64,000 nt of DNA. It comes from Streptomyces syringium (GTDB lineage: Bacteria > Actinomycetota > Actinomycetes > Streptomycetales > Streptomycetaceae). The translations under genes and the position numbers were made by a program. Under the pieces are notes generated by a model. That model had not been told where the DNA came from. It saw only the letters and a list, made by a program, of their open reading frames with translations, and searched no databases. Each line of letters starts with the position of its first letter. Position 1 is the stretch's first letter. The DNA lies in NCBI RefSeq assembly GCF_017876625.1, contig NZ_JAGIOH010000001.1:992001-1056000 (forward strand). Direction: 5' to 3'. Below, in pieces: positions 1-64,000 of this stretch.

Positions 1-667
1 GAAAGGTGAGGGTGCCGTCCTCACGCGGCGCGTTGGCGACGGAGTAGTAGCGCCATCTCTTCGGCCACCAAGGCGTCTCGACGCTCACGTACTGGCCCGC
101 GGCGTACGCGTAGGGCATGTGGGGGCGTACGGTGATTTCGGCGATGCCGTGGCCGCGCGAGACACGGTGCACCACCGTGGCGGGCCACACGGCGGGCCGT
201 ACCGCCTCGTCCTCCTCGGCCGCACTGATCATGACTTGGGCGACCGTGCCGTATGCCTTCGTCCAGGCGGCGGCGATCTCCGCGGTCCACGCCGGCCCGG
301 CGAACCTGGCCAGAGTGGCGAGGAGGCACTCGCCCACAGCCGGGAAGTGCGCGGCGAGGGTGCCGAACTTGCGATGGTCGCGGCCGAGGTGCCCGCAGAA
401 GCGGACGAGGTTCTCGGGGTCGTCGACCAGATCCACGATGCGCAGCAGCGCGCGCAGGAGGCGATCGCGCTGGGCATCCATCCCCTGGGGGAACATCGGC
501 CGGACTTCGGGGTAGCGAGCGAAGAGAATCGCGTAGAAGTAGACCGTTACCTCCCCTGCGAGGGGCTCGACCACCGACAGGGAAGTCCTGATGAGTCCTA
601 TCTCGTGATCCGACAAGGGCGCTTCGGCGGCCGGTGGCTGTCCGGTGCGTACGGCCTGGGCAGGCAC
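1..667 (-). CDS. Globin-flavin oxidoreductase (flavohemoprotein-like), 3' end outside window
   Basis: Flavohemoglobin-type protein, expected to detoxify NO or act as a haem/FAD oxidoreductase in the cytoplasm. The N-terminal part reads as a globin: LIRTSLSVVEPLAGEV, then VYFYAILFARYPEVRPMFP, then a GRDHRKFG segment carrying the likely proximal His. It is followed by the start of an FAD-binding reductase domain, with AAGQYVSVETPWWP and RYYSVANAPREDGTL (the R-x-Y-S flavin motif). The gene runs off the window, so the rest of the FAD and NAD domains is not visible. The start is uncertain: GTG at 667 is used, but TTG at 727, preceded by GGGGGAG, is also in frame. An in-frame TGA lies farther upstream. 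Confidence 0.8.
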   Translation of the reverse strand, partial: MPAQAVRTGQPPAAEAPLSDHEIGLIRTSLSVVEPLAGEVTVYFYAILFARYPEVRPMFPQGMDAQRDRLLRALLRIVDLVDDPENLVRFCGHLGRDHRKFGTLAAHFPAVGECLLATLARFAGPAWTAEIAAAWTKAYGTVAQVMISAAEEDEAVRPAVWPATVVHRVSRGHGIAEITVRPHMPYAYAAGQYVSVETPWWPKRWRYYSVANAPREDGTLTF

Positions 668-1041
668 CCGGTCCTGCGGAGCCTGGCGTGCAGAGGTGCT
701 GCTGGAACGACCGATCCTGAATCTCAAGGGGCCAGCGCTCCCCCGTCCGCTGCCCGACGTGACTTCCGCCGGGCGGACCGCGAGGCGTCATCGCCCCGGG
801 CGCCTCGCCCTCGGATCGCGAAGTCGGCGGGGTGGGAGTCGCATGGGGCCAACATAAGTCCTCATTGGAGTGCGAAGGCGACGAAGCGGATGGGGTGCTT
901 CCGGATGCCACCTGATCCTGAATGAGGAGCACGGAGTGAGGAAGGGCCGCACCCACTAGAAGTCGGGGCGAGTTCTTGTTGCCTTGCCCCGACCGATCCC
1001 GACCGGTGTGACGACTTGAGGGATATATCGACCCGGGGTGC
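668..1041. other. Intergenic region between flavohemoprotein and dioxygenase genes
   Basis: About 370 bases without a convincing gene. It must hold the promoter and leader of the minus-strand flavohemoprotein gene and the 3' end of the dioxygenase transcript. Apart from the hairpin at 963-992 I see nothing conserved. Open frames here have codon use unlike the neighbouring genes and look like GC-rich noise. Confidence 0.5.
963..992 (-). terminator. Hairpin downstream of the dioxygenase gene
   Basis: TCGGGGC and GCCCCGA form a 7-bp perfect stem around a 16-base loop. It sits about 50 bases past the stop codon of the VOC dioxygenase. There is no T-run, so this is a weak terminator call. Confidence 0.35.
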
Positions 1042-1986
1042 TCAGACCGGCGGGGCGACGAAGCAGCCGCGGTCTACGTCGTTGAAGGATTCCTCGGCGA
1101 TCAGCTCGTTCATGGGGTTGGCCGTGCCCCACTGGTCGGTGACCTCGGGCCGCGAGAAGTCGTAGACGTGCGGGTGCCAGGTGTCCTCGTCGAGTTCCTC
1201 CAGCTCGGTGGTGTATTCGACGGTGTTGCCGTGCGGGTCGAGGAAGTAGGTGAAGGCGTTGTCGCCCGCCAGGTGCCGGCCGGGGCCCCAGAGCTTGCGG
1301 TGACCGGCCCGCAGCAGGCGGCCGGAGCCGCGCAGGTACTCGTCCAGACCGCGCATCTCGAAGGAGATGTGGTGCAGCGAGGTGTGCGGGCCCTTGGCGA
1401 GGGCCATGGAGTGGTGCTGGGAGCTGATCCGCAGGAAGTGAATGAGGTCACCGGCGTGCGGGGAGCGGAGGGTGTCACTCAGCGCAAAGCCGAGGTGCTG
1501 CTCGTACCACGCCTTCGTCCTGGCCAGGTCCGGGGAGTTGAGCACGACGTGGGAGAGGCGGACCGGTATCGCTTCCTTCTCCTCGATCCTGCGGTGCCGA
1601 CGGGCCTCGACATCGGCGGAGACCTCGATGGTGCGGCCGTCGACGTCGAAGAAGCGGAAGCCGTAGCCGCCGCCGGGGGTGTCGATCCTCTCCGGCCGGG
1701 AGATCAGCCGCACCCCTTGGGCGAGGAGGCGTTCGGCGAGGGTGTCGACGTCGGCCCGGTGCGCGGCGCCGTAGGAGACGAGGTCGAGACGCTTCTCGCC
1801 GGCCGCGCGCAGTCGCACGATGTACTGCTCGGGGGAGCCCTCGGCGGCGAGGAAGGAGATGCCGGAGTCCTCGGCGACCTCGGTCAGGCCCCAGACGCCG
1901 GCGTAGAAGTCGAGCTGCTTGTCGTAGTCGGGCACGGCGAGGTCGACGTGGCGCAGATGGGTGAGCAGACGACCGGTGGGTGTCAT
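1042..1986 (-). CDS. Extradiol ring-cleavage dioxygenase-like VOC protein
   Basis: A 314-residue two-domain vicinal-oxygen-chelate protein of the type I extradiol dioxygenase family (catechol 2,3-dioxygenase type), predicted to open catecholic rings with Fe(II). The N-terminal VOC repeat spans about residues 8-125 and the catalytic repeat about 140-265. The expected 2-His-1-Glu ligands are visible as H146 (RLSHVVLNS), H205/H206 (SLHHISFEM) and E257 (GNTVEYTTE). The length is typical for the family. The ATG start has a strong AGGAGG eight bases upstream. It lies about 120 bases downstream of the FAD monooxygenase on the same strand, so the two probably form a small hydroxylation and ring-cleavage operon. 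The substrate cannot be read from the sequence. Confidence 0.85.
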   Translation of the reverse strand: MTPTGRLLTHLRHVDLAVPDYDKQLDFYAGVWGLTEVAEDSGISFLAAEGSPEQYIVRLRAAGEKRLDLVSYGAAHRADVDTLAERLLAQGVRLISRPERIDTPGGGYGFRFFDVDGRTIEVSADVEARRHRRIEEKEAIPVRLSHVVLNSPDLARTKAWYEQHLGFALSDTLRSPHAGDLIHFLRISSQHHSMALAKGPHTSLHHISFEMRGLDEYLRGSGRLLRAGHRKLWGPGRHLAGDNAFTYFLDPHGNTVEYTTELEELDEDTWHPHVYDFSRPEVTDQWGTANPMNELIAEESFNDVDRGCFVAPPV

Positions 1987-2106
1987 GGCGGGTTCCTCCT
2001 CTGTGGCGGCGCGGCAGGGCGGCCGGGGAGTCCTCGGTGCCCGTACCGACAGGGCGAGCGGTAGCCGGGCAGCAGGTGATCGGCTCCGGCGGTCATGCGT
2101 GAGCGT

Positions 2107-3279
2107 TCACGGGAGTTCCTTCAGCACGTCCGAGGTGCGGCGCAGCAGACCCGGGACGTCGGCGTCCCGCACGCCGTCCGACTGCCACTGGCCGATCCGG
2201 ACCGAGGTGTCGACGACCGTCCGCACGCGCGGCATCCGGCGGTCACGGTAGGCGGTGAGCAAGGCGTCGTCCCAGACCTCGTGGGCACGGAGCAGCTCGG
2301 CGAGGACCGAGGCGTCCTCCAGGGACATGGCGGCCCCCTGGGCGAGGGTGGGCGGACACGCGTGGGCGGCGTCGCCGACCAGGACGACGCGGCCGCGGTG
2401 CCAGGGGCCTTCGACCAGGTGCCGGGTGAACCAGGTGTAGTTGACCTGCTCGGGGTCGGTGATCGACGCGCGGATCCCGTGCCAGTGGCCGCCGTATCCC
2501 CCGGCGAGACGGCGCATCTCGTCGGCGTACGACGCCGGGTCGATCGATGCCCGGTCACGGTTGGCCTCGACGAGGAAGGCATACATCATGGTGTCGCTGG
2601 TGGGGCAGAATCCGGCGATGTGGGCGGGGCCGCCGTACACCAGGTGGGTGCGGGTGACGCCGGCCGGGCGCGGTGCGGGAGTGCGCCAGATCGCCATGCC
2701 GGTCGGAGCGGGCTCGTCGGTGATGCCGATGAGCCGGCGCGTGGCGGAGTTCAGGCCGTCGGCCGCGACCACGAGGTCGTAGCTGGCGCTCGTGCCGTCG
2801 GTGAAGGACACGTCGGCACCCGTGGCATCCTGCGCCAGCCGGTCCACGGTGCAGCCGAGCCGGACCCGCGTGCCCGACTCCCGAACCGCTGCCATGAGGA
2901 TCTTCTGCAGCACGGGGCGCCGCATTCCCAGGGTGGCCGGCAGGTCCTCACCGCCGGTGCGTACGTCCTGCTGGGTGAGTACCTCCGTTCCGTCGGGCGT
3001 GAGGAGGGTGACGCCGTCGCTGCTGTAACCGAGCTCGCACGCCCGCTCCAGGACGCCGATCTCGCGCAGCACGCGCAGGGCGTTGCCCTGAAGGGCGATG
3101 CCGGAACCGTGAACGTTCCCGTCGGCCTTGGCCTCGACGAGGTCGACGCCGAAGCCCGCTCCGCGCAGCAGGACGGCGAGTGCGCTGCCGGCAGTGCCAC
3201 CACCGATCACGAGAACGGTGCGCCGGGGCGCATGCGGGTGCGTCATGTGAACGACGGGCGCTTGCGGGGCTGTTGACAC
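2107..3279 (-). CDS. FAD-dependent aromatic-ring monooxygenase
   Basis: Class A flavoprotein monooxygenase of about 390 residues (p-hydroxybenzoate hydroxylase fold), expected to hydroxylate a phenolic or aryl acid using NAD(P)H and O2. Motifs seen: the dinucleotide fold VLVIGGGTAGSALA near the N-terminus, the DG motif in LVVAADGLNSATRR, and the second FAD motif VLVGDAAHACPP. GTG at 3279 is chosen because AGGAGG lies eight bases upstream. A longer frame extends to 3327 without such a site. It is divergent from a LysR regulator and upstream of an extradiol dioxygenase, which suggests an inducible aromatic catabolic unit. The exact substrate (salicylate, 3-hydroxybenzoate or other) is unknown. 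Confidence 0.85.
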   Translation of the reverse strand: MSTAPQAPVVHMTHPHAPRRTVLVIGGGTAGSALAVLLRGAGFGVDLVEAKADGNVHGSGIALQGNALRVLREIGVLERACELGYSSDGVTLLTPDGTEVLTQQDVRTGGEDLPATLGMRRPVLQKILMAAVRESGTRVRLGCTVDRLAQDATGADVSFTDGTSASYDLVVAADGLNSATRRLIGITDEPAPTGMAIWRTPAPRPAGVTRTHLVYGGPAHIAGFCPTSDTMMYAFLVEANRDRASIDPASYADEMRRLAGGYGGHWHGIRASITDPEQVNYTWFTRHLVEGPWHRGRVVLVGDAAHACPPTLAQGAAMSLEDASVLAELLRAHEVWDDALLTAYRDRRMPRVRTVVDTSVRIGQWQSDGVRDADVPGLLRRTSDVLKELP

Positions 3280-3329
3280 GGGACTGCCTCCTACCGGGTT
3301 GGCATCACTCTGCCCCGGCCGCCACAATC

Positions 3330-3348
3330 AGGGAAATCAATCTTCCCT
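3330..3348. promoter_or_regulatory. Inverted repeat in divergent LysR/monooxygenase promoter
   Basis: AGGGAA and TTCCCT flank a 7-base AT-rich spacer. The repeat lies between the divergent monooxygenase and LysR genes, where LysR-type regulators normally bind. It also satisfies a loose T-N11-A pattern. Function as an operator is inferred. Confidence 0.4.
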
Positions 3349-3356
3349 ATGACTCC

Positions 3357-3373
3357 TATCCACCACGTGGATA
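3357..3373. promoter_or_regulatory. Second inverted repeat in the LysR/monooxygenase intergenic region
   Basis: TATCCAC-CAC-GTGGATA is a perfect 7-bp inverted repeat with a 3-base spacer, 26 bases upstream of the LysR GTG start. It may be an autoregulatory operator half of the LysR site pair. This is inferred only from symmetry and position. Confidence 0.4.
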
Positions 3374-3398
3374 CCCTCATGGAGGGCATACCGCCGCA

Positions 3399-4331
3399 GT
3401 GAACCTCTCCCGACTCGACCTGAATCTCGTCGTCGCGCTGCGCGCACTGCTGGAGGAACGCAACGTCACGCACGCGGGCGAGCGCGTCGGGGTGAGCCAG
3501 CCCGCGATGAGCGCCGCCCTCTCCCGGCTGCGGCGGCACTTCGGCGACGAACTGCTCACCCGCGTCGGCAACGCCTACACGCTCACGCCGCTCGGCGCTG
3601 CCTTGCGCGACCGCAGCGCCACCGCCTGCGATCTGCTGGACCGCGTCTTCAGCAGCCAGGCCGAATTCGACCCGGCCACCGCGTCACGCGAGTTCACGCT
3701 GCTGGGGTCGGACTACGGCGCGGCCGTCCTCGGCGCACCGCTCAGTCGTGCCCTGCACGAGGAGGCACCGGGCATCCGCCTCACCTTCCAACAGGCCCCT
3801 CCAGCCGCCGTGGAGAGCCCCGCCACCGTGCTGAGCACCGTCGACGGCCTGCTGATGCCGCACGGCATCATCGAGGGCTTCCCCGCCACCGACCTCTTCC
3901 AGGACCGCTGGGTGTGCCTGGTCGCCGACGACCACCCGGACGTCGGCGAGGAACTCTCCCTGGCCGATCTCGCCCGCCTGCCCTGGGCCGTCTACCAGCG
4001 CCCTTACGACGCTCCGGCGGCCCGGCAGCTCAGCATGAGCGGCATCACTCCGCACGTCGAGGTGTCCGTGCACACCTTCCAGCTGCTGCCCTATGTGGTC
4101 GAGGGCACCCGCCGTGTCGCGATGATCCAGGAACGACTGGCCCGGCGCGCGGCCGGCCTGGCCGCCGTGCGGGTGCTGGAGTGCCCCTTCGCGGCGGTGC
4201 CGGTCCAGGAAGCCATGTGGTGGCATCCCGTACACACCCAGGACGCCGCGCACATCTGGCTCCGGGAGACCGTCACGCGGGTCGGGGATCAGCTCGGCGG
4301 CCCTCGTGGCGGGAGGCCACCGACTGCCTGA
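3399..4331 (+). CDS. LysR-family transcriptional regulator
   Basis: A regulator of about 310 residues with an N-terminal winged helix-turn-helix (residues about 4-62, including NVTHAGERVGVSQPAMSAAL and SRLRRHFGDELL) and a C-terminal periplasmic-binding-protein-like effector domain. It most resembles the NodD/LinR/SyrM-type branch found next to aromatic degradation genes. GTG at 3399 is taken as the start because the conserved LSRLDLNLVVALRALLEE region begins immediately after it and GGAGG lies upstream at 3381. It is divergent from the monooxygenase-dioxygenase pair, which it probably activates in response to the aromatic substrate or product. Its stop is one base from the stop of the convergent hypothetical gene. 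Confidence 0.88.
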   Translation: MNLSRLDLNLVVALRALLEERNVTHAGERVGVSQPAMSAALSRLRRHFGDELLTRVGNAYTLTPLGAALRDRSATACDLLDRVFSSQAEFDPATASREFTLLGSDYGAAVLGAPLSRALHEEAPGIRLTFQQAPPAAVESPATVLSTVDGLLMPHGIIEGFPATDLFQDRWVCLVADDHPDVGEELSLADLARLPWAVYQRPYDAPAARQLSMSGITPHVEVSVHTFQLLPYVVEGTRRVAMIQERLARRAAGLAAVRVLECPFAAVPVQEAMWWHPVHTQDAAHIWLRETVTRVGDQLGGPRGGRPPTA

Positions 4332-4332
4332 G

Positions 4333-5049
4333 TCAGCGTGCGCCGTCCGGTCCGAGGTGCTCGACGAGTGCGCTGAGGACGAAGAGGTTCGGGATCCCGG
4401 ACACCCCGGGGCCCGGCCCGTGCCACCTCCCGTCGATGTCGAGTTCGAGAGCCTCCTCGCGGATCCTGAGGTGCCGGACCTGCGGCCACCACGCGCGGAC
4501 CTCTCCGTAGCCGATCTGCTCGCTGGTCAGCCAGATGTCACCGAAGGCCAGGCGTTTCCCTCGGTCAAGTGCGTCCAGTGAGCGGGGCAGTTGAGAGCGG
4601 ATGACGCCCCGCTGGATCTCCGAGTGCCATGGCGCCGCGTCGTCGTGGTCCGGCCCGCCGCTCAGCACGACCCGCTCCCCGGTGACATCGGTGACCGTGC
4701 AGGAGGGGCCGACGCGGGCCGGGTCGCGCGGGTGCGGGGGGCTCGTCCGGAACACGGAGGTGGTGTCGTAGCGGACGACCAGGATCCGCCCCTTGACGGC
4801 AATCGTCATTCCCTGTGCGTACAGGTCCAGTCGCGCGTCGTCGCGCCCTTTCGTCGCGGGCAGCCTGCCGTAGCGGATGAAAGCCGGCAGGCCGCGGATC
4901 CCCCGGGCCCATACGGGCTTCGCGTGTGCCGTGTGCGCGGCCGCCCCGTAGGTGGCACGCCGCTTGCCGAGATGCTCGCGGCCGGCCGCTGCCGAGACCC
5001 TGGCCAGCAGCAGCTCTTCGCTGCGCGTGCGCCGCACCGGGCCGGTCAC
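4333..5049 (-). CDS. Hypothetical protein coupled to the SARP gene
   Basis: A 238-residue soluble protein that I cannot assign to a characterised family. It has no signal peptide, no convincing transmembrane segment and no catalytic motif. The N-terminal part contains LGKRRATYGAAAHTA and the C-terminal part a Trp-rich stretch (RAWWPQVRHLRI). The layout resembles PH-like or DUF6585-type proteins of Streptomyces, but that is a guess. Its GTG start overlaps the stop of the upstream SARP gene as GTGA, so the two are translationally coupled and probably work together. It is convergent with the LysR gene. Confidence 0.65.
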   Translation of the reverse strand: MTGPVRRTRSEELLLARVSAAAGREHLGKRRATYGAAAHTAHAKPVWARGIRGLPAFIRYGRLPATKGRDDARLDLYAQGMTIAVKGRILVVRYDTTSVFRTSPPHPRDPARVGPSCTVTDVTGERVVLSGGPDHDDAAPWHSEIQRGVIRSQLPRSLDALDRGKRLAFGDIWLTSEQIGYGEVRAWWPQVRHLRIREEALELDIDGRWHGPGPGVSGIPNLFVLSALVEHLGPDGAR

Positions 5050-6116
5050 TGCGTGGTTCCGGTGAGGCCCAGGCGGGGCTCGTCCCCGCGCAGAATCATC
5101 CCGTGCGTCCGCCGCAGCGACCGGCCCGGAGAGACCCCCAGGTCATCGGCCAGCCGGCGGCGGGTGCGGTCGAACACGGCCAACGCGTCGGCCTGTCGGC
5201 CGCTGAGGTACAGCGCGCGCATGAGCATCGCCGCGACCGATTCGTTCAGGGGCTGCTCCCCGGACAGGGCCGACAGCTCGGCGATCGCTTCGGAGTGCCG
5301 GCCCAGCCGGAGCTGCCAGTCGAGTTTCCGCTGTACGAGGACGTCCCTGCGGGCGGTCAGCCGCAGCCGTTCCAGCTCGGCCAGCGGCCCGGGCAGACCC
5401 GCCAGGGGCTCGCCCCGGAAGAGATCCAGCGCCTGGGAGCAGGCGCGGACCGCCTCGGTCAGTTCGCCCGCCCGCTCCGCGGCGCCGGCCGCGGTGATGA
5501 GTTCCTCCACGCGTCCCACGTCCACGGCGACCGCGCCGGGGAGCAGCCGGTAGCCGCACCGATCGTGCTCGATCGCCGCGACCGGGCTGCCTCCCACGCG
5601 CAGGATCTTGCGCAGCCGGTAGACGTACACCGGGACCACGTTCGTGCTCGGCGGCTCCTCCCCCCACACCCCGTCGAGCAGCTCCTGCCGGCTGACCGTC
5701 CGGCCCGGGCACAGCGCCAGCGCCGTCAGTACGGCCTGCTGGCGCAGGTGCCCCAGGTCCAGGGGCTGTCCGTCGCGCCACGCCCGCAGGGGTCCGAGCA
5801 TCGATATCCGTATCCGTGGTTCGGGCGTGCGGCCGGTGGCGGTCGGTGGCATCGGGCCGCTCGCCCGTCTGCGGGGGCCGCGGCCGGGGGCGACCAGGCC
5901 GCAGTCGAAGGCGTGGACGATGGCGGCGGCCCGGTCGCGCAGTCCGAGGGTGGCGAGGATCCGTGCGAGGTGCCGGGCCACGGCCTCCTCGGGGATGGCG
6001 AGGGCGGCGGCGATCTCGTCGTCCCGCAGACCGCAGCCGACCGCGTAGAGCACCTCGCGCTCCTGGTGTCTGAGCGTGGTGACGGTCGGCTGGCCGGTGC
6101 TTGCGGTGATCGGCAT
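5046..6116 (-). CDS. SARP-family regulator with N-terminal LuxR-like helix-turn-helix
   Basis: Activator of about 356 residues. Residues about 12-72 look like a LuxR/GerE helix-turn-helix (LRHQEREVLYAVGCGLRDDE, then an IPEEAVARHLARIL recognition helix). From about residue 100 it is a Streptomyces antibiotic regulatory protein: OmpR-type winged helix (ISMLGPLRAW, GHLRQQAVLTALAL, SRQELLDGVWGEEPP) and bacterial transcriptional activation domain (EELITAAGAAERAGELTEAV to DDLGVSPGRSLRRTHG). ATG at 6116 is preferred because GGGAG lies six bases upstream; a longer frame reaches 6251. SARPs usually activate a nearby biosynthetic cluster, so it is a candidate regulator of the 8.7-45 kb region. The LuxR-SARP order is unusual. 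Confidence 0.82.
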   Translation of the reverse strand: MPITASTGQPTVTTLRHQEREVLYAVGCGLRDDEIAAALAIPEEAVARHLARILATLGLRDRAAAIVHAFDCGLVAPGRGPRRRASGPMPPTATGRTPEPRIRISMLGPLRAWRDGQPLDLGHLRQQAVLTALALCPGRTVSRQELLDGVWGEEPPSTNVVPVYVYRLRKILRVGGSPVAAIEHDRCGYRLLPGAVAVDVGRVEELITAAGAAERAGELTEAVRACSQALDLFRGEPLAGLPGPLAELERLRLTARRDVLVQRKLDWQLRLGRHSEAIAELSALSGEQPLNESVAAMLMRALYLSGRQADALAVFDRTRRRLADDLGVSPGRSLRRTHGMILRGDEPRLGLTGTTQ

Positions 6117-6198
6117 GGTGGCTCCCGGGTCGGGGCTGCTTCCTGGTGCGGATGCCGTCGACGCTGGCCCCGGCGCCGTTCCACGGACAGGCCAGGAG

Positions 6199-6218
6199 AC
6201 CGGCCGTATCCGGCCGGT
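6199..6218. promoter_or_regulatory. Inverted repeat in the SARP/NACHT divergent promoter
   Basis: ACCGGCC and GGCCGGT form perfect 7-bp arms around a 6-base spacer in the 160-base region between the divergent SARP and XRE-NACHT genes. It could be an operator for either gene. No further support. Confidence 0.3.
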
Positions 6219-6276
6219 GGTCACGCTAAAGTCCGCCACCTGGGGAAACACACATTCGAGGGGGAGGCCGTGACCT

Positions 6277-8622
6277 GTGGCCAGTGAGTTCAGCGCGCTG
6301 TTACGGCGGCTGCGGCACGACGCGGGAATGACTCAGGAGACCCTGGCGGAACGCGCCGGAGTGGGCGTGCGCACCCTCCGCGGACTGGAGACCGGCGAGC
6401 GCACCGACCCCCGGGTGACGACGGTGCGGCTGCTGGCCGACGCACTCGGGCTGGCGGCGGAGGAGCGCGAGGAACTGCTGGCCGCGGCCATCCGCCGGAC
6501 CGGGCAGGGGAACCGGCCGGACGAGCGGGCCGACCACGTCCCGCCGGTCGTGGGGCAGCCGGCCTCGGCGTTCCAGGAGCTCCTGGACGGCATCGGCGAG
6601 CAGCTCGCGCAGGCGGTGGCCGCTCGCTGGCAGCGCGAGGAGGAACACCGGCAGATCCACGATCCCTACCCGTTGCCGGTGCGCTGGCGGTCGGCTCCCG
6701 AGGAGCTGACCGACCATTGGGCCAACATCCACTGTCTGCCCGCCGGGTCCGTGCGTGGTCCGCTGGACCTCGGCGGGCGCCTGGACGAGATCGTGGGCAC
6801 CTACCGGCGGATCCCGTCCGGGCGGCTGGTGGTGCTGGGCCGGCCCGGCTCCGGGAAGACCGTCCTCGCCGTGCGGTTCGTCCTGGACTGTCTGAAGTCG
6901 AGGGCCCGCACCGATGCCGTGCCGGTGATCTTCAGCATCGGCTCGTGGGACCCCACCGCCCTCACCTTCCGGGACTGGCTCACCCGGCAGCTGACGCGTG
7001 ATCACCCCGGGCTCGCGGCTCCGGGACCCGCCGGGCCGAGCCTGGCGGCCGCACTGGTCGAGAGCAGCCGGGTGCTCCCCGTGCTGGACGGCTTCGACGA
7101 GATCGCCGACGGTCTGCGCCGCCCCGCGCTGGAGGCGCTCAACGCCACCACCCTGCCCCTGCTGCTGACGAGCCGGCCGTCCGAGTACGCCGCCGCGGTG
7201 GCGGAGACCGATGTGCTCACCGCCGCCGCGGCGGTGAACCTGACCGATCTCACCCCGGACGACCTGGCCGACTACCTGCCGCGCACCACCCGTAAGGCCC
7301 GTGGCGGGGACCCCGCGCGGAGTGCCTGGGACCCCGTGCTGAGCGAGCTGTGCGAGCGACCGCACAGCCGGGCCGGTGCCGATCTCGCCGCGGTGCTCAC
7401 CACCCCGCTGATGGTGACGCTCGCCCGCGCCGTCTACAGCGACACCCCCGGCCACGACCCTCTCTCGCTGCTGGACACCCGGCGCTTCGGCGGCCCCGCC
7501 GAAGTGGAGGAGCACCTTCTCGACAATTTCGTGGCCGCTGTCTACCGCCCGCGGCCGGAGCACCGCCCGGGCGGCGGTCCGCGCCGCGGCGTCGACCCGG
7601 ACCGCGCCCGGTACTGGCTCGGCTACCTCGCCCACCACCTGACCCGGCTCGACAGCCCCAACCTGGAGTGGTGGCGGCTCGGTTCAGGGCTGCGCCGCTC
7701 CACCCGCACGCTGGTGACGGCGCTGATGACCTGTCTGGTCACCGGGCTGCTCGACTGCGTTGTCGGCACCCTCTTCGACTCCCTCGGCTTCCAGCTCGCG
7801 GACGGGCTGGCCGTAGGGATCATCGCCGGGCTCCTGTTCGGGACCACGTACTGGTTCATGGTCGCGGCCGGGAACACGGCGGTCGCCCCCTCCGGGGTGC
7901 GCGTGACGATGTCCGGCAGGCCGGGGAAGGCCGCGCGCAGGGCCGTGCCCCGGCTCGTGATCGGACTGCTGGGCGGGCTCGTCTTCGGCTTCGGCTACGG
8001 CTTCGTACGCGGAGTGCACAACGGCGTCCTCCGCCACGTCGAGCTTGCCGACGCCCTGCAGGCCGGTCTCGGCGACGGCACCATCTACGGCCTGGTGTTC
8101 GCGCTGGCAGCCGGCCCCAGTTTCGGCCTGCTGAGCCTCCTCGAGACGCCCCTCGACATCGGGTCCGCCATCAATCCGATCAGTCTCCTGCGCACCAACT
8201 TCCGCACGGTCGCCGCCCAACTCCTCATCTGGGCACCCACGTTCGGCATCCTGGTCGGCTTCGGGGCGGAGCTGGTGACGCGCCTCTCGCCGCCCCTCCT
8301 GGGCCCGGTCGTCTGGAGCACCACGTCCTCGTTCAAGCTCGGCCTCATCAGCGGGCTCGGCGGTGCCCTCAGCTACGCCTTCAGCCTGACGGCCTGGGGC
8401 CAGTGGGTGGTCCTCTCCCGGATCTGGCTGCCGCTGACCGGCCGGCTGCCCTGGTCCGTCGTCACCTTCCTGGAGGACGCCTACGAGCGGGGTGTCCTCC
8501 GCCAGGCAGGCGCGGTCTACCAGTTCCGCCACGCCCGCCTCCAGGACCACCTCGCCCGCACCTACCGGGAGCCCCGCGTGCCCCGGCAGCCGGGCGGCGC
8601 CGCTCCCCCTCGACAGCGGTGA
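6277..8622 (+). CDS. XRE-NACHT STAND NTPase with C-terminal membrane domain
   Basis: A 781-residue three-part protein. Residues about 5-65 are an XRE helix-turn-helix (LRHDAGMTQETLAERAGVGV). A NACHT-type P-loop NTPase follows, with Walker A GRPGSGKT at 188-195, Walker B VLPVLDGFDEIADG near 267-279 and the sensor stretch LLLTSRPSEY near 296-304. From about residue 485 to 735 there are repeated Gly/Leu/Phe-rich hydrophobic segments, about six to eight membrane helices. STAND proteins of this shape are signalling or defence switches; here DNA binding, nucleotide switching and membrane attachment are combined. Codon 9 is TTA, which suggests bldA control. It starts with GTG at 6277 and is divergent from the SARP gene. 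Function is not known. Confidence 0.85.
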   Translation: MASEFSALLRRLRHDAGMTQETLAERAGVGVRTLRGLETGERTDPRVTTVRLLADALGLAAEEREELLAAAIRRTGQGNRPDERADHVPPVVGQPASAFQELLDGIGEQLAQAVAARWQREEEHRQIHDPYPLPVRWRSAPEELTDHWANIHCLPAGSVRGPLDLGGRLDEIVGTYRRIPSGRLVVLGRPGSGKTVLAVRFVLDCLKSRARTDAVPVIFSIGSWDPTALTFRDWLTRQLTRDHPGLAAPGPAGPSLAAALVESSRVLPVLDGFDEIADGLRRPALEALNATTLPLLLTSRPSEYAAAVAETDVLTAAAAVNLTDLTPDDLADYLPRTTRKARGGDPARSAWDPVLSELCERPHSRAGADLAAVLTTPLMVTLARAVYSDTPGHDPLSLLDTRRFGGPAEVEEHLLDNFVAAVYRPRPEHRPGGGPRRGVDPDRARYWLGYLAHHLTRLDSPNLEWWRLGSGLRRSTRTLVTALMTCLVTGLLDCVVGTLFDSLGFQLADGLAVGIIAGLLFGTTYWFMVAAGNTAVAPSGVRVTMSGRPGKAARRAVPRLVIGLLGGLVFGFGYGFVRGVHNGVLRHVELADALQAGLGDGTIYGLVFALAAGPSFGLLSLLETPLDIGSAINPISLLRTNFRTVAAQLLIWAPTFGILVGFGAELVTRLSPPLLGPVVWSTTSSFKLGLISGLGGALSYAFSLTAWGQWVVLSRIWLPLTGRLPWSVVTFLEDAYERGVLRQAGAVYQFRHARLQDHLARTYREPRVPRQPGGAAPPRQR

Positions 8623-8634
8623 TACCCGGCTGCC

Positions 8635-8660
8635 CGGCCCGGGGCGGCTGCCCCGGGCCG
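8635..8660. terminator. Strong hairpin between convergent NACHT and ketosynthase genes
   Basis: CGGCCCGGGGC and GCCCCGGGCCG form a perfect 11-bp stem with a 4-base loop, in the 49-base gap between the convergent stop codons. It is probably a bidirectional terminator, although there is no T-run. Confidence 0.6.
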
Positions 8661-8671
8661 ACCGGGTGGCC

Positions 8672-9901
8672 TCAGGCGGCGCCGAACACCACCGCCGAGT
8701 TCTGGCCGCCGAATCCGAAGTTCTGCTTGACGGCGACGTCGATCGAGGCGGGCCGGCCCACGAGCGGGGTGTAGTCCAGGTCGCAGTCGGGGTCGGGGTT
8801 CTCGAGATTCGCGGTGGGCGGCACGAACTTCTCGCGCATGGCGAGCAGGACGCCGACGCTCTCCAGCACCCCGCACGCGCCGCAGGCATGGCCGATGACC
8901 GACTTGGGCGCCGTGATCGCCACCTGCCGCGCATGAGAGCCGAACGCGCGCTTGATGGCAGCGGTTTCCGCACGGTCGTTGAGCGGTGTCGACGTTCCGT
9001 GCGCGCTGACCAGGTCCACGGCAGCGGTGTCGAGGCGGGCGTCGGCGCAGGCCAGCTCGATCGTCCTGGCCGCCACCGAGCCGTCCGGCCGGGGGGCCAG
9101 GGCGTGGTGGGCGTCGCAGGTGGACGCGGCACCGAGCACCTCGCCGTGCACGGTCGCGCCGCGCGCCAGCGCGGATCGCTCGGACTCCAGCACGAGCACG
9201 GCGGCGCCTTCGGCCGGCACCATGCCGTCGCGGTCGCGGTCGAACGGGCGGGACGCGCGCACCGCCTCGGCCGCGGGCCGCCGGGAGAGCGCGTCCAGCA
9301 AGCAGAACGACGCCAGGCACGGCAGGTCCAGCCAGCTCTCCACGCCCCCGACGAGGACCACGTCGGCGGTGCCGTCACGCACCGCGCGCATGCCGGCCGC
9401 GATGGCGTCCGTCGAGGACGCGCAGGCGGTCGAGAGGGTGAGTACCGGGCCGGTGATGTCCAGTTCCTGGGCGACGAACCCGGCCGCCTGGTTGGGCAGC
9501 AGCCGGAGCAGGCCGAGCCGGTTCATCTTCGACCACCCGCTCTCCCGCAGGACCGTCACGAGGTGCGCGGTTTCGTCGAGCCCGCCGCCGCCGGTGCCGA
9601 CGTACAGCGCCCCCGGCGCCGTGCGCAGCCTCGCGTCGGCCCGTGCCTTCATCGCCGCGGCGAACAGCAGTTGCTGGAAGCGTGAGGTACGGCGGACCTG
9701 CTGGGCGGACATGTGCTCGCGGGGGTCGAACCCCTTGACCACGCCACCGACCTGGCACGGCAGCGGTTGCTCGAGTTCCAGCGCCGAGATCGCGGGCCGT
9801 CCCGCGGCCAGGGCGTCCCACAACTCGTCCGGTGTGCCGCCCGCGCACGACTCGACGCCGATGCCGGTGACGAGCACGCGGTGGCGCGCCGCCTCGGACA
9901 T
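8672..9901 (-). CDS. Stand-alone beta-ketoacyl-ACP synthase (FabF/KSalpha-like)
   Basis: Ketosynthase of about 409 residues, expected to catalyse decarboxylative Claisen condensation on an acyl carrier protein. The full catalytic set is present: Cys in LSTACASSTDAIAAG (about residue 160), His in SAHGTSTPLND (about 301), and Lys plus the second His in APKSVIGHACGACG (about 333-338). The usual GHLLGAAG is changed to GHACGACG. The C-terminal KQNFGFGGQNSAVVF is typical of active KS enzymes, not chain-length factors. The start overlaps the ACP stop as TGATG (GTG at 9904 is an alternative), so KS and ACP are coupled. No acyltransferase or ketoreductase lies beside it, so malonyl loading would have to come from elsewhere. 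Confidence 0.88.
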   Translation of the reverse strand: MSEAARHRVLVTGIGVESCAGGTPDELWDALAAGRPAISALELEQPLPCQVGGVVKGFDPREHMSAQQVRRTSRFQQLLFAAAMKARADARLRTAPGALYVGTGGGGLDETAHLVTVLRESGWSKMNRLGLLRLLPNQAAGFVAQELDITGPVLTLSTACASSTDAIAAGMRAVRDGTADVVLVGGVESWLDLPCLASFCLLDALSRRPAAEAVRASRPFDRDRDGMVPAEGAAVLVLESERSALARGATVHGEVLGAASTCDAHHALAPRPDGSVAARTIELACADARLDTAAVDLVSAHGTSTPLNDRAETAAIKRAFGSHARQVAITAPKSVIGHACGACGVLESVGVLLAMREKFVPPTANLENPDPDCDLDYTPLVGRPASIDVAVKQNFGFGGQNSAVVFGAA

Positions 9902-10170
9902 CACAGCGCCCCGGACATCGCGTCGGCGACGTCTCCGACCGTGTGCAGGTCGGAGATCCTGATACTGGTGTCCGCCAGCTCGACCCCGAATTCCTTCTCC
10001 AGCACGGCGATGAGCTCCAGCGCCTCCATGGAATCGAGTCCCAGCACCGGCCGGCCGGGATCAGCGGCGTAGAAGAGGGCGGAGTCGCGGGTGATGGCCA
10101 CCCGGGATTCGCGCAGGTCCGGCCGGATACCGATAATCGCTCGGGTGACCACGTTCAATGCCTCGGACAT
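9901..10170 (-). CDS. Discrete acyl carrier protein
   Basis: An 89-residue carrier protein. The phosphopantetheine attachment serine is S47 in VLGLDSMEALEL, followed by the usual helix II and a helix III region (LHTVGDVADAMSGAL). It would tether the acyl chain handled by the adjacent ketosynthase, whose start overlaps its stop. It lies 22 bases downstream of the methyltransferase gene, so methyltransferase-ACP-KS is probably one transcript. Somewhat longer between helices I and II than primary-metabolism AcpP (an extra ALFYAADPGRP segment), which suggests a specialised carrier. Confidence 0.85.
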   Translation of the reverse strand: MSEALNVVTRAIIGIRPDLRESRVAITRDSALFYAADPGRPVLGLDSMEALELIAVLEKEFGVELADTSIRISDLHTVGDVADAMSGAL

Positions 10171-10192
10171 CTGGAATTCCTTTCTGAGGTTT

Positions 10193-11032
10193 TCACGGCC
10201 GGATCGCGGAGAAGTACACGCAGTGCCGCGTGATCGTGAACGGGGCGCGCTCGTATTGCTTTTCCATCGTCTCCGTGAGGAGTTCCGCGGCGGTGTGCCG
10301 GTCGATTCCGGGCAACGCGGCGGCGGCGAACATCGGGGTGGAGCACAATGCGGCGAGAAAGCGCGGACCGAGAGTGAAGGCCCGCTCGGTGGTGACCACT
10401 TCGGTGAAACCGCCCGCGGCGAGGGCGGCCTGATAGTCCCCGACGCTCCTGCGCAGCCCCGAGGGCCGGCCGGCGGCCGACCGGGTCAGCGGGAGCCCGC
10501 GCGACCGGGCGACACCGCGGGCCGTGCCGACCAGGTCGGCGTACAGGGGCAGGTCGGCCGCGGTCTCGGCGCCCGAGTAGAAGGCGGAGTTGAACACCAG
10601 TCGTCCGCCGCCGACGAGCACCTGCCCGATCGCGGCGAGCGCCTCGTCGAGGTCCGGGACGAGGTGCACGCAGTTGGCCAGCACGACGGTGTCGAAGGTG
10701 TCCGGTGGGAACAACCGGGAGACGGCTGCCGCGTCGCCCACGACGAACCGGGCCCGGTCGCCGAGACGGGCCCGCGCCGCGTGCAGCAGGTCCGGTTCGG
10801 GATCGGCGCCGACCAGGGACATGGCCGGGTCGCGCAGCAGCAGCTGCTCGCTGACGGCTCCGTCCCCGCACCCCAGGTCGAGGACGGCCGGCCCGGAGCC
10901 GACCGGGACCAGGTCGAGCAGCGCGCGGTTCAACTCGGCGTATTCCGGGTCGCGACGCAGGGCGGCGTAGTCCGTGGACGGTTCCGTATCGCCCGTGGAT
11001 CGGGAGGATCCGGTTTCTGTTCGTGCGTTCAT
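10193..11032 (-). CDS. SAM-dependent methyltransferase
   Basis: Class I methyltransferase of about 279 residues. SAM motif I is VLDLGCGDGAVSEQLL, the acidic loop is GADPEPDLL, and the later motifs read FDTVVLANCVHLVPDLDEAL and VLVGGGRLVFNSAFYSG. ATG at 11032 is chosen because GGAGGG lies seven bases upstream. It is the first gene of the minus-strand methyltransferase-ACP-KS operon and is divergent from the acyltransferase genes. The substrate may be an ACP-bound chain or the released product; the sequence does not tell. It is different from the methyltransferase at 41.5 kb, which fits the methoxypyrrolinone of the main product better. Confidence 0.82.
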   Translation of the reverse strand: MNARTETGSSRSTGDTEPSTDYAALRRDPEYAELNRALLDLVPVGSGPAVLDLGCGDGAVSEQLLLRDPAMSLVGADPEPDLLHAARARLGDRARFVVGDAAAVSRLFPPDTFDTVVLANCVHLVPDLDEALAAIGQVLVGGGRLVFNSAFYSGAETAADLPLYADLVGTARGVARSRGLPLTRSAAGRPSGLRRSVGDYQAALAAGGFTEVVTTERAFTLGPRFLAALCSTPMFAAAALPGIDRHTAAELLTETMEKQYERAPFTITRHCVYFSAIRP

Positions 11033-11199
11033 GAATTGACCCTCCAGCGGCGCGGTCAAATGAATCGGCGCGGTGCGGAATGAATGACGGGGGCCGAAGC
11101 TACCAGCGCACCCGAAGGGCAACAAGAGCGGTTTTCCCCGTGCCGGTGCCCCGGTCTGCGTGACCAGCGGACTCAGCTCGATTTCATTTTTGTTTCATC

Positions 11200-11225
11200 G
11201 CGACCGGATAGCTTCGGCCGGTCGC
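11200..11225 (+). promoter_or_regulatory. Inverted repeat upstream of the acyltransferase genes
   Basis: GCGACCGG and CCGGTCGC form perfect 8-bp arms around a 10-base spacer in the divergent region between the methyltransferase and the condensation-like genes. It could be an operator or an RNA hairpin before the small leader frame at 11251. Function inferred from symmetry only. Confidence 0.35.
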
Positions 11226-11250
11226 ACCGAGGCGTCATAAGGAGAGCATC

Positions 11251-11295
11251 GTGATCGTGATTCAAGGCCGGCGTCGCACCGTGTCGATTCGGTGA
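11251..11295 (+). CDS. Possible 14-residue leader peptide
   Basis: A GTG-started 14-codon frame (MIVIQGRRRTVSIR) with GGAGAG four bases upstream. It ends in TGA four bases before the TTG start of the condensation-like gene, which has only a poor ribosome site of its own. This would allow translational coupling or regulation through the leader. The product has no recognisable function and the frame may be fortuitous. Confidence 0.35.
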   Translation: MIVIQGRRRTVSIR

Positions 11296-11299
11296 GACA

Positions 11300-12658
11300 T
11301 TGAAGTTCACAGAATTGGGTGACAGCACGGTTCCGGCCGGCCGACTGGTGTTCTGGACACCGACCGCCGCCGCCTCGGCCTGGGCGGACGACCCGCGAGC
11401 GCCCGCGCTCGTCCACGAGCACCATGTGCGGGCCGCGGCCGCGCGGGGACCGCGGCACGTCGATCCGGCCTGGGTCGGGGTGTCGTTCGGGGTGGGCCGG
11501 GCCGGCCGGCAGCAGGTCGGTTCGGCGCTCTCCGCCTGGCTGCGCGGTCACGAGCACCTGCGGAGCCGGCTGGTGCCGGCCCGCGAGCGATGCGTACGCC
11601 GCACGCTCCCCGCGAGCGCGGTCACGGTGCGGAGGGAGGACATCGGCGACTTCGCCGACGGCGCCTCGGTCCGACGACAGATCGAGGCCTTCTTCGACCG
11701 CGGCGCCGGCCCACTGGGGTGGCCGCAGGTGGTCTTCGCGACGGTCGAGGGCGCGGGCGGGGTGACGGTGTTCGCGGGAGCTGATCACGGCATCGTGGAC
11801 GGCTACACGCTCGCCATGATCCCGGGGCAGATCCGCGGCCTCCTGGCGGACCGCGCCGAACACCTCCCCGGGCCGACGTTCCTGGACTTCGGCGCCGAGG
11901 AACGGAGCCTGGTCGACCGGCTGCCGACGGAGTCCGAACACGCCGACCACTGGCGGACGCTGCTCTGCGACGCCCACGACAGGACCCCCGCCTTCCCGCT
12001 GCCGCTCGGCGCGTCCGAGGCCCCGCTCACGCAGCGCAGTGCCTACCGTTGGCTTCTCGACGAACCGGCCACGGCCGGGTTCGCCGCCGCGTCACGCCAG
12101 GGCGGGGGCAGCACCGCCGCGGGACTGCTCGCCTGCCTCGCGCTCGCCGCGGGGAGGATCGCGGGTGGGCGGCACCTGTCCGTGGTGAGCCTGGCCAACA
12201 CCCGGCCCGACCGGTGGCGGACGGCGCCGGGCTGGTTCGTCGGCCTGCACCCGGTCCGGATCCCGACGGCTCCGGGGGCGGTCTTCACCGACACCGTCGC
12301 CCTCGCCGCCGCCGAACTGCGGCGCCGCAGGCCCGGCCCGGGCAGTTCGCTGCCGCACATCAGCCGCATGCTGCGCAGGGAGATCCATCCCCGGTTCGTC
12401 GTGTCCTATCTCGACGTACGCCGAGTGGCGGGCACCCCGCCACGGCAGGAGGACACGATGCTGCGCAGCCGGATCCACGGCCCGGCCGAGGTGTACGTGT
12501 GGCTGACCAGGAGCGAACGCGGTGTGCACGTCTCGACGCGCTTCCCCGACACGGTCGTGGCGCGCGCGAACGTCGAACGCTTCGTTCTGGCCGCCGCGCA
12601 CGCCGCCGCCCGCGTCGCGGACAGCCACCGGGCCGAAACGGTGCCCGCGCGCGTCTGA
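11300..12658 (+). CDS. Stand-alone condensation-like (PapA-type) acyltransferase 1
   Basis: A 452-residue protein with the fold signature of NRPS condensation domains and PapA/wax-ester acyltransferases. The catalytic H-x-x-x-D-G is GADHGIVDGYT (H163, D167, G168); the first His of the NRPS HHxxxDG motif is Asp. The C-terminal half has the usual PAEVYVWLTRSERGVHVSTRFPDT strand and solvent-channel region. No carrier or adenylation domain is attached, so it would transfer an acyl group from a carrier protein (possibly the adjacent ACP) to an alcohol or amine. The start is TTG at 11300; the residues after it (KFTELGDSTVPAGR) match how such proteins begin. It is followed 31 bases later by a second, diverged acyltransferase. 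Confidence 0.8.
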   Translation: MKFTELGDSTVPAGRLVFWTPTAAASAWADDPRAPALVHEHHVRAAAARGPRHVDPAWVGVSFGVGRAGRQQVGSALSAWLRGHEHLRSRLVPARERCVRRTLPASAVTVRREDIGDFADGASVRRQIEAFFDRGAGPLGWPQVVFATVEGAGGVTVFAGADHGIVDGYTLAMIPGQIRGLLADRAEHLPGPTFLDFGAEERSLVDRLPTESEHADHWRTLLCDAHDRTPAFPLPLGASEAPLTQRSAYRWLLDEPATAGFAAASRQGGGSTAAGLLACLALAAGRIAGGRHLSVVSLANTRPDRWRTAPGWFVGLHPVRIPTAPGAVFTDTVALAAAELRRRRPGPGSSLPHISRMLRREIHPRFVVSYLDVRRVAGTPPRQEDTMLRSRIHGPAEVYVWLTRSERGVHVSTRFPDTVVARANVERFVLAAAHAAARVADSHRAETVPARV

Positions 12659-12689
12659 CCTGCCGCCCCCATGGAGGAGGAGACCCACC

Positions 12690-14066
12690 GTGCGTATGAC
12701 CCAGATACTCGACTGGCGCCCCGAGCCGGGCGAGGTGGTCGAGTTCGAGCTGACCACCGACCGGGCGCCCGTGCCGCACCACGTGCCCGCCTCGCACTTC
12801 CAGCAGTCGCACTTGCGGTCGGCGGCCGCCCACCGCGCCGCCGGACGACAGCAGTCGCCCTGGGTGGCCATGGCGTTCGACCTGGCGGGCCGGGCCGACC
12901 TGGACGCGCTCACCGACGCGTGGCAAGGGCTGGTGCGCCGGCACGAGGCGTTCCACACCTGGTACGAACCGGAGTCCGAGAACCTGAGCGGTTTCCGCCT
13001 GCCACCCGATTCCCTCACGGTCCGTCCGGCGCGCGTGGGCGACCTCATGAGCGCGGATGACGTGCGCGCCCATGTGCACCGGCGGATCGACGAGCAGACG
13101 ACGACGGGCCGGCCGGGGCTGCTGGCCGGTGTGATCCGACGGGACACGGCGTCCACGGTGTTCTTCGCGATCGACCACTCGTACACCGACGGGCACTCCC
13201 TGGCGCTGCTGTTCGACGAGATCCGCGCGCGGTACGACGCGGCCCGCGGCGGCACCTCACTCGACCTGGCACCGGCACCCGGCTACCTGGACTGCAACCG
13301 CCGTGAGGGGGAACGCTCCGCGTCGCTGACGGCGGCCGCGCCGGAGCTGGCCGCGTGGTCGGAGTTCCTGGCCGCGGGGGACGGCGGCTTCCCCGGCTTC
13401 CCCGTCGAGCTGGGCAACGACGCCGACGAACTGCTGAGCGGCACGCGGCTGCAGTACCCGGTGCTCACAGGCGCGGAGGCACGCGCCTTCCGCGCCTATT
13501 GCGGCCGGCACGGCGGCGGGTTCGGCGCGGGCGCCTTCGCCGCGCTGGCCCTCGCACAGTGGGAGTTCACCGGCAACGACGTCTACCGCGTGCTCACCGC
13601 CGTATCGACCAGGGCCTACCCGCGGCTGCTCCAGGTGCACGGCTGGCTGGTCAACCTCGCGCCCTTGATGTTCCGGTTGCCGGCCTCGCCGACGCTCGCC
13701 GACGCGATCGCCGCCGCACAGCAAGGCTTCCAGCGCGCCCGCGCGGGATACGACGTGCCGCTGCACCGCGCCCTTGAACTGCTCCTGAAGGACGGCGAGG
13801 TCCCGGCCATCCCGCCCATGGCGTCCTATGTGGACGGCCGGGCCGCGCCCGGCTCCCGTGACTACCTGAGCGCCGACGCGACCGTCCTGACCGGGCCCGA
13901 CAACGCCAGTGGCGTGTCGCTGTGGTTCAACTGGTTCTCCGACCGGGCCGACTTGGTGGTCAGCATGCCGGACACCCCGGAGGCCGCGGCGGGTGTGCCG
14001 AAGTACCTCGACCGGGTCAGGGAGATCATGCTCACCGCGTTGGCCGGTACACGCCCGGCATCCTGA
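12690..14066 (+). CDS. Stand-alone condensation-like (PapA-type) acyltransferase 2
   Basis: Protein of about 458 residues of the same superfamily as its upstream neighbour but clearly diverged. The active-site motif is AIDHSYTDGHS (H163, D167, G168), again with one His in place of the NRPS His pair. The N-terminal part (FQQSHLRSAAAHRA, LVRRHEAFHTWYE) resembles mycobacterial PapA proteins, which esterify polyketide lipids. GTG at 12690 is selected because GGAGGAG lies eight bases upstream. The gap to the first acyltransferase is 31 bases, so they are co-transcribed. Two different HxxxDG proteins side by side suggest two successive acylations or a heterodimer. The partner substrate is unknown. 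Confidence 0.82.
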   Translation: MRMTQILDWRPEPGEVVEFELTTDRAPVPHHVPASHFQQSHLRSAAAHRAAGRQQSPWVAMAFDLAGRADLDALTDAWQGLVRRHEAFHTWYEPESENLSGFRLPPDSLTVRPARVGDLMSADDVRAHVHRRIDEQTTTGRPGLLAGVIRRDTASTVFFAIDHSYTDGHSLALLFDEIRARYDAARGGTSLDLAPAPGYLDCNRREGERSASLTAAAPELAAWSEFLAAGDGGFPGFPVELGNDADELLSGTRLQYPVLTGAEARAFRAYCGRHGGGFGAGAFAALALAQWEFTGNDVYRVLTAVSTRAYPRLLQVHGWLVNLAPLMFRLPASPTLADAIAAAQQGFQRARAGYDVPLHRALELLLKDGEVPAIPPMASYVDGRAAPGSRDYLSADATVLTGPDNASGVSLWFNWFSDRADLVVSMPDTPEAAAGVPKYLDRVREIMLTALAGTRPAS

Positions 14067-14577
14067 CGAAGCGCCCGGGTCGCGCCCGGCAGGCCCGTCA
14101 TGTCGCGACCGGGCCCGGCACACGCATCCCGAGTCGCCGCGCTCGGCCATTTGGAGTTCCCAGCCCCCGGGAACTCACGGCCGGGGCGGCGACCCGCCGA
14201 ATATAAGTCCGGCTATCAGAATCCCCAATGCAGCCTTATGCCGCGAGAGCGGGGTGGGCCACTGCGATCAACTGGCCGACTTTCTCTTGACAGTCGACGA
14301 CCGCAGATGTTTTCTTGACCGTGGCCGATACACCCAACTCGAAATACGATGACGCACCCTCAGGTGCATGTCTCGGGACCCCTCATTCGGTGCACGTCCG
14401 ACCGCAATGACGCGTCCCGCCCTTCATCCTGCGCTCTTTTTGCATGTCACGCACAGGAGAGTCCAAAGCAAACCATCGGGTACCGGGCGTTTTCGCTGAC
14501 AGGTCACCCGTGCACGGGGGAGCACGAGCCGATGACGCTCCCCGCGTGCCGCCATATCGTGGAAACAGGGGGCGACA
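14067..14577 (+). promoter_or_regulatory. 510-base upstream region of the megasynthase operon
   Basis: No gene is supported here. It should contain the main promoter of the assembly-line operon. A TTGACA at 14287-14292 is followed 17 bases later by a poor -10 (TTTTCT). The local base composition is more AT-rich than the genes on either side. Immediately after the acyltransferase stop, GCCCGGGTCGCG (14073-14084) and CGCGACCGGGC (14104-14114) form a hairpin with one bulge, possibly a terminator. None of these elements is certain. Confidence 0.4.
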
Positions 14578-17500
14578 GTGAAGGTTCTCCATGTGCTGGT
14601 CGGCGCTGAGTTAGGCCTGCTGGGCCAGGACATCGCCGATTATCTTGTGGATGCCGGCCACTTCGTTTATGCGCTGGACAGTGATCCGTCGGTCGGATCC
14701 GGCGTGTGGCGTGAGCGTTTCACCCACAACGCGAGCGTCATCGGGGACGACGTGTTGGCGACTCGGCACATCGACTACGAATTAGCCCCGGCAGGCGCCA
14801 CGGGCCGCTCCTCCGCCCCCGTTCTGGCGCTTGAACTCCAGGCGGCCGAGGGCGAGTCGGCATTCAGCTGCTTCCTGCAGACGCCCGATCGCGAGGCCCT
14901 CCTGTGCAGCAGCACTGACGCAGGACACCGGCCCGGCAGCGCCACCGGCCCCTCGGCGGCCGACCTTCGCGCCGGGCTCCTGGACACCTGCGTCGACGCG
15001 CTGATTCGCCTCTCCCGCGAAGGCCACGAGTCCCTCGCATTCCACTCCCGACGGGACCGCCCCCATGGCCTTTCCGAGCTGATCGGGTGGGAATCCACTG
15101 CCGCCGCACTTTCCGAGCGCTCCCGTTCCGCGGACGAACGCGAGGACCGCTTCGACATCGCGGACCTGATCGGCGCCGATCATCCGGCCCCTTCCGCCGA
15201 CGTCTTCGAGTACCGGCTGGACAGGCACACCCAGCCGCTCACCGCCGAACAGCTGGAATGGCTCTGCATCTTTCTCCAGATGCTGCTCAATTCCCGCAAG
15301 GCAGGCCTCTACAGCTACGACGCGATCACCCCCGGCGGCCGGGTGCGCAAATATGTGGAGACAAGCCGGAGCCTTCGGTCCGCCGATCTTAAAAGGCAGC
15401 TCGACGACCCGCTCCACAATGCGCACACCAATCCTTTCCATGATTTCGACGCCGTTTACCAACACGCCCGGGACCCACGGGTCGCCGTGGAGTTCGACGT
15501 CGCCGAGGACACGGCCGATGCCACCGCCGGCCGCGCGCCCGTACTGAGCCTGCGCTACCGCGGCGACAGCGGTTCCCTGGACATCGTCACCATCGGCCGG
15601 CTCCCCTTCCTGAGCGTCCTGCGCGAGCACTTGGACAGCTTCTTCGCCGGGCTCCACCGATTCGCCGAGGGTGCCGCCACCCTGGGGGAGCTCCTGGCGC
15701 TTCCTCCGGAGCTGCACCGCCGTTTCGATGCCGAGCTGCGGCGGACGCGCGCACCGTTCCGCGACGACCAGCCCATCCACCGCCTGATCGAGGAACAGGC
15801 CGCGCGGTACCCGGAGCACACGGCCGTCGTCCACGAGGGACGTTCCCTCACCTACCGGCAGTTCAACGAAGCGGCCAACCGATTCGCCCGGCTGCTGCGC
15901 GAGCGCTACGCGCCCGCGCCGGGCGATCTGATCGCGCTGTATCTGGACCGTACGGAGAATCTGCTGATCGCCGCGGTGGCGGTCCTCAAACTCGGCTGTG
16001 GCTATGTGCCGTTGGACTTGAACTCTCCCGTCAACCGCACCGCCGGAATCCTGGCCGGCGGCAGGATCGTCCTGGCCGTCAGCGACACCGCCCACACCCC
16101 ACGGCTCGACGGCGTCTCCGGCGCCCTGCCCGTGATCGCCATGGACTCCGACGCGCTCGCCGACGAGTGGGCCGGATACCCGGGCGACAACCTCGACGCG
16201 CCCGTGGCCGGCGACGACATCGCGTACGTCATCTATACCTCGGGCACGACCGGCAAGCCGAAGGGCGTGGCCGTCGAGCACAAGAGCTATGTGAACATCG
16301 CCACCGACATCGGCCGTTGCGTCGACTTCCGGCCGGGCGAGCGGATGCTGGCGGTGACCACCATCGCCTTCGACATCTCCACGCTCGAGGTCTTCATGCC
16401 GCTGCTGCACGGCGGGACCGTGGTCATGGCGGGCCGCTCCGATCTGCTCGACGTCGGCAAGCTGATCGGCCTGATCGAGCAGGGTGTGTCCATCGTCCAG
16501 GCCACGCCCTCGCTGTGGCACTTGATCACCCAGAGCCTGGACGGAAAGCGGCTGCCCATTCGCGCGCTGTGCGGCGGCGAGGCCCTCTCCCCCCAGCTCG
16601 CACCCGTGCTGGTCGCGTCCGTCGACACCTGCTGGAACGTCTACGGGCCCACGGAGACCACGGTGTGGTCCACCCGCCGCCTTCTGTCGCCCGAGTCCCC
16701 CGAGCCGCTGATCGGCACGCCCGTCGCCAACACCCGCTGCTATGTCCTCGACGAGGACATGCAGCCCCTGCCCCCGGGCGTCGTGGGTGAATTGTTCATC
16801 GGCGGCAGCGGGCTGGCCCGCGGCTACCTGGACGAGCCGGAGCTGACGGCGAACGCGTTCCTCCCGCCGCCGCCCGCGGTGAGCGGCGGCGGACCGGCCG
16901 TACCGGAGGAGCGGATCTACCGCACCGGCGACCTGGTCCGTGCGCTGCCGAGCGGTGACCTGGAGTTCATCGGCCGTAACGACTTCCAGGTGAAGCTGCG
17001 TGGGCACCGTATCGAGCTCGGCGAGATCGAGAGTGTGCTCAGCGCCCACTCCGCCGTGGACCAGAGCCTCGTCGTCGTCCACCAGCCGGACGCGTCCTTG
17101 GGCGACGAAGCCCGCTCCCTGGTCGGCTACTACGTCTCCGAAGCGCCGGTCGACAGCGAGGAGCTGCGGGAACACCTGGCCTCAGCACTCCCGGAGTACA
17201 TGATCCCGGCCGTGCTGATCCACCTGGAGAGCATGCCGCTGAACGTCAACGGCAAGGCCGACCGAGGCGCCCTCCCGGACCCCGCGCAGTTCCTGACCCG
17301 GGGCTACGTCGCGCCGGCGACCGAACTGGAAACGCGGCTGTGCGACATCTGGGACCAGGTGCTCGGCAGCGCTGCCAAGGGCGGCCACCGCATCGGCGTC
17401 ACCGACGACTTCTTCGGCTTCGGTGGCAACAGCATCCTGGGCATCAAGCTCGTCAACAGGATCAACAGCGAGCTCGGGTCCGACATCCGGATCCGTGACG

Positions 17501-20500
17501 TCTTCCGCGAGAAGACGATCCGGCGCCTGGCGCCCTTGGTCGAGGCCAGCCTCGGTGACTTCGCCTACCGCGACTTCGTGCTCGACGGCATCGACACCGA
17601 TCGCCTCCACGAGCCGTTCCCCCTCACCAATGTGCAGCAGACCTACTACCTGGGCCGGTTCAACAGCTTCGAGCTGAGCAGCGTGTCGACCCACGTCTAC
17701 AGCGAGTTCCGCTACAGCCACATCGACCACGAGCGGCTCGAGGCGGCGTACAACCGGCTCATCGAGCGGCACCTCGCGCTGCGCACGGTCTTCACCGACG
17801 GACAGCAGCGCTTCCTGCCCGAGGTGCCCCACTACCGCATCGCCTTCCACGAGCTGAGGGACCAGGAAGAGCTGGAACGGCTCCGGGGTACGTACTCCCA
17901 CAAGCTGTACGACCCCGAGCAGTACCCGCTCTTCGACATCGTGCTCAGCCGCCTCGACGGCGTCCACCGGCTGCACATCAGCTTCGACGCGCTCATCATC
18001 GACATGGGCAGCTTCGACATCCTCTTCGACGAGTGGGCGCGGCTCTACGCCGACCCGCAAGCCTGCCTGCCCGACCTCGGCATCAGCTACCGCGACTACG
18101 TGCTCCAGTACGAGCGGGTCCGTGAGAGCCCGCTCCTGCTCCAGGCCCAGCAGTACTGGCAGGACAAGGCCGACGACTACCACCTCGATCTGAGGCTGCC
18201 GCTCAAGGAGCGCCCCTCGGCCGTCGGCAGTCCCGTCTTCCGGCGCAAGAGCCGGGTGATTCCCGCCGCGGTGTGGGACGAGCTGGCCGCCAAGTGCAGC
18301 CGGCACGGCATCAGCCCGACCGCGCTCGTCGTGGAGCTCTTCAGCCGGGTGCTCAGCCAGTGGAGCGGCCAGGACCGGCTGTGCATGAACCTCACGCTCT
18401 TCAACCGGCTGCCGCTGCACCCCGACATCAACGGCGTCATCGGCGACTTCACGGTCCTGGAGCTCTTCGACTACCAGGCCGAGCGCGACCTGGGCATCGC
18501 CGACAAGCTCCGCCGGGTGCACGGCGATCTGCTCCAGGACGTCGACAACAACCTCTTCGACGGAGTGGACTTCCAGCGCCTGCTGAAGCTGCGCCACTCC
18601 ATACCGGTCGGCAAGATCGTGGCCCCGGTCGTCCTGACCAGCACGCTCGGCGCCAAGGGCAATGCGAGCATGTTCGAACTGCCCCTGGACGACACCTACC
18701 AGGGCGTCGACTACTCGATCTCGCAGACCCCGCAGGTGTGGCTGGACAACAAGGCGTACGAGACCGACGAGGGTTTCGTCGCCGAGTGGGACTACGTCGA
18801 GCAGCTCTTCGACACCGCCGTCATCGACGCGATGCACGACGGCTACTGCCGGCTCATCGAGCAGCTCGCCGCACTGGACTGGGAGTCCGCCCCGTTCCCG
18901 TCGCTCCCCGTGCCGGCCGAGGACCTCGCGCTAATCGAGGCGGCCAACGCGCACGACCGGCCGGCGGACGAGCGCACCCTCTTCGGCCTCTACGAGAGCA
19001 GGCTGAACGAGGCCGGCCGCTCCCGGGCCACCGCCGTCATCGACGCGGCCGCGGGTACCTCCTTCACCTACGAGCGGCTCCATCACGACTCCGTGCGGCT
19101 CGCGGGAGCGCTCCTGGCCCCCGGCACGCTGGGCGAGGAGCGTGAGACCGTCGCCGTCCTGGCGGAGAAGGGCTACCTCCAGGCGGTCACCACACTCGCC
19201 GTGATGAAGGCGGGCTCGGCGTACGTGCCGATGAACGTGGAATGGCCCGGCGCGCGCATCGGCGAAGTGCTCGAATCGGCGGGCACGCACGCGTTGTTGG
19301 TGTCGCGTGGTCAGTTCGCGCGTGCGGACGTACAGGCCCTGGGTTCGGTGTGCCGCCTGCTGGTCATCGAGGACCTCCTGGAGCAGGGGGCCGCGACGGA
19401 TGAGTCCGCGCTGCCGGTGGTGGGCCCGGACGATGTCGCCTACGTCATCTTCACCTCAGGGTCCACCGGCCGGCCCAAGGGCGTGACCATCAGCCACCGC
19501 GGCGCGGTCAACACCCTCCTCGCCGTCAACGAACGCTTCCACATCACACCCCAAGACCGCATCCTGGCCCTGTCCGAACTCAGCTTCGACCTCTCCGTCT
19601 ACGACCTCTTCGGCACCCTCGCCGCCGGCGCCACCATCGTCTTCCCCGCACAGGAAGAAACCAAGAACCCCGCCCACTGGGCCCACCTCGTCGACCACCA
19701 CCACATCACTGTCTGGAACAGCGTCCCCCAGCTCGCCGGACTCCTCATCGACGAAGGCGGACACCTCCAGTCACTGAGGGCGTTCCTCCTCAGCGGCGAC
19801 TGGATCCCCACCAGCCTCCCCGACCGGATCCGCGAGCACATCCCCCACGCCACCGTCATGAGCCTGGGCGGCGCCACCGAAGGCAGCATCTGGTCCATCT
19901 GGTACGAGATCGACCACGTCGACCCCGCCTGGAACAGCATCCCCTACGGCGTCGCCATGCCCAACCAACGCATGTACGTCCTCAACCCCCAAGGCGAACA
20001 CTGCCCCACCGGCGTCATCGGCGAAATCCACATCGGCGGCACCGGCGTCGCCCTCGGCTACTGGAACGACGAAAAACTCACCACCGAGCGCTACACCGAA
20101 CACCCCACCCTCGGCCGCCTCTACCACACAGGCGACCTCGGACGCTGGACCCCCGAAGGCCACATCGAATTCATCGGACGCAACGACTTCCAAGTCAAAC
20201 TCAACGGCTACCGCGTCGAACTCGGCGAAATAGCCGCCAAGCTGACGCGGTTGCCGGGGGTCGACCGTGCCGTGGCCAGGATCCAGCAGGGTGACAAGCA
20301 CGACCGGCTGGTCGCCTACCTGGTTCCCGCCGCCGACTACGCTCCCCTGGCCGGTGCCGGTGAGCCGGGTCTCGACAAGCAGACGTTCCTCCTGAGCGGG
20401 CACGGCGTGCTGGAGACGGCCGCGCCCGGGTTCCCGCTGGAGCCTCGCCCCGACCCGGCCGCGTACGCCCAGGCCAAGAGCTACCGGCAGTTCCTGGACG

Positions 20501-21831
20501 ACGACATCGCGCCCGAGCCTGTGCACAAGCACTTCTCGGAGGTGGTGGAGTCCGCCGCGCACAGCCCCGCGGCGGGCCGGACGGAACCGGATCTCGAGGA
20601 CTGGTCCGCGGTGCTGGGACAGCTGTCCGCCGTGTCGCTGCCCGACCGCGCGCTGCCGAAGTACCGGTATCCGTCCGCGGGAAGCGCCTACCCGGTGCGT
20701 ACGTTCGTCCGTCTGTCGAGCCCGGCCGAGGGCCTGGTCGGCACGGACCACTACTATCACCCACTGACCGGTGAACTGCGCCCGCACGACCTCGCCGCGG
20801 TGGCCGGTCTGTCGTCCGCGGCCGAGGGCGACGAATTGCATCTGGTGGTCCACTGGCCCGCCATCACCCCCCTCTACGGGGAGCGTGCGCGGCACCTGGC
20901 GCTGTTGGAGACCGGGCACATGCTCGCCCTGCTGACCGAGGCCCTGGACGCACGCGGTATCGGCTACGAGGTCCTGCTGGACGAACGGTCGCTCGACGAC
21001 GAGCACCTGGCGGTGTGCCGCATCGTCCTGGGAGGCACAGGCGGCTTCACGCCGGCCCGGCTCGACCTGGCCTGCTTCCTGCGGGAGACCGGCACCACGC
21101 AGTACGTCGAACAGGGCGGCAACCGCCGCTACGCGGCCGACGAACTGCCGGTCTTCGACCGCACCAGTGATGTGTACGCGATTCTCCGCCGGGCCCGGTG
21201 CCTGCTGACGCTGGAAGGCGAGGGAGGGTCCCACGAGGCGGTGTCGGCCGGCTTCCTGTTCCAGCGGCTGAGCGAGCGGCTGCGCGCCGACGGCATGGGC
21301 ACCTGCCCGCTGGGGTTGCGCATCACCGAGCACGGTGTCTACGCCATGGCTGTCGGGATGGTGGACCAGCAGGCACGCGAGGCCTCGGACAGCCCGGCCG
21401 ACCCGCAGACCCTCACGGAGGCGGTCACCCGGGAACTGGCCGAGGCGCTGCCCGACTACATGCTGCCCAGCGGCTACGGCGTCCTGGACGCGCTGCCGCT
21501 GAGCGCCAACGGAAAGCTGGCCGCCGACCGGCTGCCGCCGGTCGAGTTCGCCGGCGTCCACGTCGAGCCCGCGCCGGGGACCGAACGCACCCTGGCCGAA
21601 GCCTGGTCCGACATTCTCGGCCGGCCGGTCGCGGCGATCAGCGCGAACGACAGCTTCTTCTCGGTCGGCGGAAATTCGCTGGCCGCCATGAAGCTGGTGC
21701 GCCTGCTCCAGCAGGACCTGGGGTTCGAGTTGAAGCTCCGGGACCTGTACCAGAACGACACGATTCTCAAGCTTGCTGAGCACGTCGGCACGGCCCAGGC
21801 GGACGCCGTGCGCGAAGAGGGAGAGCTGTGA
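14578..21831 (+). CDS. NRPS 1: A(Gly)-T-Cy-A(Cys)-Ox-T, althiomycin AlmA-type
   Basis: A 2417-residue synthetase. Residues about 1-240 are an unrecognised domain; about 240-400 look like a degenerate C-terminal half of a condensation domain without HHxxxDG. A1 follows (TSGTTGKPKG near 552, FDIST at 598, NVYGPTE at 687); its pocket code aligns as D-I-L-Q-L-G-V-V-W-K, the glycine type. T1 has Ser952. The heterocyclization domain shows PLTNVQQTYYLGR near 1013 and DALIID (D1137, D1142) in place of HHxxxDG. A2 (FDLSVYD at 1670) has the exact cysteine code D-L-Y-N-L-S-L-I-W-K. Between A8 and A10 an FMN oxidase is inserted (RYPSAGSAYPV near 2030), which would oxidise thiazoline to thiazole. T2 has Ser2367. 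TTA codons occur at 12 and 69. It overlaps the next gene by GTGA. Confidence 0.93.
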   Translation: MKVLHVLVGAELGLLGQDIADYLVDAGHFVYALDSDPSVGSGVWRERFTHNASVIGDDVLATRHIDYELAPAGATGRSSAPVLALELQAAEGESAFSCFLQTPDREALLCSSTDAGHRPGSATGPSAADLRAGLLDTCVDALIRLSREGHESLAFHSRRDRPHGLSELIGWESTAAALSERSRSADEREDRFDIADLIGADHPAPSADVFEYRLDRHTQPLTAEQLEWLCIFLQMLLNSRKAGLYSYDAITPGGRVRKYVETSRSLRSADLKRQLDDPLHNAHTNPFHDFDAVYQHARDPRVAVEFDVAEDTADATAGRAPVLSLRYRGDSGSLDIVTIGRLPFLSVLREHLDSFFAGLHRFAEGAATLGELLALPPELHRRFDAELRRTRAPFRDDQPIHRLIEEQAARYPEHTAVVHEGRSLTYRQFNEAANRFARLLRERYAPAPGDLIALYLDRTENLLIAAVAVLKLGCGYVPLDLNSPVNRTAGILAGGRIVLAVSDTAHTPRLDGVSGALPVIAMDSDALADEWAGYPGDNLDAPVAGDDIAYVIYTSGTTGKPKGVAVEHKSYVNIATDIGRCVDFRPGERMLAVTTIAFDISTLEVFMPLLHGGTVVMAGRSDLLDVGKLIGLIEQGVSIVQATPSLWHLITQSLDGKRLPIRALCGGEALSPQLAPVLVASVDTCWNVYGPTETTVWSTRRLLSPESPEPLIGTPVANTRCYVLDEDMQPLPPGVVGELFIGGSGLARGYLDEPELTANAFLPPPPAVSGGGPAVPEERIYRTGDLVRALPSGDLEFIGRNDFQVKLRGHRIELGEIESVLSAHSAVDQSLVVVHQPDASLGDEARSLVGYYVSEAPVDSEELREHLASALPEYMIPAVLIHLESMPLNVNGKADRGALPDPAQFLTRGYVAPATELETRLCDIWDQVLGSAAKGGHRIGVTDDFFGFGGNSILGIKLVNRINSELGSDIRIRDVFREKTIRRLAPLVEASLGDFAYRDFVLDGIDTDRLHEPFPLTNVQQTYYLGRFNSFELSSVSTHVYSEFRYSHIDHERLEAAYNRLIERHLALRTVFTDGQQRFLPEVPHYRIAFHELRDQEELERLRGTYSHKLYDPEQYPLFDIVLSRLDGVHRLHISFDALIIDMGSFDILFDEWARLYADPQACLPDLGISYRDYVLQYERVRESPLLLQAQQYWQDKADDYHLDLRLPLKERPSAVGSPVFRRKSRVIPAAVWDELAAKCSRHGISPTALVVELFSRVLSQWSGQDRLCMNLTLFNRLPLHPDINGVIGDFTVLELFDYQAERDLGIADKLRRVHGDLLQDVDNNLFDGVDFQRLLKLRHSIPVGKIVAPVVLTSTLGAKGNASMFELPLDDTYQGVDYSISQTPQVWLDNKAYETDEGFVAEWDYVEQLFDTAVIDAMHDGYCRLIEQLAALDWESAPFPSLPVPAEDLALIEAANAHDRPADERTLFGLYESRLNEAGRSRATAVIDAAAGTSFTYERLHHDSVRLAGALLAPGTLGEERETVAVLAEKGYLQAVTTLAVMKAGSAYVPMNVEWPGARIGEVLESAGTHALLVSRGQFARADVQALGSVCRLLVIEDLLEQGAATDESALPVVGPDDVAYVIFTSGSTGRPKGVTISHRGAVNTLLAVNERFHITPQDRILALSELSFDLSVYDLFGTLAAGATIVFPAQEETKNPAHWAHLVDHHHITVWNSVPQLAGLLIDEGGHLQSLRAFLLSGDWIPTSLPDRIREHIPHATVMSLGGATEGSIWSIWYEIDHVDPAWNSIPYGVAMPNQRMYVLNPQGEHCPTGVIGEIHIGGTGVALGYWNDEKLTTERYTEHPTLGRLYHTGDLGRWTPEGHIEFIGRNDFQVKLNGYRVELGEIAAKLTRLPGVDRAVARIQQGDKHDRLVAYLVPAADYAPLAGAGEPGLDKQTFLLSGHGVLETAAPGFPLEPRPDPAAYAQAKSYRQFLDDDIAPEPVHKHFSEVVESAAHSPAAGRTEPDLEDWSAVLGQLSAVSLPDRALPKYRYPSAGSAYPVRTFVRLSSPAEGLVGTDHYYHPLTGELRPHDLAAVAGLSSAAEGDELHLVVHWPAITPLYGERARHLALLETGHMLALLTEALDARGIGYEVLLDERSLDDEHLAVCRIVLGGTGGFTPARLDLACFLRETGTTQYVEQGGNRRYAADELPVFDRTSDVYAILRRARCLLTLEGEGGSHEAVSAGFLFQRLSERLRADGMGTCPLGLRITEHGVYAMAVGMVDQQAREASDSPADPQTLTEAVTRELAEALPDYMLPSGYGVLDALPLSANGKLAADRLPPVEFAGVHVEPAPGTERTLAEAWSDILGRPVAAISANDSFFSVGGNSLAAMKLVRLLQQDLGFELKLRDLYQNDTILKLAEHVGTAQADAVREEGEL
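19295..20228 (+). repeat. 934-bp duplicated A(Cys) core, copy 1
   Basis: This segment of the first Cys adenylation domain (from before core A3 to core A8) is repeated at 28276-29209 with one mismatch seen (G at 19335, A at 28316). The flanking parts of the two A domains are clearly different. The segment uses GAA, AAA and CAA codons far more than its surroundings. Recombination or gene conversion is inferred. Confidence 0.95.
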
Positions 21832-24800
21832 ACCCCGAGCTGGAACTGCTGAACGACCTCCGGTCCGCCCGCGTTCTCATCTGGAACAAGGGCGACGACC
21901 GGCTCGGCTTCTCCTTCCCCCAGGACACCGGCTTCCCCCCGGAGCTGAAGGACCGGGTGAAGGAGCACAAGGAGCGACTGCTCCACGTCCTGGAGCTGAC
22001 CGGCATCGACTCCCAGGAGCGCGCCCGGCAGACCACGCACTACAAGCTGCCGGACGGGGCGCACGACAGATCGATCCGGGCCATCCAGAAGGGGATGTAC
22101 CTGCAGAGCAGGATCGACGAGCTCGGCTACACGTACACCATCCCCCTGTTCGTCGAGCTGACCGGCGCCGACGCGGAGTCGGCCGAGCGGGCGGTCCGCG
22201 CGCTGCTCGCGGCGGAGCCGATCCTGCGGATGCGCGTCCACGAGGACCTGTCGTACGAGCTGGTGCCGGCGGACGCGTACGAGATCTCCCGCACCCGGGT
22301 CTCGACCGGTGAGCTGGACGCGCTGCGGGACGACCGGGCCCGTACGGTCTTCCCGCTCGCCGACGGACATCTGATCCGCCCCGAGGTCATCGAGTCGACC
22401 GACGCCGCCTCGGTGACGGTGTCCCTGACGCACCACCACATGCTCTCGGACGCCTACTCGATGGAACTGATCGCCGCCCGGCTGGCCTCGATCCACGACG
22501 CCTTGGCGCGCGGCACCGACCCGGCCGGCGCAGACGGGGCCACCCCCGCCCTGAACTATTTCGACCTGGTGGCGCAGCAGCGGATCGAGCTGGCCCGGCC
22601 GGAGTACACGGCTGCCCGCGACAGGCTCGCCGACCGGTTGGCCGCCGCCGGGAAGCTGCGTCTGCAGCGCAACCCCGCACGCGGGGCCGACAACCGGGCC
22701 GGCACCCTCGACTACACGCTCGCGCCGGAGACCCACCGGGCGCTGTCCGAGCTGGCCGGGCAGCACGGGCTGAGCCTGTACGCGCTGCTGTTCACCGGCC
22801 TGTACCAGACGCTGAGCAGCTTCGCCGGCGGCCAGCACGACTTCGCCGTCGGCATCACCGTCGCGAACCGGCCGCCCGCCTTCCAGTCCGCCGTCGGCCC
22901 GTTCATCAACACGCTGCCGCTGCTGCCGGAGTTCCGGGGCGGCGACCGCTTCCTGGACAACGCGCGCCGGGTCAACGAGGCGGTCATCGATCTCAACCAG
23001 CACCACCAGCTCAATGTGGACATGCTGACCGGCGCCCTGCCGGGCGGGGCCGCGGACCTGGCCGATGTGCTCCAGGTCCTCTTCACCATGCACAACTTCG
23101 CCCCGGTGGAGCAGGCCGCCACCGCCGTCGGCCACCGCGTGCTGCCCTACCGCGATCTCGCGGAGAAGTTCGGCATCTCGGTCATCGCCAAGGAGGACGG
23201 CGACCGGGTCTCCTTCACGGTCACCTACGCCGAGGCGCGCTACGAGCGCGATTACGTGCGGGCGCTCTTCGAGGCGTATCTCACCGTGTTGCGCTCGGCG
23301 GCGGCCGCACCCCACGAGGTCACCGACCGCCTGGACCTGGTGGATCCCGAGGGGCTGCGGCAGATCGCGGAGTGGAACCGCACCGCATGGGACCACGGCA
23401 CCGTGCGGACCGCGGTCGAGATGTTCGAGCGCCAGGTGCGGCGGACCCCGGACGCCCCGGCCGTGATCTACCGCGACCGGCTGCTGAGCTACCGCGAGCT
23501 CAACGAGAGCGCCAACCGGCTGGCCCACCTGCTCACCGAGCGGCACGGGGTCCGTGCCGGCAGTCTGGTCTGTCTGCTGATGGACCGCAGTGAGCACATG
23601 CTGATCGCGGTGCTGGGCGTCATGAAGGCCGGCGGCGCCTATGTGCCCGTCGACCCCGGCTCACCGCACGAGCGGATCCGGTTCATCCTCTCCGACACCG
23701 GCAGCCCGCTGCTGCTCACCGACGAGCGCAACGCGGCCGGCTGCCACGACGCCGCACTGCCGGTGGCCGTGCTGTCCGTCGACGGCGCCGCCGACGAGCT
23801 GGCCGCACAGCCCTCCGGCGACCCGGGGCTGCCGCTCACCGGTGACGATCTCGCGTACGTCATCTACACGTCCGGCACCACCGGGAAGCCCAAGGGCGTG
23901 CTGTGCGAGCACGGCGGCCTGGTCAACCGCATCCAGTGGATGAACCGGGCGTTCCCGCTCGACCCCTCGGACCGGGTGCTGCAGAAGACGTCGTACGTCT
24001 TCGACGTGTCGGTGTGGGAGCTGTTGTGGGCCAACTGGTTCGGTGCGGCCGTCGTCTTCGCCGAGCCCGAGGACCACAAGGACCCGTATGCGCTGATGGA
24101 GATCATCGAGCGCGAACACGTCAGTGTCGTGCACTTCGTGCCCTCGATGTTCAGCGCCTTCCTGGAGACGGTGGAGACATCCGCCGAACCGGCCCGGCAG
24201 GGGCTGGCGAGCCTGCGCTACATCTTCTGCAGCGGCGAGGAGCTCAAGCTCGCGCAGGTGCGCGCCACGCACGCGCTGCTGCCGGAGGCGGCCCTGCACA
24301 ATCTGTACGGCCCGACCGAGGCGTCCATCGACGTCCTGCACCACCCGTGCACCGACCCGGCGATCGACACCGTGCTCATCGGCACACCGATCGACAACAC
24401 ACAGGCGTACGTGCTCAACGCGGCCCGCAGGCCGCTGCCCGCCCAGGCGATCGGTGAACTGTATTTGGGCGGCGCCGGTCTGGCGCGCGGCTACCTCAAC
24501 CGGCCCGAGCTCTCCGCCGAACGCTTCGTCGAGAACCCCTTCGGTGACGGGCGCCTGTACCGCACGGGCGACCTCGTACGGCGGCTGCCCGACGGGTCCA
24601 TCGCGTTCATCGGCCGCGACGACTTCCAGGTCAAGATCCGCGGCTACCGCGTCGAGCTCGGCGAGATCGAGGCGGCCCTGGCCGGATACCCCGGCGTCAA
24701 ACAGGGCATCGCCCTGGTCCAGCAGCCCGACCCGCAGCGGCCCGAGCACAAGTATCTGGTGGGCTACTACGTCGCCGACCGCCCGTTGGACGAGACCGCC

Positions 24801-27800
24801 ATGGCGGGTGCGCTGCGCGCGACCCTGCCGTCGTACATGGTCCCCAGCGCCCTGGTCCACCTGTCGTCCCTGCCCGTGACCGTCAACGGCAAGCTCGACC
24901 GCAAGGCACTGCCCGACCCCGGGCCCTCCGACACGGGCCAGGAGCACATCGCGCCCCGCACCGCCCTGCAGGAGCGGCTCCGCGACCTGTGGGCGGAGTG
25001 CCTGGGCCTGCGCCCCGACGACGTGGGCATCCGCGACGACGCGACCCGGCTGGGCATGGACAGCATCGTCGCCATCCGGCTGGCGAGCCGGCTGCGCCGG
25101 CAACTCGATCTGGCGATCAGCGTCCGTGACGTGTTCTCCCTGCCGACCATCGAGCAGTTCGCCGACTTCGTCGAGAGCCGCCAGGCCGCCGCGGCACAGC
25201 CGCGGGCCGAAGTGATCGCCGAGCAGGGGACCCTGGCGGGCGAGCTGGAGCTGCTGCCCATCCAGTCCTGGTTCTTCGGCCAGGAGTTCACCCGGCCCGA
25301 GCACTGGAACCAGGCGTTCGTGATCCGTACGCCGGAGCTGTCGCTGCCACGGCTGGAGTCCGCCCTGCGCGCACTCGTGGCCCGCCACGACGCCTTCCGG
25401 CTGCGCTACCGCGGCACCACACAGTCCTATGAGCCCGGTGCCCCGTTCCCTGGCTTCAACGTCCTCGACGTGCGCGGGCTGCCCGGCGGCGAAGGCACCC
25501 CCGAGTTCGCCGAGGCCCTGCACCGGACGCTGACCGGTTGGCAGCGCGGCTTCGACCTCGAGCACGGCCCCGTGTACGCCCTCGGCTATCTGCACGGCTA
25601 CGCCGACCACACCAGCCGGGTGTTCTTCGCCCTGCACCACCTGATCACGGACACGGTCAGCTGGCGGATCCTGGCCGAGGACCTGCGCGCGCTGTACGAG
25701 GGGCAGCAGCTCGGGAAGAAGGGCACCAGTTTCCGGCAGTGGACCGGCGCCGTCTCCGCGTACGCGCACGAGCGGCCGGAGCAGAGGGCCTACTGGGAGG
25801 AGCTGCTCAGCGACTTCCGGCCGGACGCGCAGGGCCGGCCCGGCTCCGCGGCGGCGCACACCGAACAGTTCACCCTGAGCGAGCAGCACACCCGGGACCT
25901 GCTGGGGCCGGCGCACCGCGCGTACCACACACACGTCGACGACCTTCTGCTGACCGCGCTCGGCCGGGCCCTGGAGGCCGTCGGCGGCGGGCGCACCCAT
26001 CACGTCATGCTCGAAGGCCACGGGCGCGAGGACATCGCCCCCGCGTTCGATGTCACCGGCACCATGGGATGGTTCACCACCCTGTACCCGGTGCGGCTGC
26101 CCTTGGGCGACGACATCGGCGAGAGCGTGCGGAGCGTCAAGGAGAGCCTGCGCGCCGTGCCCGACAAGGGCATCGGTTTCGGCCCGCTCGTCGGCTACCG
26201 GGACCGTGCGCTTCCCCACGTCTGGTTCAACTACCTGGGCCGGCTCGACGGCGAGCAGACGGGTGCCGGCGACTGGCAGCTCGTGATGGAGGACGGCGGC
26301 GAGGCCATGCCGCCGTGCAACACGTCCGACGCGGTGCTGTCCGTCTTCGCCTACGTGACCGAGGACCGGCTCCAGGTCCGGCTCGACAGCCGGCTGGCCG
26401 CCGAGGACACCGGCGCGCTGGCCCGGGCCCTCGAAGCCGCCCTCGCCGAGGTCGTCGGCCACTGCACGGGCCGGACGGCCCCGCGCTACACGCCCAGCGA
26501 CTTCCGTGAGGTCCGCGGCGAGGCCGATCTGACGGCCCTGCCCGCTGGCATCGGCGCGGATCCGGGCGGCTGGTTCGACATGACCGAGATCCAGAAGGCT
26601 TACCTCGTCGGCAGGCTCGGCAACTACGAGATCGGCAATGTCGCCAACCACGTCTACAACGAGTACGTGTACCGGGAGCTGGACGCCGACCGGCTGGCGG
26701 CCGCGGTCCGCCGGCTCGTCGCCGAGTGCGACGTGCTGCGCACCGTCTTCTCCTACGACCGGCTCCAGCAGCGGGTGCTCGATGCCGCGGAGGTCCCGGA
26801 CTTCGAGCTCGTGGTCCACGACTTCGCCGCGCACGACTACGACGAGTCGAAGCTGACCGCCGTACGGGAGCGCCTCTCGCACCGGCTCTACGACCCGGAG
26901 CGGTTCCCGCTGTTCAGCCTGGAGGTGAGCCGCTTCAAGGACCGCTGCGTGCTGCACCTCAGCTGGGACCTGATCATCCTCGATGTGCAGAGCAGGCTCG
27001 CCGTCCTGCGCCGCCTCGACGACCTCTACCGGGGCGCGGAGCGGCGTGCGGAACTGCCGCGGGCGAGCTTCAAGGACTACCAGGACTACACCGGTCTGCT
27101 GAAGAACTCGCAGTGGTACGCGGACGACCGCGCCTACTGGCAGGACCGGCTGGACGGCATGCCGCTGCGGTGCACCCTGCCGTTCAAGGAGTCACCGGAC
27201 GCCGTCGACCACCCGCGTTTCGACGAGCACACCCTCCACGTCGCCCCCGACGTCTGGGACCGGTTCAAGGAACAGGCACGGAAGCACGGGGTGTCCACGT
27301 CGTCCGTCCTGCTGAGCCTGTTCGGCAGCGTGATCTCCTACTTCTCCGGGGCCCGCGAGTTCCCGCTCACCCTCACGCTGTTCAACCGCCATCCGGTCGT
27401 GGAGGGCATCGATTCCCTCCTCGGGAACTTCACCTCGACCGTGCTGTTCCACTACGTCGACGAAGGCGCCGACGTCACGTCGCTGACCCGCCGCACCCAC
27501 GACACGCTGTGGGAGGACATCAGCCACGCCCTGTACTCGGGCGTGGAGGTCCAGCGTGATCTGAGCAGGCTGCACGGACTGGACACGACCAAGGCGGTCT
27601 CGCCGATCGTGTTCACCGGCGTGATGGGCAACGAGACGCGTGACTTCGAACGCGCGGCCTATCTGGACGACAGCGAATTCGTCGAGGAGCGCCACTGGAG
27701 CGCACAGACCTCACAGGCGTGGATCGACCTCCAGGCGATCGAGGTCGACAGCGGCTTCATGAGCAAGTGGCTGTACGTCGAGCAGCTCTTCGACCGCGCT

Positions 27801-30800
27801 TTCATCGAGCACCTCAACCGGCTCTACTGCCTGCTCATCGAGCGTCTCGCGGACGGCGACTGGGAAGCCGGACTGCCCAGGGACCGGTATCTCCCCGACA
27901 CCGACCGGGCCCTGGTCGCCACGGCGAACGCCTTCGACGGCGAGACGTGCGAGCAGACGATGTTCGGCCTCTACGAGGAGCGGTGCCGCACCGAGGGCCG
28001 GGAGGCGGCCACGGCCGTCATCGACGCCGGGACCGGTCGTACGCACACCTACGGCGAGCTGATCGAAGAGAGCCGTACGCTCGCTCTGCGGCTGCGCACG
28101 GCGCTCGGCGACGCCTCCGGTGAGCGGCTCGTCGGCGTCCTCGCGGAGAAGGGCCACAGCCAGGTGCTGGCCACCGTCGCGATCATGAAGGGCGGCCTCG
28201 GCTATCTGCCGCTGCACGTCGACTGGCCGGCAGGCCGGATCGAGGAGATCCTCACCCAGGCCGCTGTGCGTACGGTGTTGGTGTCGCGTGGTCAGTTCGC
28301 GCGTGCGGACGTACAAGCCCTGGGTTCGGTGTGCCGCCTGCTGGTCATCGAGGACCTCCTGGAGCAGGGGGCCGCGACGGATGAGTCCGCGCTGCCGGTG
28401 GTGGGCCCGGACGATGTCGCCTACGTCATCTTCACCTCAGGGTCCACCGGCCGGCCCAAGGGCGTGACCATCAGCCACCGCGGCGCGGTCAACACCCTCC
28501 TCGCCGTCAACGAACGCTTCCACATCACACCCCAAGACCGCATCCTGGCCCTGTCCGAACTCAGCTTCGACCTCTCCGTCTACGACCTCTTCGGCACCCT
28601 CGCCGCCGGCGCCACCATCGTCTTCCCCGCACAGGAAGAAACCAAGAACCCCGCCCACTGGGCCCACCTCGTCGACCACCACCACATCACTGTCTGGAAC
28701 AGCGTCCCCCAGCTCGCCGGACTCCTCATCGACGAAGGCGGACACCTCCAGTCACTGAGGGCGTTCCTCCTCAGCGGCGACTGGATCCCCACCAGCCTCC
28801 CCGACCGGATCCGCGAGCACATCCCCCACGCCACCGTCATGAGCCTGGGCGGCGCCACCGAAGGCAGCATCTGGTCCATCTGGTACGAGATCGACCACGT
28901 CGACCCCGCCTGGAACAGCATCCCCTACGGCGTCGCCATGCCCAACCAACGCATGTACGTCCTCAACCCCCAAGGCGAACACTGCCCCACCGGCGTCATC
29001 GGCGAAATCCACATCGGCGGCACCGGCGTCGCCCTCGGCTACTGGAACGACGAAAAACTCACCACCGAGCGCTACACCGAACACCCCACCCTCGGCCGCC
29101 TCTACCACACAGGCGACCTCGGACGCTGGACCCCCGAAGGCCACATCGAATTCATCGGACGCAACGACTTCCAAGTCAAACTCAACGGCTACCGCGTCGA
29201 ACTCGGCGAGATCGAGAGCGCCCTCTCCCAGGACCCGCGCATCTCCCAGAGCGTCGTCCTCATCAAGGAGTACGACACCGCGGCCGGTCGCCGCAGGCAG
29301 GCTCTGGTCGGCTACTACGTCTCCGGTACCGCACTCGACCCCGCTCCCCTGCTGGAGCGGCTGTCCGCGAGCCTGCCCGCGTACATGGTCCCCGAGGCCC
29401 TGGTGCACCTGCCGGAGCTGCCGTTGAGCCCCAACGGCAAGCTGGACCGCACGGCCCTGCCCGATCCCGGGACCGCGGTCGCCGCCGAGCACGTCCCGCC
29501 GCGCTCCGAGCGCGAGCGGCAGCTGCGCGACGCGTGGGCCGACGTCCTGGGCGTGCCGCCCGAGCGGCTCGGCATCACCGTCGACCTGATGCACCTGGGG
29601 ATGGACAGCATCGTCGCGATCCGACTGGTGAGCCGGCTGCGCAAGGAGCTCGGGCTGCGGGTCAGTGTGCGCGATGTCTTCGCCCACCGCACCATCGAGC
29701 GTTTCCACGACCGGGTGGTGGCCACCGCCGGGTCCGGCGCCGGGCCGGCGGTACGCACCGAGCAGGGCGCCCTGGAAGGGGACGCGCCCCTGCTGCCCGT
29801 CCAGTCGTGGTTCTTCGCCCAGGACTTCCCCCGGCCCGGGCACTGGAACCAGTCCTTCCTGGTCCGCACGCCCGCACTGGACCTGCCGCGGCTGGAGGAA
29901 AGCCTGCGGGCCCTGGTGGACCACCACGACGCGTTCCGGCTGCGCTACGAGCCGGGCGCACCGGGCGGGCCACGGCAGTACTACGACACCGCTGCCGGTT
30001 TCCCCGAGGTGCGGGTGCTCGACGTGCGCGACCTGCCCGGCGGTGAGGGAACCGCCGAGTTCGACACCGCTGTGGACCGCGTACTGACGGAATGGCAGAG
30101 CGGCTTCGACCTGGCGAGCGGACCGACGTACGCCTTCGGCTTCCTGCACGGCTACGCCGACGGAAGCAACCGGGTGTTCTTCGCCCTGCACCACCTGATC
30201 GTCGACACCGTCAGCTGGCGCGTCCTCGCCGAGGACCTGCACACGCTGTACGAGGGGGGCCGGCTCGGTGACAAGGGCACCAGCTACCGGCAGTGGACCG
30301 GCACGGTCGCCGCGCATGCCGAGCGGCACGCTAACGAGCGCGGCTACTGGGAGGGCCTGCTCGCCGACATGGACGAGGCACCGGTCCTGCGACAGGACAC
30401 CGGAGCCCCCGTCGAGACCGGGATCTCCCTGGACGCCGAGCGCACCGCGCTGCTGCTGGGCGCGTGCCAACGCGCCTACGGCACCCGCGTCGAGGAGTTC
30501 CTGCTCACCGCCTTCGGGCAGGCGCTGACCGAGCTGACCGGCCGGTCCGTCAATCATCTGATGGTCGAGGGCCACGGGCGCGAAGAGCTCGACGCGGGCG
30601 CGGACGTCAGCCGTACCCTCGGCTGGTTCGCCACGCTCTACCCGGTACGCCTGGAGGCGTGCGGCGAGCCGGCGGACGCCCTGAAGTCGGTCAAGGAGAG
30701 CGTGCGGGCGGTCCCCGCCAAGGGCATCGGCTTCGGGCCGCTGATGGGGTACGCCCGCGAGCTCCCCCAGGTCTGTTTCAACTACCTCGGTCGGATCGAC

Positions 30801-33800
30801 GCCGAGGAGCACGGTGACTGGCAGACGGTCGACGAACCGAGTGGCGAGTGGCTGCACGAGGCCAACCTGCTGCCGTACACGGTCTCCGCGGCCGGCATGG
30901 TCGTCGGCGGCCGACTGCGGTTCACGCTGCTCAGCAGGCTGCCTCGGCAGGACGCGGAGCGGTTGGCCCGCGCGTTCGAGGAACGGCTGGCGGCGCTGGT
31001 CGAGCTGACTGCGCACAGCCCGCGCACCTACCTGACGAGCAGCGACATCGACGGCCTGCTGCCTCAGGAGCACCTGGACCGGTTGCAGGCGGACGGCGAG
31101 CTGGACGGGGTCTTCGCGGCCGGCAGCCTCCAGCAGGGCTTCATCCACCATGCCCTGAGCCAGGGCGACATCGACGACGCCTATCGCGTCCAGGCCGTCT
31201 GGGACTACCACGGGGCCGTCGACCCCGAGCTGCTCCGGCAGGCGTGGGGGCAGGCACAGCAGGCCCTCAGCGCCCTGCGGCTGCGTTTCGACTGGCAGTA
31301 CGAGATGGTGCAGGTCATCGACCGCCGGTCCCGGCTGACATGGGAGTTCGTGGACCTCAGTGACCACCCGGACCCCGACGCGGCCTTCGAGGAGCTGCTG
31401 GAGCGCGACCGGGGCATCCCCTACGACCTCGGCACGAGCGGTCTGTTCCGGGTGTACCTGGTCCAGCGGGGGCCGGAGCACTTCACCTGTGTGCTCAACA
31501 CCCATCACGCGATCCTCGACGGCTGGAGCAGCCCGCTGCTCCTGCGGAACGTGCACGCGTGTTATCTCGCGCTGCGCGAAGGCGAGGTCGCGGTGCTCCC
31601 GGAGGAGAACTACGCCGGGATCCAGCGCCATCTGCACCGTCACGCACGCGACCACGAGACGTTCTGGCGGAGCTATGTGGCGGACGCCGGGCAAGGATGC
31701 GATCTGGGCGGGCTGCTGACCGCAGGGGCCCGTCACATCGACCTCGGCACCTACCGGCACATCCACCACCAGGAGCAGCGCTCGCTGTCCCTGCGGCCGG
31801 AGCTGCTCGCGGCACTGCGGTCCGTCGCCCGGGACCACGGGGTCACCTCGAACGCCGTTCTGCAGTACGCCTGGCACAAGGTGCTGAGCGTCTACGGCCA
31901 CTGCGACACCACCGTGGTGGGCACGGTACTGGCCGGGCGTGATCTGCCGGTGGACGGGATCGACACCTCGGTCGGCCTCTATCTGAGCACCGTCCCGCTG
32001 ATCGCCCGGCACGACACCGGTGCCGACAGTCTGATCGAGGAGATCCAGCGGCTGCAGGACGACATCCACGAGGTCGGCCGGCGCAGCACCGTCGACCTCG
32101 CGGCGCTGCAGCCGGGCGGCCGCCGGCTGTTCGACAGCCTCTTCATCAACGAGAGCTACCCCGCGGCCGAAGACGCCGAGCACGAGCGTCTGCTGCGCCC
32201 GCGGTTCCGGTTCCGGTACCAGAAGCGGGACTACCCGCTGGTGGTGTCGGTCGCGGAGAAGGACGACGAGGTGGTGCTCACGCTGGACTACGCGGGAGAG
32301 CTCTTCGCGCCCGCGACCGTGGAACGCCTGCTGACGGGCATGGAGTCGGTGCTGGGCCACGTCGCCCGCGCGCCGGAGAGCTCCCCGGCGGACCTGGAGC
32401 CGGCCGGTGCCGACGGGATCGAGGCACAGCGGCAGTGGAACGACTCCGGTGTCGCCGAGCCCGCCGAGCCGGTCATCCACCGCGCCTTCGAAGCGCAGGC
32501 CGCGCGCACCCCCGACGCGCCGGCCGTCATCCACGACGGCCGGACGCTGTCCTACGCGCAGGTCAACGCCGCCGCCAACCGGCTGGCCCGCGTGGCCCGG
32601 CAGCAGGTGCCGACCGCCCCGGAGGAGCCCGTACTGCTGCTCCTCGACCGCGGGGCGGACACGCTGATCGGCCTGCTCGCGGTGCTGAAGGCCGGAGCGG
32701 CCTATGTGCCGCTCGACCCCGGTTACCCCGACGAGCGCACCGCGCGCATCGTCGAGGGCTGCGGCGCCCGGCTGCTGCTCACCCACGCCCGGCACCGGGA
32801 GCGGGTGCAGGCCTGCCACCCCGCGCTGACCGTGATCGCCGTGGACGACCCGCGGACCGAGGCGGCATGCGCGGCGGAGAGCGGCGACGACCTGGACGTG
32901 GCGGTCGGCGGGGACGCGCTGGCGTACATCCTCTACACCTCAGGCACCACCGGGCAGCCCAAGGGCGTGATGGTCGAGCACCTGGCCTTCACGTCCACGG
33001 TGGCGGCCATGCGGCGACGGCACTTCCCCGGCGCGGGGGCGCTGCACACCTACAGCCTGACCAACTACGTCTTCGACATCTTCGGGCTCGAATACGGGCT
33101 GACGCTGCTCGGCGGCGGCAGCGTGGTCATGGGTGACCACCTCTTCGAGGAGCTGGACTGCGCGGCGTACGACTTCGTGCAGATGACGCCCAGCCTGCTG
33201 GAGATGAAGCTCCAGGCGCTGCGCGGTCTGTCCGGCACCCGGCTGCTGGTGGGCGGCGAACGGCTCGAACGCCACCTGCTGCACGCGGCGTTGGAGCGCT
33301 GCCCGCGCGTGGTGAACGTCTACGGCCCGACCGAGACCACCATCTGGTCCACGTCCCGGGAGTACGTCGCGGACGCGGCGGACAGCCCGATGGTGACGAT
33401 CGGCCGGCCGCTGCCCAACGAGCAGGCGCACGTCCTCGACGCGCGGCTGCGGCCGCTGCCCGTGGGGGCGGTCGGTGAGTTGTATCTGAGCGGCGGCGCA
33501 CTGGCCCGCGGCTACTTCGGCGACCCCGGCCTGACCGCCGAGCGCTTCGTCGAGAGTCCGCGCGAGGGCCATGGACGCCTGTACCGCACGGGCGATCTGG
33601 CCCGCCGGCTGGACGGCGGCGAGATCGAGTTCGTCGGCCGCGTCGACACCCAGGTCAAGCTGCGCGGCCACCGCATCGAGCTGGGCGAGGTGGAGAGCGC
33701 GCTCGCGGCCCACCCGGGCGTACGGCAGAGCGCGGTGATCGTCGGGACTCTGGACGGTGGTACGGACCGGTCCGCCGCCGCACAGACCCTGATCGGCTAC

Positions 33801-36800
33801 TACGTCGCCGAAGCGGCCCTGGACGAGGAGGCGCTCCAGGCCCATCTGGCCGGTCTGCTGCCGGAGTACATGCGACCCGGTGCCCTGGTGCACCTGACCG
33901 AGCTGCCACTGTCGTACAGCGGCAAACTCGACACGAAGGCTCTTCCGCGGCCGCGCCGCCGGCGTGCCGACGCGTCCGTGGCCCCGGCCGGGGAGACGGA
34001 GCTGACGCTGGCCCGGCTGTGGCAGGACGTGCTGGGCCTGGACCGGGTGGGCGTGCACGACCGCTTCTTCGAGGTGGGCGGCAACTCCATTCTGCTGACC
34101 AAGCTGCACGCCCGGCTGCCGGAGGAGATCCGGGGGGCGGTCAGCCTGACCGAGATGTTCGCCCACCCGACCATCGCCTCCCTCGCCGCCCACGTCGGCG
34201 GGGTCCGTGACGAGGCCCGGCCGCGCCGCGAGCCGGAGGTGCGCGACGCCCCGGGGACCGGCGGCCGGGACATCGCGATCATCGGTATGGCCGGGCGTTT
34301 CCCGGACGCCGACACGCTGGAGGAGTACTGGCGGAACCTGACCGCCGGCCATGAGTCCGTCGTCCACTACAGCCGGGAGGAGCTGCTCGCGGCCGGCGTG
34401 CCCGAGGCGGAGCTCGACCGGCCCGGATACGTACGGGCCCAGAGCGGCCTACGGGATATCAAGGGCTTCGACGCGGCGTTCTTCGGCTACTCCCGCCGGG
34501 AGGCCGAGACGATGGACCCCCAGCACCGGGTGTTCCTGGAGTGCGCCTGGCACGCGCTGGAGGACGCGCACTGCGACCCGTACGCCTTCGGCGGCGACAT
34601 CGGGCTGTACGCGGGCGCGGGGCAGAACGACTACGCCACCGGTCACGTCCTGCCCCGCCTCGGCGATGCCGACCTGGCCACCCGCTACCAGGCGATGATC
34701 AACAACCAGGCGAACTTCCTGTCGACCAAGGTCGCCTACAAGCTCGACCTGACCGGGCCCGCGGTGACCGTGCAGACCGCCTGCTCCACCTCGCTGGTCG
34801 CGGTCCACCAGGCGTGCGTGGCGCTGCTCGCGGGAGACTGCGACATCGCCCTGGCCGGCGGTGTGTCGATCGGCAAGCTGGGCAAGGAGGGCTACCTCCA
34901 CCAGGAGGGCATGGTCTTCTCCCCCGACGGCACCTGCCGGGCCTTCGACGAGGCGGCGCAGGGCACCCTCGAGGGGCAGGGCGTCGGCATCGTGGTGCTC
35001 AAACCGCTCGACCGGGCGCTCGCCGACCAGGACCCCATCCGTGCCGTCATCAAGGCGACGGCCATCAACAACGACGGCCAGAACAAGATCGGTTACACCG
35101 CGCCCAGCCAGGCGCGGCAGGCAGCGGTGATCCGCCGCGCCCATGAGAGGGCCGGCATCGACCCGTCGACGGTCGGCTATGTGGAGGCGCACGGCACGGG
35201 CACCGCGCTCGGCGATCCCATCGAGGTGGCCGCCCTGCGGGAGGCGTTCGGTCCGGACGACGGCACGACCCGGCGCGTCGCGCTGGGCTCGGTGAAGACC
35301 AATATCGGCCATCTCGACGTCGCGTCCGGTATCGCCGGGCTGATCAAGGCCGTGCTCTGCCTGGAGCACCGCACCCTGGTCCCCACCCTCCACCACACCT
35401 CCCCCAACCCACGGCTCGAGCTGGACAAGGGCCCGTTCTACGTCAACACCGCGTGTACACCGTGGACGAGCGAGCACCCGGTGCTGCGTGCCGGCGTCAG
35501 CTCCTTCGGGATCGGCGGCACCAACGCCCACGTCGTCCTGGAGGAGGCACCGGCGTCCGCGCCGCCGGCCCCCGGAGACGAGCCCGTGCGGGCGCGGCAG
35601 TTGCTGACGGTGTCCGCGCCCACCGTGGAAGCGCTCGGGCAGCAGGCGCGGGCCCTGGCCGGTTACCTGGCCGAGCACCCCGGCGTCCCGCTGGAGCGCG
35701 TGGCGTACACCCGGCACACCGCCCGGCACCGCTTCCCGTACAACCGGGTGGTCGTCGGCAGCGGCCGGCAGGAGCTCGTCGACCGTCTGGCGGCCGAGGA
35801 GCGGGAGCCGGTCGCATGGCGCGCGGACCGCCCCGCGGTGTTCCTGTTCCCCGGGCAGGGCGCGCAGTACCAGGGGATGGGGCAGGCGCTGTACGACGCG
35901 GAGCCCGCCTTCCGGGCCCACGTCGACCGCTGTCTGCGGATCCTGCGGCCGCACCTTCCCGAGGGGGCCGACGAAGCCGATCTGCTGGGCCGGACCGCCC
36001 GGGTGGGCGACACCCGGTACACGCAGATCGCCCTGTTCATCGTCGAGTACGCGCTGGCGCGGTGGTTAATGGACCTCGGCGTCCGCCCGGCCGCGATGAT
36101 CGGGCACAGCCTGGGCGAGTACGTGGCCGCCTGTCTGGCGGGCGTGTTCTCGCTGGAGGACGCGATGACGCTGGTCCTGGAGCGGGGCCGGCTGCTGGCG
36201 GGCACCGCGCCGGGGGCGATGCTCGCCGTGCCGCTGCCCGCCGGGCAGGTACTGCCGCGCGCACAGCGGCACGGCCTGGACCTGGCCGTGGTCGACGACG
36301 CCGGCAGCTGTGTGGTCTCCGGTCCGCCCGGGGCTGTCGACGCGCTGGCAGCGCGGCTGTCGGCCGACGGTGTGACGGGCAGGAGGGTCGCCGTGGCGCA
36401 CGCGTTCCACTCGCGGCTGCTCGACCCGGTGCTGGAGGAGTTCACCGCGGTGCTGGGCCGGATCGAGCTGCACAGGCCCACGATCCCGTACCTCTCCAAC
36501 CTGACCGGTGACTGGGCCGACCCCGACCGGGTCCGCACGCCCGAGTACTGGACGGCGCAGCTGCGCGGGACGGTGCAGTTCCACCGCGGGCTGACCACGC
36601 TGTACGGGTCGGAGACCGGCCGGGGCGGCGTGCTCCTCGAAGTGGGGCCCGGCCGGATCCTGAGCCGCCCGGCACGCCGGCACCCGGACCGCGCCGAGCA
36701 CCTGGTGGTGGCGGCCATGCCCCGGGCCGGGCAGGGCGGCGAGGAGCCGGAGGTGGCGCTGACGGCGCTGGGAACGGCATGGGCCGCCGGCGTCGCCGTC

Positions 36801-38012
36801 GACGCGTCGGCGTTCCACGGTCTGACGGCCCGGGACCGGGTGCGGCTGCCCGGTTACGCCTTCGACCGGCAGGAGCACTGGATCGACCGCCCGGGAACGG
36901 CGGCCCCGGCCCGGGCCCAGGCGCCGGCGCGGCTGCCGGAGCCGGTGGCACACGGTGAACAGGACGAGGTGAGCACCGTCGTCGCGGAGGCCTGGCGCGC
37001 GGTCCTGGGCGTCGACGACGTCCGGCCCGACGACGACTTCTTCGCGCAGGGCGGGGACTCGCTGGCAGCGGTGCAGCTCGTGGCGCGGATCCGGGAACGG
37101 GTCGGCGTCCGGGTGGAGTTCATGACGCTGGAGCGGCCCACGCCGCGGGCCCTCGCGTCCCGGCTGGCCGAGCACCTCGACGGCCGGTACACGCCGGAGG
37201 CCGCCGACGGGACGGTGGTCGTCGTCAAGAAGGGCGATCCGCAGTCGCGCCCGCCGCTGGTCCTGGTGCACCCGATCGGCGGTGACGTGTACTTCTACCG
37301 GGAGCTCTCGGCCTGCCTGCCGGACGACCAGGCGGTGTACGCGCTCCGCTCCCCGATGCTCGACGGCAGCGCGGAGTTCACCACGGTCGAAGCCATGGCG
37401 GCCCACTACCTGGAGCAGCTGGAGGACTTCGGCCTCAAGGCCCCGTACCGGCTCGGGGGTTCCTCCTTCGGCGGCATCGTCGCGTACGAGATGGCCCAGC
37501 AGCTCGACGCCCGCGACGGGTACCGGCCGGAGGTGGCCCTCATCGACAGCCCGGCCCGCGGCAATCTGCCCGCCGACATGACCGGCCAGGACATCATCGA
37601 CTATCTGCTCCGCTACGGCCTGGCACGGCTGGACTTCCCCATGGCGGAGCTCGAAGCCCTGGACACGGTCGAGGGGAAGATCGGCTACATCGCGGAGAAG
37701 GCACGCGGCACGGAGTTCGAGGACATGCTCTCCGCCGACTTCCTGCCCCGCTACATCCACGCCTGGCAGCGGCACAGCCAGGCCATGCACGGGTACGTCC
37801 CGCGCCCGTACTCCGGCGACCTCGTGTTCTTCTCGCACCAGGAGGAGATCCCGCAGTTCCCGGCGGGACAGGCCCCGCGCTGGCGGGAGCTGGCGCGCGG
37901 CGGCTGGACGCAGGTGCCGGTGACCGGCAACCACCTGAGCATGAACGGCATGCCCCATGTGGCGACGATCGGCGCCCACTTCGCGAAGACCCAGGGAGAA
38001 CACAGTGAGTGA
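21828..38012 (+). CDS. NRPS-PKS 2: C-A(Ser)-T-E-Cy-A(Cys)-T-E-C-A(Gly)-T-KS-AT-ACP-TE, althiomycin AlmB-type
   Basis: A 5394-residue hybrid. Residues 1-55 are a TubC-like docking domain. C1 has HHMLSDA (H203-A209, Gly replaced by Ala). A(Ser) carries D-V-W-H-F-S-L-I-D-K (FDVSVW at 725); T Ser1079; epimerase HHLITDTVSW (H1270). Cy2 has DLIILD (D1714, D1719); A(Cys) D-L-Y-N-L-S-L-I-W-K (2247); T Ser2594; second epimerase HHLIVDTVSW (H2788). C HHAILDG (H3226); A(Gly) D-I-L-Q-L-G-V-I-W-K (3749); T Ser4087. KS has Cys4319 (TACSTS), EAHGTGT and KTNIGH; the AT has GHSLGEY (Ser4761) and HAFHS, which indicates malonyl; ACP Ser5078. The TE has GSSFGG (Ser5213) and a late His in TGNHLSMNG. No oxidase in the second Cys module and no ketoreductase. 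Codon 4747 is TTA. Confidence 0.93.
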   Translation: MNPELELLNDLRSARVLIWNKGDDRLGFSFPQDTGFPPELKDRVKEHKERLLHVLELTGIDSQERARQTTHYKLPDGAHDRSIRAIQKGMYLQSRIDELGYTYTIPLFVELTGADAESAERAVRALLAAEPILRMRVHEDLSYELVPADAYEISRTRVSTGELDALRDDRARTVFPLADGHLIRPEVIESTDAASVTVSLTHHHMLSDAYSMELIAARLASIHDALARGTDPAGADGATPALNYFDLVAQQRIELARPEYTAARDRLADRLAAAGKLRLQRNPARGADNRAGTLDYTLAPETHRALSELAGQHGLSLYALLFTGLYQTLSSFAGGQHDFAVGITVANRPPAFQSAVGPFINTLPLLPEFRGGDRFLDNARRVNEAVIDLNQHHQLNVDMLTGALPGGAADLADVLQVLFTMHNFAPVEQAATAVGHRVLPYRDLAEKFGISVIAKEDGDRVSFTVTYAEARYERDYVRALFEAYLTVLRSAAAAPHEVTDRLDLVDPEGLRQIAEWNRTAWDHGTVRTAVEMFERQVRRTPDAPAVIYRDRLLSYRELNESANRLAHLLTERHGVRAGSLVCLLMDRSEHMLIAVLGVMKAGGAYVPVDPGSPHERIRFILSDTGSPLLLTDERNAAGCHDAALPVAVLSVDGAADELAAQPSGDPGLPLTGDDLAYVIYTSGTTGKPKGVLCEHGGLVNRIQWMNRAFPLDPSDRVLQKTSYVFDVSVWELLWANWFGAAVVFAEPEDHKDPYALMEIIEREHVSVVHFVPSMFSAFLETVETSAEPARQGLASLRYIFCSGEELKLAQVRATHALLPEAALHNLYGPTEASIDVLHHPCTDPAIDTVLIGTPIDNTQAYVLNAARRPLPAQAIGELYLGGAGLARGYLNRPELSAERFVENPFGDGRLYRTGDLVRRLPDGSIAFIGRDDFQVKIRGYRVELGEIEAALAGYPGVKQGIALVQQPDPQRPEHKYLVGYYVADRPLDETAMAGALRATLPSYMVPSALVHLSSLPVTVNGKLDRKALPDPGPSDTGQEHIAPRTALQERLRDLWAECLGLRPDDVGIRDDATRLGMDSIVAIRLASRLRRQLDLAISVRDVFSLPTIEQFADFVESRQAAAAQPRAEVIAEQGTLAGELELLPIQSWFFGQEFTRPEHWNQAFVIRTPELSLPRLESALRALVARHDAFRLRYRGTTQSYEPGAPFPGFNVLDVRGLPGGEGTPEFAEALHRTLTGWQRGFDLEHGPVYALGYLHGYADHTSRVFFALHHLITDTVSWRILAEDLRALYEGQQLGKKGTSFRQWTGAVSAYAHERPEQRAYWEELLSDFRPDAQGRPGSAAAHTEQFTLSEQHTRDLLGPAHRAYHTHVDDLLLTALGRALEAVGGGRTHHVMLEGHGREDIAPAFDVTGTMGWFTTLYPVRLPLGDDIGESVRSVKESLRAVPDKGIGFGPLVGYRDRALPHVWFNYLGRLDGEQTGAGDWQLVMEDGGEAMPPCNTSDAVLSVFAYVTEDRLQVRLDSRLAAEDTGALARALEAALAEVVGHCTGRTAPRYTPSDFREVRGEADLTALPAGIGADPGGWFDMTEIQKAYLVGRLGNYEIGNVANHVYNEYVYRELDADRLAAAVRRLVAECDVLRTVFSYDRLQQRVLDAAEVPDFELVVHDFAAHDYDESKLTAVRERLSHRLYDPERFPLFSLEVSRFKDRCVLHLSWDLIILDVQSRLAVLRRLDDLYRGAERRAELPRASFKDYQDYTGLLKNSQWYADDRAYWQDRLDGMPLRCTLPFKESPDAVDHPRFDEHTLHVAPDVWDRFKEQARKHGVSTSSVLLSLFGSVISYFSGAREFPLTLTLFNRHPVVEGIDSLLGNFTSTVLFHYVDEGADVTSLTRRTHDTLWEDISHALYSGVEVQRDLSRLHGLDTTKAVSPIVFTGVMGNETRDFERAAYLDDSEFVEERHWSAQTSQAWIDLQAIEVDSGFMSKWLYVEQLFDRAFIEHLNRLYCLLIERLADGDWEAGLPRDRYLPDTDRALVATANAFDGETCEQTMFGLYEERCRTEGREAATAVIDAGTGRTHTYGELIEESRTLALRLRTALGDASGERLVGVLAEKGHSQVLATVAIMKGGLGYLPLHVDWPAGRIEEILTQAAVRTVLVSRGQFARADVQALGSVCRLLVIEDLLEQGAATDESALPVVGPDDVAYVIFTSGSTGRPKGVTISHRGAVNTLLAVNERFHITPQDRILALSELSFDLSVYDLFGTLAAGATIVFPAQEETKNPAHWAHLVDHHHITVWNSVPQLAGLLIDEGGHLQSLRAFLLSGDWIPTSLPDRIREHIPHATVMSLGGATEGSIWSIWYEIDHVDPAWNSIPYGVAMPNQRMYVLNPQGEHCPTGVIGEIHIGGTGVALGYWNDEKLTTERYTEHPTLGRLYHTGDLGRWTPEGHIEFIGRNDFQVKLNGYRVELGEIESALSQDPRISQSVVLIKEYDTAAGRRRQALVGYYVSGTALDPAPLLERLSASLPAYMVPEALVHLPELPLSPNGKLDRTALPDPGTAVAAEHVPPRSERERQLRDAWADVLGVPPERLGITVDLMHLGMDSIVAIRLVSRLRKELGLRVSVRDVFAHRTIERFHDRVVATAGSGAGPAVRTEQGALEGDAPLLPVQSWFFAQDFPRPGHWNQSFLVRTPALDLPRLEESLRALVDHHDAFRLRYEPGAPGGPRQYYDTAAGFPEVRVLDVRDLPGGEGTAEFDTAVDRVLTEWQSGFDLASGPTYAFGFLHGYADGSNRVFFALHHLIVDTVSWRVLAEDLHTLYEGGRLGDKGTSYRQWTGTVAAHAERHANERGYWEGLLADMDEAPVLRQDTGAPVETGISLDAERTALLLGACQRAYGTRVEEFLLTAFGQALTELTGRSVNHLMVEGHGREELDAGADVSRTLGWFATLYPVRLEACGEPADALKSVKESVRAVPAKGIGFGPLMGYARELPQVCFNYLGRIDAEEHGDWQTVDEPSGEWLHEANLLPYTVSAAGMVVGGRLRFTLLSRLPRQDAERLARAFEERLAALVELTAHSPRTYLTSSDIDGLLPQEHLDRLQADGELDGVFAAGSLQQGFIHHALSQGDIDDAYRVQAVWDYHGAVDPELLRQAWGQAQQALSALRLRFDWQYEMVQVIDRRSRLTWEFVDLSDHPDPDAAFEELLERDRGIPYDLGTSGLFRVYLVQRGPEHFTCVLNTHHAILDGWSSPLLLRNVHACYLALREGEVAVLPEENYAGIQRHLHRHARDHETFWRSYVADAGQGCDLGGLLTAGARHIDLGTYRHIHHQEQRSLSLRPELLAALRSVARDHGVTSNAVLQYAWHKVLSVYGHCDTTVVGTVLAGRDLPVDGIDTSVGLYLSTVPLIARHDTGADSLIEEIQRLQDDIHEVGRRSTVDLAALQPGGRRLFDSLFINESYPAAEDAEHERLLRPRFRFRYQKRDYPLVVSVAEKDDEVVLTLDYAGELFAPATVERLLTGMESVLGHVARAPESSPADLEPAGADGIEAQRQWNDSGVAEPAEPVIHRAFEAQAARTPDAPAVIHDGRTLSYAQVNAAANRLARVARQQVPTAPEEPVLLLLDRGADTLIGLLAVLKAGAAYVPLDPGYPDERTARIVEGCGARLLLTHARHRERVQACHPALTVIAVDDPRTEAACAAESGDDLDVAVGGDALAYILYTSGTTGQPKGVMVEHLAFTSTVAAMRRRHFPGAGALHTYSLTNYVFDIFGLEYGLTLLGGGSVVMGDHLFEELDCAAYDFVQMTPSLLEMKLQALRGLSGTRLLVGGERLERHLLHAALERCPRVVNVYGPTETTIWSTSREYVADAADSPMVTIGRPLPNEQAHVLDARLRPLPVGAVGELYLSGGALARGYFGDPGLTAERFVESPREGHGRLYRTGDLARRLDGGEIEFVGRVDTQVKLRGHRIELGEVESALAAHPGVRQSAVIVGTLDGGTDRSAAAQTLIGYYVAEAALDEEALQAHLAGLLPEYMRPGALVHLTELPLSYSGKLDTKALPRPRRRRADASVAPAGETELTLARLWQDVLGLDRVGVHDRFFEVGGNSILLTKLHARLPEEIRGAVSLTEMFAHPTIASLAAHVGGVRDEARPRREPEVRDAPGTGGRDIAIIGMAGRFPDADTLEEYWRNLTAGHESVVHYSREELLAAGVPEAELDRPGYVRAQSGLRDIKGFDAAFFGYSRREAETMDPQHRVFLECAWHALEDAHCDPYAFGGDIGLYAGAGQNDYATGHVLPRLGDADLATRYQAMINNQANFLSTKVAYKLDLTGPAVTVQTACSTSLVAVHQACVALLAGDCDIALAGGVSIGKLGKEGYLHQEGMVFSPDGTCRAFDEAAQGTLEGQGVGIVVLKPLDRALADQDPIRAVIKATAINNDGQNKIGYTAPSQARQAAVIRRAHERAGIDPSTVGYVEAHGTGTALGDPIEVAALREAFGPDDGTTRRVALGSVKTNIGHLDVASGIAGLIKAVLCLEHRTLVPTLHHTSPNPRLELDKGPFYVNTACTPWTSEHPVLRAGVSSFGIGGTNAHVVLEEAPASAPPAPGDEPVRARQLLTVSAPTVEALGQQARALAGYLAEHPGVPLERVAYTRHTARHRFPYNRVVVGSGRQELVDRLAAEEREPVAWRADRPAVFLFPGQGAQYQGMGQALYDAEPAFRAHVDRCLRILRPHLPEGADEADLLGRTARVGDTRYTQIALFIVEYALARWLMDLGVRPAAMIGHSLGEYVAACLAGVFSLEDAMTLVLERGRLLAGTAPGAMLAVPLPAGQVLPRAQRHGLDLAVVDDAGSCVVSGPPGAVDALAARLSADGVTGRRVAVAHAFHSRLLDPVLEEFTAVLGRIELHRPTIPYLSNLTGDWADPDRVRTPEYWTAQLRGTVQFHRGLTTLYGSETGRGGVLLEVGPGRILSRPARRHPDRAEHLVVAAMPRAGQGGEEPEVALTALGTAWAAGVAVDASAFHGLTARDRVRLPGYAFDRQEHWIDRPGTAAPARAQAPARLPEPVAHGEQDEVSTVVAEAWRAVLGVDDVRPDDDFFAQGGDSLAAVQLVARIRERVGVRVEFMTLERPTPRALASRLAEHLDGRYTPEAADGTVVVVKKGDPQSRPPLVLVHPIGGDVYFYRELSACLPDDQAVYALRSPMLDGSAEFTTVEAMAAHYLEQLEDFGLKAPYRLGGSSFGGIVAYEMAQQLDARDGYRPEVALIDSPARGNLPADMTGQDIIDYLLRYGLARLDFPMAELEALDTVEGKIGYIAEKARGTEFEDMLSADFLPRYIHAWQRHSQAMHGYVPRPYSGDLVFFSHQEEIPQFPAGQAPRWRELARGGWTQVPVTGNHLSMNGMPHVATIGAHFAKTQGEHSE
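28276..29209 (+). repeat. 934-bp duplicated A(Cys) core, copy 2
   Basis: Second copy of the segment at 19295-20228, inside the Cys adenylation domain of the second megasynthase. It is constant from the LVSRGQFARAD region to the start of the GYRVELGEI motif. Immediately outside, the protein continues differently (ESALSQDP here, AAKLTRLP in copy 1). Confidence 0.95.
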
Positions 38013-38889
38013 GAAGACGGCCGGCGCGATGTGCGACGTCCCCGGCGGCAGGATCTGGTACGAGATACTCAACGCCGATGCCCCCGGCACCCCGGTGGTG
38101 ACCGTCCACGGCGGCCCCGGCACCCCGCACGACTATCTGCGTCCGCTGGCGGACCTGCTGCCGGACCATCCCGTCGTCGTGTACGACCAGCTGGGCTGCG
38201 GCCGCTCCGCGGGCCCCACGGACCCCGGCCTGTGGCGCCTGGAGCGCTTCGTCGACGAACTCGACGCACTGCTGGGCGCCCTGGGCCTGGAGCGTTTCCA
38301 TCTGCTCGCCCACTCCTTCGGCACGATGATCGCCTGTGACTTCGTCCTGCGCGGCGGTCCGCGCCGCCCCGACCGGCTGGTCCTCCTCTCGCCGGTGCTG
38401 AACATCCGCAAGTACGAGGACGACATGCGGCAGCTGCTCTTCAGGCTCCCGGCGGAAACGGCCCAGGCACTCAGCGACGGCCTGCGGACGGAGCGGTACG
38501 ACACACCCGCCTTCGCGGAGGCGGCGATCGTCTTCGCCGAGCGGCACATGTGCCGCACCGACTGGCCGGACGTGCTGATGGACGCCACCCTCGGCACCGC
38601 GGCGCACGTGCGGGACGCCATGTGGGGCCGCACGGAGTTCCAGCTGACGGGCGATCTGCGGACGTACGCGCCTGCCGGGCAGCTGGCCGGGCTGGGGCCC
38701 GGCACCCTGCTCGTCGTCGGGGAGCACGACTTCGTGCCGCCGCGGGCCTGCCAGGCGTACGCGCGGGCCATCCCCGGCGCGGAGGCCGTGATCATCCCGG
38801 ACGCGTCGCACATGCCGCATCTGGAGGAGCCGAAGCTGTTCGCCGGGGAACTCCTGGCCCGCATCGGTGACTTCGCAGGTCAAAAATGA
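38005..38889 (+). CDS. Alpha/beta hydrolase, proline iminopeptidase-like
   Basis: Hydrolase of about 294 residues of the tricorn F1/proline iminopeptidase family. The oxyanion loop HGGPG is at 35-39, the nucleophile is S104 in LLAHSFGTM, an acid candidate lies in VVGEHDFVPP and the His in DASHMPHLE near the C-terminus. GTG at 38005 is used because GGGAG lies seven bases upstream; it overlaps the end of the megasynthase gene by eight bases, so it is translationally coupled to it. In an althiomycin-type pathway it could act as an editing thioesterase, help close the pyrrolinone ring, or remove an N-terminal protecting group. None of these roles is shown by the sequence. Confidence 0.82.
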   Translation: MSEKTAGAMCDVPGGRIWYEILNADAPGTPVVTVHGGPGTPHDYLRPLADLLPDHPVVVYDQLGCGRSAGPTDPGLWRLERFVDELDALLGALGLERFHLLAHSFGTMIACDFVLRGGPRRPDRLVLLSPVLNIRKYEDDMRQLLFRLPAETAQALSDGLRTERYDTPAFAEAAIVFAERHMCRTDWPDVLMDATLGTAAHVRDAMWGRTEFQLTGDLRTYAPAGQLAGLGPGTLLVVGEHDFVPPRACQAYARAIPGAEAVIIPDASHMPHLEEPKLFAGELLARIGDFAGQK

Positions 38890-38890
38890 C

Positions 38891-38921
38891 TTGTGGGACC
38901 AAGTGGCCGCGTGCTTACGTT
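38891..38921 (+). promoter_or_regulatory. Candidate promoter for the exporter leader
   Basis: TTGTGG (38891-38896) and TTACGT (38915-38920) are spaced 18 bases apart, immediately after the hydrolase stop codon. It would start a transcript covering the leader peptide, the hairpin and the exporter gene. Match to the consensus is moderate. Confidence 0.4.
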
Positions 38922-38955
38922 GGGGCGACAGCCTCGACTCCCAGAAGGGGACACG

Positions 38956-39066
38956 GTGCAACCGGCGTTATCTGCCGCAGGTGGTGTGAGGGCGAGCCGC
39001 AGGCCTCTGAACGCCCACGCCATCTGGTGGCCCTTGGTCCGAAGACCGGTGCCGGCGCATCGCTGA
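38956..39066 (+). CDS. 36-codon leader peptide of the exporter attenuator
   Basis: A GTG-started frame with AGGGG six bases upstream. It encodes a short Arg/Pro/Ala-rich peptide (start MQPALSAAGG, end RRPVPAHR) and ends in TGA at 39064-39066, exactly where the hairpin at 39065 begins. Codon 5 is TTA, rare in Streptomyces and dependent on bldA tRNA. The 15th to 18th codons contain GCAGGCCTC (38999-39007), which can pair with 8 of 9 bases of the left arm of the hairpin (39065-39073). This is the layout of a ribosome-mediated attenuation leader: stalling early in the leader would free the antiterminator, while full translation would let the terminator form. Expression of the peptide is inferred. 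Confidence 0.55.
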   Translation: MQPALSAAGGVRASRRPLNAHAIWWPLVRRPVPAHR

Positions 39067-39090
39067 GTCCTGCCGACCGCGGCAGGACTC
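39065..39090 (+). terminator. Intrinsic-type hairpin (attenuator) before the exporter gene
   Basis: GAGTCCTGCC and GGCAGGACTC form a perfect 10-bp stem with a 6-base loop, 53 bases upstream of the exporter ATG. A pyrimidine-rich stretch (CCCTTTCCCTT) follows about 20 bases later, without a proper T-run. The left arm can alternatively pair with 38999-39007 in the leader frame. It may serve as an attenuator for the exporter as well as the end of the megasynthase transcript. Confidence 0.6.
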
Positions 39091-39142
39091 GGCTCGGCGT
39101 GTCCGCAGTCCCTTTCCCTTCAGGTCCGTCCCACATGAGGCC

Positions 39143-40342
39143 ATGAACAAACACAGATTTCTGCCTGCCCTGCTCGTCATCACCCTCATCGGCACGATCA
39201 TGGAACTCGACATGTCCGTGCCGAGCTTCCCGGACATCGCCGAGGCCCTCGACACCTCCGGGTCCTCGGTACAGCTGACGATCACGTACAACTTCTTCGG
39301 CTACTGCCTGGGCGCCCTGGCCTACGGCCCCTTGTCGGACCGGTTCGGCCGGCGCAAGGTCATGCTGATCGGCAACACGATCATGCTCATCGGCGCACTG
39401 GGCTGCGCGGTGGCACCGAGCATCGAGTTCCTGCTCGCGTCCCGGCTCGTCCAGGGCGTGGGGGCGAGCACGTCGGTGGTCCTGGTCTTCGTCATCATCG
39501 GCGATGTCTACCGGGGCAACCAACTGTTCAAGATGTTCGGGCTCACCAATGCCGCGATGTCCGCCTTCATGACGGCGGCACCGGCGCTGGGCGGTCTGAT
39601 CAACCGGGCGATCGGCTGGCGCGGCAACTACGCGACGGTATTCGCCATCACCCTGGCGTCGCTGCTGCTGATGATGTTCTTCCTGCCCGAGACGAAGGGC
39701 GAGCTGGAGAAGGTCAGCGTCAAGAAGGTCGCCGGCGACTACCGCAAGCTCCTGTCGAGCAAGGAATTCATCGCGGCGTCGCTCGTCCCCAGCCTGCTGT
39801 TCGCCGCGTACATGGTCTTCATCGCGGCCAGCTCCTTCCTCTACACGGACACCTTCGGCCTGTCCACCGTGGAGTTCGCCGGTCATCTGCTGATCGTCGT
39901 GGCCTCCTTCGCCGTGGCGAGCCTCCTCGCCTCGAAGGTCGTCACCCTGCTGGGCGGTCCCGAGCGCACCGTGGTCTGCAGTATCGCCGTCACGGTCGCC
40001 GGCATCGCCCTGTTCCTGGCGTTCGGTGAGGGCGCCTGGGCGACCACCGGCCCGATCGCCGTCTTCTGCATCGGCTTCGCCACGGTCTACCCGGTCGTCT
40101 TCGGGCGCTCCATGGCCGTCTTCCCCGAGCTCCAGGGCGCGGCTTCCTCGCTCACCATGAGCGGACGGGCGCTGCTCGTCACGCTGCTCACGGGCATCGC
40201 CAGCAGCCTGTTCACCGGCGACTCCATCGTGACCGCCGGGGTGATGGCCGCCGCCGTGGCCGTCGCCGCGTCCCTGGCCTTCCTCAAGCCCAAGCCGGCC
40301 CCGGACGGGGTGGCGGCCGAAGCGGTCGCCGAAACCGGCTGA
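39143..40342 (+). CDS. MFS drug exporter (Bcr/CflA type, DHA1)
   Basis: A 399-residue integral membrane protein with about 12 hydrophobic helices. The major-facilitator motif A is visible between helices 2 and 3 (GPLSDRFGRRKVML), and the first helix contains the MELDMSVPSFPDIAEAL stretch typical of Bcr/CflA multidrug/H+ antiporters. The C-terminus is a short charged tail. In this context it is the likely exporter and part of self-resistance for the althiomycin-type product. It is preceded by a leader peptide and hairpin that suggest induction by a ribosome-stalling antibiotic. Next come two hairpins and the N-oxygenase gene. Confidence 0.9.
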   Translation: MNKHRFLPALLVITLIGTIMELDMSVPSFPDIAEALDTSGSSVQLTITYNFFGYCLGALAYGPLSDRFGRRKVMLIGNTIMLIGALGCAVAPSIEFLLASRLVQGVGASTSVVLVFVIIGDVYRGNQLFKMFGLTNAAMSAFMTAAPALGGLINRAIGWRGNYATVFAITLASLLLMMFFLPETKGELEKVSVKKVAGDYRKLLSSKEFIAASLVPSLLFAAYMVFIAASSFLYTDTFGLSTVEFAGHLLIVVASFAVASLLASKVVTLLGGPERTVVCSIAVTVAGIALFLAFGEGAWATTGPIAVFCIGFATVYPVVFGRSMAVFPELQGAASSLTMSGRALLVTLLTGIASSLFTGDSIVTAGVMAAAVAVAASLAFLKPKPAPDGVAAEAVAETG

Positions 40343-40395
40343 ACCGTCCGCCGCACCTTCCCCAACCCTTTCGTTCCTTTCCCCTTCCGTCAGCA

Positions 40396-40420
40396 CGGCG
40401 GCGACGCCCGGTCGCCGCCG
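40396..40420 (+). terminator. Perfect 10-bp hairpin between exporter and N-oxygenase genes
   Basis: CGGCGGCGAC and GTCGCCGCCG flank a 5-base loop. It lies 54 bases after the exporter stop and is preceded by a pyrimidine-rich stretch. It may be a terminator or an mRNA 3'-end stabiliser. Confidence 0.55.
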
Positions 40421-40440
40421 CACGGACGCCCACGCACCGA

Positions 40441-40473
40441 GGGCGCGGGGCTGCTCCGGCATGCCCCGCGCCC
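40441..40473 (+). promoter_or_regulatory. Perfect 11-bp hairpin just before the N-oxygenase ribosome site
   Basis: GGGCGCGGGGC and GCCCCGCGCCC form an 11-bp stem with an 11-base loop that ends two bases before the GGAAAGAG ribosome site. It could insulate translation of the N-oxygenase or act as a second terminator or attenuator. No alternative pairing was worked out. Confidence 0.5.
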
Positions 40474-40487
40474 GGAAAGAGACCGTC

Positions 40488-41462
40488 ATGAGCGTCATCG
40501 GCCAGGAGAACACCGAAGCCGACCGGAAGCTGCCCAGCCTGACCTCGGAGTACGTCGCCAGGTGGGAATCGCGTGCTTCCGTCCGCACCCGCCCGCGCAA
40601 GACCATCGATTTCACGCAGGAGGGCTTCTTCTTCCCCGAGGACAAGCAGCCGCTGCTGCTGGCCGACGAGGTCGCCTCGCTGGACCGGGCGGGCAAGGAC
40701 GAGATCCTTGTGCAGTCCTTCTACAAGTATCTGCACGACATCGTGAACCTGGAGATCAAGGAAATCGTCTCGGCCTGCTCGAAGATCCTCTACGCGGATC
40801 TTCCGGTCGAGTTCTCCGCCGAGACGAAGCTCAACACCCACTCGGTGATCATCGACGAGTACTACCACGTCTACATCGCCCAGGACATGATCCTCCAGCT
40901 GCGGAACCACTACCCGCACCTGAAGACGATCGACCACCCGATATCGGACTCGCAGCGCGCGGTCGTCGAGATCAAGAAGAAGCTCGACCCCAAGTACCAC
41001 GACATCTTCGAAATCCTCGCCAACTGCTGCTTCGAGACCACGCTCGTGCGGGAACTCGTCGAATTCTTCAACAGCCCCGGCGTCCACCCGTCGATCAAGT
41101 ACTACGTCAACGACCACATGAACGACGAGTCCCGGCACTACGCGTTCTTCTACGACCTGATGACGTATCTGTGGGCGGAGATCCCCGAGGACTACCGCGA
41201 GGCGATCGGCACGCACCTGGCCGAGTTCACCACGCTCTATCTCTCCGTGGAGTCGGAGAAGCTCTTCAACATCGAGCTGCTCGACTCCGTCGTCGGTGAC
41301 CGCCAGCAGGCGCGGAAGTCCGTCGAGGCCCTCTACGCGGGCTTCGAGATCACCCCGGACGTGCCGATCGTCAAGAACGTCCTGCGGGCTCTGGGCAACG
41401 CGGGAATGCTCGGCCACCCCGCCGTCCGCGACAGCTTCGCCCGGATCGGCTGGACCGTCTGA
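40488..41462 (+). CDS. AurF-type diiron N-oxygenase (oxime-forming candidate)
   Basis: Protein of about 324 residues of the p-aminobenzoate N-oxygenase (AurF) family. All seven ligands expected for the carboxylate-bridged diiron centre align by spacing: E89, E124-x-x-H127 (DEYYHVYIAQ), E183 (CFETT), H210, and E214-x-x-H217 (NDESRHYAFF). These match the AurF series E101, E136, H139, E196, H223, E227, H230. It would oxidise an amine, most plausibly the free amine of the N-terminal glycine, to the oxime found in althiomycin. ATG at 40488 has GGAAAGAG six bases upstream. It is followed 52 bases later by the methyltransferase gene. The role is inferred from family and cluster context. Confidence 0.88.
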   Translation: MSVIGQENTEADRKLPSLTSEYVARWESRASVRTRPRKTIDFTQEGFFFPEDKQPLLLADEVASLDRAGKDEILVQSFYKYLHDIVNLEIKEIVSACSKILYADLPVEFSAETKLNTHSVIIDEYYHVYIAQDMILQLRNHYPHLKTIDHPISDSQRAVVEIKKKLDPKYHDIFEILANCCFETTLVRELVEFFNSPGVHPSIKYYVNDHMNDESRHYAFFYDLMTYLWAEIPEDYREAIGTHLAEFTTLYLSVESEKLFNIELLDSVVGDRQQARKSVEALYAGFEITPDVPIVKNVLRALGNAGMLGHPAVRDSFARIGWTV

Positions 41463-41514
41463 CTCCCGCCCCGTCCCTGTCCCACCCGGCCAAGGAACAC
41501 TTGAGGAAATACCG

Positions 41515-42432
41515 ATGACATCCACGATTTCGCACCACACCGGCACCCGGATCGCCGACGACGCCAGGACCAAGGAGATCGCGGCGGAGATCGAGCAGCG
41601 GCTCCGCCGGGCGGACCAGCTCGTGCTGCCGCTCGACGAGACCCTGGACATCCTCGACCAGCTCCAGCAGTTCGAGCTCGGCCGTTTCCTGCTGCACAAC
41701 CGGGGCCTCAACGGCTACTGGACCTCGTACATCTTCCGCAACACCCCGGCCGGCCCCACCACGCCGATGGAGCACTGGCTGCTCAACAACTCCCTGTTGT
41801 GCCAGGCCCGCGAGCGCTTCCACCGCTTCAAGGAGGAGATCGCCGGCTCCGTCACCGAAGGGGCGACCCTGGCGTCCGTGCCCTGCGGGGTGATGGACGA
41901 CCTGCTGCAGCAGGACTACCGCGGCGTCGAGAAGTTCAGGCTCGTCGGCATCGACATCGACGAGGAGTCCATCGGCTACGCCCGGCAGAACGCGGCGGAG
42001 CACGGGCTGTCCGAGCACACCGCCTTCGAGGTGCGCGACGCCTGGAAGCTCGGTGTGGACGGCGAGTTCGATCTGATCGTCAGCAACGGTCTGAACATGT
42101 ACGAGTCGGACCCGCAGCGGCTGACCGATCTGTACCGCAGCTTCCACCAGGCACTGCGCCCCGGCGGCCGGCTGCTGCTCAGCTTCCTCACCCCGCCGCC
42201 CCCGCCGCCGTGGGTGGCGCCCGAGCACGCCGCGGCCTGGGAGAAGTACGACATCCCCGAGGCGGACCTGCGCCGGGAGCTGTCCATCATGGGCGACATC
42301 GTCCAGGTGACCTATCTGAACTTCTCCAGCGAGGACGAGGTGCGCGGCCAGCTCGAAGCCGCCGGCTTCACCGTGCACGCGGTCCGCTACAACGACCACG
42401 GCGTCCTGCCCATCATCACCGCGGTCAAGTGA
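41515..42432 (+). CDS. SAM-dependent methyltransferase (pyrrolinone O-methylation candidate)
   Basis: Methyltransferase of about 305 residues. A helical N-terminal region (residues 1-110) precedes the Rossmann fold, with motif I as SVPCGVMDDLL (about 121-131), the acidic strand LVGIDIDEE, FDLIVSNGLNMYE and then PGGRLLLSFLTPPPP. The GxGxG loop is altered to PCGVMDD. ATG at 41515 has TTGAGGAAA ten bases upstream. In an althiomycin-type pathway one O-methyltransferase is needed for the 4-methoxy-pyrrolinone, and this gene, inside the core operon, fits best. The methyltransferase at 10.2 kb belongs to the other operon. Confidence 0.85.
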   Translation: MTSTISHHTGTRIADDARTKEIAAEIEQRLRRADQLVLPLDETLDILDQLQQFELGRFLLHNRGLNGYWTSYIFRNTPAGPTTPMEHWLLNNSLLCQARERFHRFKEEIAGSVTEGATLASVPCGVMDDLLQQDYRGVEKFRLVGIDIDEESIGYARQNAAEHGLSEHTAFEVRDAWKLGVDGEFDLIVSNGLNMYESDPQRLTDLYRSFHQALRPGGRLLLSFLTPPPPPPWVAPEHAAAWEKYDIPEADLRRELSIMGDIVQVTYLNFSSEDEVRGQLEAAGFTVHAVRYNDHGVLPIITAVK

Positions 42433-42477
42433 CGTCCGCGGCCTGACGGGCCCTCGGGAGCCGGTGGCGGGAGGGGC

Positions 42478-42498
42478 CCGCCCGCGCGCTGCGGGCGG
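42478..42498 (+). terminator. 8-bp GC hairpin between methyltransferase and ABC-F genes
   Basis: CCGCCCGC and GCGGGCGG flank a 5-base loop, 46 bases after the methyltransferase stop and about 90 bases before the ABC-F ATG. It may terminate the core operon or be part of the ABC-F leader. I found no convincing leader peptide here. Confidence 0.5.
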
Positions 42499-42591
42499 TC
42501 CTCGCGAGCACACCGGCCCCCGCCGGCCCCGCCATGCCGGCCCGCGAACACCGCACCACCCCCGAACTACGGCCTTGGAGCCCCACTTCTC

Positions 42592-44187
42592 ATGATCACC
42601 GCCACCGGTCTCGAACTGCGCGCAGGCGCCCGCGTCCTCATCGAGTCGGCGTCCTTCCGCATCGCCAAGGGCGACCGCATCGGCCTGGTCGGTCGCAACG
42701 GCGCCGGCAAGACCACCCTCACCAAGGTCCTCTCCGGTGAAGGCATGCCCGCGGACGGCACCGTCACCCGCTCCGGCGACGTCGGCTACCTGCCGCAGGA
42801 CCCGCGCACCGGCGACCTGGACATGCTGGCGCTCGACCGCGTGCTGTCCGCCCGCGGCCTGGACACCGTGCTCCGCTCGATCCGCGAGTGCCAGGAACGC
42901 ATCGCCACCGGCCGGGGCGCGACGCGCGAGAAGGCGATGAAGAAGTACGAGCGGCTGGACACCGAGTTCCTCGCCCGGGGCGGCTACGCGGCCGAGGCCG
43001 AGGCGGCCACCATCGCCGCCAGCCTGGGCCTGCCCGACCGGATCATGGAGCAGCCGCTGCACACCCTCTCCGGCGGCCAGCGCCGCCGTGTGGAGCTGGC
43101 CCGCATCCTCTTCTCCGGCGCGGACATCCTCCTGCTGGACGAGCCGACGAACCACCTGGACGCGGACTCCATCCTGTGGTTGCGCGACTTCCTCAAGTCC
43201 TACCAGGGCGGCTTCGTCGTCATCTCGCACGACATCGACCTGGTCGAGACCGTGGTCAACAAGGTGTTCCACCTCGACGCCAACCGCGCTGCCGTCGATG
43301 TCTACAACATGGGCTGGAAGCAGTACCAGGCCCAGCGTGCCGCCGATGAGCGCCGCCGCAAGCGCGAGCGGGCCAACGCCGAGAAGAAGGCGGCCGCGCT
43401 CAGTTACCAGGCGAACAAGCTGCGCGCCGGCACCAAGGCGGTCGCCGCCCAGAACATGGCCCGCCGCGCCGAGAAGCTGCTGAGCGACCTGGAGCCCGAG
43501 CGCCGCTCCGACAAGGTCGCCAAGCTGCGCTTCCCCGAGCCCGCGCCCTGCGGCAAGACCCCGCTGATGGCGGAGGGCCTCTCCAAGTCCTACGGCTCGC
43601 TGGAGATCTTCACCGACGTCGACCTGGCCATCGACAAGGGCTCCCGCGTCGTCATCCTCGGCCTCAACGGCGCCGGCAAGACCACCCTGCTGCGCCTGCT
43701 CGCCGGTGTCGACAAGCCGGACACCGGGCAGGTCATCGAGGGCCACGGCCTCAAGCGCGGCTACTACGCCCAGGAGCACGAGACCCTCGACGGTGACCGC
43801 ACCGTCCTGGAGAACATGCGCTCGGCGGCCCCCGGCATGGATCTGGTCGAGATCCGCAAGGTGCTCGGCTCGTTCCTCTTCTCCGGCGACGATGCCGACA
43901 AGCCGGCAGGCGTCCTCTCCGGCGGCGAGAAGACCCGGCTGGCCCTGGCCACCCTGGTCGTCTCCTCCGCCAACGTCCTGCTGCTCGACGAGCCCACCAA
44001 CAACCTCGACCCCGCCAGCCGCGAGGAGATCCTCGGCGCCCTGCGCACCTACAAGGGCGCGGTCATCCTCGTCACCCACGACGAAGGGGCCGTCGAGGCC
44101 CTCCAGCCCGAACGCATCATCCTGCTCCCGGACGGCGTGGAGGACCTCTGGGGCGCGGACTACGCCGACCTCGTGGCTCTCGCATGA
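42592..44187 (+). CDS. ABC-F ATPase (probable ribosome protection)
   Basis: A 531-residue soluble protein with two ABC domains and no membrane part, so an ABC-F translation factor rather than a transporter. Domain 1 has Walker A GRNGAGKT (about 34-41), signature LSGGQRRRVEL and Walker B ILLLDEPTNHLD (about 178). Domain 2 has GLNGAGKT (about 356), LSGGEKTRLALA and LLLDEPTNNLD. The charged linker between them (AQRAADERRRKRERANAEKK) is the P-site-tRNA interaction region. Antibiotic-resistance ABC-F proteins displace drugs from the 50S peptidyl-transferase centre, the target of althiomycin. From memory the sequence is very close to a conserved housekeeping ABC-F of Streptomyces, so it may be a duplicated copy recruited for self-resistance. 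It overlaps the next gene by ATGA. Confidence 0.92.
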   Translation: MITATGLELRAGARVLIESASFRIAKGDRIGLVGRNGAGKTTLTKVLSGEGMPADGTVTRSGDVGYLPQDPRTGDLDMLALDRVLSARGLDTVLRSIRECQERIATGRGATREKAMKKYERLDTEFLARGGYAAEAEAATIAASLGLPDRIMEQPLHTLSGGQRRRVELARILFSGADILLLDEPTNHLDADSILWLRDFLKSYQGGFVVISHDIDLVETVVNKVFHLDANRAAVDVYNMGWKQYQAQRAADERRRKRERANAEKKAAALSYQANKLRAGTKAVAAQNMARRAEKLLSDLEPERRSDKVAKLRFPEPAPCGKTPLMAEGLSKSYGSLEIFTDVDLAIDKGSRVVILGLNGAGKTTLLRLLAGVDKPDTGQVIEGHGLKRGYYAQEHETLDGDRTVLENMRSAAPGMDLVEIRKVLGSFLFSGDDADKPAGVLSGGEKTRLALATLVVSSANVLLLDEPTNNLDPASREEILGALRTYKGAVILVTHDEGAVEALQPERIILLPDGVEDLWGADYADLVALA

Positions 44188-45059
44188 CCTCGGGGCCCGT
44201 GGGCATCGCGCCTCCCGAACGGCTCGGCCGCACCCGTCTGCCGGACGGCCGCATGCTGGCCTGGGCGGAGTGGGGCCCGGCCGACGGGCTCCCGGTGCTG
44301 CTGTGCCCGGGCGGGGCCACGAGCCGGTGGCTGGGCTTCGGCGCGGACGCGGTGGACGCGCTGGGCGTCCGCCTGGTCTCGGTGGACCGCCCGGGTCTCG
44401 GCGCCTCCGACCCCGCCCCCGGGCGGACCCTGCACGACTGGCCCGACGACGTGCGCAGCCTCGCGGCGGCGCGCGGCCTCGACGGGCTGCGCGTGGTGGG
44501 GTATTCGCAAGGGGCGCCCTTCGCGCTCGCCTGCGCGGCGCGCGGCGTGGTGACGGGGGCGTCGATCGTCTCGGGCAGCGGCGAACCGGCCGCGCCGGAG
44601 CTGGCCGACGCCCTCGCACCCGGGGTGCGGAGCATGGTGGAGGCCGTGGCGGCCGATCCGTCGGCCGCCGAGGCCGCCTTCGCGGCCTCGGCCGACGCGG
44701 ACGCGATGTGGGCCCTGGTGACGACCGGCTGCGCCGAACCCGACCGCGCGGTCTTCCGGCAGCCCGTCTTCGCGGCCGCGTACCGCCGGGCCATCACCGA
44801 GGGCTTCGCCCGGGGCCCGGCCGGCTACGCGCGGGACACCGTACTGACCATGGGGCGCTGGCCGTTCGACACGACGGCCATCACGACCCCGGTCGACCTC
44901 TGGTACGGCGAACAGGACACCAGCGTGTTCCACTCCCCCGGCCTGAGCACCGCCCTCGCCGACGCCCTCCCCACCGCGCGCCGCCATGTCGTCGCCGAGG
45001 CGGGCGGCATGCTGCTGTGGACCCATGCCGAGCCCATCCTGCGCTCACTGGTCACATGA
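44184..45059 (+). CDS. Alpha/beta hydrolase coupled to ABC-F
   Basis: A 291-residue alpha/beta hydrolase. The nucleophile elbow is VVGYSQGAPFA (S108), an acid lies in WYGEQDTSV and a His candidate in LLWTHAEPI. SVDRPGLGASDPAPGR is the usual strand-loop before the nucleophile. Its ATG overlaps the ABC-F stop, so it is translated with it. In many Streptomyces genomes, to my knowledge, the housekeeping ABC-F has such a hydrolase beside it, so the pair may be an ordinary chromosomal unit and not part of the cluster. The substrate is unknown. Confidence 0.8.
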   Translation: MTSGPVGIAPPERLGRTRLPDGRMLAWAEWGPADGLPVLLCPGGATSRWLGFGADAVDALGVRLVSVDRPGLGASDPAPGRTLHDWPDDVRSLAAARGLDGLRVVGYSQGAPFALACAARGVVTGASIVSGSGEPAAPELADALAPGVRSMVEAVAADPSAAEAAFAASADADAMWALVTTGCAEPDRAVFRQPVFAAAYRRAITEGFARGPAGYARDTVLTMGRWPFDTTAITTPVDLWYGEQDTSVFHSPGLSTALADALPTARRHVVAEAGGMLLWTHAEPILRSLVT

Positions 45060-45147
45060 AGAGCTCAAAGCAATCCTTATGGAGATGTGAACTACCCACC
45101 CTCTGCCTTATGGTGTGCGCAGGTCATGACGCACGAGGAGCGGGGAC

Positions 45148-45858
45148 ATGGGCGTGAGCACGGGCATGCGGACGATCGGGCTGATCGGTGGGATGAGCTG
45201 GGAGTCGACGGCGGAGTACTACCGGATCCTGAACGAGCGGACGCGGGAGCGGCTCGGCGGTCTGCACTCGGCCCGCTGCGTGCTCCACTCCGTGGACTTC
45301 GCGGAGATCGAGCAGTTGCAGGTCCAGGGCCGATGGGCGGAGGCCGGCGAGCTACTGGCCGCCGCCGCCCGGTCGTTGGAGGCGGCCGGCGCCGATCTAC
45401 TGCTCATCTGCACCAACACCATGCACAAGGTCGCGGACTCCGTCGAGGCGGCGGTCTCGGTCCCGCTGCTGCACCTCGCGGACACCACCGCGGCCGCGGT
45501 CCGCGCCGCGGGGCTGCGCCGGGTGGGCTTGCTGGGGACCGCGTTCACCATGGAGCAGGACTTCTACCGGGGCCGTCTCGCGGCGGGCGGCCTCGACGTC
45601 CGCGTCCCGGACACCGAGGGACGCGCGCTCGTGCACCGGGTGATCTACGAGGAACTCTGCCTGGGCGTCGTCCGCGACGCGTCGCGTGCGGCCTACCGCC
45701 GGGTCGTCGAGGACCTCGTCGCCGAGGGCGCCGAGGGCATCATCCTGGGGTGCACCGAGATCGAGCTCCTCATCGGCCCCGAGGACAGCCCCGTCCCGGT
45801 CTTCCCCACCGCACGCCTGCACGCCGAGGCAGCGGTCGACGCGGCCCTGGCGCGGTGA
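45148..45858 (+). CDS. Aspartate/glutamate racemase family protein
   Basis: A 236-residue PLP-independent amino-acid racemase of the YgeA/aspartate racemase type. The two catalytic cysteines are visible: C88 in LLLICTNTMHK and C202 in IILGCTEIELL, and the N-terminus IGLIGGMSWESTAEYY is characteristic. The ATG at 45148 has GAGGAG upstream. It may supply a D-amino acid or be a stray housekeeping gene. The serine of the adjacent pathway is epimerised on the assembly line, so it is not required there. It ends next to a long palindrome shared with the convergent PucR gene. Confidence 0.88.
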   Translation: MGVSTGMRTIGLIGGMSWESTAEYYRILNERTRERLGGLHSARCVLHSVDFAEIEQLQVQGRWAEAGELLAAAARSLEAAGADLLLICTNTMHKVADSVEAAVSVPLLHLADTTAAAVRAAGLRRVGLLGTAFTMEQDFYRGRLAAGGLDVRVPDTEGRALVHRVIYEELCLGVVRDASRAAYRRVVEDLVAEGAEGIILGCTEIELLIGPEDSPVPVFPTARLHAEAAVDAALAR

Positions 45859-45863
45859 GGACG

Positions 45864-45891
45864 GCCGGCCGCCGCGGCCGCGGCGGCCGGC
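45864..45891. terminator. 28-bp perfect palindrome between convergent genes
   Basis: GCCGGCCGCCGCGG and its complement CCGCGGCGGCCGGC abut directly, so the 28 bases are self-complementary without a spacer. It lies in the 57-base gap between the racemase stop and the PucR stop. A bidirectional terminator is likely. Confidence 0.65.
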
Positions 45892-45915
45892 GGACCGGGG
45901 ACCGGACGCCCTTCC

Positions 45916-46950
45916 TCAGTCGTTGAGCAGCCGCCACGCGGTGAGGGCCAGCTCGGCACGTATCAGCCCGGCGGGCGCGGTGAGTTCGACGCCCAGCGTC
46001 CTTCCGATCTGTTCCAGCCGACGGGCGACGCTGCTGTGGTGCAGATGGAGCACGTCGGCGGCCCGGCGCAGGGAGCCGGTGGCGCAATAGGCGTCCAGAG
46101 TCTCCAGGTCTTCCGGGTTGGCGGCCATCCGGGCGATCGCGGCCACGTCGGCGTTGTCCCGCGCGACGTCCCGGGGGACCTCCGCGAGCAGTGCCAGCGC
46201 CCCCAGGCCGGCGTAGTGGACGACCGGCCGGCGTGGGGTGGTGAAGCGGAGGGCGGTGCGTGCTTCCCGCCACGACCGGTCGGGGCTTGCGGCGGCGCCG
46301 ATGCCCGCGTGTACGCCTGCCGGCAACCGTGCCGGGTCGACGGTGGTGGCGAGGATGACGCCCACATCGGCGAGCGGTGCCGCCTTCACCGGGCGGCCCG
46401 GGCAGACCAGGCCGCCGAGCCGGTCGAGCGGCAGCCGCGACCGTACGGCGACGACATGGACCGGCAGGTCGGCGGCGAAGCCCAGGAGCCGTAGCGCCCG
46501 GGCTCTGGCCGCCTCGTCGCTGTCGGAGCTGATCACCAGCTCGAGGAGGGCGGGGTCGGCCATCGTGGTGCGGGCCGGGCCGTACCGCTCGACGACCGCC
46601 CCGGCGGCGAGGGCGAGCCGGTCCAGCAGCAGCTCGTCGAGGGGGCCGGGCGCGCCGGGGCGTTCGAGCCACACCGTGCCGATCTCCTCCTCGTCGAGGG
46701 TGATCGGCATCGTGGTGGACGCGGGTGGCTGCGGCGCGGACGTTTCCCTGCCGTCGGGCGCGATCCGGATCGCCCGCCCCGTGCTGTGGAGCCGGATCCC
46801 GGCCACGCACGCGGCCAGGCCCGCCGATGCCCGGGCGAGCGCCGGGAGATCCACCCGTCGGCGCATCAACGTGTCGTAGAACATGACGACACGGACCACG
46901 CCTTCCGCTTCCGAGTCCAATTGCGACAGCCGTACGGCCAGTGCCTCCAT
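45916..46950 (-). CDS. PucR/CdaR-type transcriptional regulator
   Basis: Regulator of about 344 residues. The C-terminal 60 residues form a PucR-type helix-turn-helix (LDAYCATGSLRRAADVLHLH, SSVARRLEQIGRTLGVEL). The middle carries a weak GGDEF-like or sensory region (ALLAEVPRDVARDNADV). ATG at 46950 is used because the protein sequence before it is Ser/Pro-rich and has no support; the frame stays open to 47211. It is divergent from an alpha/beta hydrolase-3 esterase, which it may regulate. The ribosome site is weak. Confidence 0.75.
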   Translation of the reverse strand: MEALAVRLSQLDSEAEGVVRVVMFYDTLMRRRVDLPALARASAGLAACVAGIRLHSTGRAIRIAPDGRETSAPQPPASTTMPITLDEEEIGTVWLERPGAPGPLDELLLDRLALAAGAVVERYGPARTTMADPALLELVISSDSDEAARARALRLLGFAADLPVHVVAVRSRLPLDRLGGLVCPGRPVKAAPLADVGVILATTVDPARLPAGVHAGIGAAASPDRSWREARTALRFTTPRRPVVHYAGLGALALLAEVPRDVARDNADVAAIARMAANPEDLETLDAYCATGSLRRAADVLHLHHSSVARRLEQIGRTLGVELTAPAGLIRAELALTAWRLLND

Positions 46951-47068
46951 GCCAGGAGGATAGGGCCCTCCCCGGCAGGAGGGAGGCGCCGACCGGTGCG
47001 TGATCGGGGCGGGATGCCCGACGAACGTCGGCTGATCCGGACGGGCGACGACCGTCAGGATGACCGGC

Positions 47069-47965
47069 ATGGATCCCGAACTCGAGGCATTTCTCCCGCT
47101 GCTCCCCCGAGAAGACATGAGCGACCCGGTCGCCGCACGCACGATGTACGCCGAGCTGGCCGCCACGAGGCCCGCGCCCGACACCACGGGCATGGAGATC
47201 GAGGACCGCACGGTGCCCGCCGATCCGGAGGTGCCGGTGCGGGTCTACCGCCCGCACGGGGCACAAGGTGCCGTCGTCTGGCTGCACGGCGGCGGACGGA
47301 TCATGGGTGACCTCGACACCGAGCACCCGTGGGCCAGTCGGGTCGCGGCCCTCTCCGGGGCCGTGGTCGTGTCGGTGGAATACCGTCTGGCTCCCGAGCA
47401 CCGGTTCCCGGCCGCCCTGGACGACGCCTACGCCGTGCTGGCCTGGACGGCCGAACACGCGGCCGAGCTCGGCGTCGACCCGGAGCGGATCGCGGTCGGC
47501 GGCCACAGTGCCGGCGGGAACCTTGCGGCCGCGGTGGCGTTGCGGGCCCGGGACCAGCACGGGCCGCCGATCCGCTTCCAACTGCTCAACGAGGCCTCCC
47601 TCGACGACCGGGAGGAGACCTGGTCACGTCGGAACTTCACCGACACGCCCTGGGCGACTCGCGACAACGTCGCCGCATCGTGGCGGCACTACCTGGGCTC
47701 CGCGCCCGCCACGCCGTACGCCGCCCCGTCCCGGGCCACCGACCTGTCCGGCCTGCCACCGGCCTACATCGCCACCGCGGAGCTCTGCCCGAACCGCGAC
47801 GAAGACATCGCCTACGCGCTGCGCCTGCTGCAAGCGGGCGTGTCGGTCGAGCTGCACCAGTGGCCCGGCACGTTCCACGGCTCGCAGGCCATCCTGTCCG
47901 CCGACGTGTCGCAGCGGCAGATGACCGGGCTCGCCGCGGCCCTGCGCCGTGCCCTGGCCGGGTGA
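47069..47965 (+). CDS. Alpha/beta hydrolase-3 family esterase (HSL type)
   Basis: Esterase of about 298 residues of the hormone-sensitive-lipase family. The oxyanion motif is VVWLHGGGRIMGD, the nucleophile elbow is VGGHSAGGNLAAA, an acid candidate lies in AELCPNRDEDIAYA and the His is in WPGTFHGSQ. ATG at 47069 (MDPELEAFLP) with AGGA eight bases upstream is preferred to ATG at 47060. The enzyme would hydrolyse short acyl or phenolic esters in the cytoplasm. It is divergent from the PucR regulator. No link to the antibiotic cluster is visible. Confidence 0.88.
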   Translation: MDPELEAFLPLLPREDMSDPVAARTMYAELAATRPAPDTTGMEIEDRTVPADPEVPVRVYRPHGAQGAVVWLHGGGRIMGDLDTEHPWASRVAALSGAVVVSVEYRLAPEHRFPAALDDAYAVLAWTAEHAAELGVDPERIAVGGHSAGGNLAAAVALRARDQHGPPIRFQLLNEASLDDREETWSRRNFTDTPWATRDNVAASWRHYLGSAPATPYAAPSRATDLSGLPPAYIATAELCPNRDEDIAYALRLLQAGVSVELHQWPGTFHGSQAILSADVSQRQMTGLAAALRRALAG

Positions 47966-48097
47966 GGTGGCCGCGGCCGACCGGGCCGGCCGGCTCCCGG
48001 CCGCGACCCACCGGATCCGTCCGGAGCAGCCGGGAGACACGGAGGAAAGACCCCGAGTCGAGCCGGTCGGTACTCGCCGGCGTTCCGCTTCCGGTCG

Positions 48098-50860
48098 CTA
48101 CGAGACCGTGAGTTCGGCGATGCCTGTGCGGGACTTGGCGGCGGCATCACCGCGCACCACCACTCGTACGTACCGAGCGGAGACGGGCGTGCCCGCGTCC
48201 GCGCCGGCAGGGGCATCGCGCCAGTGCCGTCCGTCGAGGGACAGCCGCACATCGAACGAGGCCGGTGCCGGACCGCTCCAGGTGGGGCGGACCTCGGTGA
48301 CGCGCACGGGCTTGCCGAGGTCATTGGTGAGGCTGCCGCTCCGTCCGTCCGGAACCCAGGCCGTGGCCGGGTTGCCGTCGACAGCGGCGTCCGCGTACAG
48401 GCCGGGTTCCTCGGACGAGGCGGTGACGGTGGTACAGCGGGCCAGGTTGCCGGTGGGAGCGAGGTCGGGGCGGCGGGTCTGGAGAACGGCCGGAGCGGCC
48501 TTGGTGACCACCTTTGCGCCCTGCGGGGTGTCGAGGGTCATGGGCCGGCCGTCGGTGAGCCGGACAGTGGTGTGACGGGAGCCCAGCTCGATGTCGTAGG
48601 TGCGGCCCTGCCAGCGCAGACCGCGCAGGGTGACGCCGTCGCCGCTGAGTTGCGGGGGCAGCATCGGGTCGAGGTGGAGCCGGTCCTCGCGCATCCGCAT
48701 GCCGGTCAGGCCGTTGGTGAAGATCTGCAGGAAGCCGCCCTTGCCGGTGAGGAAGTCGTGCGCGGGCGAGCCGGCCAGCGGGTCCTCGGCACCCGCCTTG
48801 TCGCCGCGGGCCTCCGAGAACTGGGCGAACGGGCCGCGGACGAACGGCCTGATGGAGCGTTGCAGATAGGTGTACGTCGAGCAGCCTGGCTCACCCGTCC
48901 CGGCGGCGGCGATGGCGTGGACCGAGTCCGTCATGGCGGGCCCGTCGGGGTCGGTCCGCTGGGCGTAGTAGTCGAGGGTGCGGGCCGCGGCGCCCTCCGG
49001 CATCCGCCACTCCAGGGGGTACATCAGCAGTACCGTGTCGGCCTGCTTTATTTTGCTGCCCCGGTAGCCGTCGTACTGCTGGAAGACCTTGCGTCGCGCG
49101 TCGTACGGGATCCTGATCCGGTCGGCGACCGCCGTCCACTCCCCCGGGGCGCGCTCGCCGAGCAGTCGCGCGGCGCGGGTGGCATGGCGCAGCGCGGTGA
49201 CGGCGCCGGCGTTGGTGAAGACCGCGTCGTCGACGCCGTTGCTGTACTCGTCGGGGCCAGCGGTGTCCTTGATGGAGTAGCTGCCGTCCGCGTTGCGGTG
49301 GACGCGCCCGGCCCAGAACTCGGCTATGCCCTTCAGTACCGGCCAGCCGCGCTCGCGGAGCCAGTCGGTGTCGCCGGTGGCGAGGTAGTACTGCCACGTG
49401 GCGAGGGAGATGTCGGACTGGAGGTGGATCTGGGTGCGGCAGTGAGGCGGGTCCACACTGTGGCACTCCCGGGCCAGGTCGCCCTTGCTGCCGCTGTTCC
49501 ACGGGTAGAAGAGCCCCTGGTAGCCGAGCTTGCGGGCGTTCTCCCGGGCGCCGGGGAGGGTCCGGTAGCGGTAATCGACGACTGTCCTGGCGAGTTCGGG
49601 TGCGGTGGCCAGCAGGGCCGGGTACATCCAGGTCTCGGCGTCCCAGAACACGAGACCCGCGTAGTTGTCGCTGGTCAGCCCGGCCGGGCTGACGCTGTTG
49701 GCGGCGCCCTCACGGGTGCTGGACAGCAGTCCGTACCGCGCGGAGCGCGCCCATGCCTGCAGTTCGCGCTGTCCCGGCACCTCGATGTCGGCGCGCCACA
49801 GCCGGGCCCAGGTAGCGGCGTGGGCGCGCAGCAGCCTGTCCCAGCCGCGCCGGGCGGCGCGCTGTGAGGCGGCGGTGGCGTCCCGGCGGGGCGACTGCGA
49901 GGTCAGCGCGGTGTCGACGCCCACGTACTTGGTGATTTCGTACGCGTGCCCCTTGCGGACGGGGAAGGTGAGGGACTGCCGCGCGCTCATGTCGCGGGCG
50001 TCATCGGCGCGTCGGGTTCCGGCCGTCCGTACGCCGTGCCCTGCCCGCAGAGTGGAGGCGACAGCGCCGTCGGTGTCCGTGCCGTCGGTACGGAAGGCCA
50101 CATCCATGGTGCGGCCGTCCCGGCCGGCCCCACCGGTGCGATCACCACCGCCGGTCTGCCGGACGCGCCGGGCGCCGCGCCCGTCGAGCCGGTCGGTGAC
50201 GGTTGCTTCACCGCTCCAGCGCGGCGTCATGCTCAGCCGCACGGCACCCACGTGGGGGTCGTTGCGGTCGGCCAGCACCTCATAGACCAGGTCGGTCTTC
50301 CGGCCGTCGACGGCGGTCCAGGTCAGGGAGGTCCGGACGATGCCGCAGTGCAGGAAGAGTGTCTGGCGATACTGGGATATTCGGCCCGCTTTCGTCAAAG
50401 AGTTGAACGTATCCCCGTGTTCTCCGCCCGTGCCGACGGTGAGCGCGGACCACGTCGGCAGGGCCGCTACGGCCTGCCGGTCTCCGGCGGTCTGCTGGTT
50501 GTGCGCGTAGAGCCCGGAGACGAACGAGCCGTCGTAGCTCGGGGTGAACAGCGGCCAGCCGGTCTTGGCGTCACTGCCGGTGTAGCCGGCGCCGTTGGGC
50601 GGTACGCGCTGTCCCAGGTAGCCGTTGCCCACATACGCGTGGTGGGTGTCGTCGGTGTTGATACGGGTGTTCTCGAGTGTCCAGCCGTCGCCCGTCCGGC
50701 AACTGCCGGTCGGGGAGGCGGTGGTGGGGGGACGCTCGGCGGTGGGGGGTGGTGGCGCCTGTACGGCGGCCGCGGGCGGCACCGAGGCGACGAGCACCCC
50801 GGCGATCAGCAGTGCGGACAGGCGGGCGGGGCGCGACCGCGCGTCGGGAGAGGGCGTCAT
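48098..50860 (-). CDS. Secreted glycoside hydrolase family 65 enzyme with C-terminal F5/8-type domain
   Basis: A 920-residue secreted enzyme. A signal peptide (RLSALLIAGVLVASVPPAAA) is followed by a Pro/Thr-rich linker. The family-65 body spans about 55-770, with LVFWDAETWMYPALL and the catalytic-acid motif TAGPDEYSNGVDD (Glu near residue 536). The C-terminal 130 residues form a discoidin/F5-8C-like carbohydrate-binding module (ATAWVPDGRSGSLTNDLG, ARYVRVVVRG). Family 65 acts on trehalose, kojibiose or related alpha-glucosides; acid-trehalase-like activity is plausible. ATG at 50860 has GGAGACCA directly upstream, and a promoter candidate lies at 50901-50928. It is apparently unrelated to the cluster. 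Confidence 0.88.
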   Translation of the reverse strand: MTPSPDARSRPARLSALLIAGVLVASVPPAAAVQAPPPPTAERPPTTASPTGSCRTGDGWTLENTRINTDDTHHAYVGNGYLGQRVPPNGAGYTGSDAKTGWPLFTPSYDGSFVSGLYAHNQQTAGDRQAVAALPTWSALTVGTGGEHGDTFNSLTKAGRISQYRQTLFLHCGIVRTSLTWTAVDGRKTDLVYEVLADRNDPHVGAVRLSMTPRWSGEATVTDRLDGRGARRVRQTGGGDRTGGAGRDGRTMDVAFRTDGTDTDGAVASTLRAGHGVRTAGTRRADDARDMSARQSLTFPVRKGHAYEITKYVGVDTALTSQSPRRDATAASQRAARRGWDRLLRAHAATWARLWRADIEVPGQRELQAWARSARYGLLSSTREGAANSVSPAGLTSDNYAGLVFWDAETWMYPALLATAPELARTVVDYRYRTLPGARENARKLGYQGLFYPWNSGSKGDLARECHSVDPPHCRTQIHLQSDISLATWQYYLATGDTDWLRERGWPVLKGIAEFWAGRVHRNADGSYSIKDTAGPDEYSNGVDDAVFTNAGAVTALRHATRAARLLGERAPGEWTAVADRIRIPYDARRKVFQQYDGYRGSKIKQADTVLLMYPLEWRMPEGAAARTLDYYAQRTDPDGPAMTDSVHAIAAAGTGEPGCSTYTYLQRSIRPFVRGPFAQFSEARGDKAGAEDPLAGSPAHDFLTGKGGFLQIFTNGLTGMRMREDRLHLDPMLPPQLSGDGVTLRGLRWQGRTYDIELGSRHTTVRLTDGRPMTLDTPQGAKVVTKAAPAVLQTRRPDLAPTGNLARCTTVTASSEEPGLYADAAVDGNPATAWVPDGRSGSLTNDLGKPVRVTEVRPTWSGPAPASFDVRLSLDGRHWRDAPAGADAGTPVSARYVRVVVRGDAAAKSRTGIAELTVS

Positions 50861-50900
50861 TGGTCTCCGTCGTCTTGATCTCCTGCGAGAGTCCCGAGAC

Positions 50901-50928
50901 CATAAATTTTGTGAACGATAAACGTCAA
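50901..50928 (-). promoter_or_regulatory. Candidate promoter of the family-65 hydrolase gene
   Basis: On the minus strand TTGACG (50928-50923) and TTTATG (50906-50901) are 16 bases apart in an unusually AT-rich patch, 40 bases before the start codon. Good match in the -35 box, moderate in the -10 box. Confidence 0.5.
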
Positions 50929-51029
50929 CAGTCTTGGATATTCGTAAGGTTCTCGAAGGCTACGCGGAGCCCAAGGGCCGACATGACCCGCGCCTGCGGG
51001 CGAGGGCCGGACGCTGCTACCTTGCGGCC

Positions 51030-51683
51030 GTGGACCTCTTCTCACGCTCTTGGGCGGCGTTGCGCACAGCCGTGGCCGAACTCCCGGACGAGGACTTCGC
51101 GCGGCCGTCCGGCTGCACCGGCTGGCTCGTACGGGACTTGGTGTGTCATCTGGTCATCGACGCCCAGGACGTCCTGATCACCCTGGCCACCCCCGCCGAT
51201 TCGGAACCGACCCGGGACGCGGTGACGTACTGGGACATCGTCGAGGCGCCGACCGGCGACGATCCGCTCGACGCGCTGATCGTCCGCCTGGCCGCCGCGT
51301 ACGAAGAGCCGGGGCTGCTGAAGTTCCATCTCGACGACGTCGGTTCCGCCGCCGGCCGCGCCGCCGGGCTCGCGGACCCCGCGGCCCGGGTCGGCACCCG
51401 CGGCCAGGTGCTCACCGCGGGCGACTACCTCTCCGCGTACGTCCTGGAGTGGACGCTGCACCACCTCGACCTGATCGCGCACCTCCCGGACGCGGCGGAA
51501 CCGCCCGCCGAGGGGCTCGCCCGGTCACGCGAAATGCTGGAGCGGATCGCCGGTACGGCGTTCCCTCCGTCGTTCTCCGACAAGGACGCGTTGCTGATCG
51601 GCACCGGACGGCGTGCCCCGTCCGGAGCGGAGAAGGCCGAACTGGGCGAGTCGGCCGCGGAACTCCCCTTCGTCCTCGGCTGA
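51030..51683 (+). CDS. DinB/MDMPI-type mycothiol-dependent protein
   Basis: Protein of about 217 residues of the maleylpyruvate isomerase/DinB-like family of actinobacteria. The N-terminal helical bundle shows GCTGWLVRDLVCHLVIDAQD, with the likely metal-binding His, and the later His-rich helix VLEWTLHHLDLIAHL. Members use mycothiol and a divalent metal, but most have no known substrate. GTG at 51030 is used; TACCTT just upstream (51017-51022) looks like a -10 box, so the transcript may be leaderless. A longer frame reaches 50934. The next 700 bases hold only broken genes. Confidence 0.75.
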   Translation: MDLFSRSWAALRTAVAELPDEDFARPSGCTGWLVRDLVCHLVIDAQDVLITLATPADSEPTRDAVTYWDIVEAPTGDDPLDALIVRLAAAYEEPGLLKFHLDDVGSAAGRAAGLADPAARVGTRGQVLTAGDYLSAYVLEWTLHHLDLIAHLPDAAEPPAEGLARSREMLERIAGTAFPPSFSDKDALLIGTGRRAPSGAEKAELGESAAELPFVLG

Positions 51684-51707
51684 TCGTCAGGCGAGAACGC
51701 CATCAGC

Positions 51708-51779
51708 CGGCATCGCGCCGGAAGGCCGCGCGGTAGTCCCTGGGGCGTTGCCCGGTGTGCCGGGCGAAGAGAGCGGCCC
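51708..51779 (-). pseudogene. C-terminal remnant of an AraC-family regulator
   Basis: Reading the minus strand, the last codons encode ALFARHTGQRPRDYRAAFRR and then stop. This is the typical tail of AraC/GlxA-type regulators (F-x-R-x-T-G-x-x-P-x-x-Y-R-x-x-F). Nothing upstream continues the domain: an in-frame TGA occurs at once and the dienelactone-hydrolase remnant begins on the other strand. The rest of the gene is deleted. Confidence 0.6.
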
Positions 51780-51782
51780 CGT

Positions 51783-52361
51783 CGCGCCTGCGTCAGCGCC
51801 GAGTTCCGTGCGTTCGCCGGCGGCGGTACCAGTCCCGTCACCACATGGCTGCGCGGGCTCGCGCGCCGGGTCCACGCCGAATGCGGCGGTCCGGGAGTCG
51901 GCGCGATCGGGCTGTGCTTCACCGGCAACTTCGCGCTCACGATGGCGATGGAACCGGCCGTCATCGCGCCCGTGGTCAACCACCCGTCCCTGCCGCTGGA
52001 CGATCCCGCCGGACTCGGGATCAGCGACGAGGGCGCGCGCACGGTCCGGGACCGCGTCACACGCGACGGTCTGAAGGTCCTCGCCTACCGCTTCGACAAC
52101 GACCGTTGGTGCACCGGCCGGCGCTTCGCCGCCTACCGGGCTCTCCTCGGCGACGCCTTCGACGGCCGCGTCCTTCCGGTCGGTTCCGCCAACACCGCAC
52201 CACCTCCGTTCTTCCGCGAGGTGGTCGCAACCCCGCACAGCGTCGTCACCGCCCACCTCGTCGACGAGGAGGGACATCCCACCCGGAGGGCCAGGGACGA
52301 GATCCTGGGTTTTCTGGCCGAGCGCTTGAACCGGCCCGGAAACGCGGTGCCGGGAAAGTGA
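51783..52361 (+). pseudogene. 5'-truncated dienelactone hydrolase family gene
   Basis: The plus-strand frame reads CVSAEFRAFAGGGTSPVTTW, then AIGLCFTGNFALTMAMEPAV and APVVNHPSLPLDD, to a stop at 52359-52361. This is the C-terminal three quarters of a dienelactone hydrolase, including the nucleophile Cys in GLCFTGN. The first part is missing and no start codon with a ribosome site precedes the conserved region. A 139-codon internal frame from ATG 51942 could be called as a gene but would lack the catalytic Cys. Together with the AraC tail it marks a deletion between two divergently arranged genes. Confidence 0.7.
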
Positions 52362-52379
52362 TCGGTCGTCGCGGCGCGG

Positions 52380-53573
52380 CTACTTCCCGCACAGGGCGGT
52401 GTCGAGGAGAGCCTCGACACCGGTGAAGCCCTTCGCGGTGGGCGCCATGTTGGCGGTGACGACGATCGTGGCGGCGCGGCCGTCCTCGGTGACGCCGGGG
52501 TACGAGTGGTAGCCGGGGGTGTCACCGCCGTGCCCCCACGCCACCCCACCGCAGCTCAGGGGCGTGCGGATCAGCCCCAGTCCGTAGCCCTGGCCGGCTC
52601 CGGGACCGCCGGGGATCTTGACGGTGGTACGCATCTGGGCGAGCTGCGCGGGCGCCAGCAGCTTGCCGCCGAGCAGGGCGGAGAAGAAGCGGTTGAGGTC
52701 ACCGGGGGTGGAGATCAGCTGTCCGGCGGACCACATCCAGGACGGGTCCGTCTTCGTGATGTCCTTCAGCGGTGCGCCGGGCTCGGCCGAGTGATATCCC
52801 TTGGGGTGGGCTTCGCGGATGTTCTCGTCGCCCACTGCGGGGAAGTAGGTGTGGCGCAGGCCGATGCGGTCGATGACCCGCTGGGTGATCTGTTCGGCGA
52901 GCGGACGGCCGGTGACCTTCTCGATGATCATCCCGGCCACGTGGTAGTTGGTGTTGCTGTACTCCCACTTGGTGCCGGGGGCGAAGCGCGCCTTGTGCGC
53001 CAGGGCGATGTCGAGCAGTTCGCGGGGCTGGTAGTACCGGTGACGGTCCTTGCCGAAGACCGACTCCAGGATGTAGTCGGTGTAGTTGGGCAGTCCGCTG
53101 GTGTGCTGAAGCAGCTGACGAACCTTGATGTCATGGCCGTCGATGCCTTCGCCGCGTATCAGGCCGGGCAGGTACCTCTCGACGGGGGCGTCGAGCCGGA
53201 CCTTGCCCTCGCCGACCAGTTGCAGAATGACCGTGGCGGTGAACGTCTTGGTGTTGCTGCCCGCCCGCACCTGCCCGTCGACCGGCACCTTCGCCTTGGT
53301 CCTCACGTCCGCGACCCCGGCGGTGTAGTCACGGGTGCGTCCGTCGCGGTCGACGGTGGCCACCAGGGCGGCGGGGAACTTGTCGTCGGTCACCAGGCGC
53401 TCCATGCCCGTGCGTACGGCATCGCGCGGGCCCTGGGACTGCGCCGCGGACGAGGGCAGCGTGCCGGCCACCGCCAGGGCGGCCGCCATCACCGCCACCG
53501 CCGTGACCGCCCGCCGGGGCCTGGACAGGGATGTGGTGCGCGGACGCCGGGACTGCTGAGAACGGTCGGACAT
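52380..53573 (-). CDS. Secreted serine hydrolase (class C beta-lactamase / D-Ala-D-Ala carboxypeptidase fold)
   Basis: A 397-residue exported protein. The signal peptide is RRAVTAVAVMAAALAVAGTL with Ala-rich cleavage near SSAAQ. The penicillin-recognising triad is complete: SxxK as S106-N-T-K109, YxN as Y205-S-N207 (KWEYSNTNY) and HGG near residue 344 (WGHGGDTPGYHS). It would act outside the membrane as a peptidase or esterase. Such paralogues are numerous in Streptomyces and most are not beta-lactamases. The ATG at 53573 overlaps no other gene. Its substrate is not evident. Confidence 0.9.
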   Translation of the reverse strand: MSDRSQQSRRPRTTSLSRPRRAVTAVAVMAAALAVAGTLPSSAAQSQGPRDAVRTGMERLVTDDKFPAALVATVDRDGRTRDYTAGVADVRTKAKVPVDGQVRAGSNTKTFTATVILQLVGEGKVRLDAPVERYLPGLIRGEGIDGHDIKVRQLLQHTSGLPNYTDYILESVFGKDRHRYYQPRELLDIALAHKARFAPGTKWEYSNTNYHVAGMIIEKVTGRPLAEQITQRVIDRIGLRHTYFPAVGDENIREAHPKGYHSAEPGAPLKDITKTDPSWMWSAGQLISTPGDLNRFFSALLGGKLLAPAQLAQMRTTVKIPGGPGAGQGYGLGLIRTPLSCGGVAWGHGGDTPGYHSYPGVTEDGRAATIVVTANMAPTAKGFTGVEALLDTALCGK

Positions 53574-53776
53574 CAGTGAACTCTCCTGGATCGGCGTGCT
53601 GGACGCGTCGGAAGACCGAAGGCGTCCGGCTCGCGTATGCGGGATCCGCTACCGGGGGATCCCGGCCGGTCTCCAGACCATCACGCCGAGGAGCCGGACA
53701 GCGTCCGGGCAACGGATGATCCGCGCCGGGGCCCTGGGGCCTTGGCCGCGACGCGTCCAGGACCGTGGTCCTGGGT

Positions 53777-53816
53777 CCCGCTCGCCCCCGCCCGGCCCCG
53801 CTCGCCCCCGCTCGGC
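53777..53816. repeat. Two 20-bp tandem direct repeats
   Basis: Two adjacent copies of CCCGCTCGCCCCCGCYCGGC differ at one position (C or T). They lie in the intergenic region upstream of the LuxR gene. No role is evident; a slippage-prone low-complexity stretch is the simplest view. Confidence 0.8.
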
Positions 53817-53869
53817 CCCCGGTGTGACCCCGGTTTGACCACCCCTCACCGGGTGATCATGCTGAACGG

Positions 53870-54874
53870 ATGACAGCGAAGCAGAGCACGACGGACGTGC
53901 TGAGCGCCGCCCTCCACGTACGGGAGGCCGCGCGCCGCGCCGTGTGCGGCACCGGGGGCGCGGACACCGTCCTCACCGCACTGTCCGCAGTGATCGACCA
54001 CGACCACGCGTCGCTGTCCCGGTGGGATCCGCTGCGCCGCCGTCACCTCACCCTGGCCGGCAGCTACCCGGCCGGTGCCACCCGGTACATCGAAAACAGC
54101 CTGCACGACGACCCCGGCTTCTCGCTGATCCGGTACTCGGCGGACACCACGCGCTGGTGGCGCGATGTGCCCGGCCCGGTGCGACGGACCTCGACGGGCC
54201 TCCAGGCCGTCCTCGATCCGCTGGGTGTCGAGGACGGCGTGGCCCAGTGCCTGTTCGCCGCGGATGGCAGATACGTGGGCATGCTCAATGTCAGCACCAC
54301 CCGGAAGCGGTGCGACCGGCCGGCCGTCCGGGCTGTGATGACCTTGCTGGGCGAGTGTCTGGCGGCCGTTACCGACCCGCTGCTCGGGCCCCGCTCCTCC
54401 GGAGGTCCCGGCGGGCCCGGCGACGCCGTGGCCGGTTCCTGCGCCGTACTCGTGCCGCGGGACGCGGACACCGCCCCGGTCGTGCTGAGCGGCGAGCCCC
54501 TGCCCGGTCTGACCGACGCCGGCTCCCCGCTGGCGGCCCTGGTGCGGCGGACGGCCGCCCGGCGGGGGGCGCCGGCCACCGTGCTGGTGCCGTACCGGCA
54601 GTGGACCCTCGAACTGCACCTGACCCGCCAGGACGCCGGGACGGTCGCGGTGTGCCGTACCGTCGCCCGCCCCTCGGCGCTCTCCCCGCGCGAGCTGGAA
54701 GTACTGGCGGAGCTCACCCAGGGGCGGACCAACCGTGAGATCGCCGACCGGCTCTTCATCGGCCCGCGCACGGTCGCCACGCACATCGAGCACATCCTCA
54801 CCAAGCTCGACGTCCCCAACCGTGCCGCCGCGGCGGGACGAGCCGTCGCCTGGGGCCTCGAACCGGCGTCCTGA
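53870..54874 (+). CDS. LuxR-family transcriptional regulator with GAF-like N-terminal domain
   Basis: A 334-residue regulator. The N-terminal 170 residues look like a GAF/PAS sensory domain (DHDHASLSRWDPLRRRHL, GYPAGA-type core). The C-terminal GerE helix-turn-helix is clear: LSPRELEVLAELTQGRTNRE, IADRLFIGPRTVATHIEHIL and TKLDVPNRAAAAGRAV. The ATG has no good ribosome site, so the message may be leaderless. It is divergent from the serine hydrolase and followed 75 bases later by an Ntn-hydrolase gene. The ligand and target genes are unknown. Confidence 0.88.
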   Translation: MTAKQSTTDVLSAALHVREAARRAVCGTGGADTVLTALSAVIDHDHASLSRWDPLRRRHLTLAGSYPAGATRYIENSLHDDPGFSLIRYSADTTRWWRDVPGPVRRTSTGLQAVLDPLGVEDGVAQCLFAADGRYVGMLNVSTTRKRCDRPAVRAVMTLLGECLAAVTDPLLGPRSSGGPGGPGDAVAGSCAVLVPRDADTAPVVLSGEPLPGLTDAGSPLAALVRRTAARRGAPATVLVPYRQWTLELHLTRQDAGTVAVCRTVARPSALSPRELEVLAELTQGRTNREIADRLFIGPRTVATHIEHILTKLDVPNRAAAAGRAVAWGLEPAS

Positions 54875-54949
54875 TCCCTGTTCCCGCCGCGTTTCCGCCC
54901 GCTTCCCCGGGCGCAGTATCGAGAGGTCGGTACAGCGGAGGGAGAGAGC

Positions 54950-55498
54950 ATGACCGTGATCGTCGGGCTCGTGCACAACGGGCGGGTGCATCTGGGCGGG
55001 GACTCGGCCGGTGTCGCCGGCCTGCGGCTCACCGTCCGCCGGGATCCGAAGCTCTTCCGCAACGGGCCCTACGTCATGGGTTTCACCACCAGCTTCCGCA
55101 TGGGACAGCTGCTGCACCACGCGTTCAAGGCACCCAAGCCCCGGGGCGACTTGGACCGGTTCATGGCCACTGTCTTCGTCGACAAGCTGCGCAAGTGCCT
55201 CAAGGACGGCGGCTGGGCACGCAAGGACTCCGAGCAGGAGCAGGCCGGGACGTTTCTCGTCGGTGTGCACAGCCGTCTGTTCGCCGTCTACGGGGACTAC
55301 CAGATAGCCGAGCCCGCCGACGGATACGCGGCCGTGGGATGCGGGGACGAATTCGCCCTCGGTGCCCTCCACGCCACCGCGGACCTGTATCTCAAACCCC
55401 GTGAGCGGCTGGGTCTGGCCCTCGCGGCGGCCGGTCACCACAGCGCCGGGGTCTCCGCGCCGTTCAGCTACGTCACCACGCGGAAGCCGCTGCCCTGA
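54950..55498 (+). CDS. Ntn-hydrolase (proteasome beta-subunit-like) protein
   Basis: A 182-residue protein that begins M-T-V-I-V-G-L. Removal of Met would expose Thr2 as an N-terminal nucleophile. The following strand carries GGDSAGVAGLRLT, as in proteasome beta/HslV folds, and later GTFLVGVHSRLFAVYGDY and GYAAVGCGDEFALGALHA match the beta-sandwich core. It is short but similar in length to HslV. It is not next to the usual proteasome genes. RBS GGAGGGAGAGC precedes the ATG. Function is unknown; a specialised peptidase or a degenerate sensor is possible. Confidence 0.75.
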   Translation: MTVIVGLVHNGRVHLGGDSAGVAGLRLTVRRDPKLFRNGPYVMGFTTSFRMGQLLHHAFKAPKPRGDLDRFMATVFVDKLRKCLKDGGWARKDSEQEQAGTFLVGVHSRLFAVYGDYQIAEPADGYAAVGCGDEFALGALHATADLYLKPRERLGLALAAAGHHSAGVSAPFSYVTTRKPLP

Positions 55499-55510
55499 GC
55501 AGGCTGGTGA

Positions 55511-56173
55511 TCACTCGGCGTCGGGGTGGCCGCCCGCGGCCCGGCGGCGGACCTGGTCCTCCTGGGCCAGCCGTCGCAGCAGTTCGAGCATGGGGCCGGA
55601 GAGGGCGAGGACGATGACCGCCTGTTCGGCCAGGGCCGGCGAGTCGTCGAAGGCTGCCGCGCGTTCGAGATCCAGGCGGGCGATGGAATGGGCCAGTTCC
55701 GCGTAGGCGACGAGCCTTTCCGGCCGGTAGTCCGCGTCGAGCCGCCTGAGCTCCCGGAGCGCGGTCATCAGCCCCCGGACGTGGGGGGAGGTGCCGGGGA
55801 CCTGCCAGTCCATGGCCGCGATCAGGCCCATGACGTCCGCCGCGGCAGCCGACTCGGCCGCCGCGTCCCGGTCGGCGTCTCCGGCCGAGGCCGCCGTGAC
55901 GGGGACGGGCAGGGCGTAGCTGATCGCCTGGAGGGTCTTGTCGGTGTTCTCGGCCTGGTCGACCGTGGCCAGGACGTCGCGGGTGGCGGCGATGGACAGG
56001 CCGCCGAGGGTGGTGAGCGCCTTGATCAGCCGCAGGCGCTGGACGTGCTCCTCCCCGTACTCGGCCAGCGTCGCAGCCGTCGCCCTGCCGGCGGGCAGCA
56101 GGCCTTCCCGCCGGAAGTACTTGATGCTGGCGACCGGCACGCCGGTCCTGCGGCTGAGCTCCGAGATCTTCAT
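55511..56173 (-). CDS. MerR-family transcriptional regulator
   Basis: Regulator of about 220 residues. The N-terminal MerR winged helix-turn-helix reads MKISELSRRTGVPVASIKYF and REGLLPAGRATAATLAEYGEEHVQRL. The C-terminal 120 residues are helical, without the metal-binding Cys pattern. ATG at 56173 has GAGGA six bases upstream. It is divergent from the YhgE/Pip exporter gene and separated from it by a region with two inverted repeats. By neighbourhood it should control that exporter in response to a hydrophobic drug or membrane stress. Confidence 0.88.
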   Translation of the reverse strand: MKISELSRRTGVPVASIKYFRREGLLPAGRATAATLAEYGEEHVQRLRLIKALTTLGGLSIAATRDVLATVDQAENTDKTLQAISYALPVPVTAASAGDADRDAAAESAAAADVMGLIAAMDWQVPGTSPHVRGLMTALRELRRLDADYRPERLVAYAELAHSIARLDLERAAAFDDSPALAEQAVIVLALSGPMLELLRRLAQEDQVRRRAAGGHPDAE

Positions 56174-56246
56174 GCGGCGTCCTCGCTGGTGGTGCGGCCG
56201 GGCATCCGCCGGTGAACGACTGGACACCCAAGGAAGATACTGCCAC

Positions 56247-56263
56247 TATCCAGTAGCTGGATA
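56247..56263. promoter_or_regulatory. MerR-type palindromic operator candidate
   Basis: TATCCAG-TAG-CTGGATA is a perfect 7-bp inverted repeat between the divergent MerR and exporter genes. A second one, GATAC-CTGAA-GTATC, overlaps its right end (56260-56274). The position fits a MerR operator between -35 and -10 boxes. Inferred. Confidence 0.5.
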
Positions 56264-56306
56264 CCTGAAGTATCTAGCTACTCTATGTAATCGTCTCGGA
56301 GAAGTC

Positions 56307-57635
56307 ATGCCTTCCCCTCAGCCCTCCTCCGCGCTCCGCAGCCCGCGGCTGTGGATCGGCTCGGGCCTCATCCTCGCGGTGGTCTCCACCTTGTTCGCCC
56401 TGCTCTATGTGGGTGGCAACGTGGACCCCAAGGGCAATCTGCGCGACCTGCCGGTCGCCCTGGTCAACAGCGACCGCGGCGCCGACGCGGGCGGCAAGCA
56501 CACCAACCTCGGCGACCAGATCGTCTCCGGCATCGAGAAGAAGGCCGGGGACAACCGAAGCACCGAATGGCAGGTCCTCAGCCGGCAGGAAGCCGACAAG
56601 CGGCTGGGCCAGGGCAAGGTCTTCGGCGCGCTCGTCGTGCCGAAGGACTTCACCGCCTCGGTGACGGGGCTGACCAACCCGAAGCAGAAGCAGGCCGTCC
56701 GGCCGGCCCTGACGGTGCTGACCAACCAGTCGGCCGGCAGCATCGGTTCCTCCATGGCGAGCCAGGCGGCCCAGAAGGCCGCCCACGCCGCCTCCGCCCA
56801 GATCGGCAAGGACCTCCTCGACCGCGCGAAGAGCCAGGGGGCCAAGCTCGCTCCGGCCGCCCAGCTGATGCTCGCCGACCCCGCGACCGTGGAGGTCGCC
56901 GACGGCCACCCGGTCGGCTCGCACAGCGCCATGGGTCTGAGCGCCTTCTACTACGCGCTGGTCCTGGTCGTCTGCGGCATGCTCGGTGCCAACGCGATCA
57001 GCTCGCAGGTCGACACCGCCCTCGGCTATGTGCACACCGACTTCGGGCCCTTCCGTCAGCGCATGCCCGTCCAGCACACGAGCCGGGTGCGCACGCTGGC
57101 CATCGGCACCGTCCTCATGCTCGGCCTCTCGGTCGTCATGGGTTCGCTCGTCCAGGCCGCCACGGTCGGCATCCTCGACATGGACGCCTCCCATCTCGGT
57201 CTGCTCTGGCTCTACTCCGTGGGCACCATCGCGGTCGTCGGCGTGAGCGCGCTGGCACTGCTCTCCGTCTTCGGTACGCCCGGCATGCTGCTCTCGGCCA
57301 TCATCTTCGTCGCCATGGCCGTCCCCTCGTCCGGCGCGACCGTCCCGCTGCAGGCACTGCCGGACTTCTTCCGCGCGCTCGCGGCGTTCGAGCCGCTGCG
57401 GCAGATCACCGGGGGCCTGCGCGCCATCCTCTACTACGACGCCCAGGCCGACGCCGGCCTCACCCGCGCCTGGATCTCCATGGGCATCGCCCTGGTCGTC
57501 TCCGTCCTCTTCGGCTTCGGCGTCACCCGCTTCTACGACCGCAAGGGCCTGCACCGCATCCCCCACCCTGCGTCCGCGGATTCCGCCGAGGGTGACGAGT
57601 CCGCCGAGACCACACCGGCACCTGCGACGGCCTGA
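56307..57635 (+). CDS. YhgE/Pip-family ABC-2-type membrane protein
   Basis: Membrane protein of about 442 residues. A signal-anchor helix near residue 15-40 is followed by a long extracellular domain (about 45-220, with KVFGALVVPKDFTASVTGL). From residue about 225 there are five to six transmembrane helices typical of the ABC-2/YhgE family, and a charged tail. YhgE/Pip proteins move substrates or proteins across the membrane or receive phage. ATG at 56307 has GGAGAAG upstream. The MerR gene is divergent and probably its regulator. Confidence 0.85.
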   Translation: MPSPQPSSALRSPRLWIGSGLILAVVSTLFALLYVGGNVDPKGNLRDLPVALVNSDRGADAGGKHTNLGDQIVSGIEKKAGDNRSTEWQVLSRQEADKRLGQGKVFGALVVPKDFTASVTGLTNPKQKQAVRPALTVLTNQSAGSIGSSMASQAAQKAAHAASAQIGKDLLDRAKSQGAKLAPAAQLMLADPATVEVADGHPVGSHSAMGLSAFYYALVLVVCGMLGANAISSQVDTALGYVHTDFGPFRQRMPVQHTSRVRTLAIGTVLMLGLSVVMGSLVQAATVGILDMDASHLGLLWLYSVGTIAVVGVSALALLSVFGTPGMLLSAIIFVAMAVPSSGATVPLQALPDFFRALAAFEPLRQITGGLRAILYYDAQADAGLTRAWISMGIALVVSVLFGFGVTRFYDRKGLHRIPHPASADSAEGDESAETTPAPATA

Positions 57636-57677
57636 AGGCCGTAGGCACGACACAACACCCCTCGTGCACCGCAACGG

Positions 57678-57712
57678 GACGTGCCCGGCGAAGTGGATTC
57701 GCCGGGCACGTC
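57678..57712. terminator. 15-bp perfect hairpin between convergent genes
   Basis: GACGTGCCCGGCGAA and TTCGCCGGGCACGTC pair over 15 bp with a 5-base loop. It lies between the exporter stop and the lectin stop. Strong bidirectional terminator candidate. Confidence 0.8.
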
Positions 57713-57749
57713 GTCGTCGGTGCACCTGTGGAGAGGCGGGTACGGGAAC

Positions 57750-58292
57750 TCAGATGTTCCAGTAGTGGTCCGCCCAGGTGCCGCAGGGCCATTGGATGGC
57801 CTTCTCCCCCTGAACGCGGCTGGCCCCGGGGATGGCCAGGCACTGGCCGCTGTTCCAGTTCACCAGGCGCGTGCCCCGGTTGGTGTACTCGACGCCCCAG
57901 TAGTGGTCCTTCCAGGTGCCGCAGGGCCACTGGATGACCTGGGTGCCCGCGTTCGTGCTGCCGCCCGGTACGGCGAGGCACTGCTGGCTGTTGAGGTTTC
58001 GCAGGCGGTAGTAGCTACGGCCTCCGCTGTTGAAGGCGTACTCGAACTGCCAGTAGTGATCCCGCCAGTTGCCACAGCCCCACTGGATCAGCCCGATGCC
58101 GTTCTCGGTACTGCCACCGGGAACGGCCAGGCAGTGGGCGCTGTTCGCGTTGCGTACCCAGCCGTAGGCGGTGGCACCGCTCGGGCCGGGCCTGCTGTCC
58201 GGGGCCGCGGCGGACGCGTCGGCGATCCCCGACGTGACGAGCGTTGCTGCGGCGGCCGCCAGGATTCCCGGCAGGCGATAGTGCGACTTCAT
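57750..58292 (-). CDS. Secreted ricin-type beta-trefoil lectin domain protein
   Basis: A 180-residue exported protein. The signal peptide is LPGILAAAAATLVTSGIADA, with cleavage near ASA-AAP. The mature part is one beta-trefoil with three related repeats: HCLAVPGGSTENGIGLIQW, QCLAVPGGSTNAGTQVIQW and QCLAIPGASRVQGEKAIQW, each followed by C-G-x-W-x-D-H-Y-W. The Q-x-W of each repeat is the ricin-type signature. It has no catalytic domain, so it may be a secreted carbohydrate-binding or inhibitory protein. The long hairpin follows its stop. Confidence 0.88.
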   Translation of the reverse strand: MKSHYRLPGILAAAAATLVTSGIADASAAAPDSRPGPSGATAYGWVRNANSAHCLAVPGGSTENGIGLIQWGCGNWRDHYWQFEYAFNSGGRSYYRLRNLNSQQCLAVPGGSTNAGTQVIQWPCGTWKDHYWGVEYTNRGTRLVNWNSGQCLAIPGASRVQGEKAIQWPCGTWADHYWNI

Positions 58293-58477
58293 GTGTCCCC
58301 TCCGTCGTATCCGTCGTTCGACGCGAGTGCATGGGTCACGAGCCGTACATGCCGTGCGCTCCGGGGCCCGTCGAACGGGCTCCGGCCACGCCGCAGGCTA
58401 CCGACCCCGGGCGGGGAAGGGGAGCCGCCGAACGACCCCCCGGCAACTTGGCGGGAAGCCAATGGTGCCCGGGGCCC

Positions 58478-58864
58478 TTACCCGCCCTGCATGATCTGGA
58501 CCAGATTGCCGCAGGTGTCGTCCAGGACCGCGGTGGTGACCGTGCCCGCCTCCACCGGCTCCTGGGTGAAGCGCACCCCGTGCTCCCGCAGCCGGTCGAA
58601 CTCCGCACGCACGTCGTCCACGGAGAAGGAGATAGCCGGGATGCCGTCCTTTACCAGCGCCGTCATGTACGGCCGCGCCGCGGGATGGCCGGAGGGCTCG
58701 AGCAGCAATTCGGTCCCGTCGGGGTCTTCCGGCGAGACCACGGTCAGCCACCGGTCCTCGCCCACCGCGACGTCGTGCTTCTTCACGAAGCCCAGCACGT
58801 CGGTGTAGAAGCGCAGGGCCCTGCTCTGGTCTTCGACGAAGACGCTGGTCAGGTGGATCTTCAT
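58478..58864 (-). CDS. VOC (glyoxalase/bleomycin-resistance) family protein
   Basis: A 128-residue single-domain VOC protein. It starts KIHLTSVFVEDQSRALRFYT and continues DVLGFVKKHDVAVGEDRWL, as in PhnB/glyoxalase-like proteins. The C-terminal strand TAVLDDTCGNLVQIMQ has a Gln where extradiol enzymes have the metal-binding Glu. ATG at 58864 has GGAGAG five bases upstream. These proteins bind small molecules or metals; function unknown. A self-resistance role cannot be shown. Confidence 0.87.
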   Translation of the reverse strand: MKIHLTSVFVEDQSRALRFYTDVLGFVKKHDVAVGEDRWLTVVSPEDPDGTELLLEPSGHPAARPYMTALVKDGIPAISFSVDDVRAEFDRLREHGVRFTQEPVEAGTVTTAVLDDTCGNLVQIMQGG

Positions 58865-59044
58865 GGGTGCTCTCCGACGCATCGGCCTGAGCCATCGGAT
58901 CACGACAAACCCGAGGGCTCCGAGTCTGGTCACCGGCCGTCCGCACATTCCGAACAGGACACTCCACGACAGCCGGCACCACAGGTGTGACGCCCTGTTT
59001 ACCAGGTGGGGCGCTGTGACGTCGTCCGATCGACGGGACACGCC

Positions 59045-59644
59045 CTACCACTCCGGCAAGCGGTGGACCTCACCCGTGCCCAGCGTGATCACGGCTCGGG
59101 ACCGCATGGGCTCCCCGCCCCGCCGGGAGAGCAGGACCACCTCCTCGACCACGGCCGACACCGAGCCGAGCCGGGCGCCGCACTCGGCGGCCAGGCGCTG
59201 CGGTTGCCGCGTGCGGCCGAGGGACAGATGCGGGGTGAAGGGGCCGCCGCGCCCGCGGCAGAGCGGGAAGCGCGACCCCAGCACCCGGTGGAGCCGGTCC
59301 CACGGCGCCGGGCCCGCCGCAGCCGGATCGAGCCACATGGTGGCGTCGTGCCGGTGCCGGAAGTACCGCACGCCCGCCAGACGCGCCGTGAACGCCGCAC
59401 TCTCCGCCGCCCCGGCGGACAGCAGCGGCACAGCCCGCTCGAACTCCTCCTCCGGTACGAAGCCGAACAGCAGGTTCACATGCGGCGGCCACCGGCGTAC
59501 CTGCGGATCGTGCTCCCAGCGGATGTCCTGGATCGCCGGCCAGAGCTCCTGCGGCGGCAGCCACGCCACCGCTGTCCGGGCCGTCGGCGCCGCGTCGAGC
59601 GCGTCCACCGGCTCAGCCCCGCCGAAAGCCCGGTTCCCGTCCAC
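59045..59644 (-). CDS. 2H phosphoesterase (2'-5' RNA ligase-like) protein
   Basis: Protein of about 199 residues with two H-x-T/S-type motifs of the 2H phosphoesterase superfamily: H55 in [11 protein letters not shown] (H-V-N) and H139 in [10 protein letters not shown] (H-L-S). Two-fold symmetric strands lie between them. It would hydrolyse 2'-5' or cyclic phosphate ends of RNA or nucleotides. GTG at 59644 is chosen, but TTG at 59692 is in frame and either is possible. No ribosome site is clear. It lies apart from the P450 gene. Confidence 0.72.
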
Positions 59645-59764
59645 ACGGCCATGGTCCGGGACCGCTTCCGCGTTCCCCTGGTCGGCGGGCAACGTGTCGC
59701 GCCCGGCACCGGCCGGACGGGGGAATCGTCATGTCATGTGCAGCCGCGGCCTGGTGAGGTGACG

Positions 59765-60976
59765 TCAGCAGGCGACGAGAAGCTCCCGCAGCCCCCGGAT
59801 CACGAAACCCGGCTTCCACTCCGGTTCCGCGGTGAGCCGGAGCCGGGGCGACCGCCGCAGCAGTTCACCGAAGGAGGTGATGAGTTCCAGGCGGGCGAGC
59901 GGTGCGCCCAGACAGTAGTGGATGCCGGCGCCCAGGCTGAGGTGGGGGTTGTCCGCGCGGGTGACGTCCAGACGGTCCGGGTCGGGGAACCGGGCGGGGT
60001 CGCGGTTGGCGGAGCCGAAGAGGAGGGCCACCTCGCTGCCACGTGGGATGACCGTGCCGGCGATCTCGATGTCGTCCAGCACCCACCGTTCGAAGAGCTG
60101 CAGCGGGGTGTCGTAGCGCATGAGCTCCTCGACCGCGCCCGGCAGGAGGCCGGGGTCCGTGCGCAGGGCGGCGAGCTGGTCCGGGTGGCGGAAGAGCGCC
60201 CACCAGCCGTTGCCCGTGGCGTTGACGGTGGCCTCGTGGCCCGCGTTGAGCAACAGGACGCAGGTCGAGACCATTTCCTGTTCGGTGAGCCGGTCCCCTT
60301 CGTCGTGCGCGTGGACGAGCGCGGTGATCAGGTCGTCGCCGGGGCGGGCGCGACGAGCGGCGATCAGCTCACGGAGGTAGGCGGAGAAGTCGAGGGAGGC
60401 GCGGACGGCACGGCGCGCAGTCTCCTCGTCCGGGTTGAGCTCGTACATGCCGCAGATCGCCGCCGACCAGGGCCGCAGCAGACCCCGGTCGGCCTCGGGG
60501 ATGCCCAGCATCTCCGCGATGACGGCCACCGGCAGCGGCTCGGCGAGCGCGCCGATGAGATCCCCGCCGCCCTCAGCGAGCAGCCCGTCCACCAGCCCAC
60601 GCGCCAGCCGTGCCACGACCGGCACCAGATTCTCGACCGTGCGCGGGGTGAACGCCTTCGACACCAGGCGCCGGATGCGCGTGTGGTCGGGCGGTTCGAG
60701 GTCCAGCAGGCCGTTGCCGTTGAGCACGTGGAACGGCTCGTGGGCCGCCGGGGGACCGGGGCGCCCGAAGTCCTCGTGGGAGAACCGGTGGAGATACGTC
60801 CGGCCCAGCCGCCGGTCGCGCAACAGCGCCCGGACGTCCTCGTGGTGCGGTACCAGCCACTGACGGCTCGGCTCGAACCAGTGGACTCGTCCGGCGGTCC
60901 GCAGCCGCTCGTACACCGGGTAGGGGTCGGCGGTGAACCGGGGGGACCACGGGTCGAAACCGGTGTTCGCATCCAT
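59765..60976 (-). CDS. Cytochrome P450
   Basis: A 403-residue bacterial class I P450. The I-helix shows LLLNAGHEATVNATG (the AGxET region as AGHEAT), the K-helix AVEELMRYDTP (ExxR) and the heme loop HLSLGAGIHYCLGAPLAR, with Cys355; the usual Phe of FGxG is Leu. The length and N-terminus are normal. It would need a separate ferredoxin and reductase, which are not in the window. Its position outside the apparent cluster suggests an independent role. Substrate unknown. Confidence 0.92.
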   Translation of the reverse strand: MDANTGFDPWSPRFTADPYPVYERLRTAGRVHWFEPSRQWLVPHHEDVRALLRDRRLGRTYLHRFSHEDFGRPGPPAAHEPFHVLNGNGLLDLEPPDHTRIRRLVSKAFTPRTVENLVPVVARLARGLVDGLLAEGGGDLIGALAEPLPVAVIAEMLGIPEADRGLLRPWSAAICGMYELNPDEETARRAVRASLDFSAYLRELIAARRARPGDDLITALVHAHDEGDRLTEQEMVSTCVLLLNAGHEATVNATGNGWWALFRHPDQLAALRTDPGLLPGAVEELMRYDTPLQLFERWVLDDIEIAGTVIPRGSEVALLFGSANRDPARFPDPDRLDVTRADNPHLSLGAGIHYCLGAPLARLELITSFGELLRRSPRLRLTAEPEWKPGFVIRGLRELLVAC

Positions 60977-61007
60977 GTGCGGATGCTAGCGGGGAGGGTT
61001 GTGGGTT

Positions 61008-61487
61008 TCAGCGGTCGACCGGAAGGCCCTGCGGCGTCTTGATCCGTTTCATAATGATCTGCGAATTGACTTCGGTGATGCCGGTCAGCGTGGTGAGGCG
61101 CTCGATCCACAACTGCTCGTAAGCGGTGATGTCGGCGACCGCGATGCGCAGCAGACAGCCCGGGCTACCGAAGAGGCGGTACGCCTCGATGACGTCGGGG
61201 ATGTCCTGGAGCGCCGCCTCGAACGCCTCGACCGCGCCCCGGTCGCGTTTGACCTCGACGGAGACGAGGACCTCGAAGCCCCTTTCGACGGCTTCGGGAT
61301 CGATGACCGCCCGGTAGCCCTGGATGACGCCGTCCTGTTCGAGCTGGCGAACGCGGCGCATGCACGGTGAGGACGTGAGGCCGACCCGTTGGGCCAGTTC
61401 CTGGATGGTCAGCCGACCGTCGTCCTGGAGCTCACGCAAGATATTCCTGTCAATCTGATCCACGGCGCAATTATCCACCACACTCAT
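61008..61487 (-). CDS. Lrp/AsnC-family regulator
   Basis: A 159-residue regulator: helix-turn-helix DQIDRNILRELQDDGRLTIQ, ELAQRVGLTSSPCMRRVRQL, then an RAM effector domain (RAVIDPEAVERGFEVLVSVE, GSPGCLLRIAVADITAYEQL). ATG at 61487 is used, although GTG 24 bases further in is possible. It is divergent from asparaginase and close to aspartate ammonia-lyase, so it probably regulates asparagine/aspartate use in response to an amino acid. Confidence 0.92.
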   Translation of the reverse strand: MSVVDNCAVDQIDRNILRELQDDGRLTIQELAQRVGLTSSPCMRRVRQLEQDGVIQGYRAVIDPEAVERGFEVLVSVEVKRDRGAVEAFEAALQDIPDVIEAYRLFGSPGCLLRIAVADITAYEQLWIERLTTLTGITEVNSQIIMKRIKTPQGLPVDR

Positions 61488-61620
61488 GGGGCTTCAGCGC
61501 CCGAATCAGCGACCCGATTGCGCGCGAATCGTCCTATGGTTGCTCCCGCCCCGCCCCGCCCCGCACGAACTGGTGTGCGCACGTCGCGGGAGTGATCATC
61601 TGGCAGAGGAGCGAGCAGAC

Positions 61621-62628
61621 GTGAAGCAGATCGTCGTCATCAGCACGGGCGGGACGATCGCCAGCCGTTGGCAGGGGTCCGGGTTCGCCGCCGAAGCCCG
61701 GGGCGGGGACGTCCTGGCCACGGCCGTCGTACCCGCGGGCCTGTCCGTGCGGGTCGTCGACCTGATGAGCGTGAACAGCGCCCGGCTCACCACCGCACAA
61801 CAGCTGACCCTGCTGCGCACCGTGCGCGAGGTGCTGGCCGATCCCGCCGTGGACGGCATCGTCGTCACGCACGGCACGGACACGCTGGAGGAGTCCGCCT
61901 TCCTGCTCGACCTCCATCACGACGACCCCCGGCCGGTGGTGCTCACCGGCGCCCAGCGCCCCTTCGGAGCGGCGGACGGCGACGGGCCGCGCAACCTCCA
62001 CGACGCGCTGCTGACGGCGGCCTCGGTGCGTGACCTCGGTGTCGTGGTGGTCTTCGACGGGCAGGTGCACGCCGCGCGCGGGACGGTGAAGGTGCGGACC
62101 CTGGCCGCCGACGCGTTCGCCGACCCCTCCGGCAGCCCGGTCGCGGAGATGGGGGCCGACGGCGTGCGCGTCCTCCGGCGGCCCGGTCGCCCGGCGCCGC
62201 TGCCCCTGCCCCCGGCCGCCACGCCGCTGCCCCGCGTCGACATCGTCATGCACCACTGCGACGCCGATCCGCTGTTCTTCGAGACCGCCGTGAAGGCGGG
62301 CGCCCAGGGCATCGTCCTGGTGGCGACGGGAGCGGGCAACGCCACCCCCGAGATCAGCAGCGCGGTCCGCGAGGCGGTCGCCCGCGGTGTGCTCGTCGCC
62401 GTGACCACACGCGTGCCCGCCGGGCCGGTCGCGGAGATCTACACCCACGGCGGCGCCGTGGACCTCGCGGCCTCCGGAGCGGTACTCACCGGCACCCTGC
62501 GCGCCGGCCAGGCACGGATCGCCGTGCTCGCCGCGATCCTCTCCGCCACCGACCCGGCCGAACGCGCCGACGCGCTGCGCCACGCGCTCGGCGGCGCCGT
62601 GCCGGCAGCGACAGGCGCCCGGGCCTGA
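61621..62628 (+). CDS. L-asparaginase (type I/II fold)
   Basis: Asparaginase of about 335 residues that hydrolyses Asn to Asp and ammonia. The two catalytic Thr motifs are visible: STGGTIAS near residue 12 (T12) and VVTHGTDTLEES near 86 (T86-D87). VLTGAQRPFGAADGDGPRN follows. GTG at 61621 has AGGAG upstream; a longer frame extends to 61486 but has no support. No signal peptide. It is followed by aspartate ammonia-lyase, which converts the Asp to fumarate, so both form an Asn-degradation pair with the divergent Lrp gene. Confidence 0.92.
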   Translation: MKQIVVISTGGTIASRWQGSGFAAEARGGDVLATAVVPAGLSVRVVDLMSVNSARLTTAQQLTLLRTVREVLADPAVDGIVVTHGTDTLEESAFLLDLHHDDPRPVVLTGAQRPFGAADGDGPRNLHDALLTAASVRDLGVVVVFDGQVHAARGTVKVRTLAADAFADPSGSPVAEMGADGVRVLRRPGRPAPLPLPPAATPLPRVDIVMHHCDADPLFFETAVKAGAQGIVLVATGAGNATPEISSAVREAVARGVLVAVTTRVPAGPVAEIYTHGGAVDLAASGAVLTGTLRAGQARIAVLAAILSATDPAERADALRHALGGAVPAATGARA

Positions 62629-62635
62629 CACCCCT

Positions 62636-62675
62636 CCCCGTTCTTCCCCGTTCTTCCCCGTTCTTCCCCGTTCCT
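62636..62675. repeat. Tandem 10-bp repeats CCCCGTTCTT in the ansA-aspA gap
   Basis: Three exact and one altered copy of CCCCGTTCTT lie side by side in the 92-base gap between asparaginase and aspartate ammonia-lyase. Pyrimidine-rich and possibly slippage-made. No clear regulatory role. Confidence 0.75.
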
Positions 62676-62720
62676 TCCCGCTCCCCCGCTCCAGCCCTCC
62701 CGCACCTGATCGGAACCCCC

Positions 62721-64000
62721 ATGTCGGTAGTCGTTCCCGGCCTCTCCTCCGTCCCCGCCGCACCCCACGATCAGCCGCGGGTCCGCACCGAGCACGACCT
62801 GCTGGGCGACAAGGACGTCCCGGCGGCCGCGTACTACGGCGTCCACACGCTGCGGGCCGTGGAGAACTTCCCCGTCACCGGCACCCCGATCGCCGCGTAC
62901 CCCGACCTCGTCTTCGCCCTGGCCTCCGTCAAGCAGGCCGCGGCCCAGGCCAACCGCGACCTGGGGCTGCTGGACGACCGCAAGGCGGACGCCATCGTGC
63001 GGGCCTGCGAGGAGATCCGCTCCGGGCGGCTGCACGACCAGTTCGTCGTCGACGTCATCCAGGGCGGTGCCGGCACCTCCACCAACATGAACGCCAACGA
63101 GGTCGTCGCCAACCGGGCACTGGAACTCCTCGGCCACGGCAAGGGGGAGTACCGGCACCTCCACCCGCTGGAGGACGTCAACGCCGGACAGAGCACCAAC
63201 GACGTCTACCCCACCGCCGTCGGCATCGCCCTGCAGCTCGCCGCCGGTCACCTGCTGGAAGCCATGGAGGTACTGCGCCGGGCGTTCGCCGCCAAGGCCG
63301 AGGAATTCGCCGGCGTCCTGAAGATGGGCCGCACCCAGCTCCAGGACGCGGTGCCGATGACGCTCGGCCAGGAGTTCGCCACGTACGCCGTCATGCTGGC
63401 CGAGGACCGGGCGCGCCTGGACGAGGCCCGCGCGCTGCTGCGCGAGATCAACCTCGGCGGTACCGCCATCGGCACCGGCCTCAACGCCCACCCGGGGTAC
63501 GCCGAGAAGGCGTGCGCCCATCTGAGCAGGAACACCGGCCTGCCGCTCACCGTCGCCGGTGACCTCGTCGAGGCCACCCAGGACATGGGCGCGTTCGTCC
63601 AGCTCTCCGGTGTGCTCAAGCGGATCGCCGTCAAGCTCTCCAAGACCTGCAACGATCTGCGCCTGCTCTCGTGCGGCCCCCGGGCGGGACTCGCCGAGAT
63701 CAACCTGCCTGCCGTGCAGGCGGGTTCGAGCATCATGCCCGGCAAGGTGAACCCGGTGATCCCCGAGGTCGTCAACCAGATCGCCTTCGAGGTCATCGGC
63801 AACGATGTGACCGTCACCTTCGCGGCCGAGGCCGGACAGCTCCAGCTCAACGCCTTCGAACCGGTCATCGCACACAGCCTGCTGAAGAGCCTCACCCATC
63901 TGCGGGCCGGCTGCCTGACCCTCGCCGAGCGGTGCGTCGGCGGCATCACCGCCAACCGTGAGCACCTGTCCCACCTCGTCGGCCGGTCCATCGGGCTGGC
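62721..64000 (+). CDS. aspA: Aspartate ammonia-lyase, 3' end outside window
   Basis: At least 426 residues of a fumarase/aspartase superfamily enzyme that converts Asp to fumarate and ammonia. Signature GSSIMPGKVNPVIPE is present near residue 335, with AGTSTNMNANEV and GQSTNDVYPTA as substrate-binding loops; KVNP plus this order suggest aspartase rather than fumarase or argininosuccinate lyase. The ATG at 62721 has CGGA upstream. Only about the last 30-50 residues should be missing. It is paired with the preceding asparaginase. Confidence 0.93.
   Translation, partial: MSVVVPGLSSVPAAPHDQPRVRTEHDLLGDKDVPAAAYYGVHTLRAVENFPVTGTPIAAYPDLVFALASVKQAAAQANRDLGLLDDRKADAIVRACEEIRSGRLHDQFVVDVIQGGAGTSTNMNANEVVANRALELLGHGKGEYRHLHPLEDVNAGQSTNDVYPTAVGIALQLAAGHLLEAMEVLRRAFAAKAEEFAGVLKMGRTQLQDAVPMTLGQEFATYAVMLAEDRARLDEARALLREINLGGTAIGTGLNAHPGYAEKACAHLSRNTGLPLTVAGDLVEATQDMGAFVQLSGVLKRIAVKLSKTCNDLRLLSCGPRAGLAEINLPAVQAGSSIMPGKVNPVIPEVVNQIAFEVIGNDVTVTFAAEAGQLQLNAFEPVIAHSLLKSLTHLRAGCLTLAERCVGGITANREHLSHLVGRSIGL

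Follow-up and report, generated by a model that had tools for sequence, protein, structure and literature searches.

The analysed window, a stretch of 64,000 nucleotides from Streptomyces syringium (GCF_017876625.1, NZ_JAGIOH010000001.1, positions 992,001-1,056,000), carries an intact althiomycin-type cluster. The predicted product is althiomycin or a very close analogue, and a duplicated ABC-F gene likely protects the ribosomes of the producer; this reading as a whole is given a probability of about 0.88. The genes and domains of the cluster, and the hydrolase gene that follows it, lie on the forward strand. The cluster as first read spans 14578-42432; its genes stand in the order almA-almB-almF-almE-almD-almC. 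These six genes hold as members, but the end given in the preliminary description falls too early, as the ABC-F gene at 42592-44187 belongs to the cluster as well. All seven cluster ORFs are open and active-site motifs are present, and both megasynthase frames are uninterrupted (2417 aa, 14578-21831; 5394 aa, 21828-38012). The genes, domains, motifs, orthology and gene order come from the present analysis, and the chemistry and the export role of AlmE are carried over from work on Serratia and Myxococcus.

The gene almA, assigned from its ORF, Pfam matches and orthologues, encodes a two-module NRPS for glycine loading and cysteine. It comprises A1, read as Gly from Pfam/NCBIfam models and its pocket (DIL..., 15775-17274), Cy1 (17617-18873), A2, read as Cys from domain models and pocket (DLY..., 19066-20277), and a thiazoline oxidase domain, Ox, inserted in A2 (20335-21417). 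The product of almB, assigned from its ORF, domains and motifs, is an NRPS-PKS with Ser, Cys, Gly and malonyl modules and a TE. Domain models and motifs, together with the pockets of its A domains, place C and A3, read as Ser (DVW...), at 22074-24893, E1 at 25239-26468, Cy2 and A4, read as Cys, at 26574-29459, E2 at 29790-31037 (approximate ends), C and A5, read as Gly, at 31125-33518, and KS, AT, ACP and the start of the TE at 34266-37649. Pfam and NCBIfam recover five A domains, condensation-family domains, six carrier proteins, and KS, AT and TE. A motif scan finds two Cy domains (DxxxxD), two E domains (HHLxxDxxSW), two C domains (HHMLSDA, HHAILDG), the KS motif TACSTS, and GHSLG and HAFH in the AT, HAFH being the sole basis of the malonyl assignment. 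At the residue positions that we take to form the pocket code, the Gly, Cys, Ser, Cys, Gly readings match the M. xanthus orthologues throughout the five modules and the Serratia orthologues in the four modules seen. The module order, the pockets and the two epimerases proposed in the preliminary description are borne out. Its single oxidase also stands, in cryptic form: a whole-protein Pfam scan gave no match for Ox at E <= 0.001, and PF00881 exceeded its cut-off (25.5 against 23.5 bits) once the domain was cut out as a separate sequence. McbC then matched at E 0.0034, and 33 columns are invariant across seven homologues. Searched against plasmids, AlmA yielded generic NRPS matches (30-37% identity among the best listed, with one further record in the 60-80% band).

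Four smaller genes follow the megasynthases. The almF product (38005-38889) is a proline iminopeptidase-family hydrolase (TIGR01250, 207 against 167.65 bits) that is 52% identical to the hydrolase encoded after almB in M. xanthus AM003. Pfam, NCBIfam and orthology identify almE (39143-40342) as an MFS exporter of the Alb1/AlmE family. The expected AurF-type diiron N-oxygenase is encoded by almD (40488-41462; PF11583, 35.1 against a cut-off of 29.6, with ExxH motifs and orthology), and the expected O-methyltransferase, a SAM enzyme with a Pfam match and AlmC orthology, by almC (41515-42432). The starts of almF (38005), almD (40488) and almC (41515) were shifted by comparison with orthologues. 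An alpha/beta hydrolase gene after the ABC-F gene (44184-45059) is a possible extra member. Upstream, condensation-like ORFs (11300-14066), a KS (8672-9904) and a methyltransferase (10193-11125) were rejected as pathway members, since 18 alm loci or locus pieces hold no counterparts at E <= 1e-8 and the KS hits fall only in the KS of AlmB itself.

The predicted route follows general NRPS logic. AlmA would load glycine, the nitrogen of which AlmD would oxidise to an oxime, and the first cysteine would become a thiazole through Cy1 and Ox. AlmB would then add serine, which is epimerised, a second cysteine, which is cyclised to a thiazoline, glycine and malonate. O-methylation would fall to AlmC, and the TE, AlmF or both would close the methoxypyrrolinone. 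Export would proceed through AlmE, by analogy with Serratia and Myxococcus, and the cluster ABC-F would shield the producer's ribosomes, a role drawn purely from the genomic pattern.

The althiomycin-type assignment is supported by domain order, pockets, the six alm/alb families and the gene order of Streptomyces althioticus JCM 4344. Where a comparison was made, the families share 44-61% identity with M. xanthus or Serratia (AlmF with M. xanthus only), and orthologues of both megasynthases occur in the two organisms within that range. The S. althioticus locus (BMSW01000008.1) shares the order B-F-E-D-C-ABC-F, with identities of 71% for AlmB (C-terminal part), 71% for AlmF, 76% for AlmE, 80% for AlmD, 76% for AlmC and 84% for the ABC-F; the part in view there does not reach almA or the opening half of almB, and no hydrolase was found after the ABC-F gene. 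The M. xanthus cluster, compared in strain AM003 (the cluster in print is that of DK897), has the same six genes and A-domain pockets, with 55-61% identity for C, D, E and the aligned parts of A and B and 52% for AlmF. It differs in that E-D-C precede A and in that the ABC-F gene, located after almF on the opposite strand, is a distinct copy of the Myxococcus type. The alb cluster of Serratia marcescens Db10, compared through S. bockelmannii, shares the Alb1-5 families (44-58% identity) but is ordered E-D-C-A-B, has no ABC-F nearby and includes Alb6, a type II thioesterase that shows no sequence relationship to AlmF. That cluster makes althiomycin, according to knock-out and mass spectrometry, and Alb1 confers resistance (PMC3445576). 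The preliminary description implied that such a cluster is rare in an actinomycete, a rarity that is not supported. Althiomycin, for which an [M+H]+ ion near m/z 440.07 is reported (PMC9147431), was first isolated in 1957 from S. althioticus (PMC9147431, PMC3445576), and althiomycin-like clusters have already been genome-mined from Streptomyces endophytica, 'Actinospica acidiphila' B-2296 and Saccharopolyspora NFXS83. In the S. endophytica sequence, almA and almB carry several frame breaks, perhaps sequencing indels. As the compound is a known Streptomyces antibiotic and the gene order is common to five other Streptomyces-type loci, the identification is right and its occurrence in an actinomycete is not new; the cluster per se is ordinary, a known antibiotic in the type of organism in which it was discovered. 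Further literature drawn on comprises PMC11085572, PMC9967187, PMC10145562, PMC10111032 and PMC9205934.

The N-terminus of AlmA (14578-15762) combines a Rossmann-like piece with an apparent half condensation domain that lacks HHxxxDG; a motif scan for this catalytic motif found no match anywhere in AlmA. A PDB profile search matches mainly residues 270-401, and the structural matches of the N-terminus include X-domain chains. When residues 1-123 were modelled on their own, Foldseek found no match for them at E <= 0.001, with Rossmann-type matches above that value, and no family is therefore claimed for them. The X domain of glycopeptide NRPSs, which serves as a P450 platform, shares the condensation-type fold, of which AlmA appears to keep only the second half. 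In a profile search, this N-terminus stands at the start of all 18 AlmD-linked NRPSs (13 loci and five actinomycetes), ten of which match by construction as rows of the profile and eight of which are independent (L015, L020, L021 and the five actinomycetes); L022, with AlmD and no NRPS in view, was excluded. The half domain also occurs in two AlmD-linked synthetases unlike althiomycin lines. A large protein set held three homologues of AlmA length among the best 7991 candidates scored, and a phylum-wide search found the N-terminus in one of 396 genomes, that of the source, which is too rare for a co-occurrence test in the phylum. The half domain hints at a way in which an N-oxygenase that is not part of the assembly line could locate the amino acid on its carrier protein.

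The two Cys adenylation cores, of A2 (19295-20228) and A4 (28276-29209), are identical at 933 of 934 bases, which we interpret from sequence comparison as gene conversion that recurs in relatives. Mis-polishing during assembly also yields near-perfect identity with sharp edges, but an artefact is very unlikely here: one base difference is retained, the sister assembly of S. morookaense is interrupted at either end of this stretch, the outcome expected of a genuine repeat, and core trees pair A2 with A4 within four of eight genomes, three of which have flanks that group by module. A second alternative concerns the product, which could be a congener with the same backbone and an altered late step, for instance through the extra hydrolase at 44184-45059. 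Counterparts of this hydrolase occur in four of the five other Streptomyces-type loci (L004, L005, L006, L047) and were not found in S. althioticus (L007) at E <= 1e-8, and the extract of a producing Streptomyces contained congeners (PMC9147431). A congener is nevertheless unlikely, given that pockets, motifs and domain order equal those of the characterised clusters and that the hydrolase has no specific family match. Such clusters can also be silent, as 'Actinospica acidiphila' B-2296 has a 100% antiSMASH match yet lacked antibacterial activity in culture in one study (PMC7893419). For the source strain, a silent or non-functional cluster is rather unlikely in view of the open frames, the active-site motifs and a gene order kept in diverged relatives.

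The cluster ABC-F gene (42592-44187), which follows almC, is, according to trees, a genus survey and motifs, a duplicate of the housekeeping gene that has diverged from it. Its protein groups with the housekeeping ABC-F of the genus and forms its own clade with other Streptomyces cluster copies (support 0.94 and 0.98). A housekeeping counterpart occurs in 149 of the 150 genomes of the genus; the cluster gene is a second copy, and it was rejected as the housekeeping gene itself because the genome holds a separate one. The protein has two NBDs with Walker A motifs GRNGAGKT and GLNGAGKT and two LSGG motifs. It passes the ribosomal-protection-like model NF000355 (388 against 380 bits), as do three housekeeping copies (391-399), so the model cannot separate the two kinds and was dropped as resistance evidence. 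The linker (ARD) has no extension relative to the housekeeping ABC-F, the cluster copy being one residue shorter; PoxtA and OptrA likewise have short ARDs (PMC10201436). Like Ard1 and LmrC, producer ABC-Fs in clusters for ribosome-targeting antibiotics (PMC10201436), and like TlrC/CarA/OleB, which were compared by model name, it is a soluble two-NBD ABC-F within such a cluster. It differs from these ARE ABC-Fs in scoring 284 against the cut-off of 800 of the TlrC/CarA/OleB/SrmB model, in grouping with the housekeeping ABC-F of its host genus and in keeping the linker length. It is a candidate that may work like an ARE ABC-F and is not classed as a member.

The case for a protective role comes from the distribution of the gene. 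Of the 16 alm or alm-like clusters with the flank in view, 14 have an ABC-F gene no more than 1 kb away from an alm gene, and these 14 span at least four lineages: the source window, S. morookaense, S. nigrescens, S. endophytica, S. althioticus, G339, Saccharopolyspora, Nocardiopsis, M. xanthus, Glomeribacter, two Legionella (alm-like, not althiomycin lines) and two Zooshikella. The other two are Serratia bockelmannii, with no ABC-F near its alb cluster, and Xenorhabdus griffiniae, with none in the sequence in view, which covers some 2.6 kb beyond almB and some 0.5 kb ahead of almE. The count excludes the Photorhabdus, Enterobacterales, Leeuwenhoekiella, Burkholderiales, gammaproteobacterial and Legionellaceae MAG loci, whose flanks lie outside the view, and the broken remnant of S. 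olivaceoviridis (L024); the visible parts of the excluded loci hold no ABC-F above 100 bits. The gene could instead be a bystander or a general translation factor, which we regard as possible though doubtful. ABC-F genes are all but ubiquitous, two matches at E <= 1e-150 are listed for 31 of 150 genus genomes (its own included) with the second copies unsorted, and neither the unextended linker nor the NF000355 score sets the cluster copy apart. Against this stand the adjacency in 14 of 16 clusters, with ABC-Fs that share only 27-39% identity from group to group (the pair of actinomycete groups excepted), an extra Myxococcus copy that tracks the cluster (one of 27 genomes, solely the alm-positive one), and Glomeribacter, in which the cluster ABC-F is the only one found. 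The adjacency, the spread over at least four lineages and the Myxococcus pattern suggest repeated recruitment for ribosome protection. It is fairly probable that an ABC-F was captured independently at least four times as a ribosome-protecting self-resistance gene, by duplication of the housekeeping gene in Streptomyces and Myxococcus.

Published work, in the part available, assigns althiomycin resistance to the MFS pump (PMC3445576), and no link between althiomycin and an ABC-F was found among the papers listed from one open-licence library. A dedicated ABC-F, if confirmed, would form a second layer of resistance beside that pump and would make althiomycin one of the ABC-F-sensitive inhibitors that act on the peptidyl transferase centre. 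Independent capture, if it took place, would also offer a repeated and visible route from an ordinary ribosome factor to an antibiotic-resistance factor, with the paired housekeeping and cluster ABC-Fs of Streptomyces and Myxococcus as natural before-and-after pairs for the gain of drug specificity.

The pocket-position stretches of the five adenylation (A) domains of AlmA (14578-21831) and AlmB (21828-38012) read Gly, Cys, Ser, Cys, Gly. At the key pocket sites, the window agrees with the M. xanthus orthologues throughout the five modules and with the Serratia orthologues in the four modules seen; the Cys domains of S. nigrescens and S. endophytica carry DLW instead of DLY. A motif scan of the AlmB AT found GHSLG and HAFH, and an AT with HAFH is taken here to be malonyl-specific. 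The same series of five amino acids is the published assignment of the orthologous modules (PMC3445576). Downstream of almB and on the same strand lie almF, almE, almD and almC; AlmF passes the TIGR01250 cut-off, AlmD passes that of the AurF model, and almE encodes an MFS protein. Orthologues place the starts of almF, almD and almC at 38005, 40488 and 41515 (294, 324 and 305 aa), and the AlmD and AlmC lengths agree with those in print for Alb2/AlmD (318/317) and Alb3/AlmC (303/302). A distant second AurF-type protein, 23% identical, is encoded elsewhere in the same genome (G000:C1:6837197-6837871).

AlmD was used as a query over 84,980 species genomes, yielding 21 loci onto which the window genes were aligned by tblastn. 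AlmD is scarce within the family, where a search of 394 genomes found it in 2, the window's own included. The order B-F-E-D-C-ABC-F is common to S. morookaense, S. nigrescens, S. endophytica and S. althioticus JCM 4344, and also occurs in G339, a genome of the same genus. The S. althioticus locus is 71-84% identical to the window across AlmB, F, E, D, C and ABC-F, and this species is that of the 1957 althiomycin description (PMC9147431). The ABC-F gene is reversed in Saccharopolyspora and Nocardiopsis, the Nocardiopsis cluster being spread over two contigs, and E-D-C precedes A in six other loci (L009, L013, L015, L018, L019, L023). Module pockets, gene content and the order common to relatives bear out the althiomycin-type assignment of the preliminary description. 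Judged from its sequence, the cluster is genuine and complete and probably functional, with althiomycin as the predicted product. Its occurrence in an actinomycete is not new, since Streptomyces were the first known producers and such matches are already in print, with 100% similarity for S. endophytica and 'Actinospica acidiphila' B-2296 and homologues of almA, almB and almF in Saccharopolyspora NFXS83.

Several loci depart from this arrangement. In Legionella gratiana and L. santicrucis (L133, 38001-56000 of G908:C6, and L134), an alm-like order D-C-A-B-ABC-F-E-F is present; at 3469 aa, the AlmB homologue of L. gratiana is shorter and has two A domains, and an AT was not found there. A Burkholderiales MAG (L020, 83-9853) has an AlmD-like oxygenase, a dimodular NRPS with a TE and then an ATP-grasp gene; the NRPS begins with an AlmA-type N-terminus and its first A domain is non-Gly, and the locus perhaps directs another N-oxidised peptide. 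In Streptomyces olivaceoviridis JCM 4499 (L024), almE (79%) adjoins a broken almD; no further alm gene was found in the locus (20.5 kb), which may be what is left of a cluster. Upstream of almA in the window, 8672-14066 holds a lone KS and a methyltransferase, both on the minus strand, together with two condensation-like ORFs; the other alm loci searched have no counterparts of these genes, which may belong to another small pathway. Also upstream of almA, 5046-8622 encodes a BTAD-type regulator and an HTH-NACHT protein; their S. morookaense counterparts (71-73% identity) are downstream of ABC-F (L004, 13770-17329). These genes thus stand on opposite sides of the two clusters, so the surroundings have been rearranged.

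The cores of the two Cys domains, A2 (19295-20228) and A4 (28276-29209), differ at one base among 934. The edges are sharp, with identity of 46-71% per 90 bases before the cores and 52% immediately after. The cores are also alike in G339 (69-98% per 90 bases, with an exact match of 140 bases) and in S. nigrescens. Across eight genomes, core trees conflict with flank trees: A2 and A4 cores pair within the genome in four (window, G339, Saccharopolyspora, Glomeribacter), flanks group by module in seven, and the Glomeribacter domains pair in both trees. A-domain cores are known to recombine (PMC9205934), and the near-identity of the two Cys cores is read here as gene conversion, recurrent in relatives. 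The grouping of the window core pair with the A4 cores of S. nigrescens and S. endophytica points to overwriting of module 2 by module 4. Both borders of the corresponding stretch are contig ends in the S. morookaense assembly. In S. endophytica HNM0140 (L041), almA and almB contain frame breaks, including at the same site in both Cys A domains.

The gene at 42592-44187 encodes an ABC-F protein with two NBDs, and its best PDB match is PoxtA. A second copy, 86% identical, lies at another site in the same genome. Such a gene occurs in 149 of 150 sampled genus genomes (E <= 1e-150), and all five other alm-bearing actinomycete genomes searched have one cluster-linked and one remote copy. Six Streptomyces-type cluster copies form a single clade (support 0.94 when 34 housekeeping Streptomyces-type copies are included; 0.98 in another tree that has fewer of these). 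Thirteen positions distinguish the cluster from the housekeeping set, and the interdomain linker (bounds set here at 236-322) contains six of these positions.

ABC-F genes also accompany the pathway in other lineages. The M. xanthus AM003 gene, about 0.3 kb past almF on the opposite strand, clusters with Myxococcus housekeeping ABC-Fs (support 0.999). Among 27 Myxococcus genomes, AM003 is the only one with almD (E <= 1e-40) and the only one with two such ABC-Fs (E <= 1e-120). In Glomeribacter, whose genome is 1.7 Mb, the sole ABC-F found comes after almE. In both Legionella species the gene sits immediately between almB-like and almE, in the same orientation; in the two Zooshikella species it comes after a thioesterase gene that itself follows almB, again in the same orientation. 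Serratia has no ABC-F near its cluster, and none lies within the short flanks in view in Xenorhabdus. In total, ABC-F stands within 1 kb of an alm gene in 14 of 16 alm or alm-like clusters with flank in view, the two Legionella rows being alm-like. With the cluster ABC-Fs grouped as Streptomyces, Myxococcus, Legionella, Glomeribacter and Zooshikella copies, identity from one group to another is 27-39%. On the tree they have at least four origins, namely Streptomyces, Saccharopolyspora/Nocardiopsis (a separate common lineage, support 1.0), Myxococcus and Zooshikella; Legionella and Glomeribacter group together weakly (0.88).

Althiomycin has been reported as an inhibitor of the peptidyl transferase centre (PMC9147431), and no publication naming both 'althiomycin' and 'ABC-F' was found in the one open-licence library searched. 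Several observations count against a protective role. The linker of the Streptomyces cluster ABC-F shows no lengthening, and Serratia lacks the gene beside its cluster. The NCBIfam ribosomal-protection-like model is non-discriminating, as three housekeeping copies (391-399 bits) pass as well as the cluster copies (388, 400 and 392). Two ABC-F matches each occur in 31 of 150 genus genomes, a count that pools second copies of whatever type. The main interest of the locus is this ABC-F pattern rather than the cluster itself, and the genomic pattern suggests that alm-linked ABC-Fs were recruited to protect the peptidyl transferase centre.
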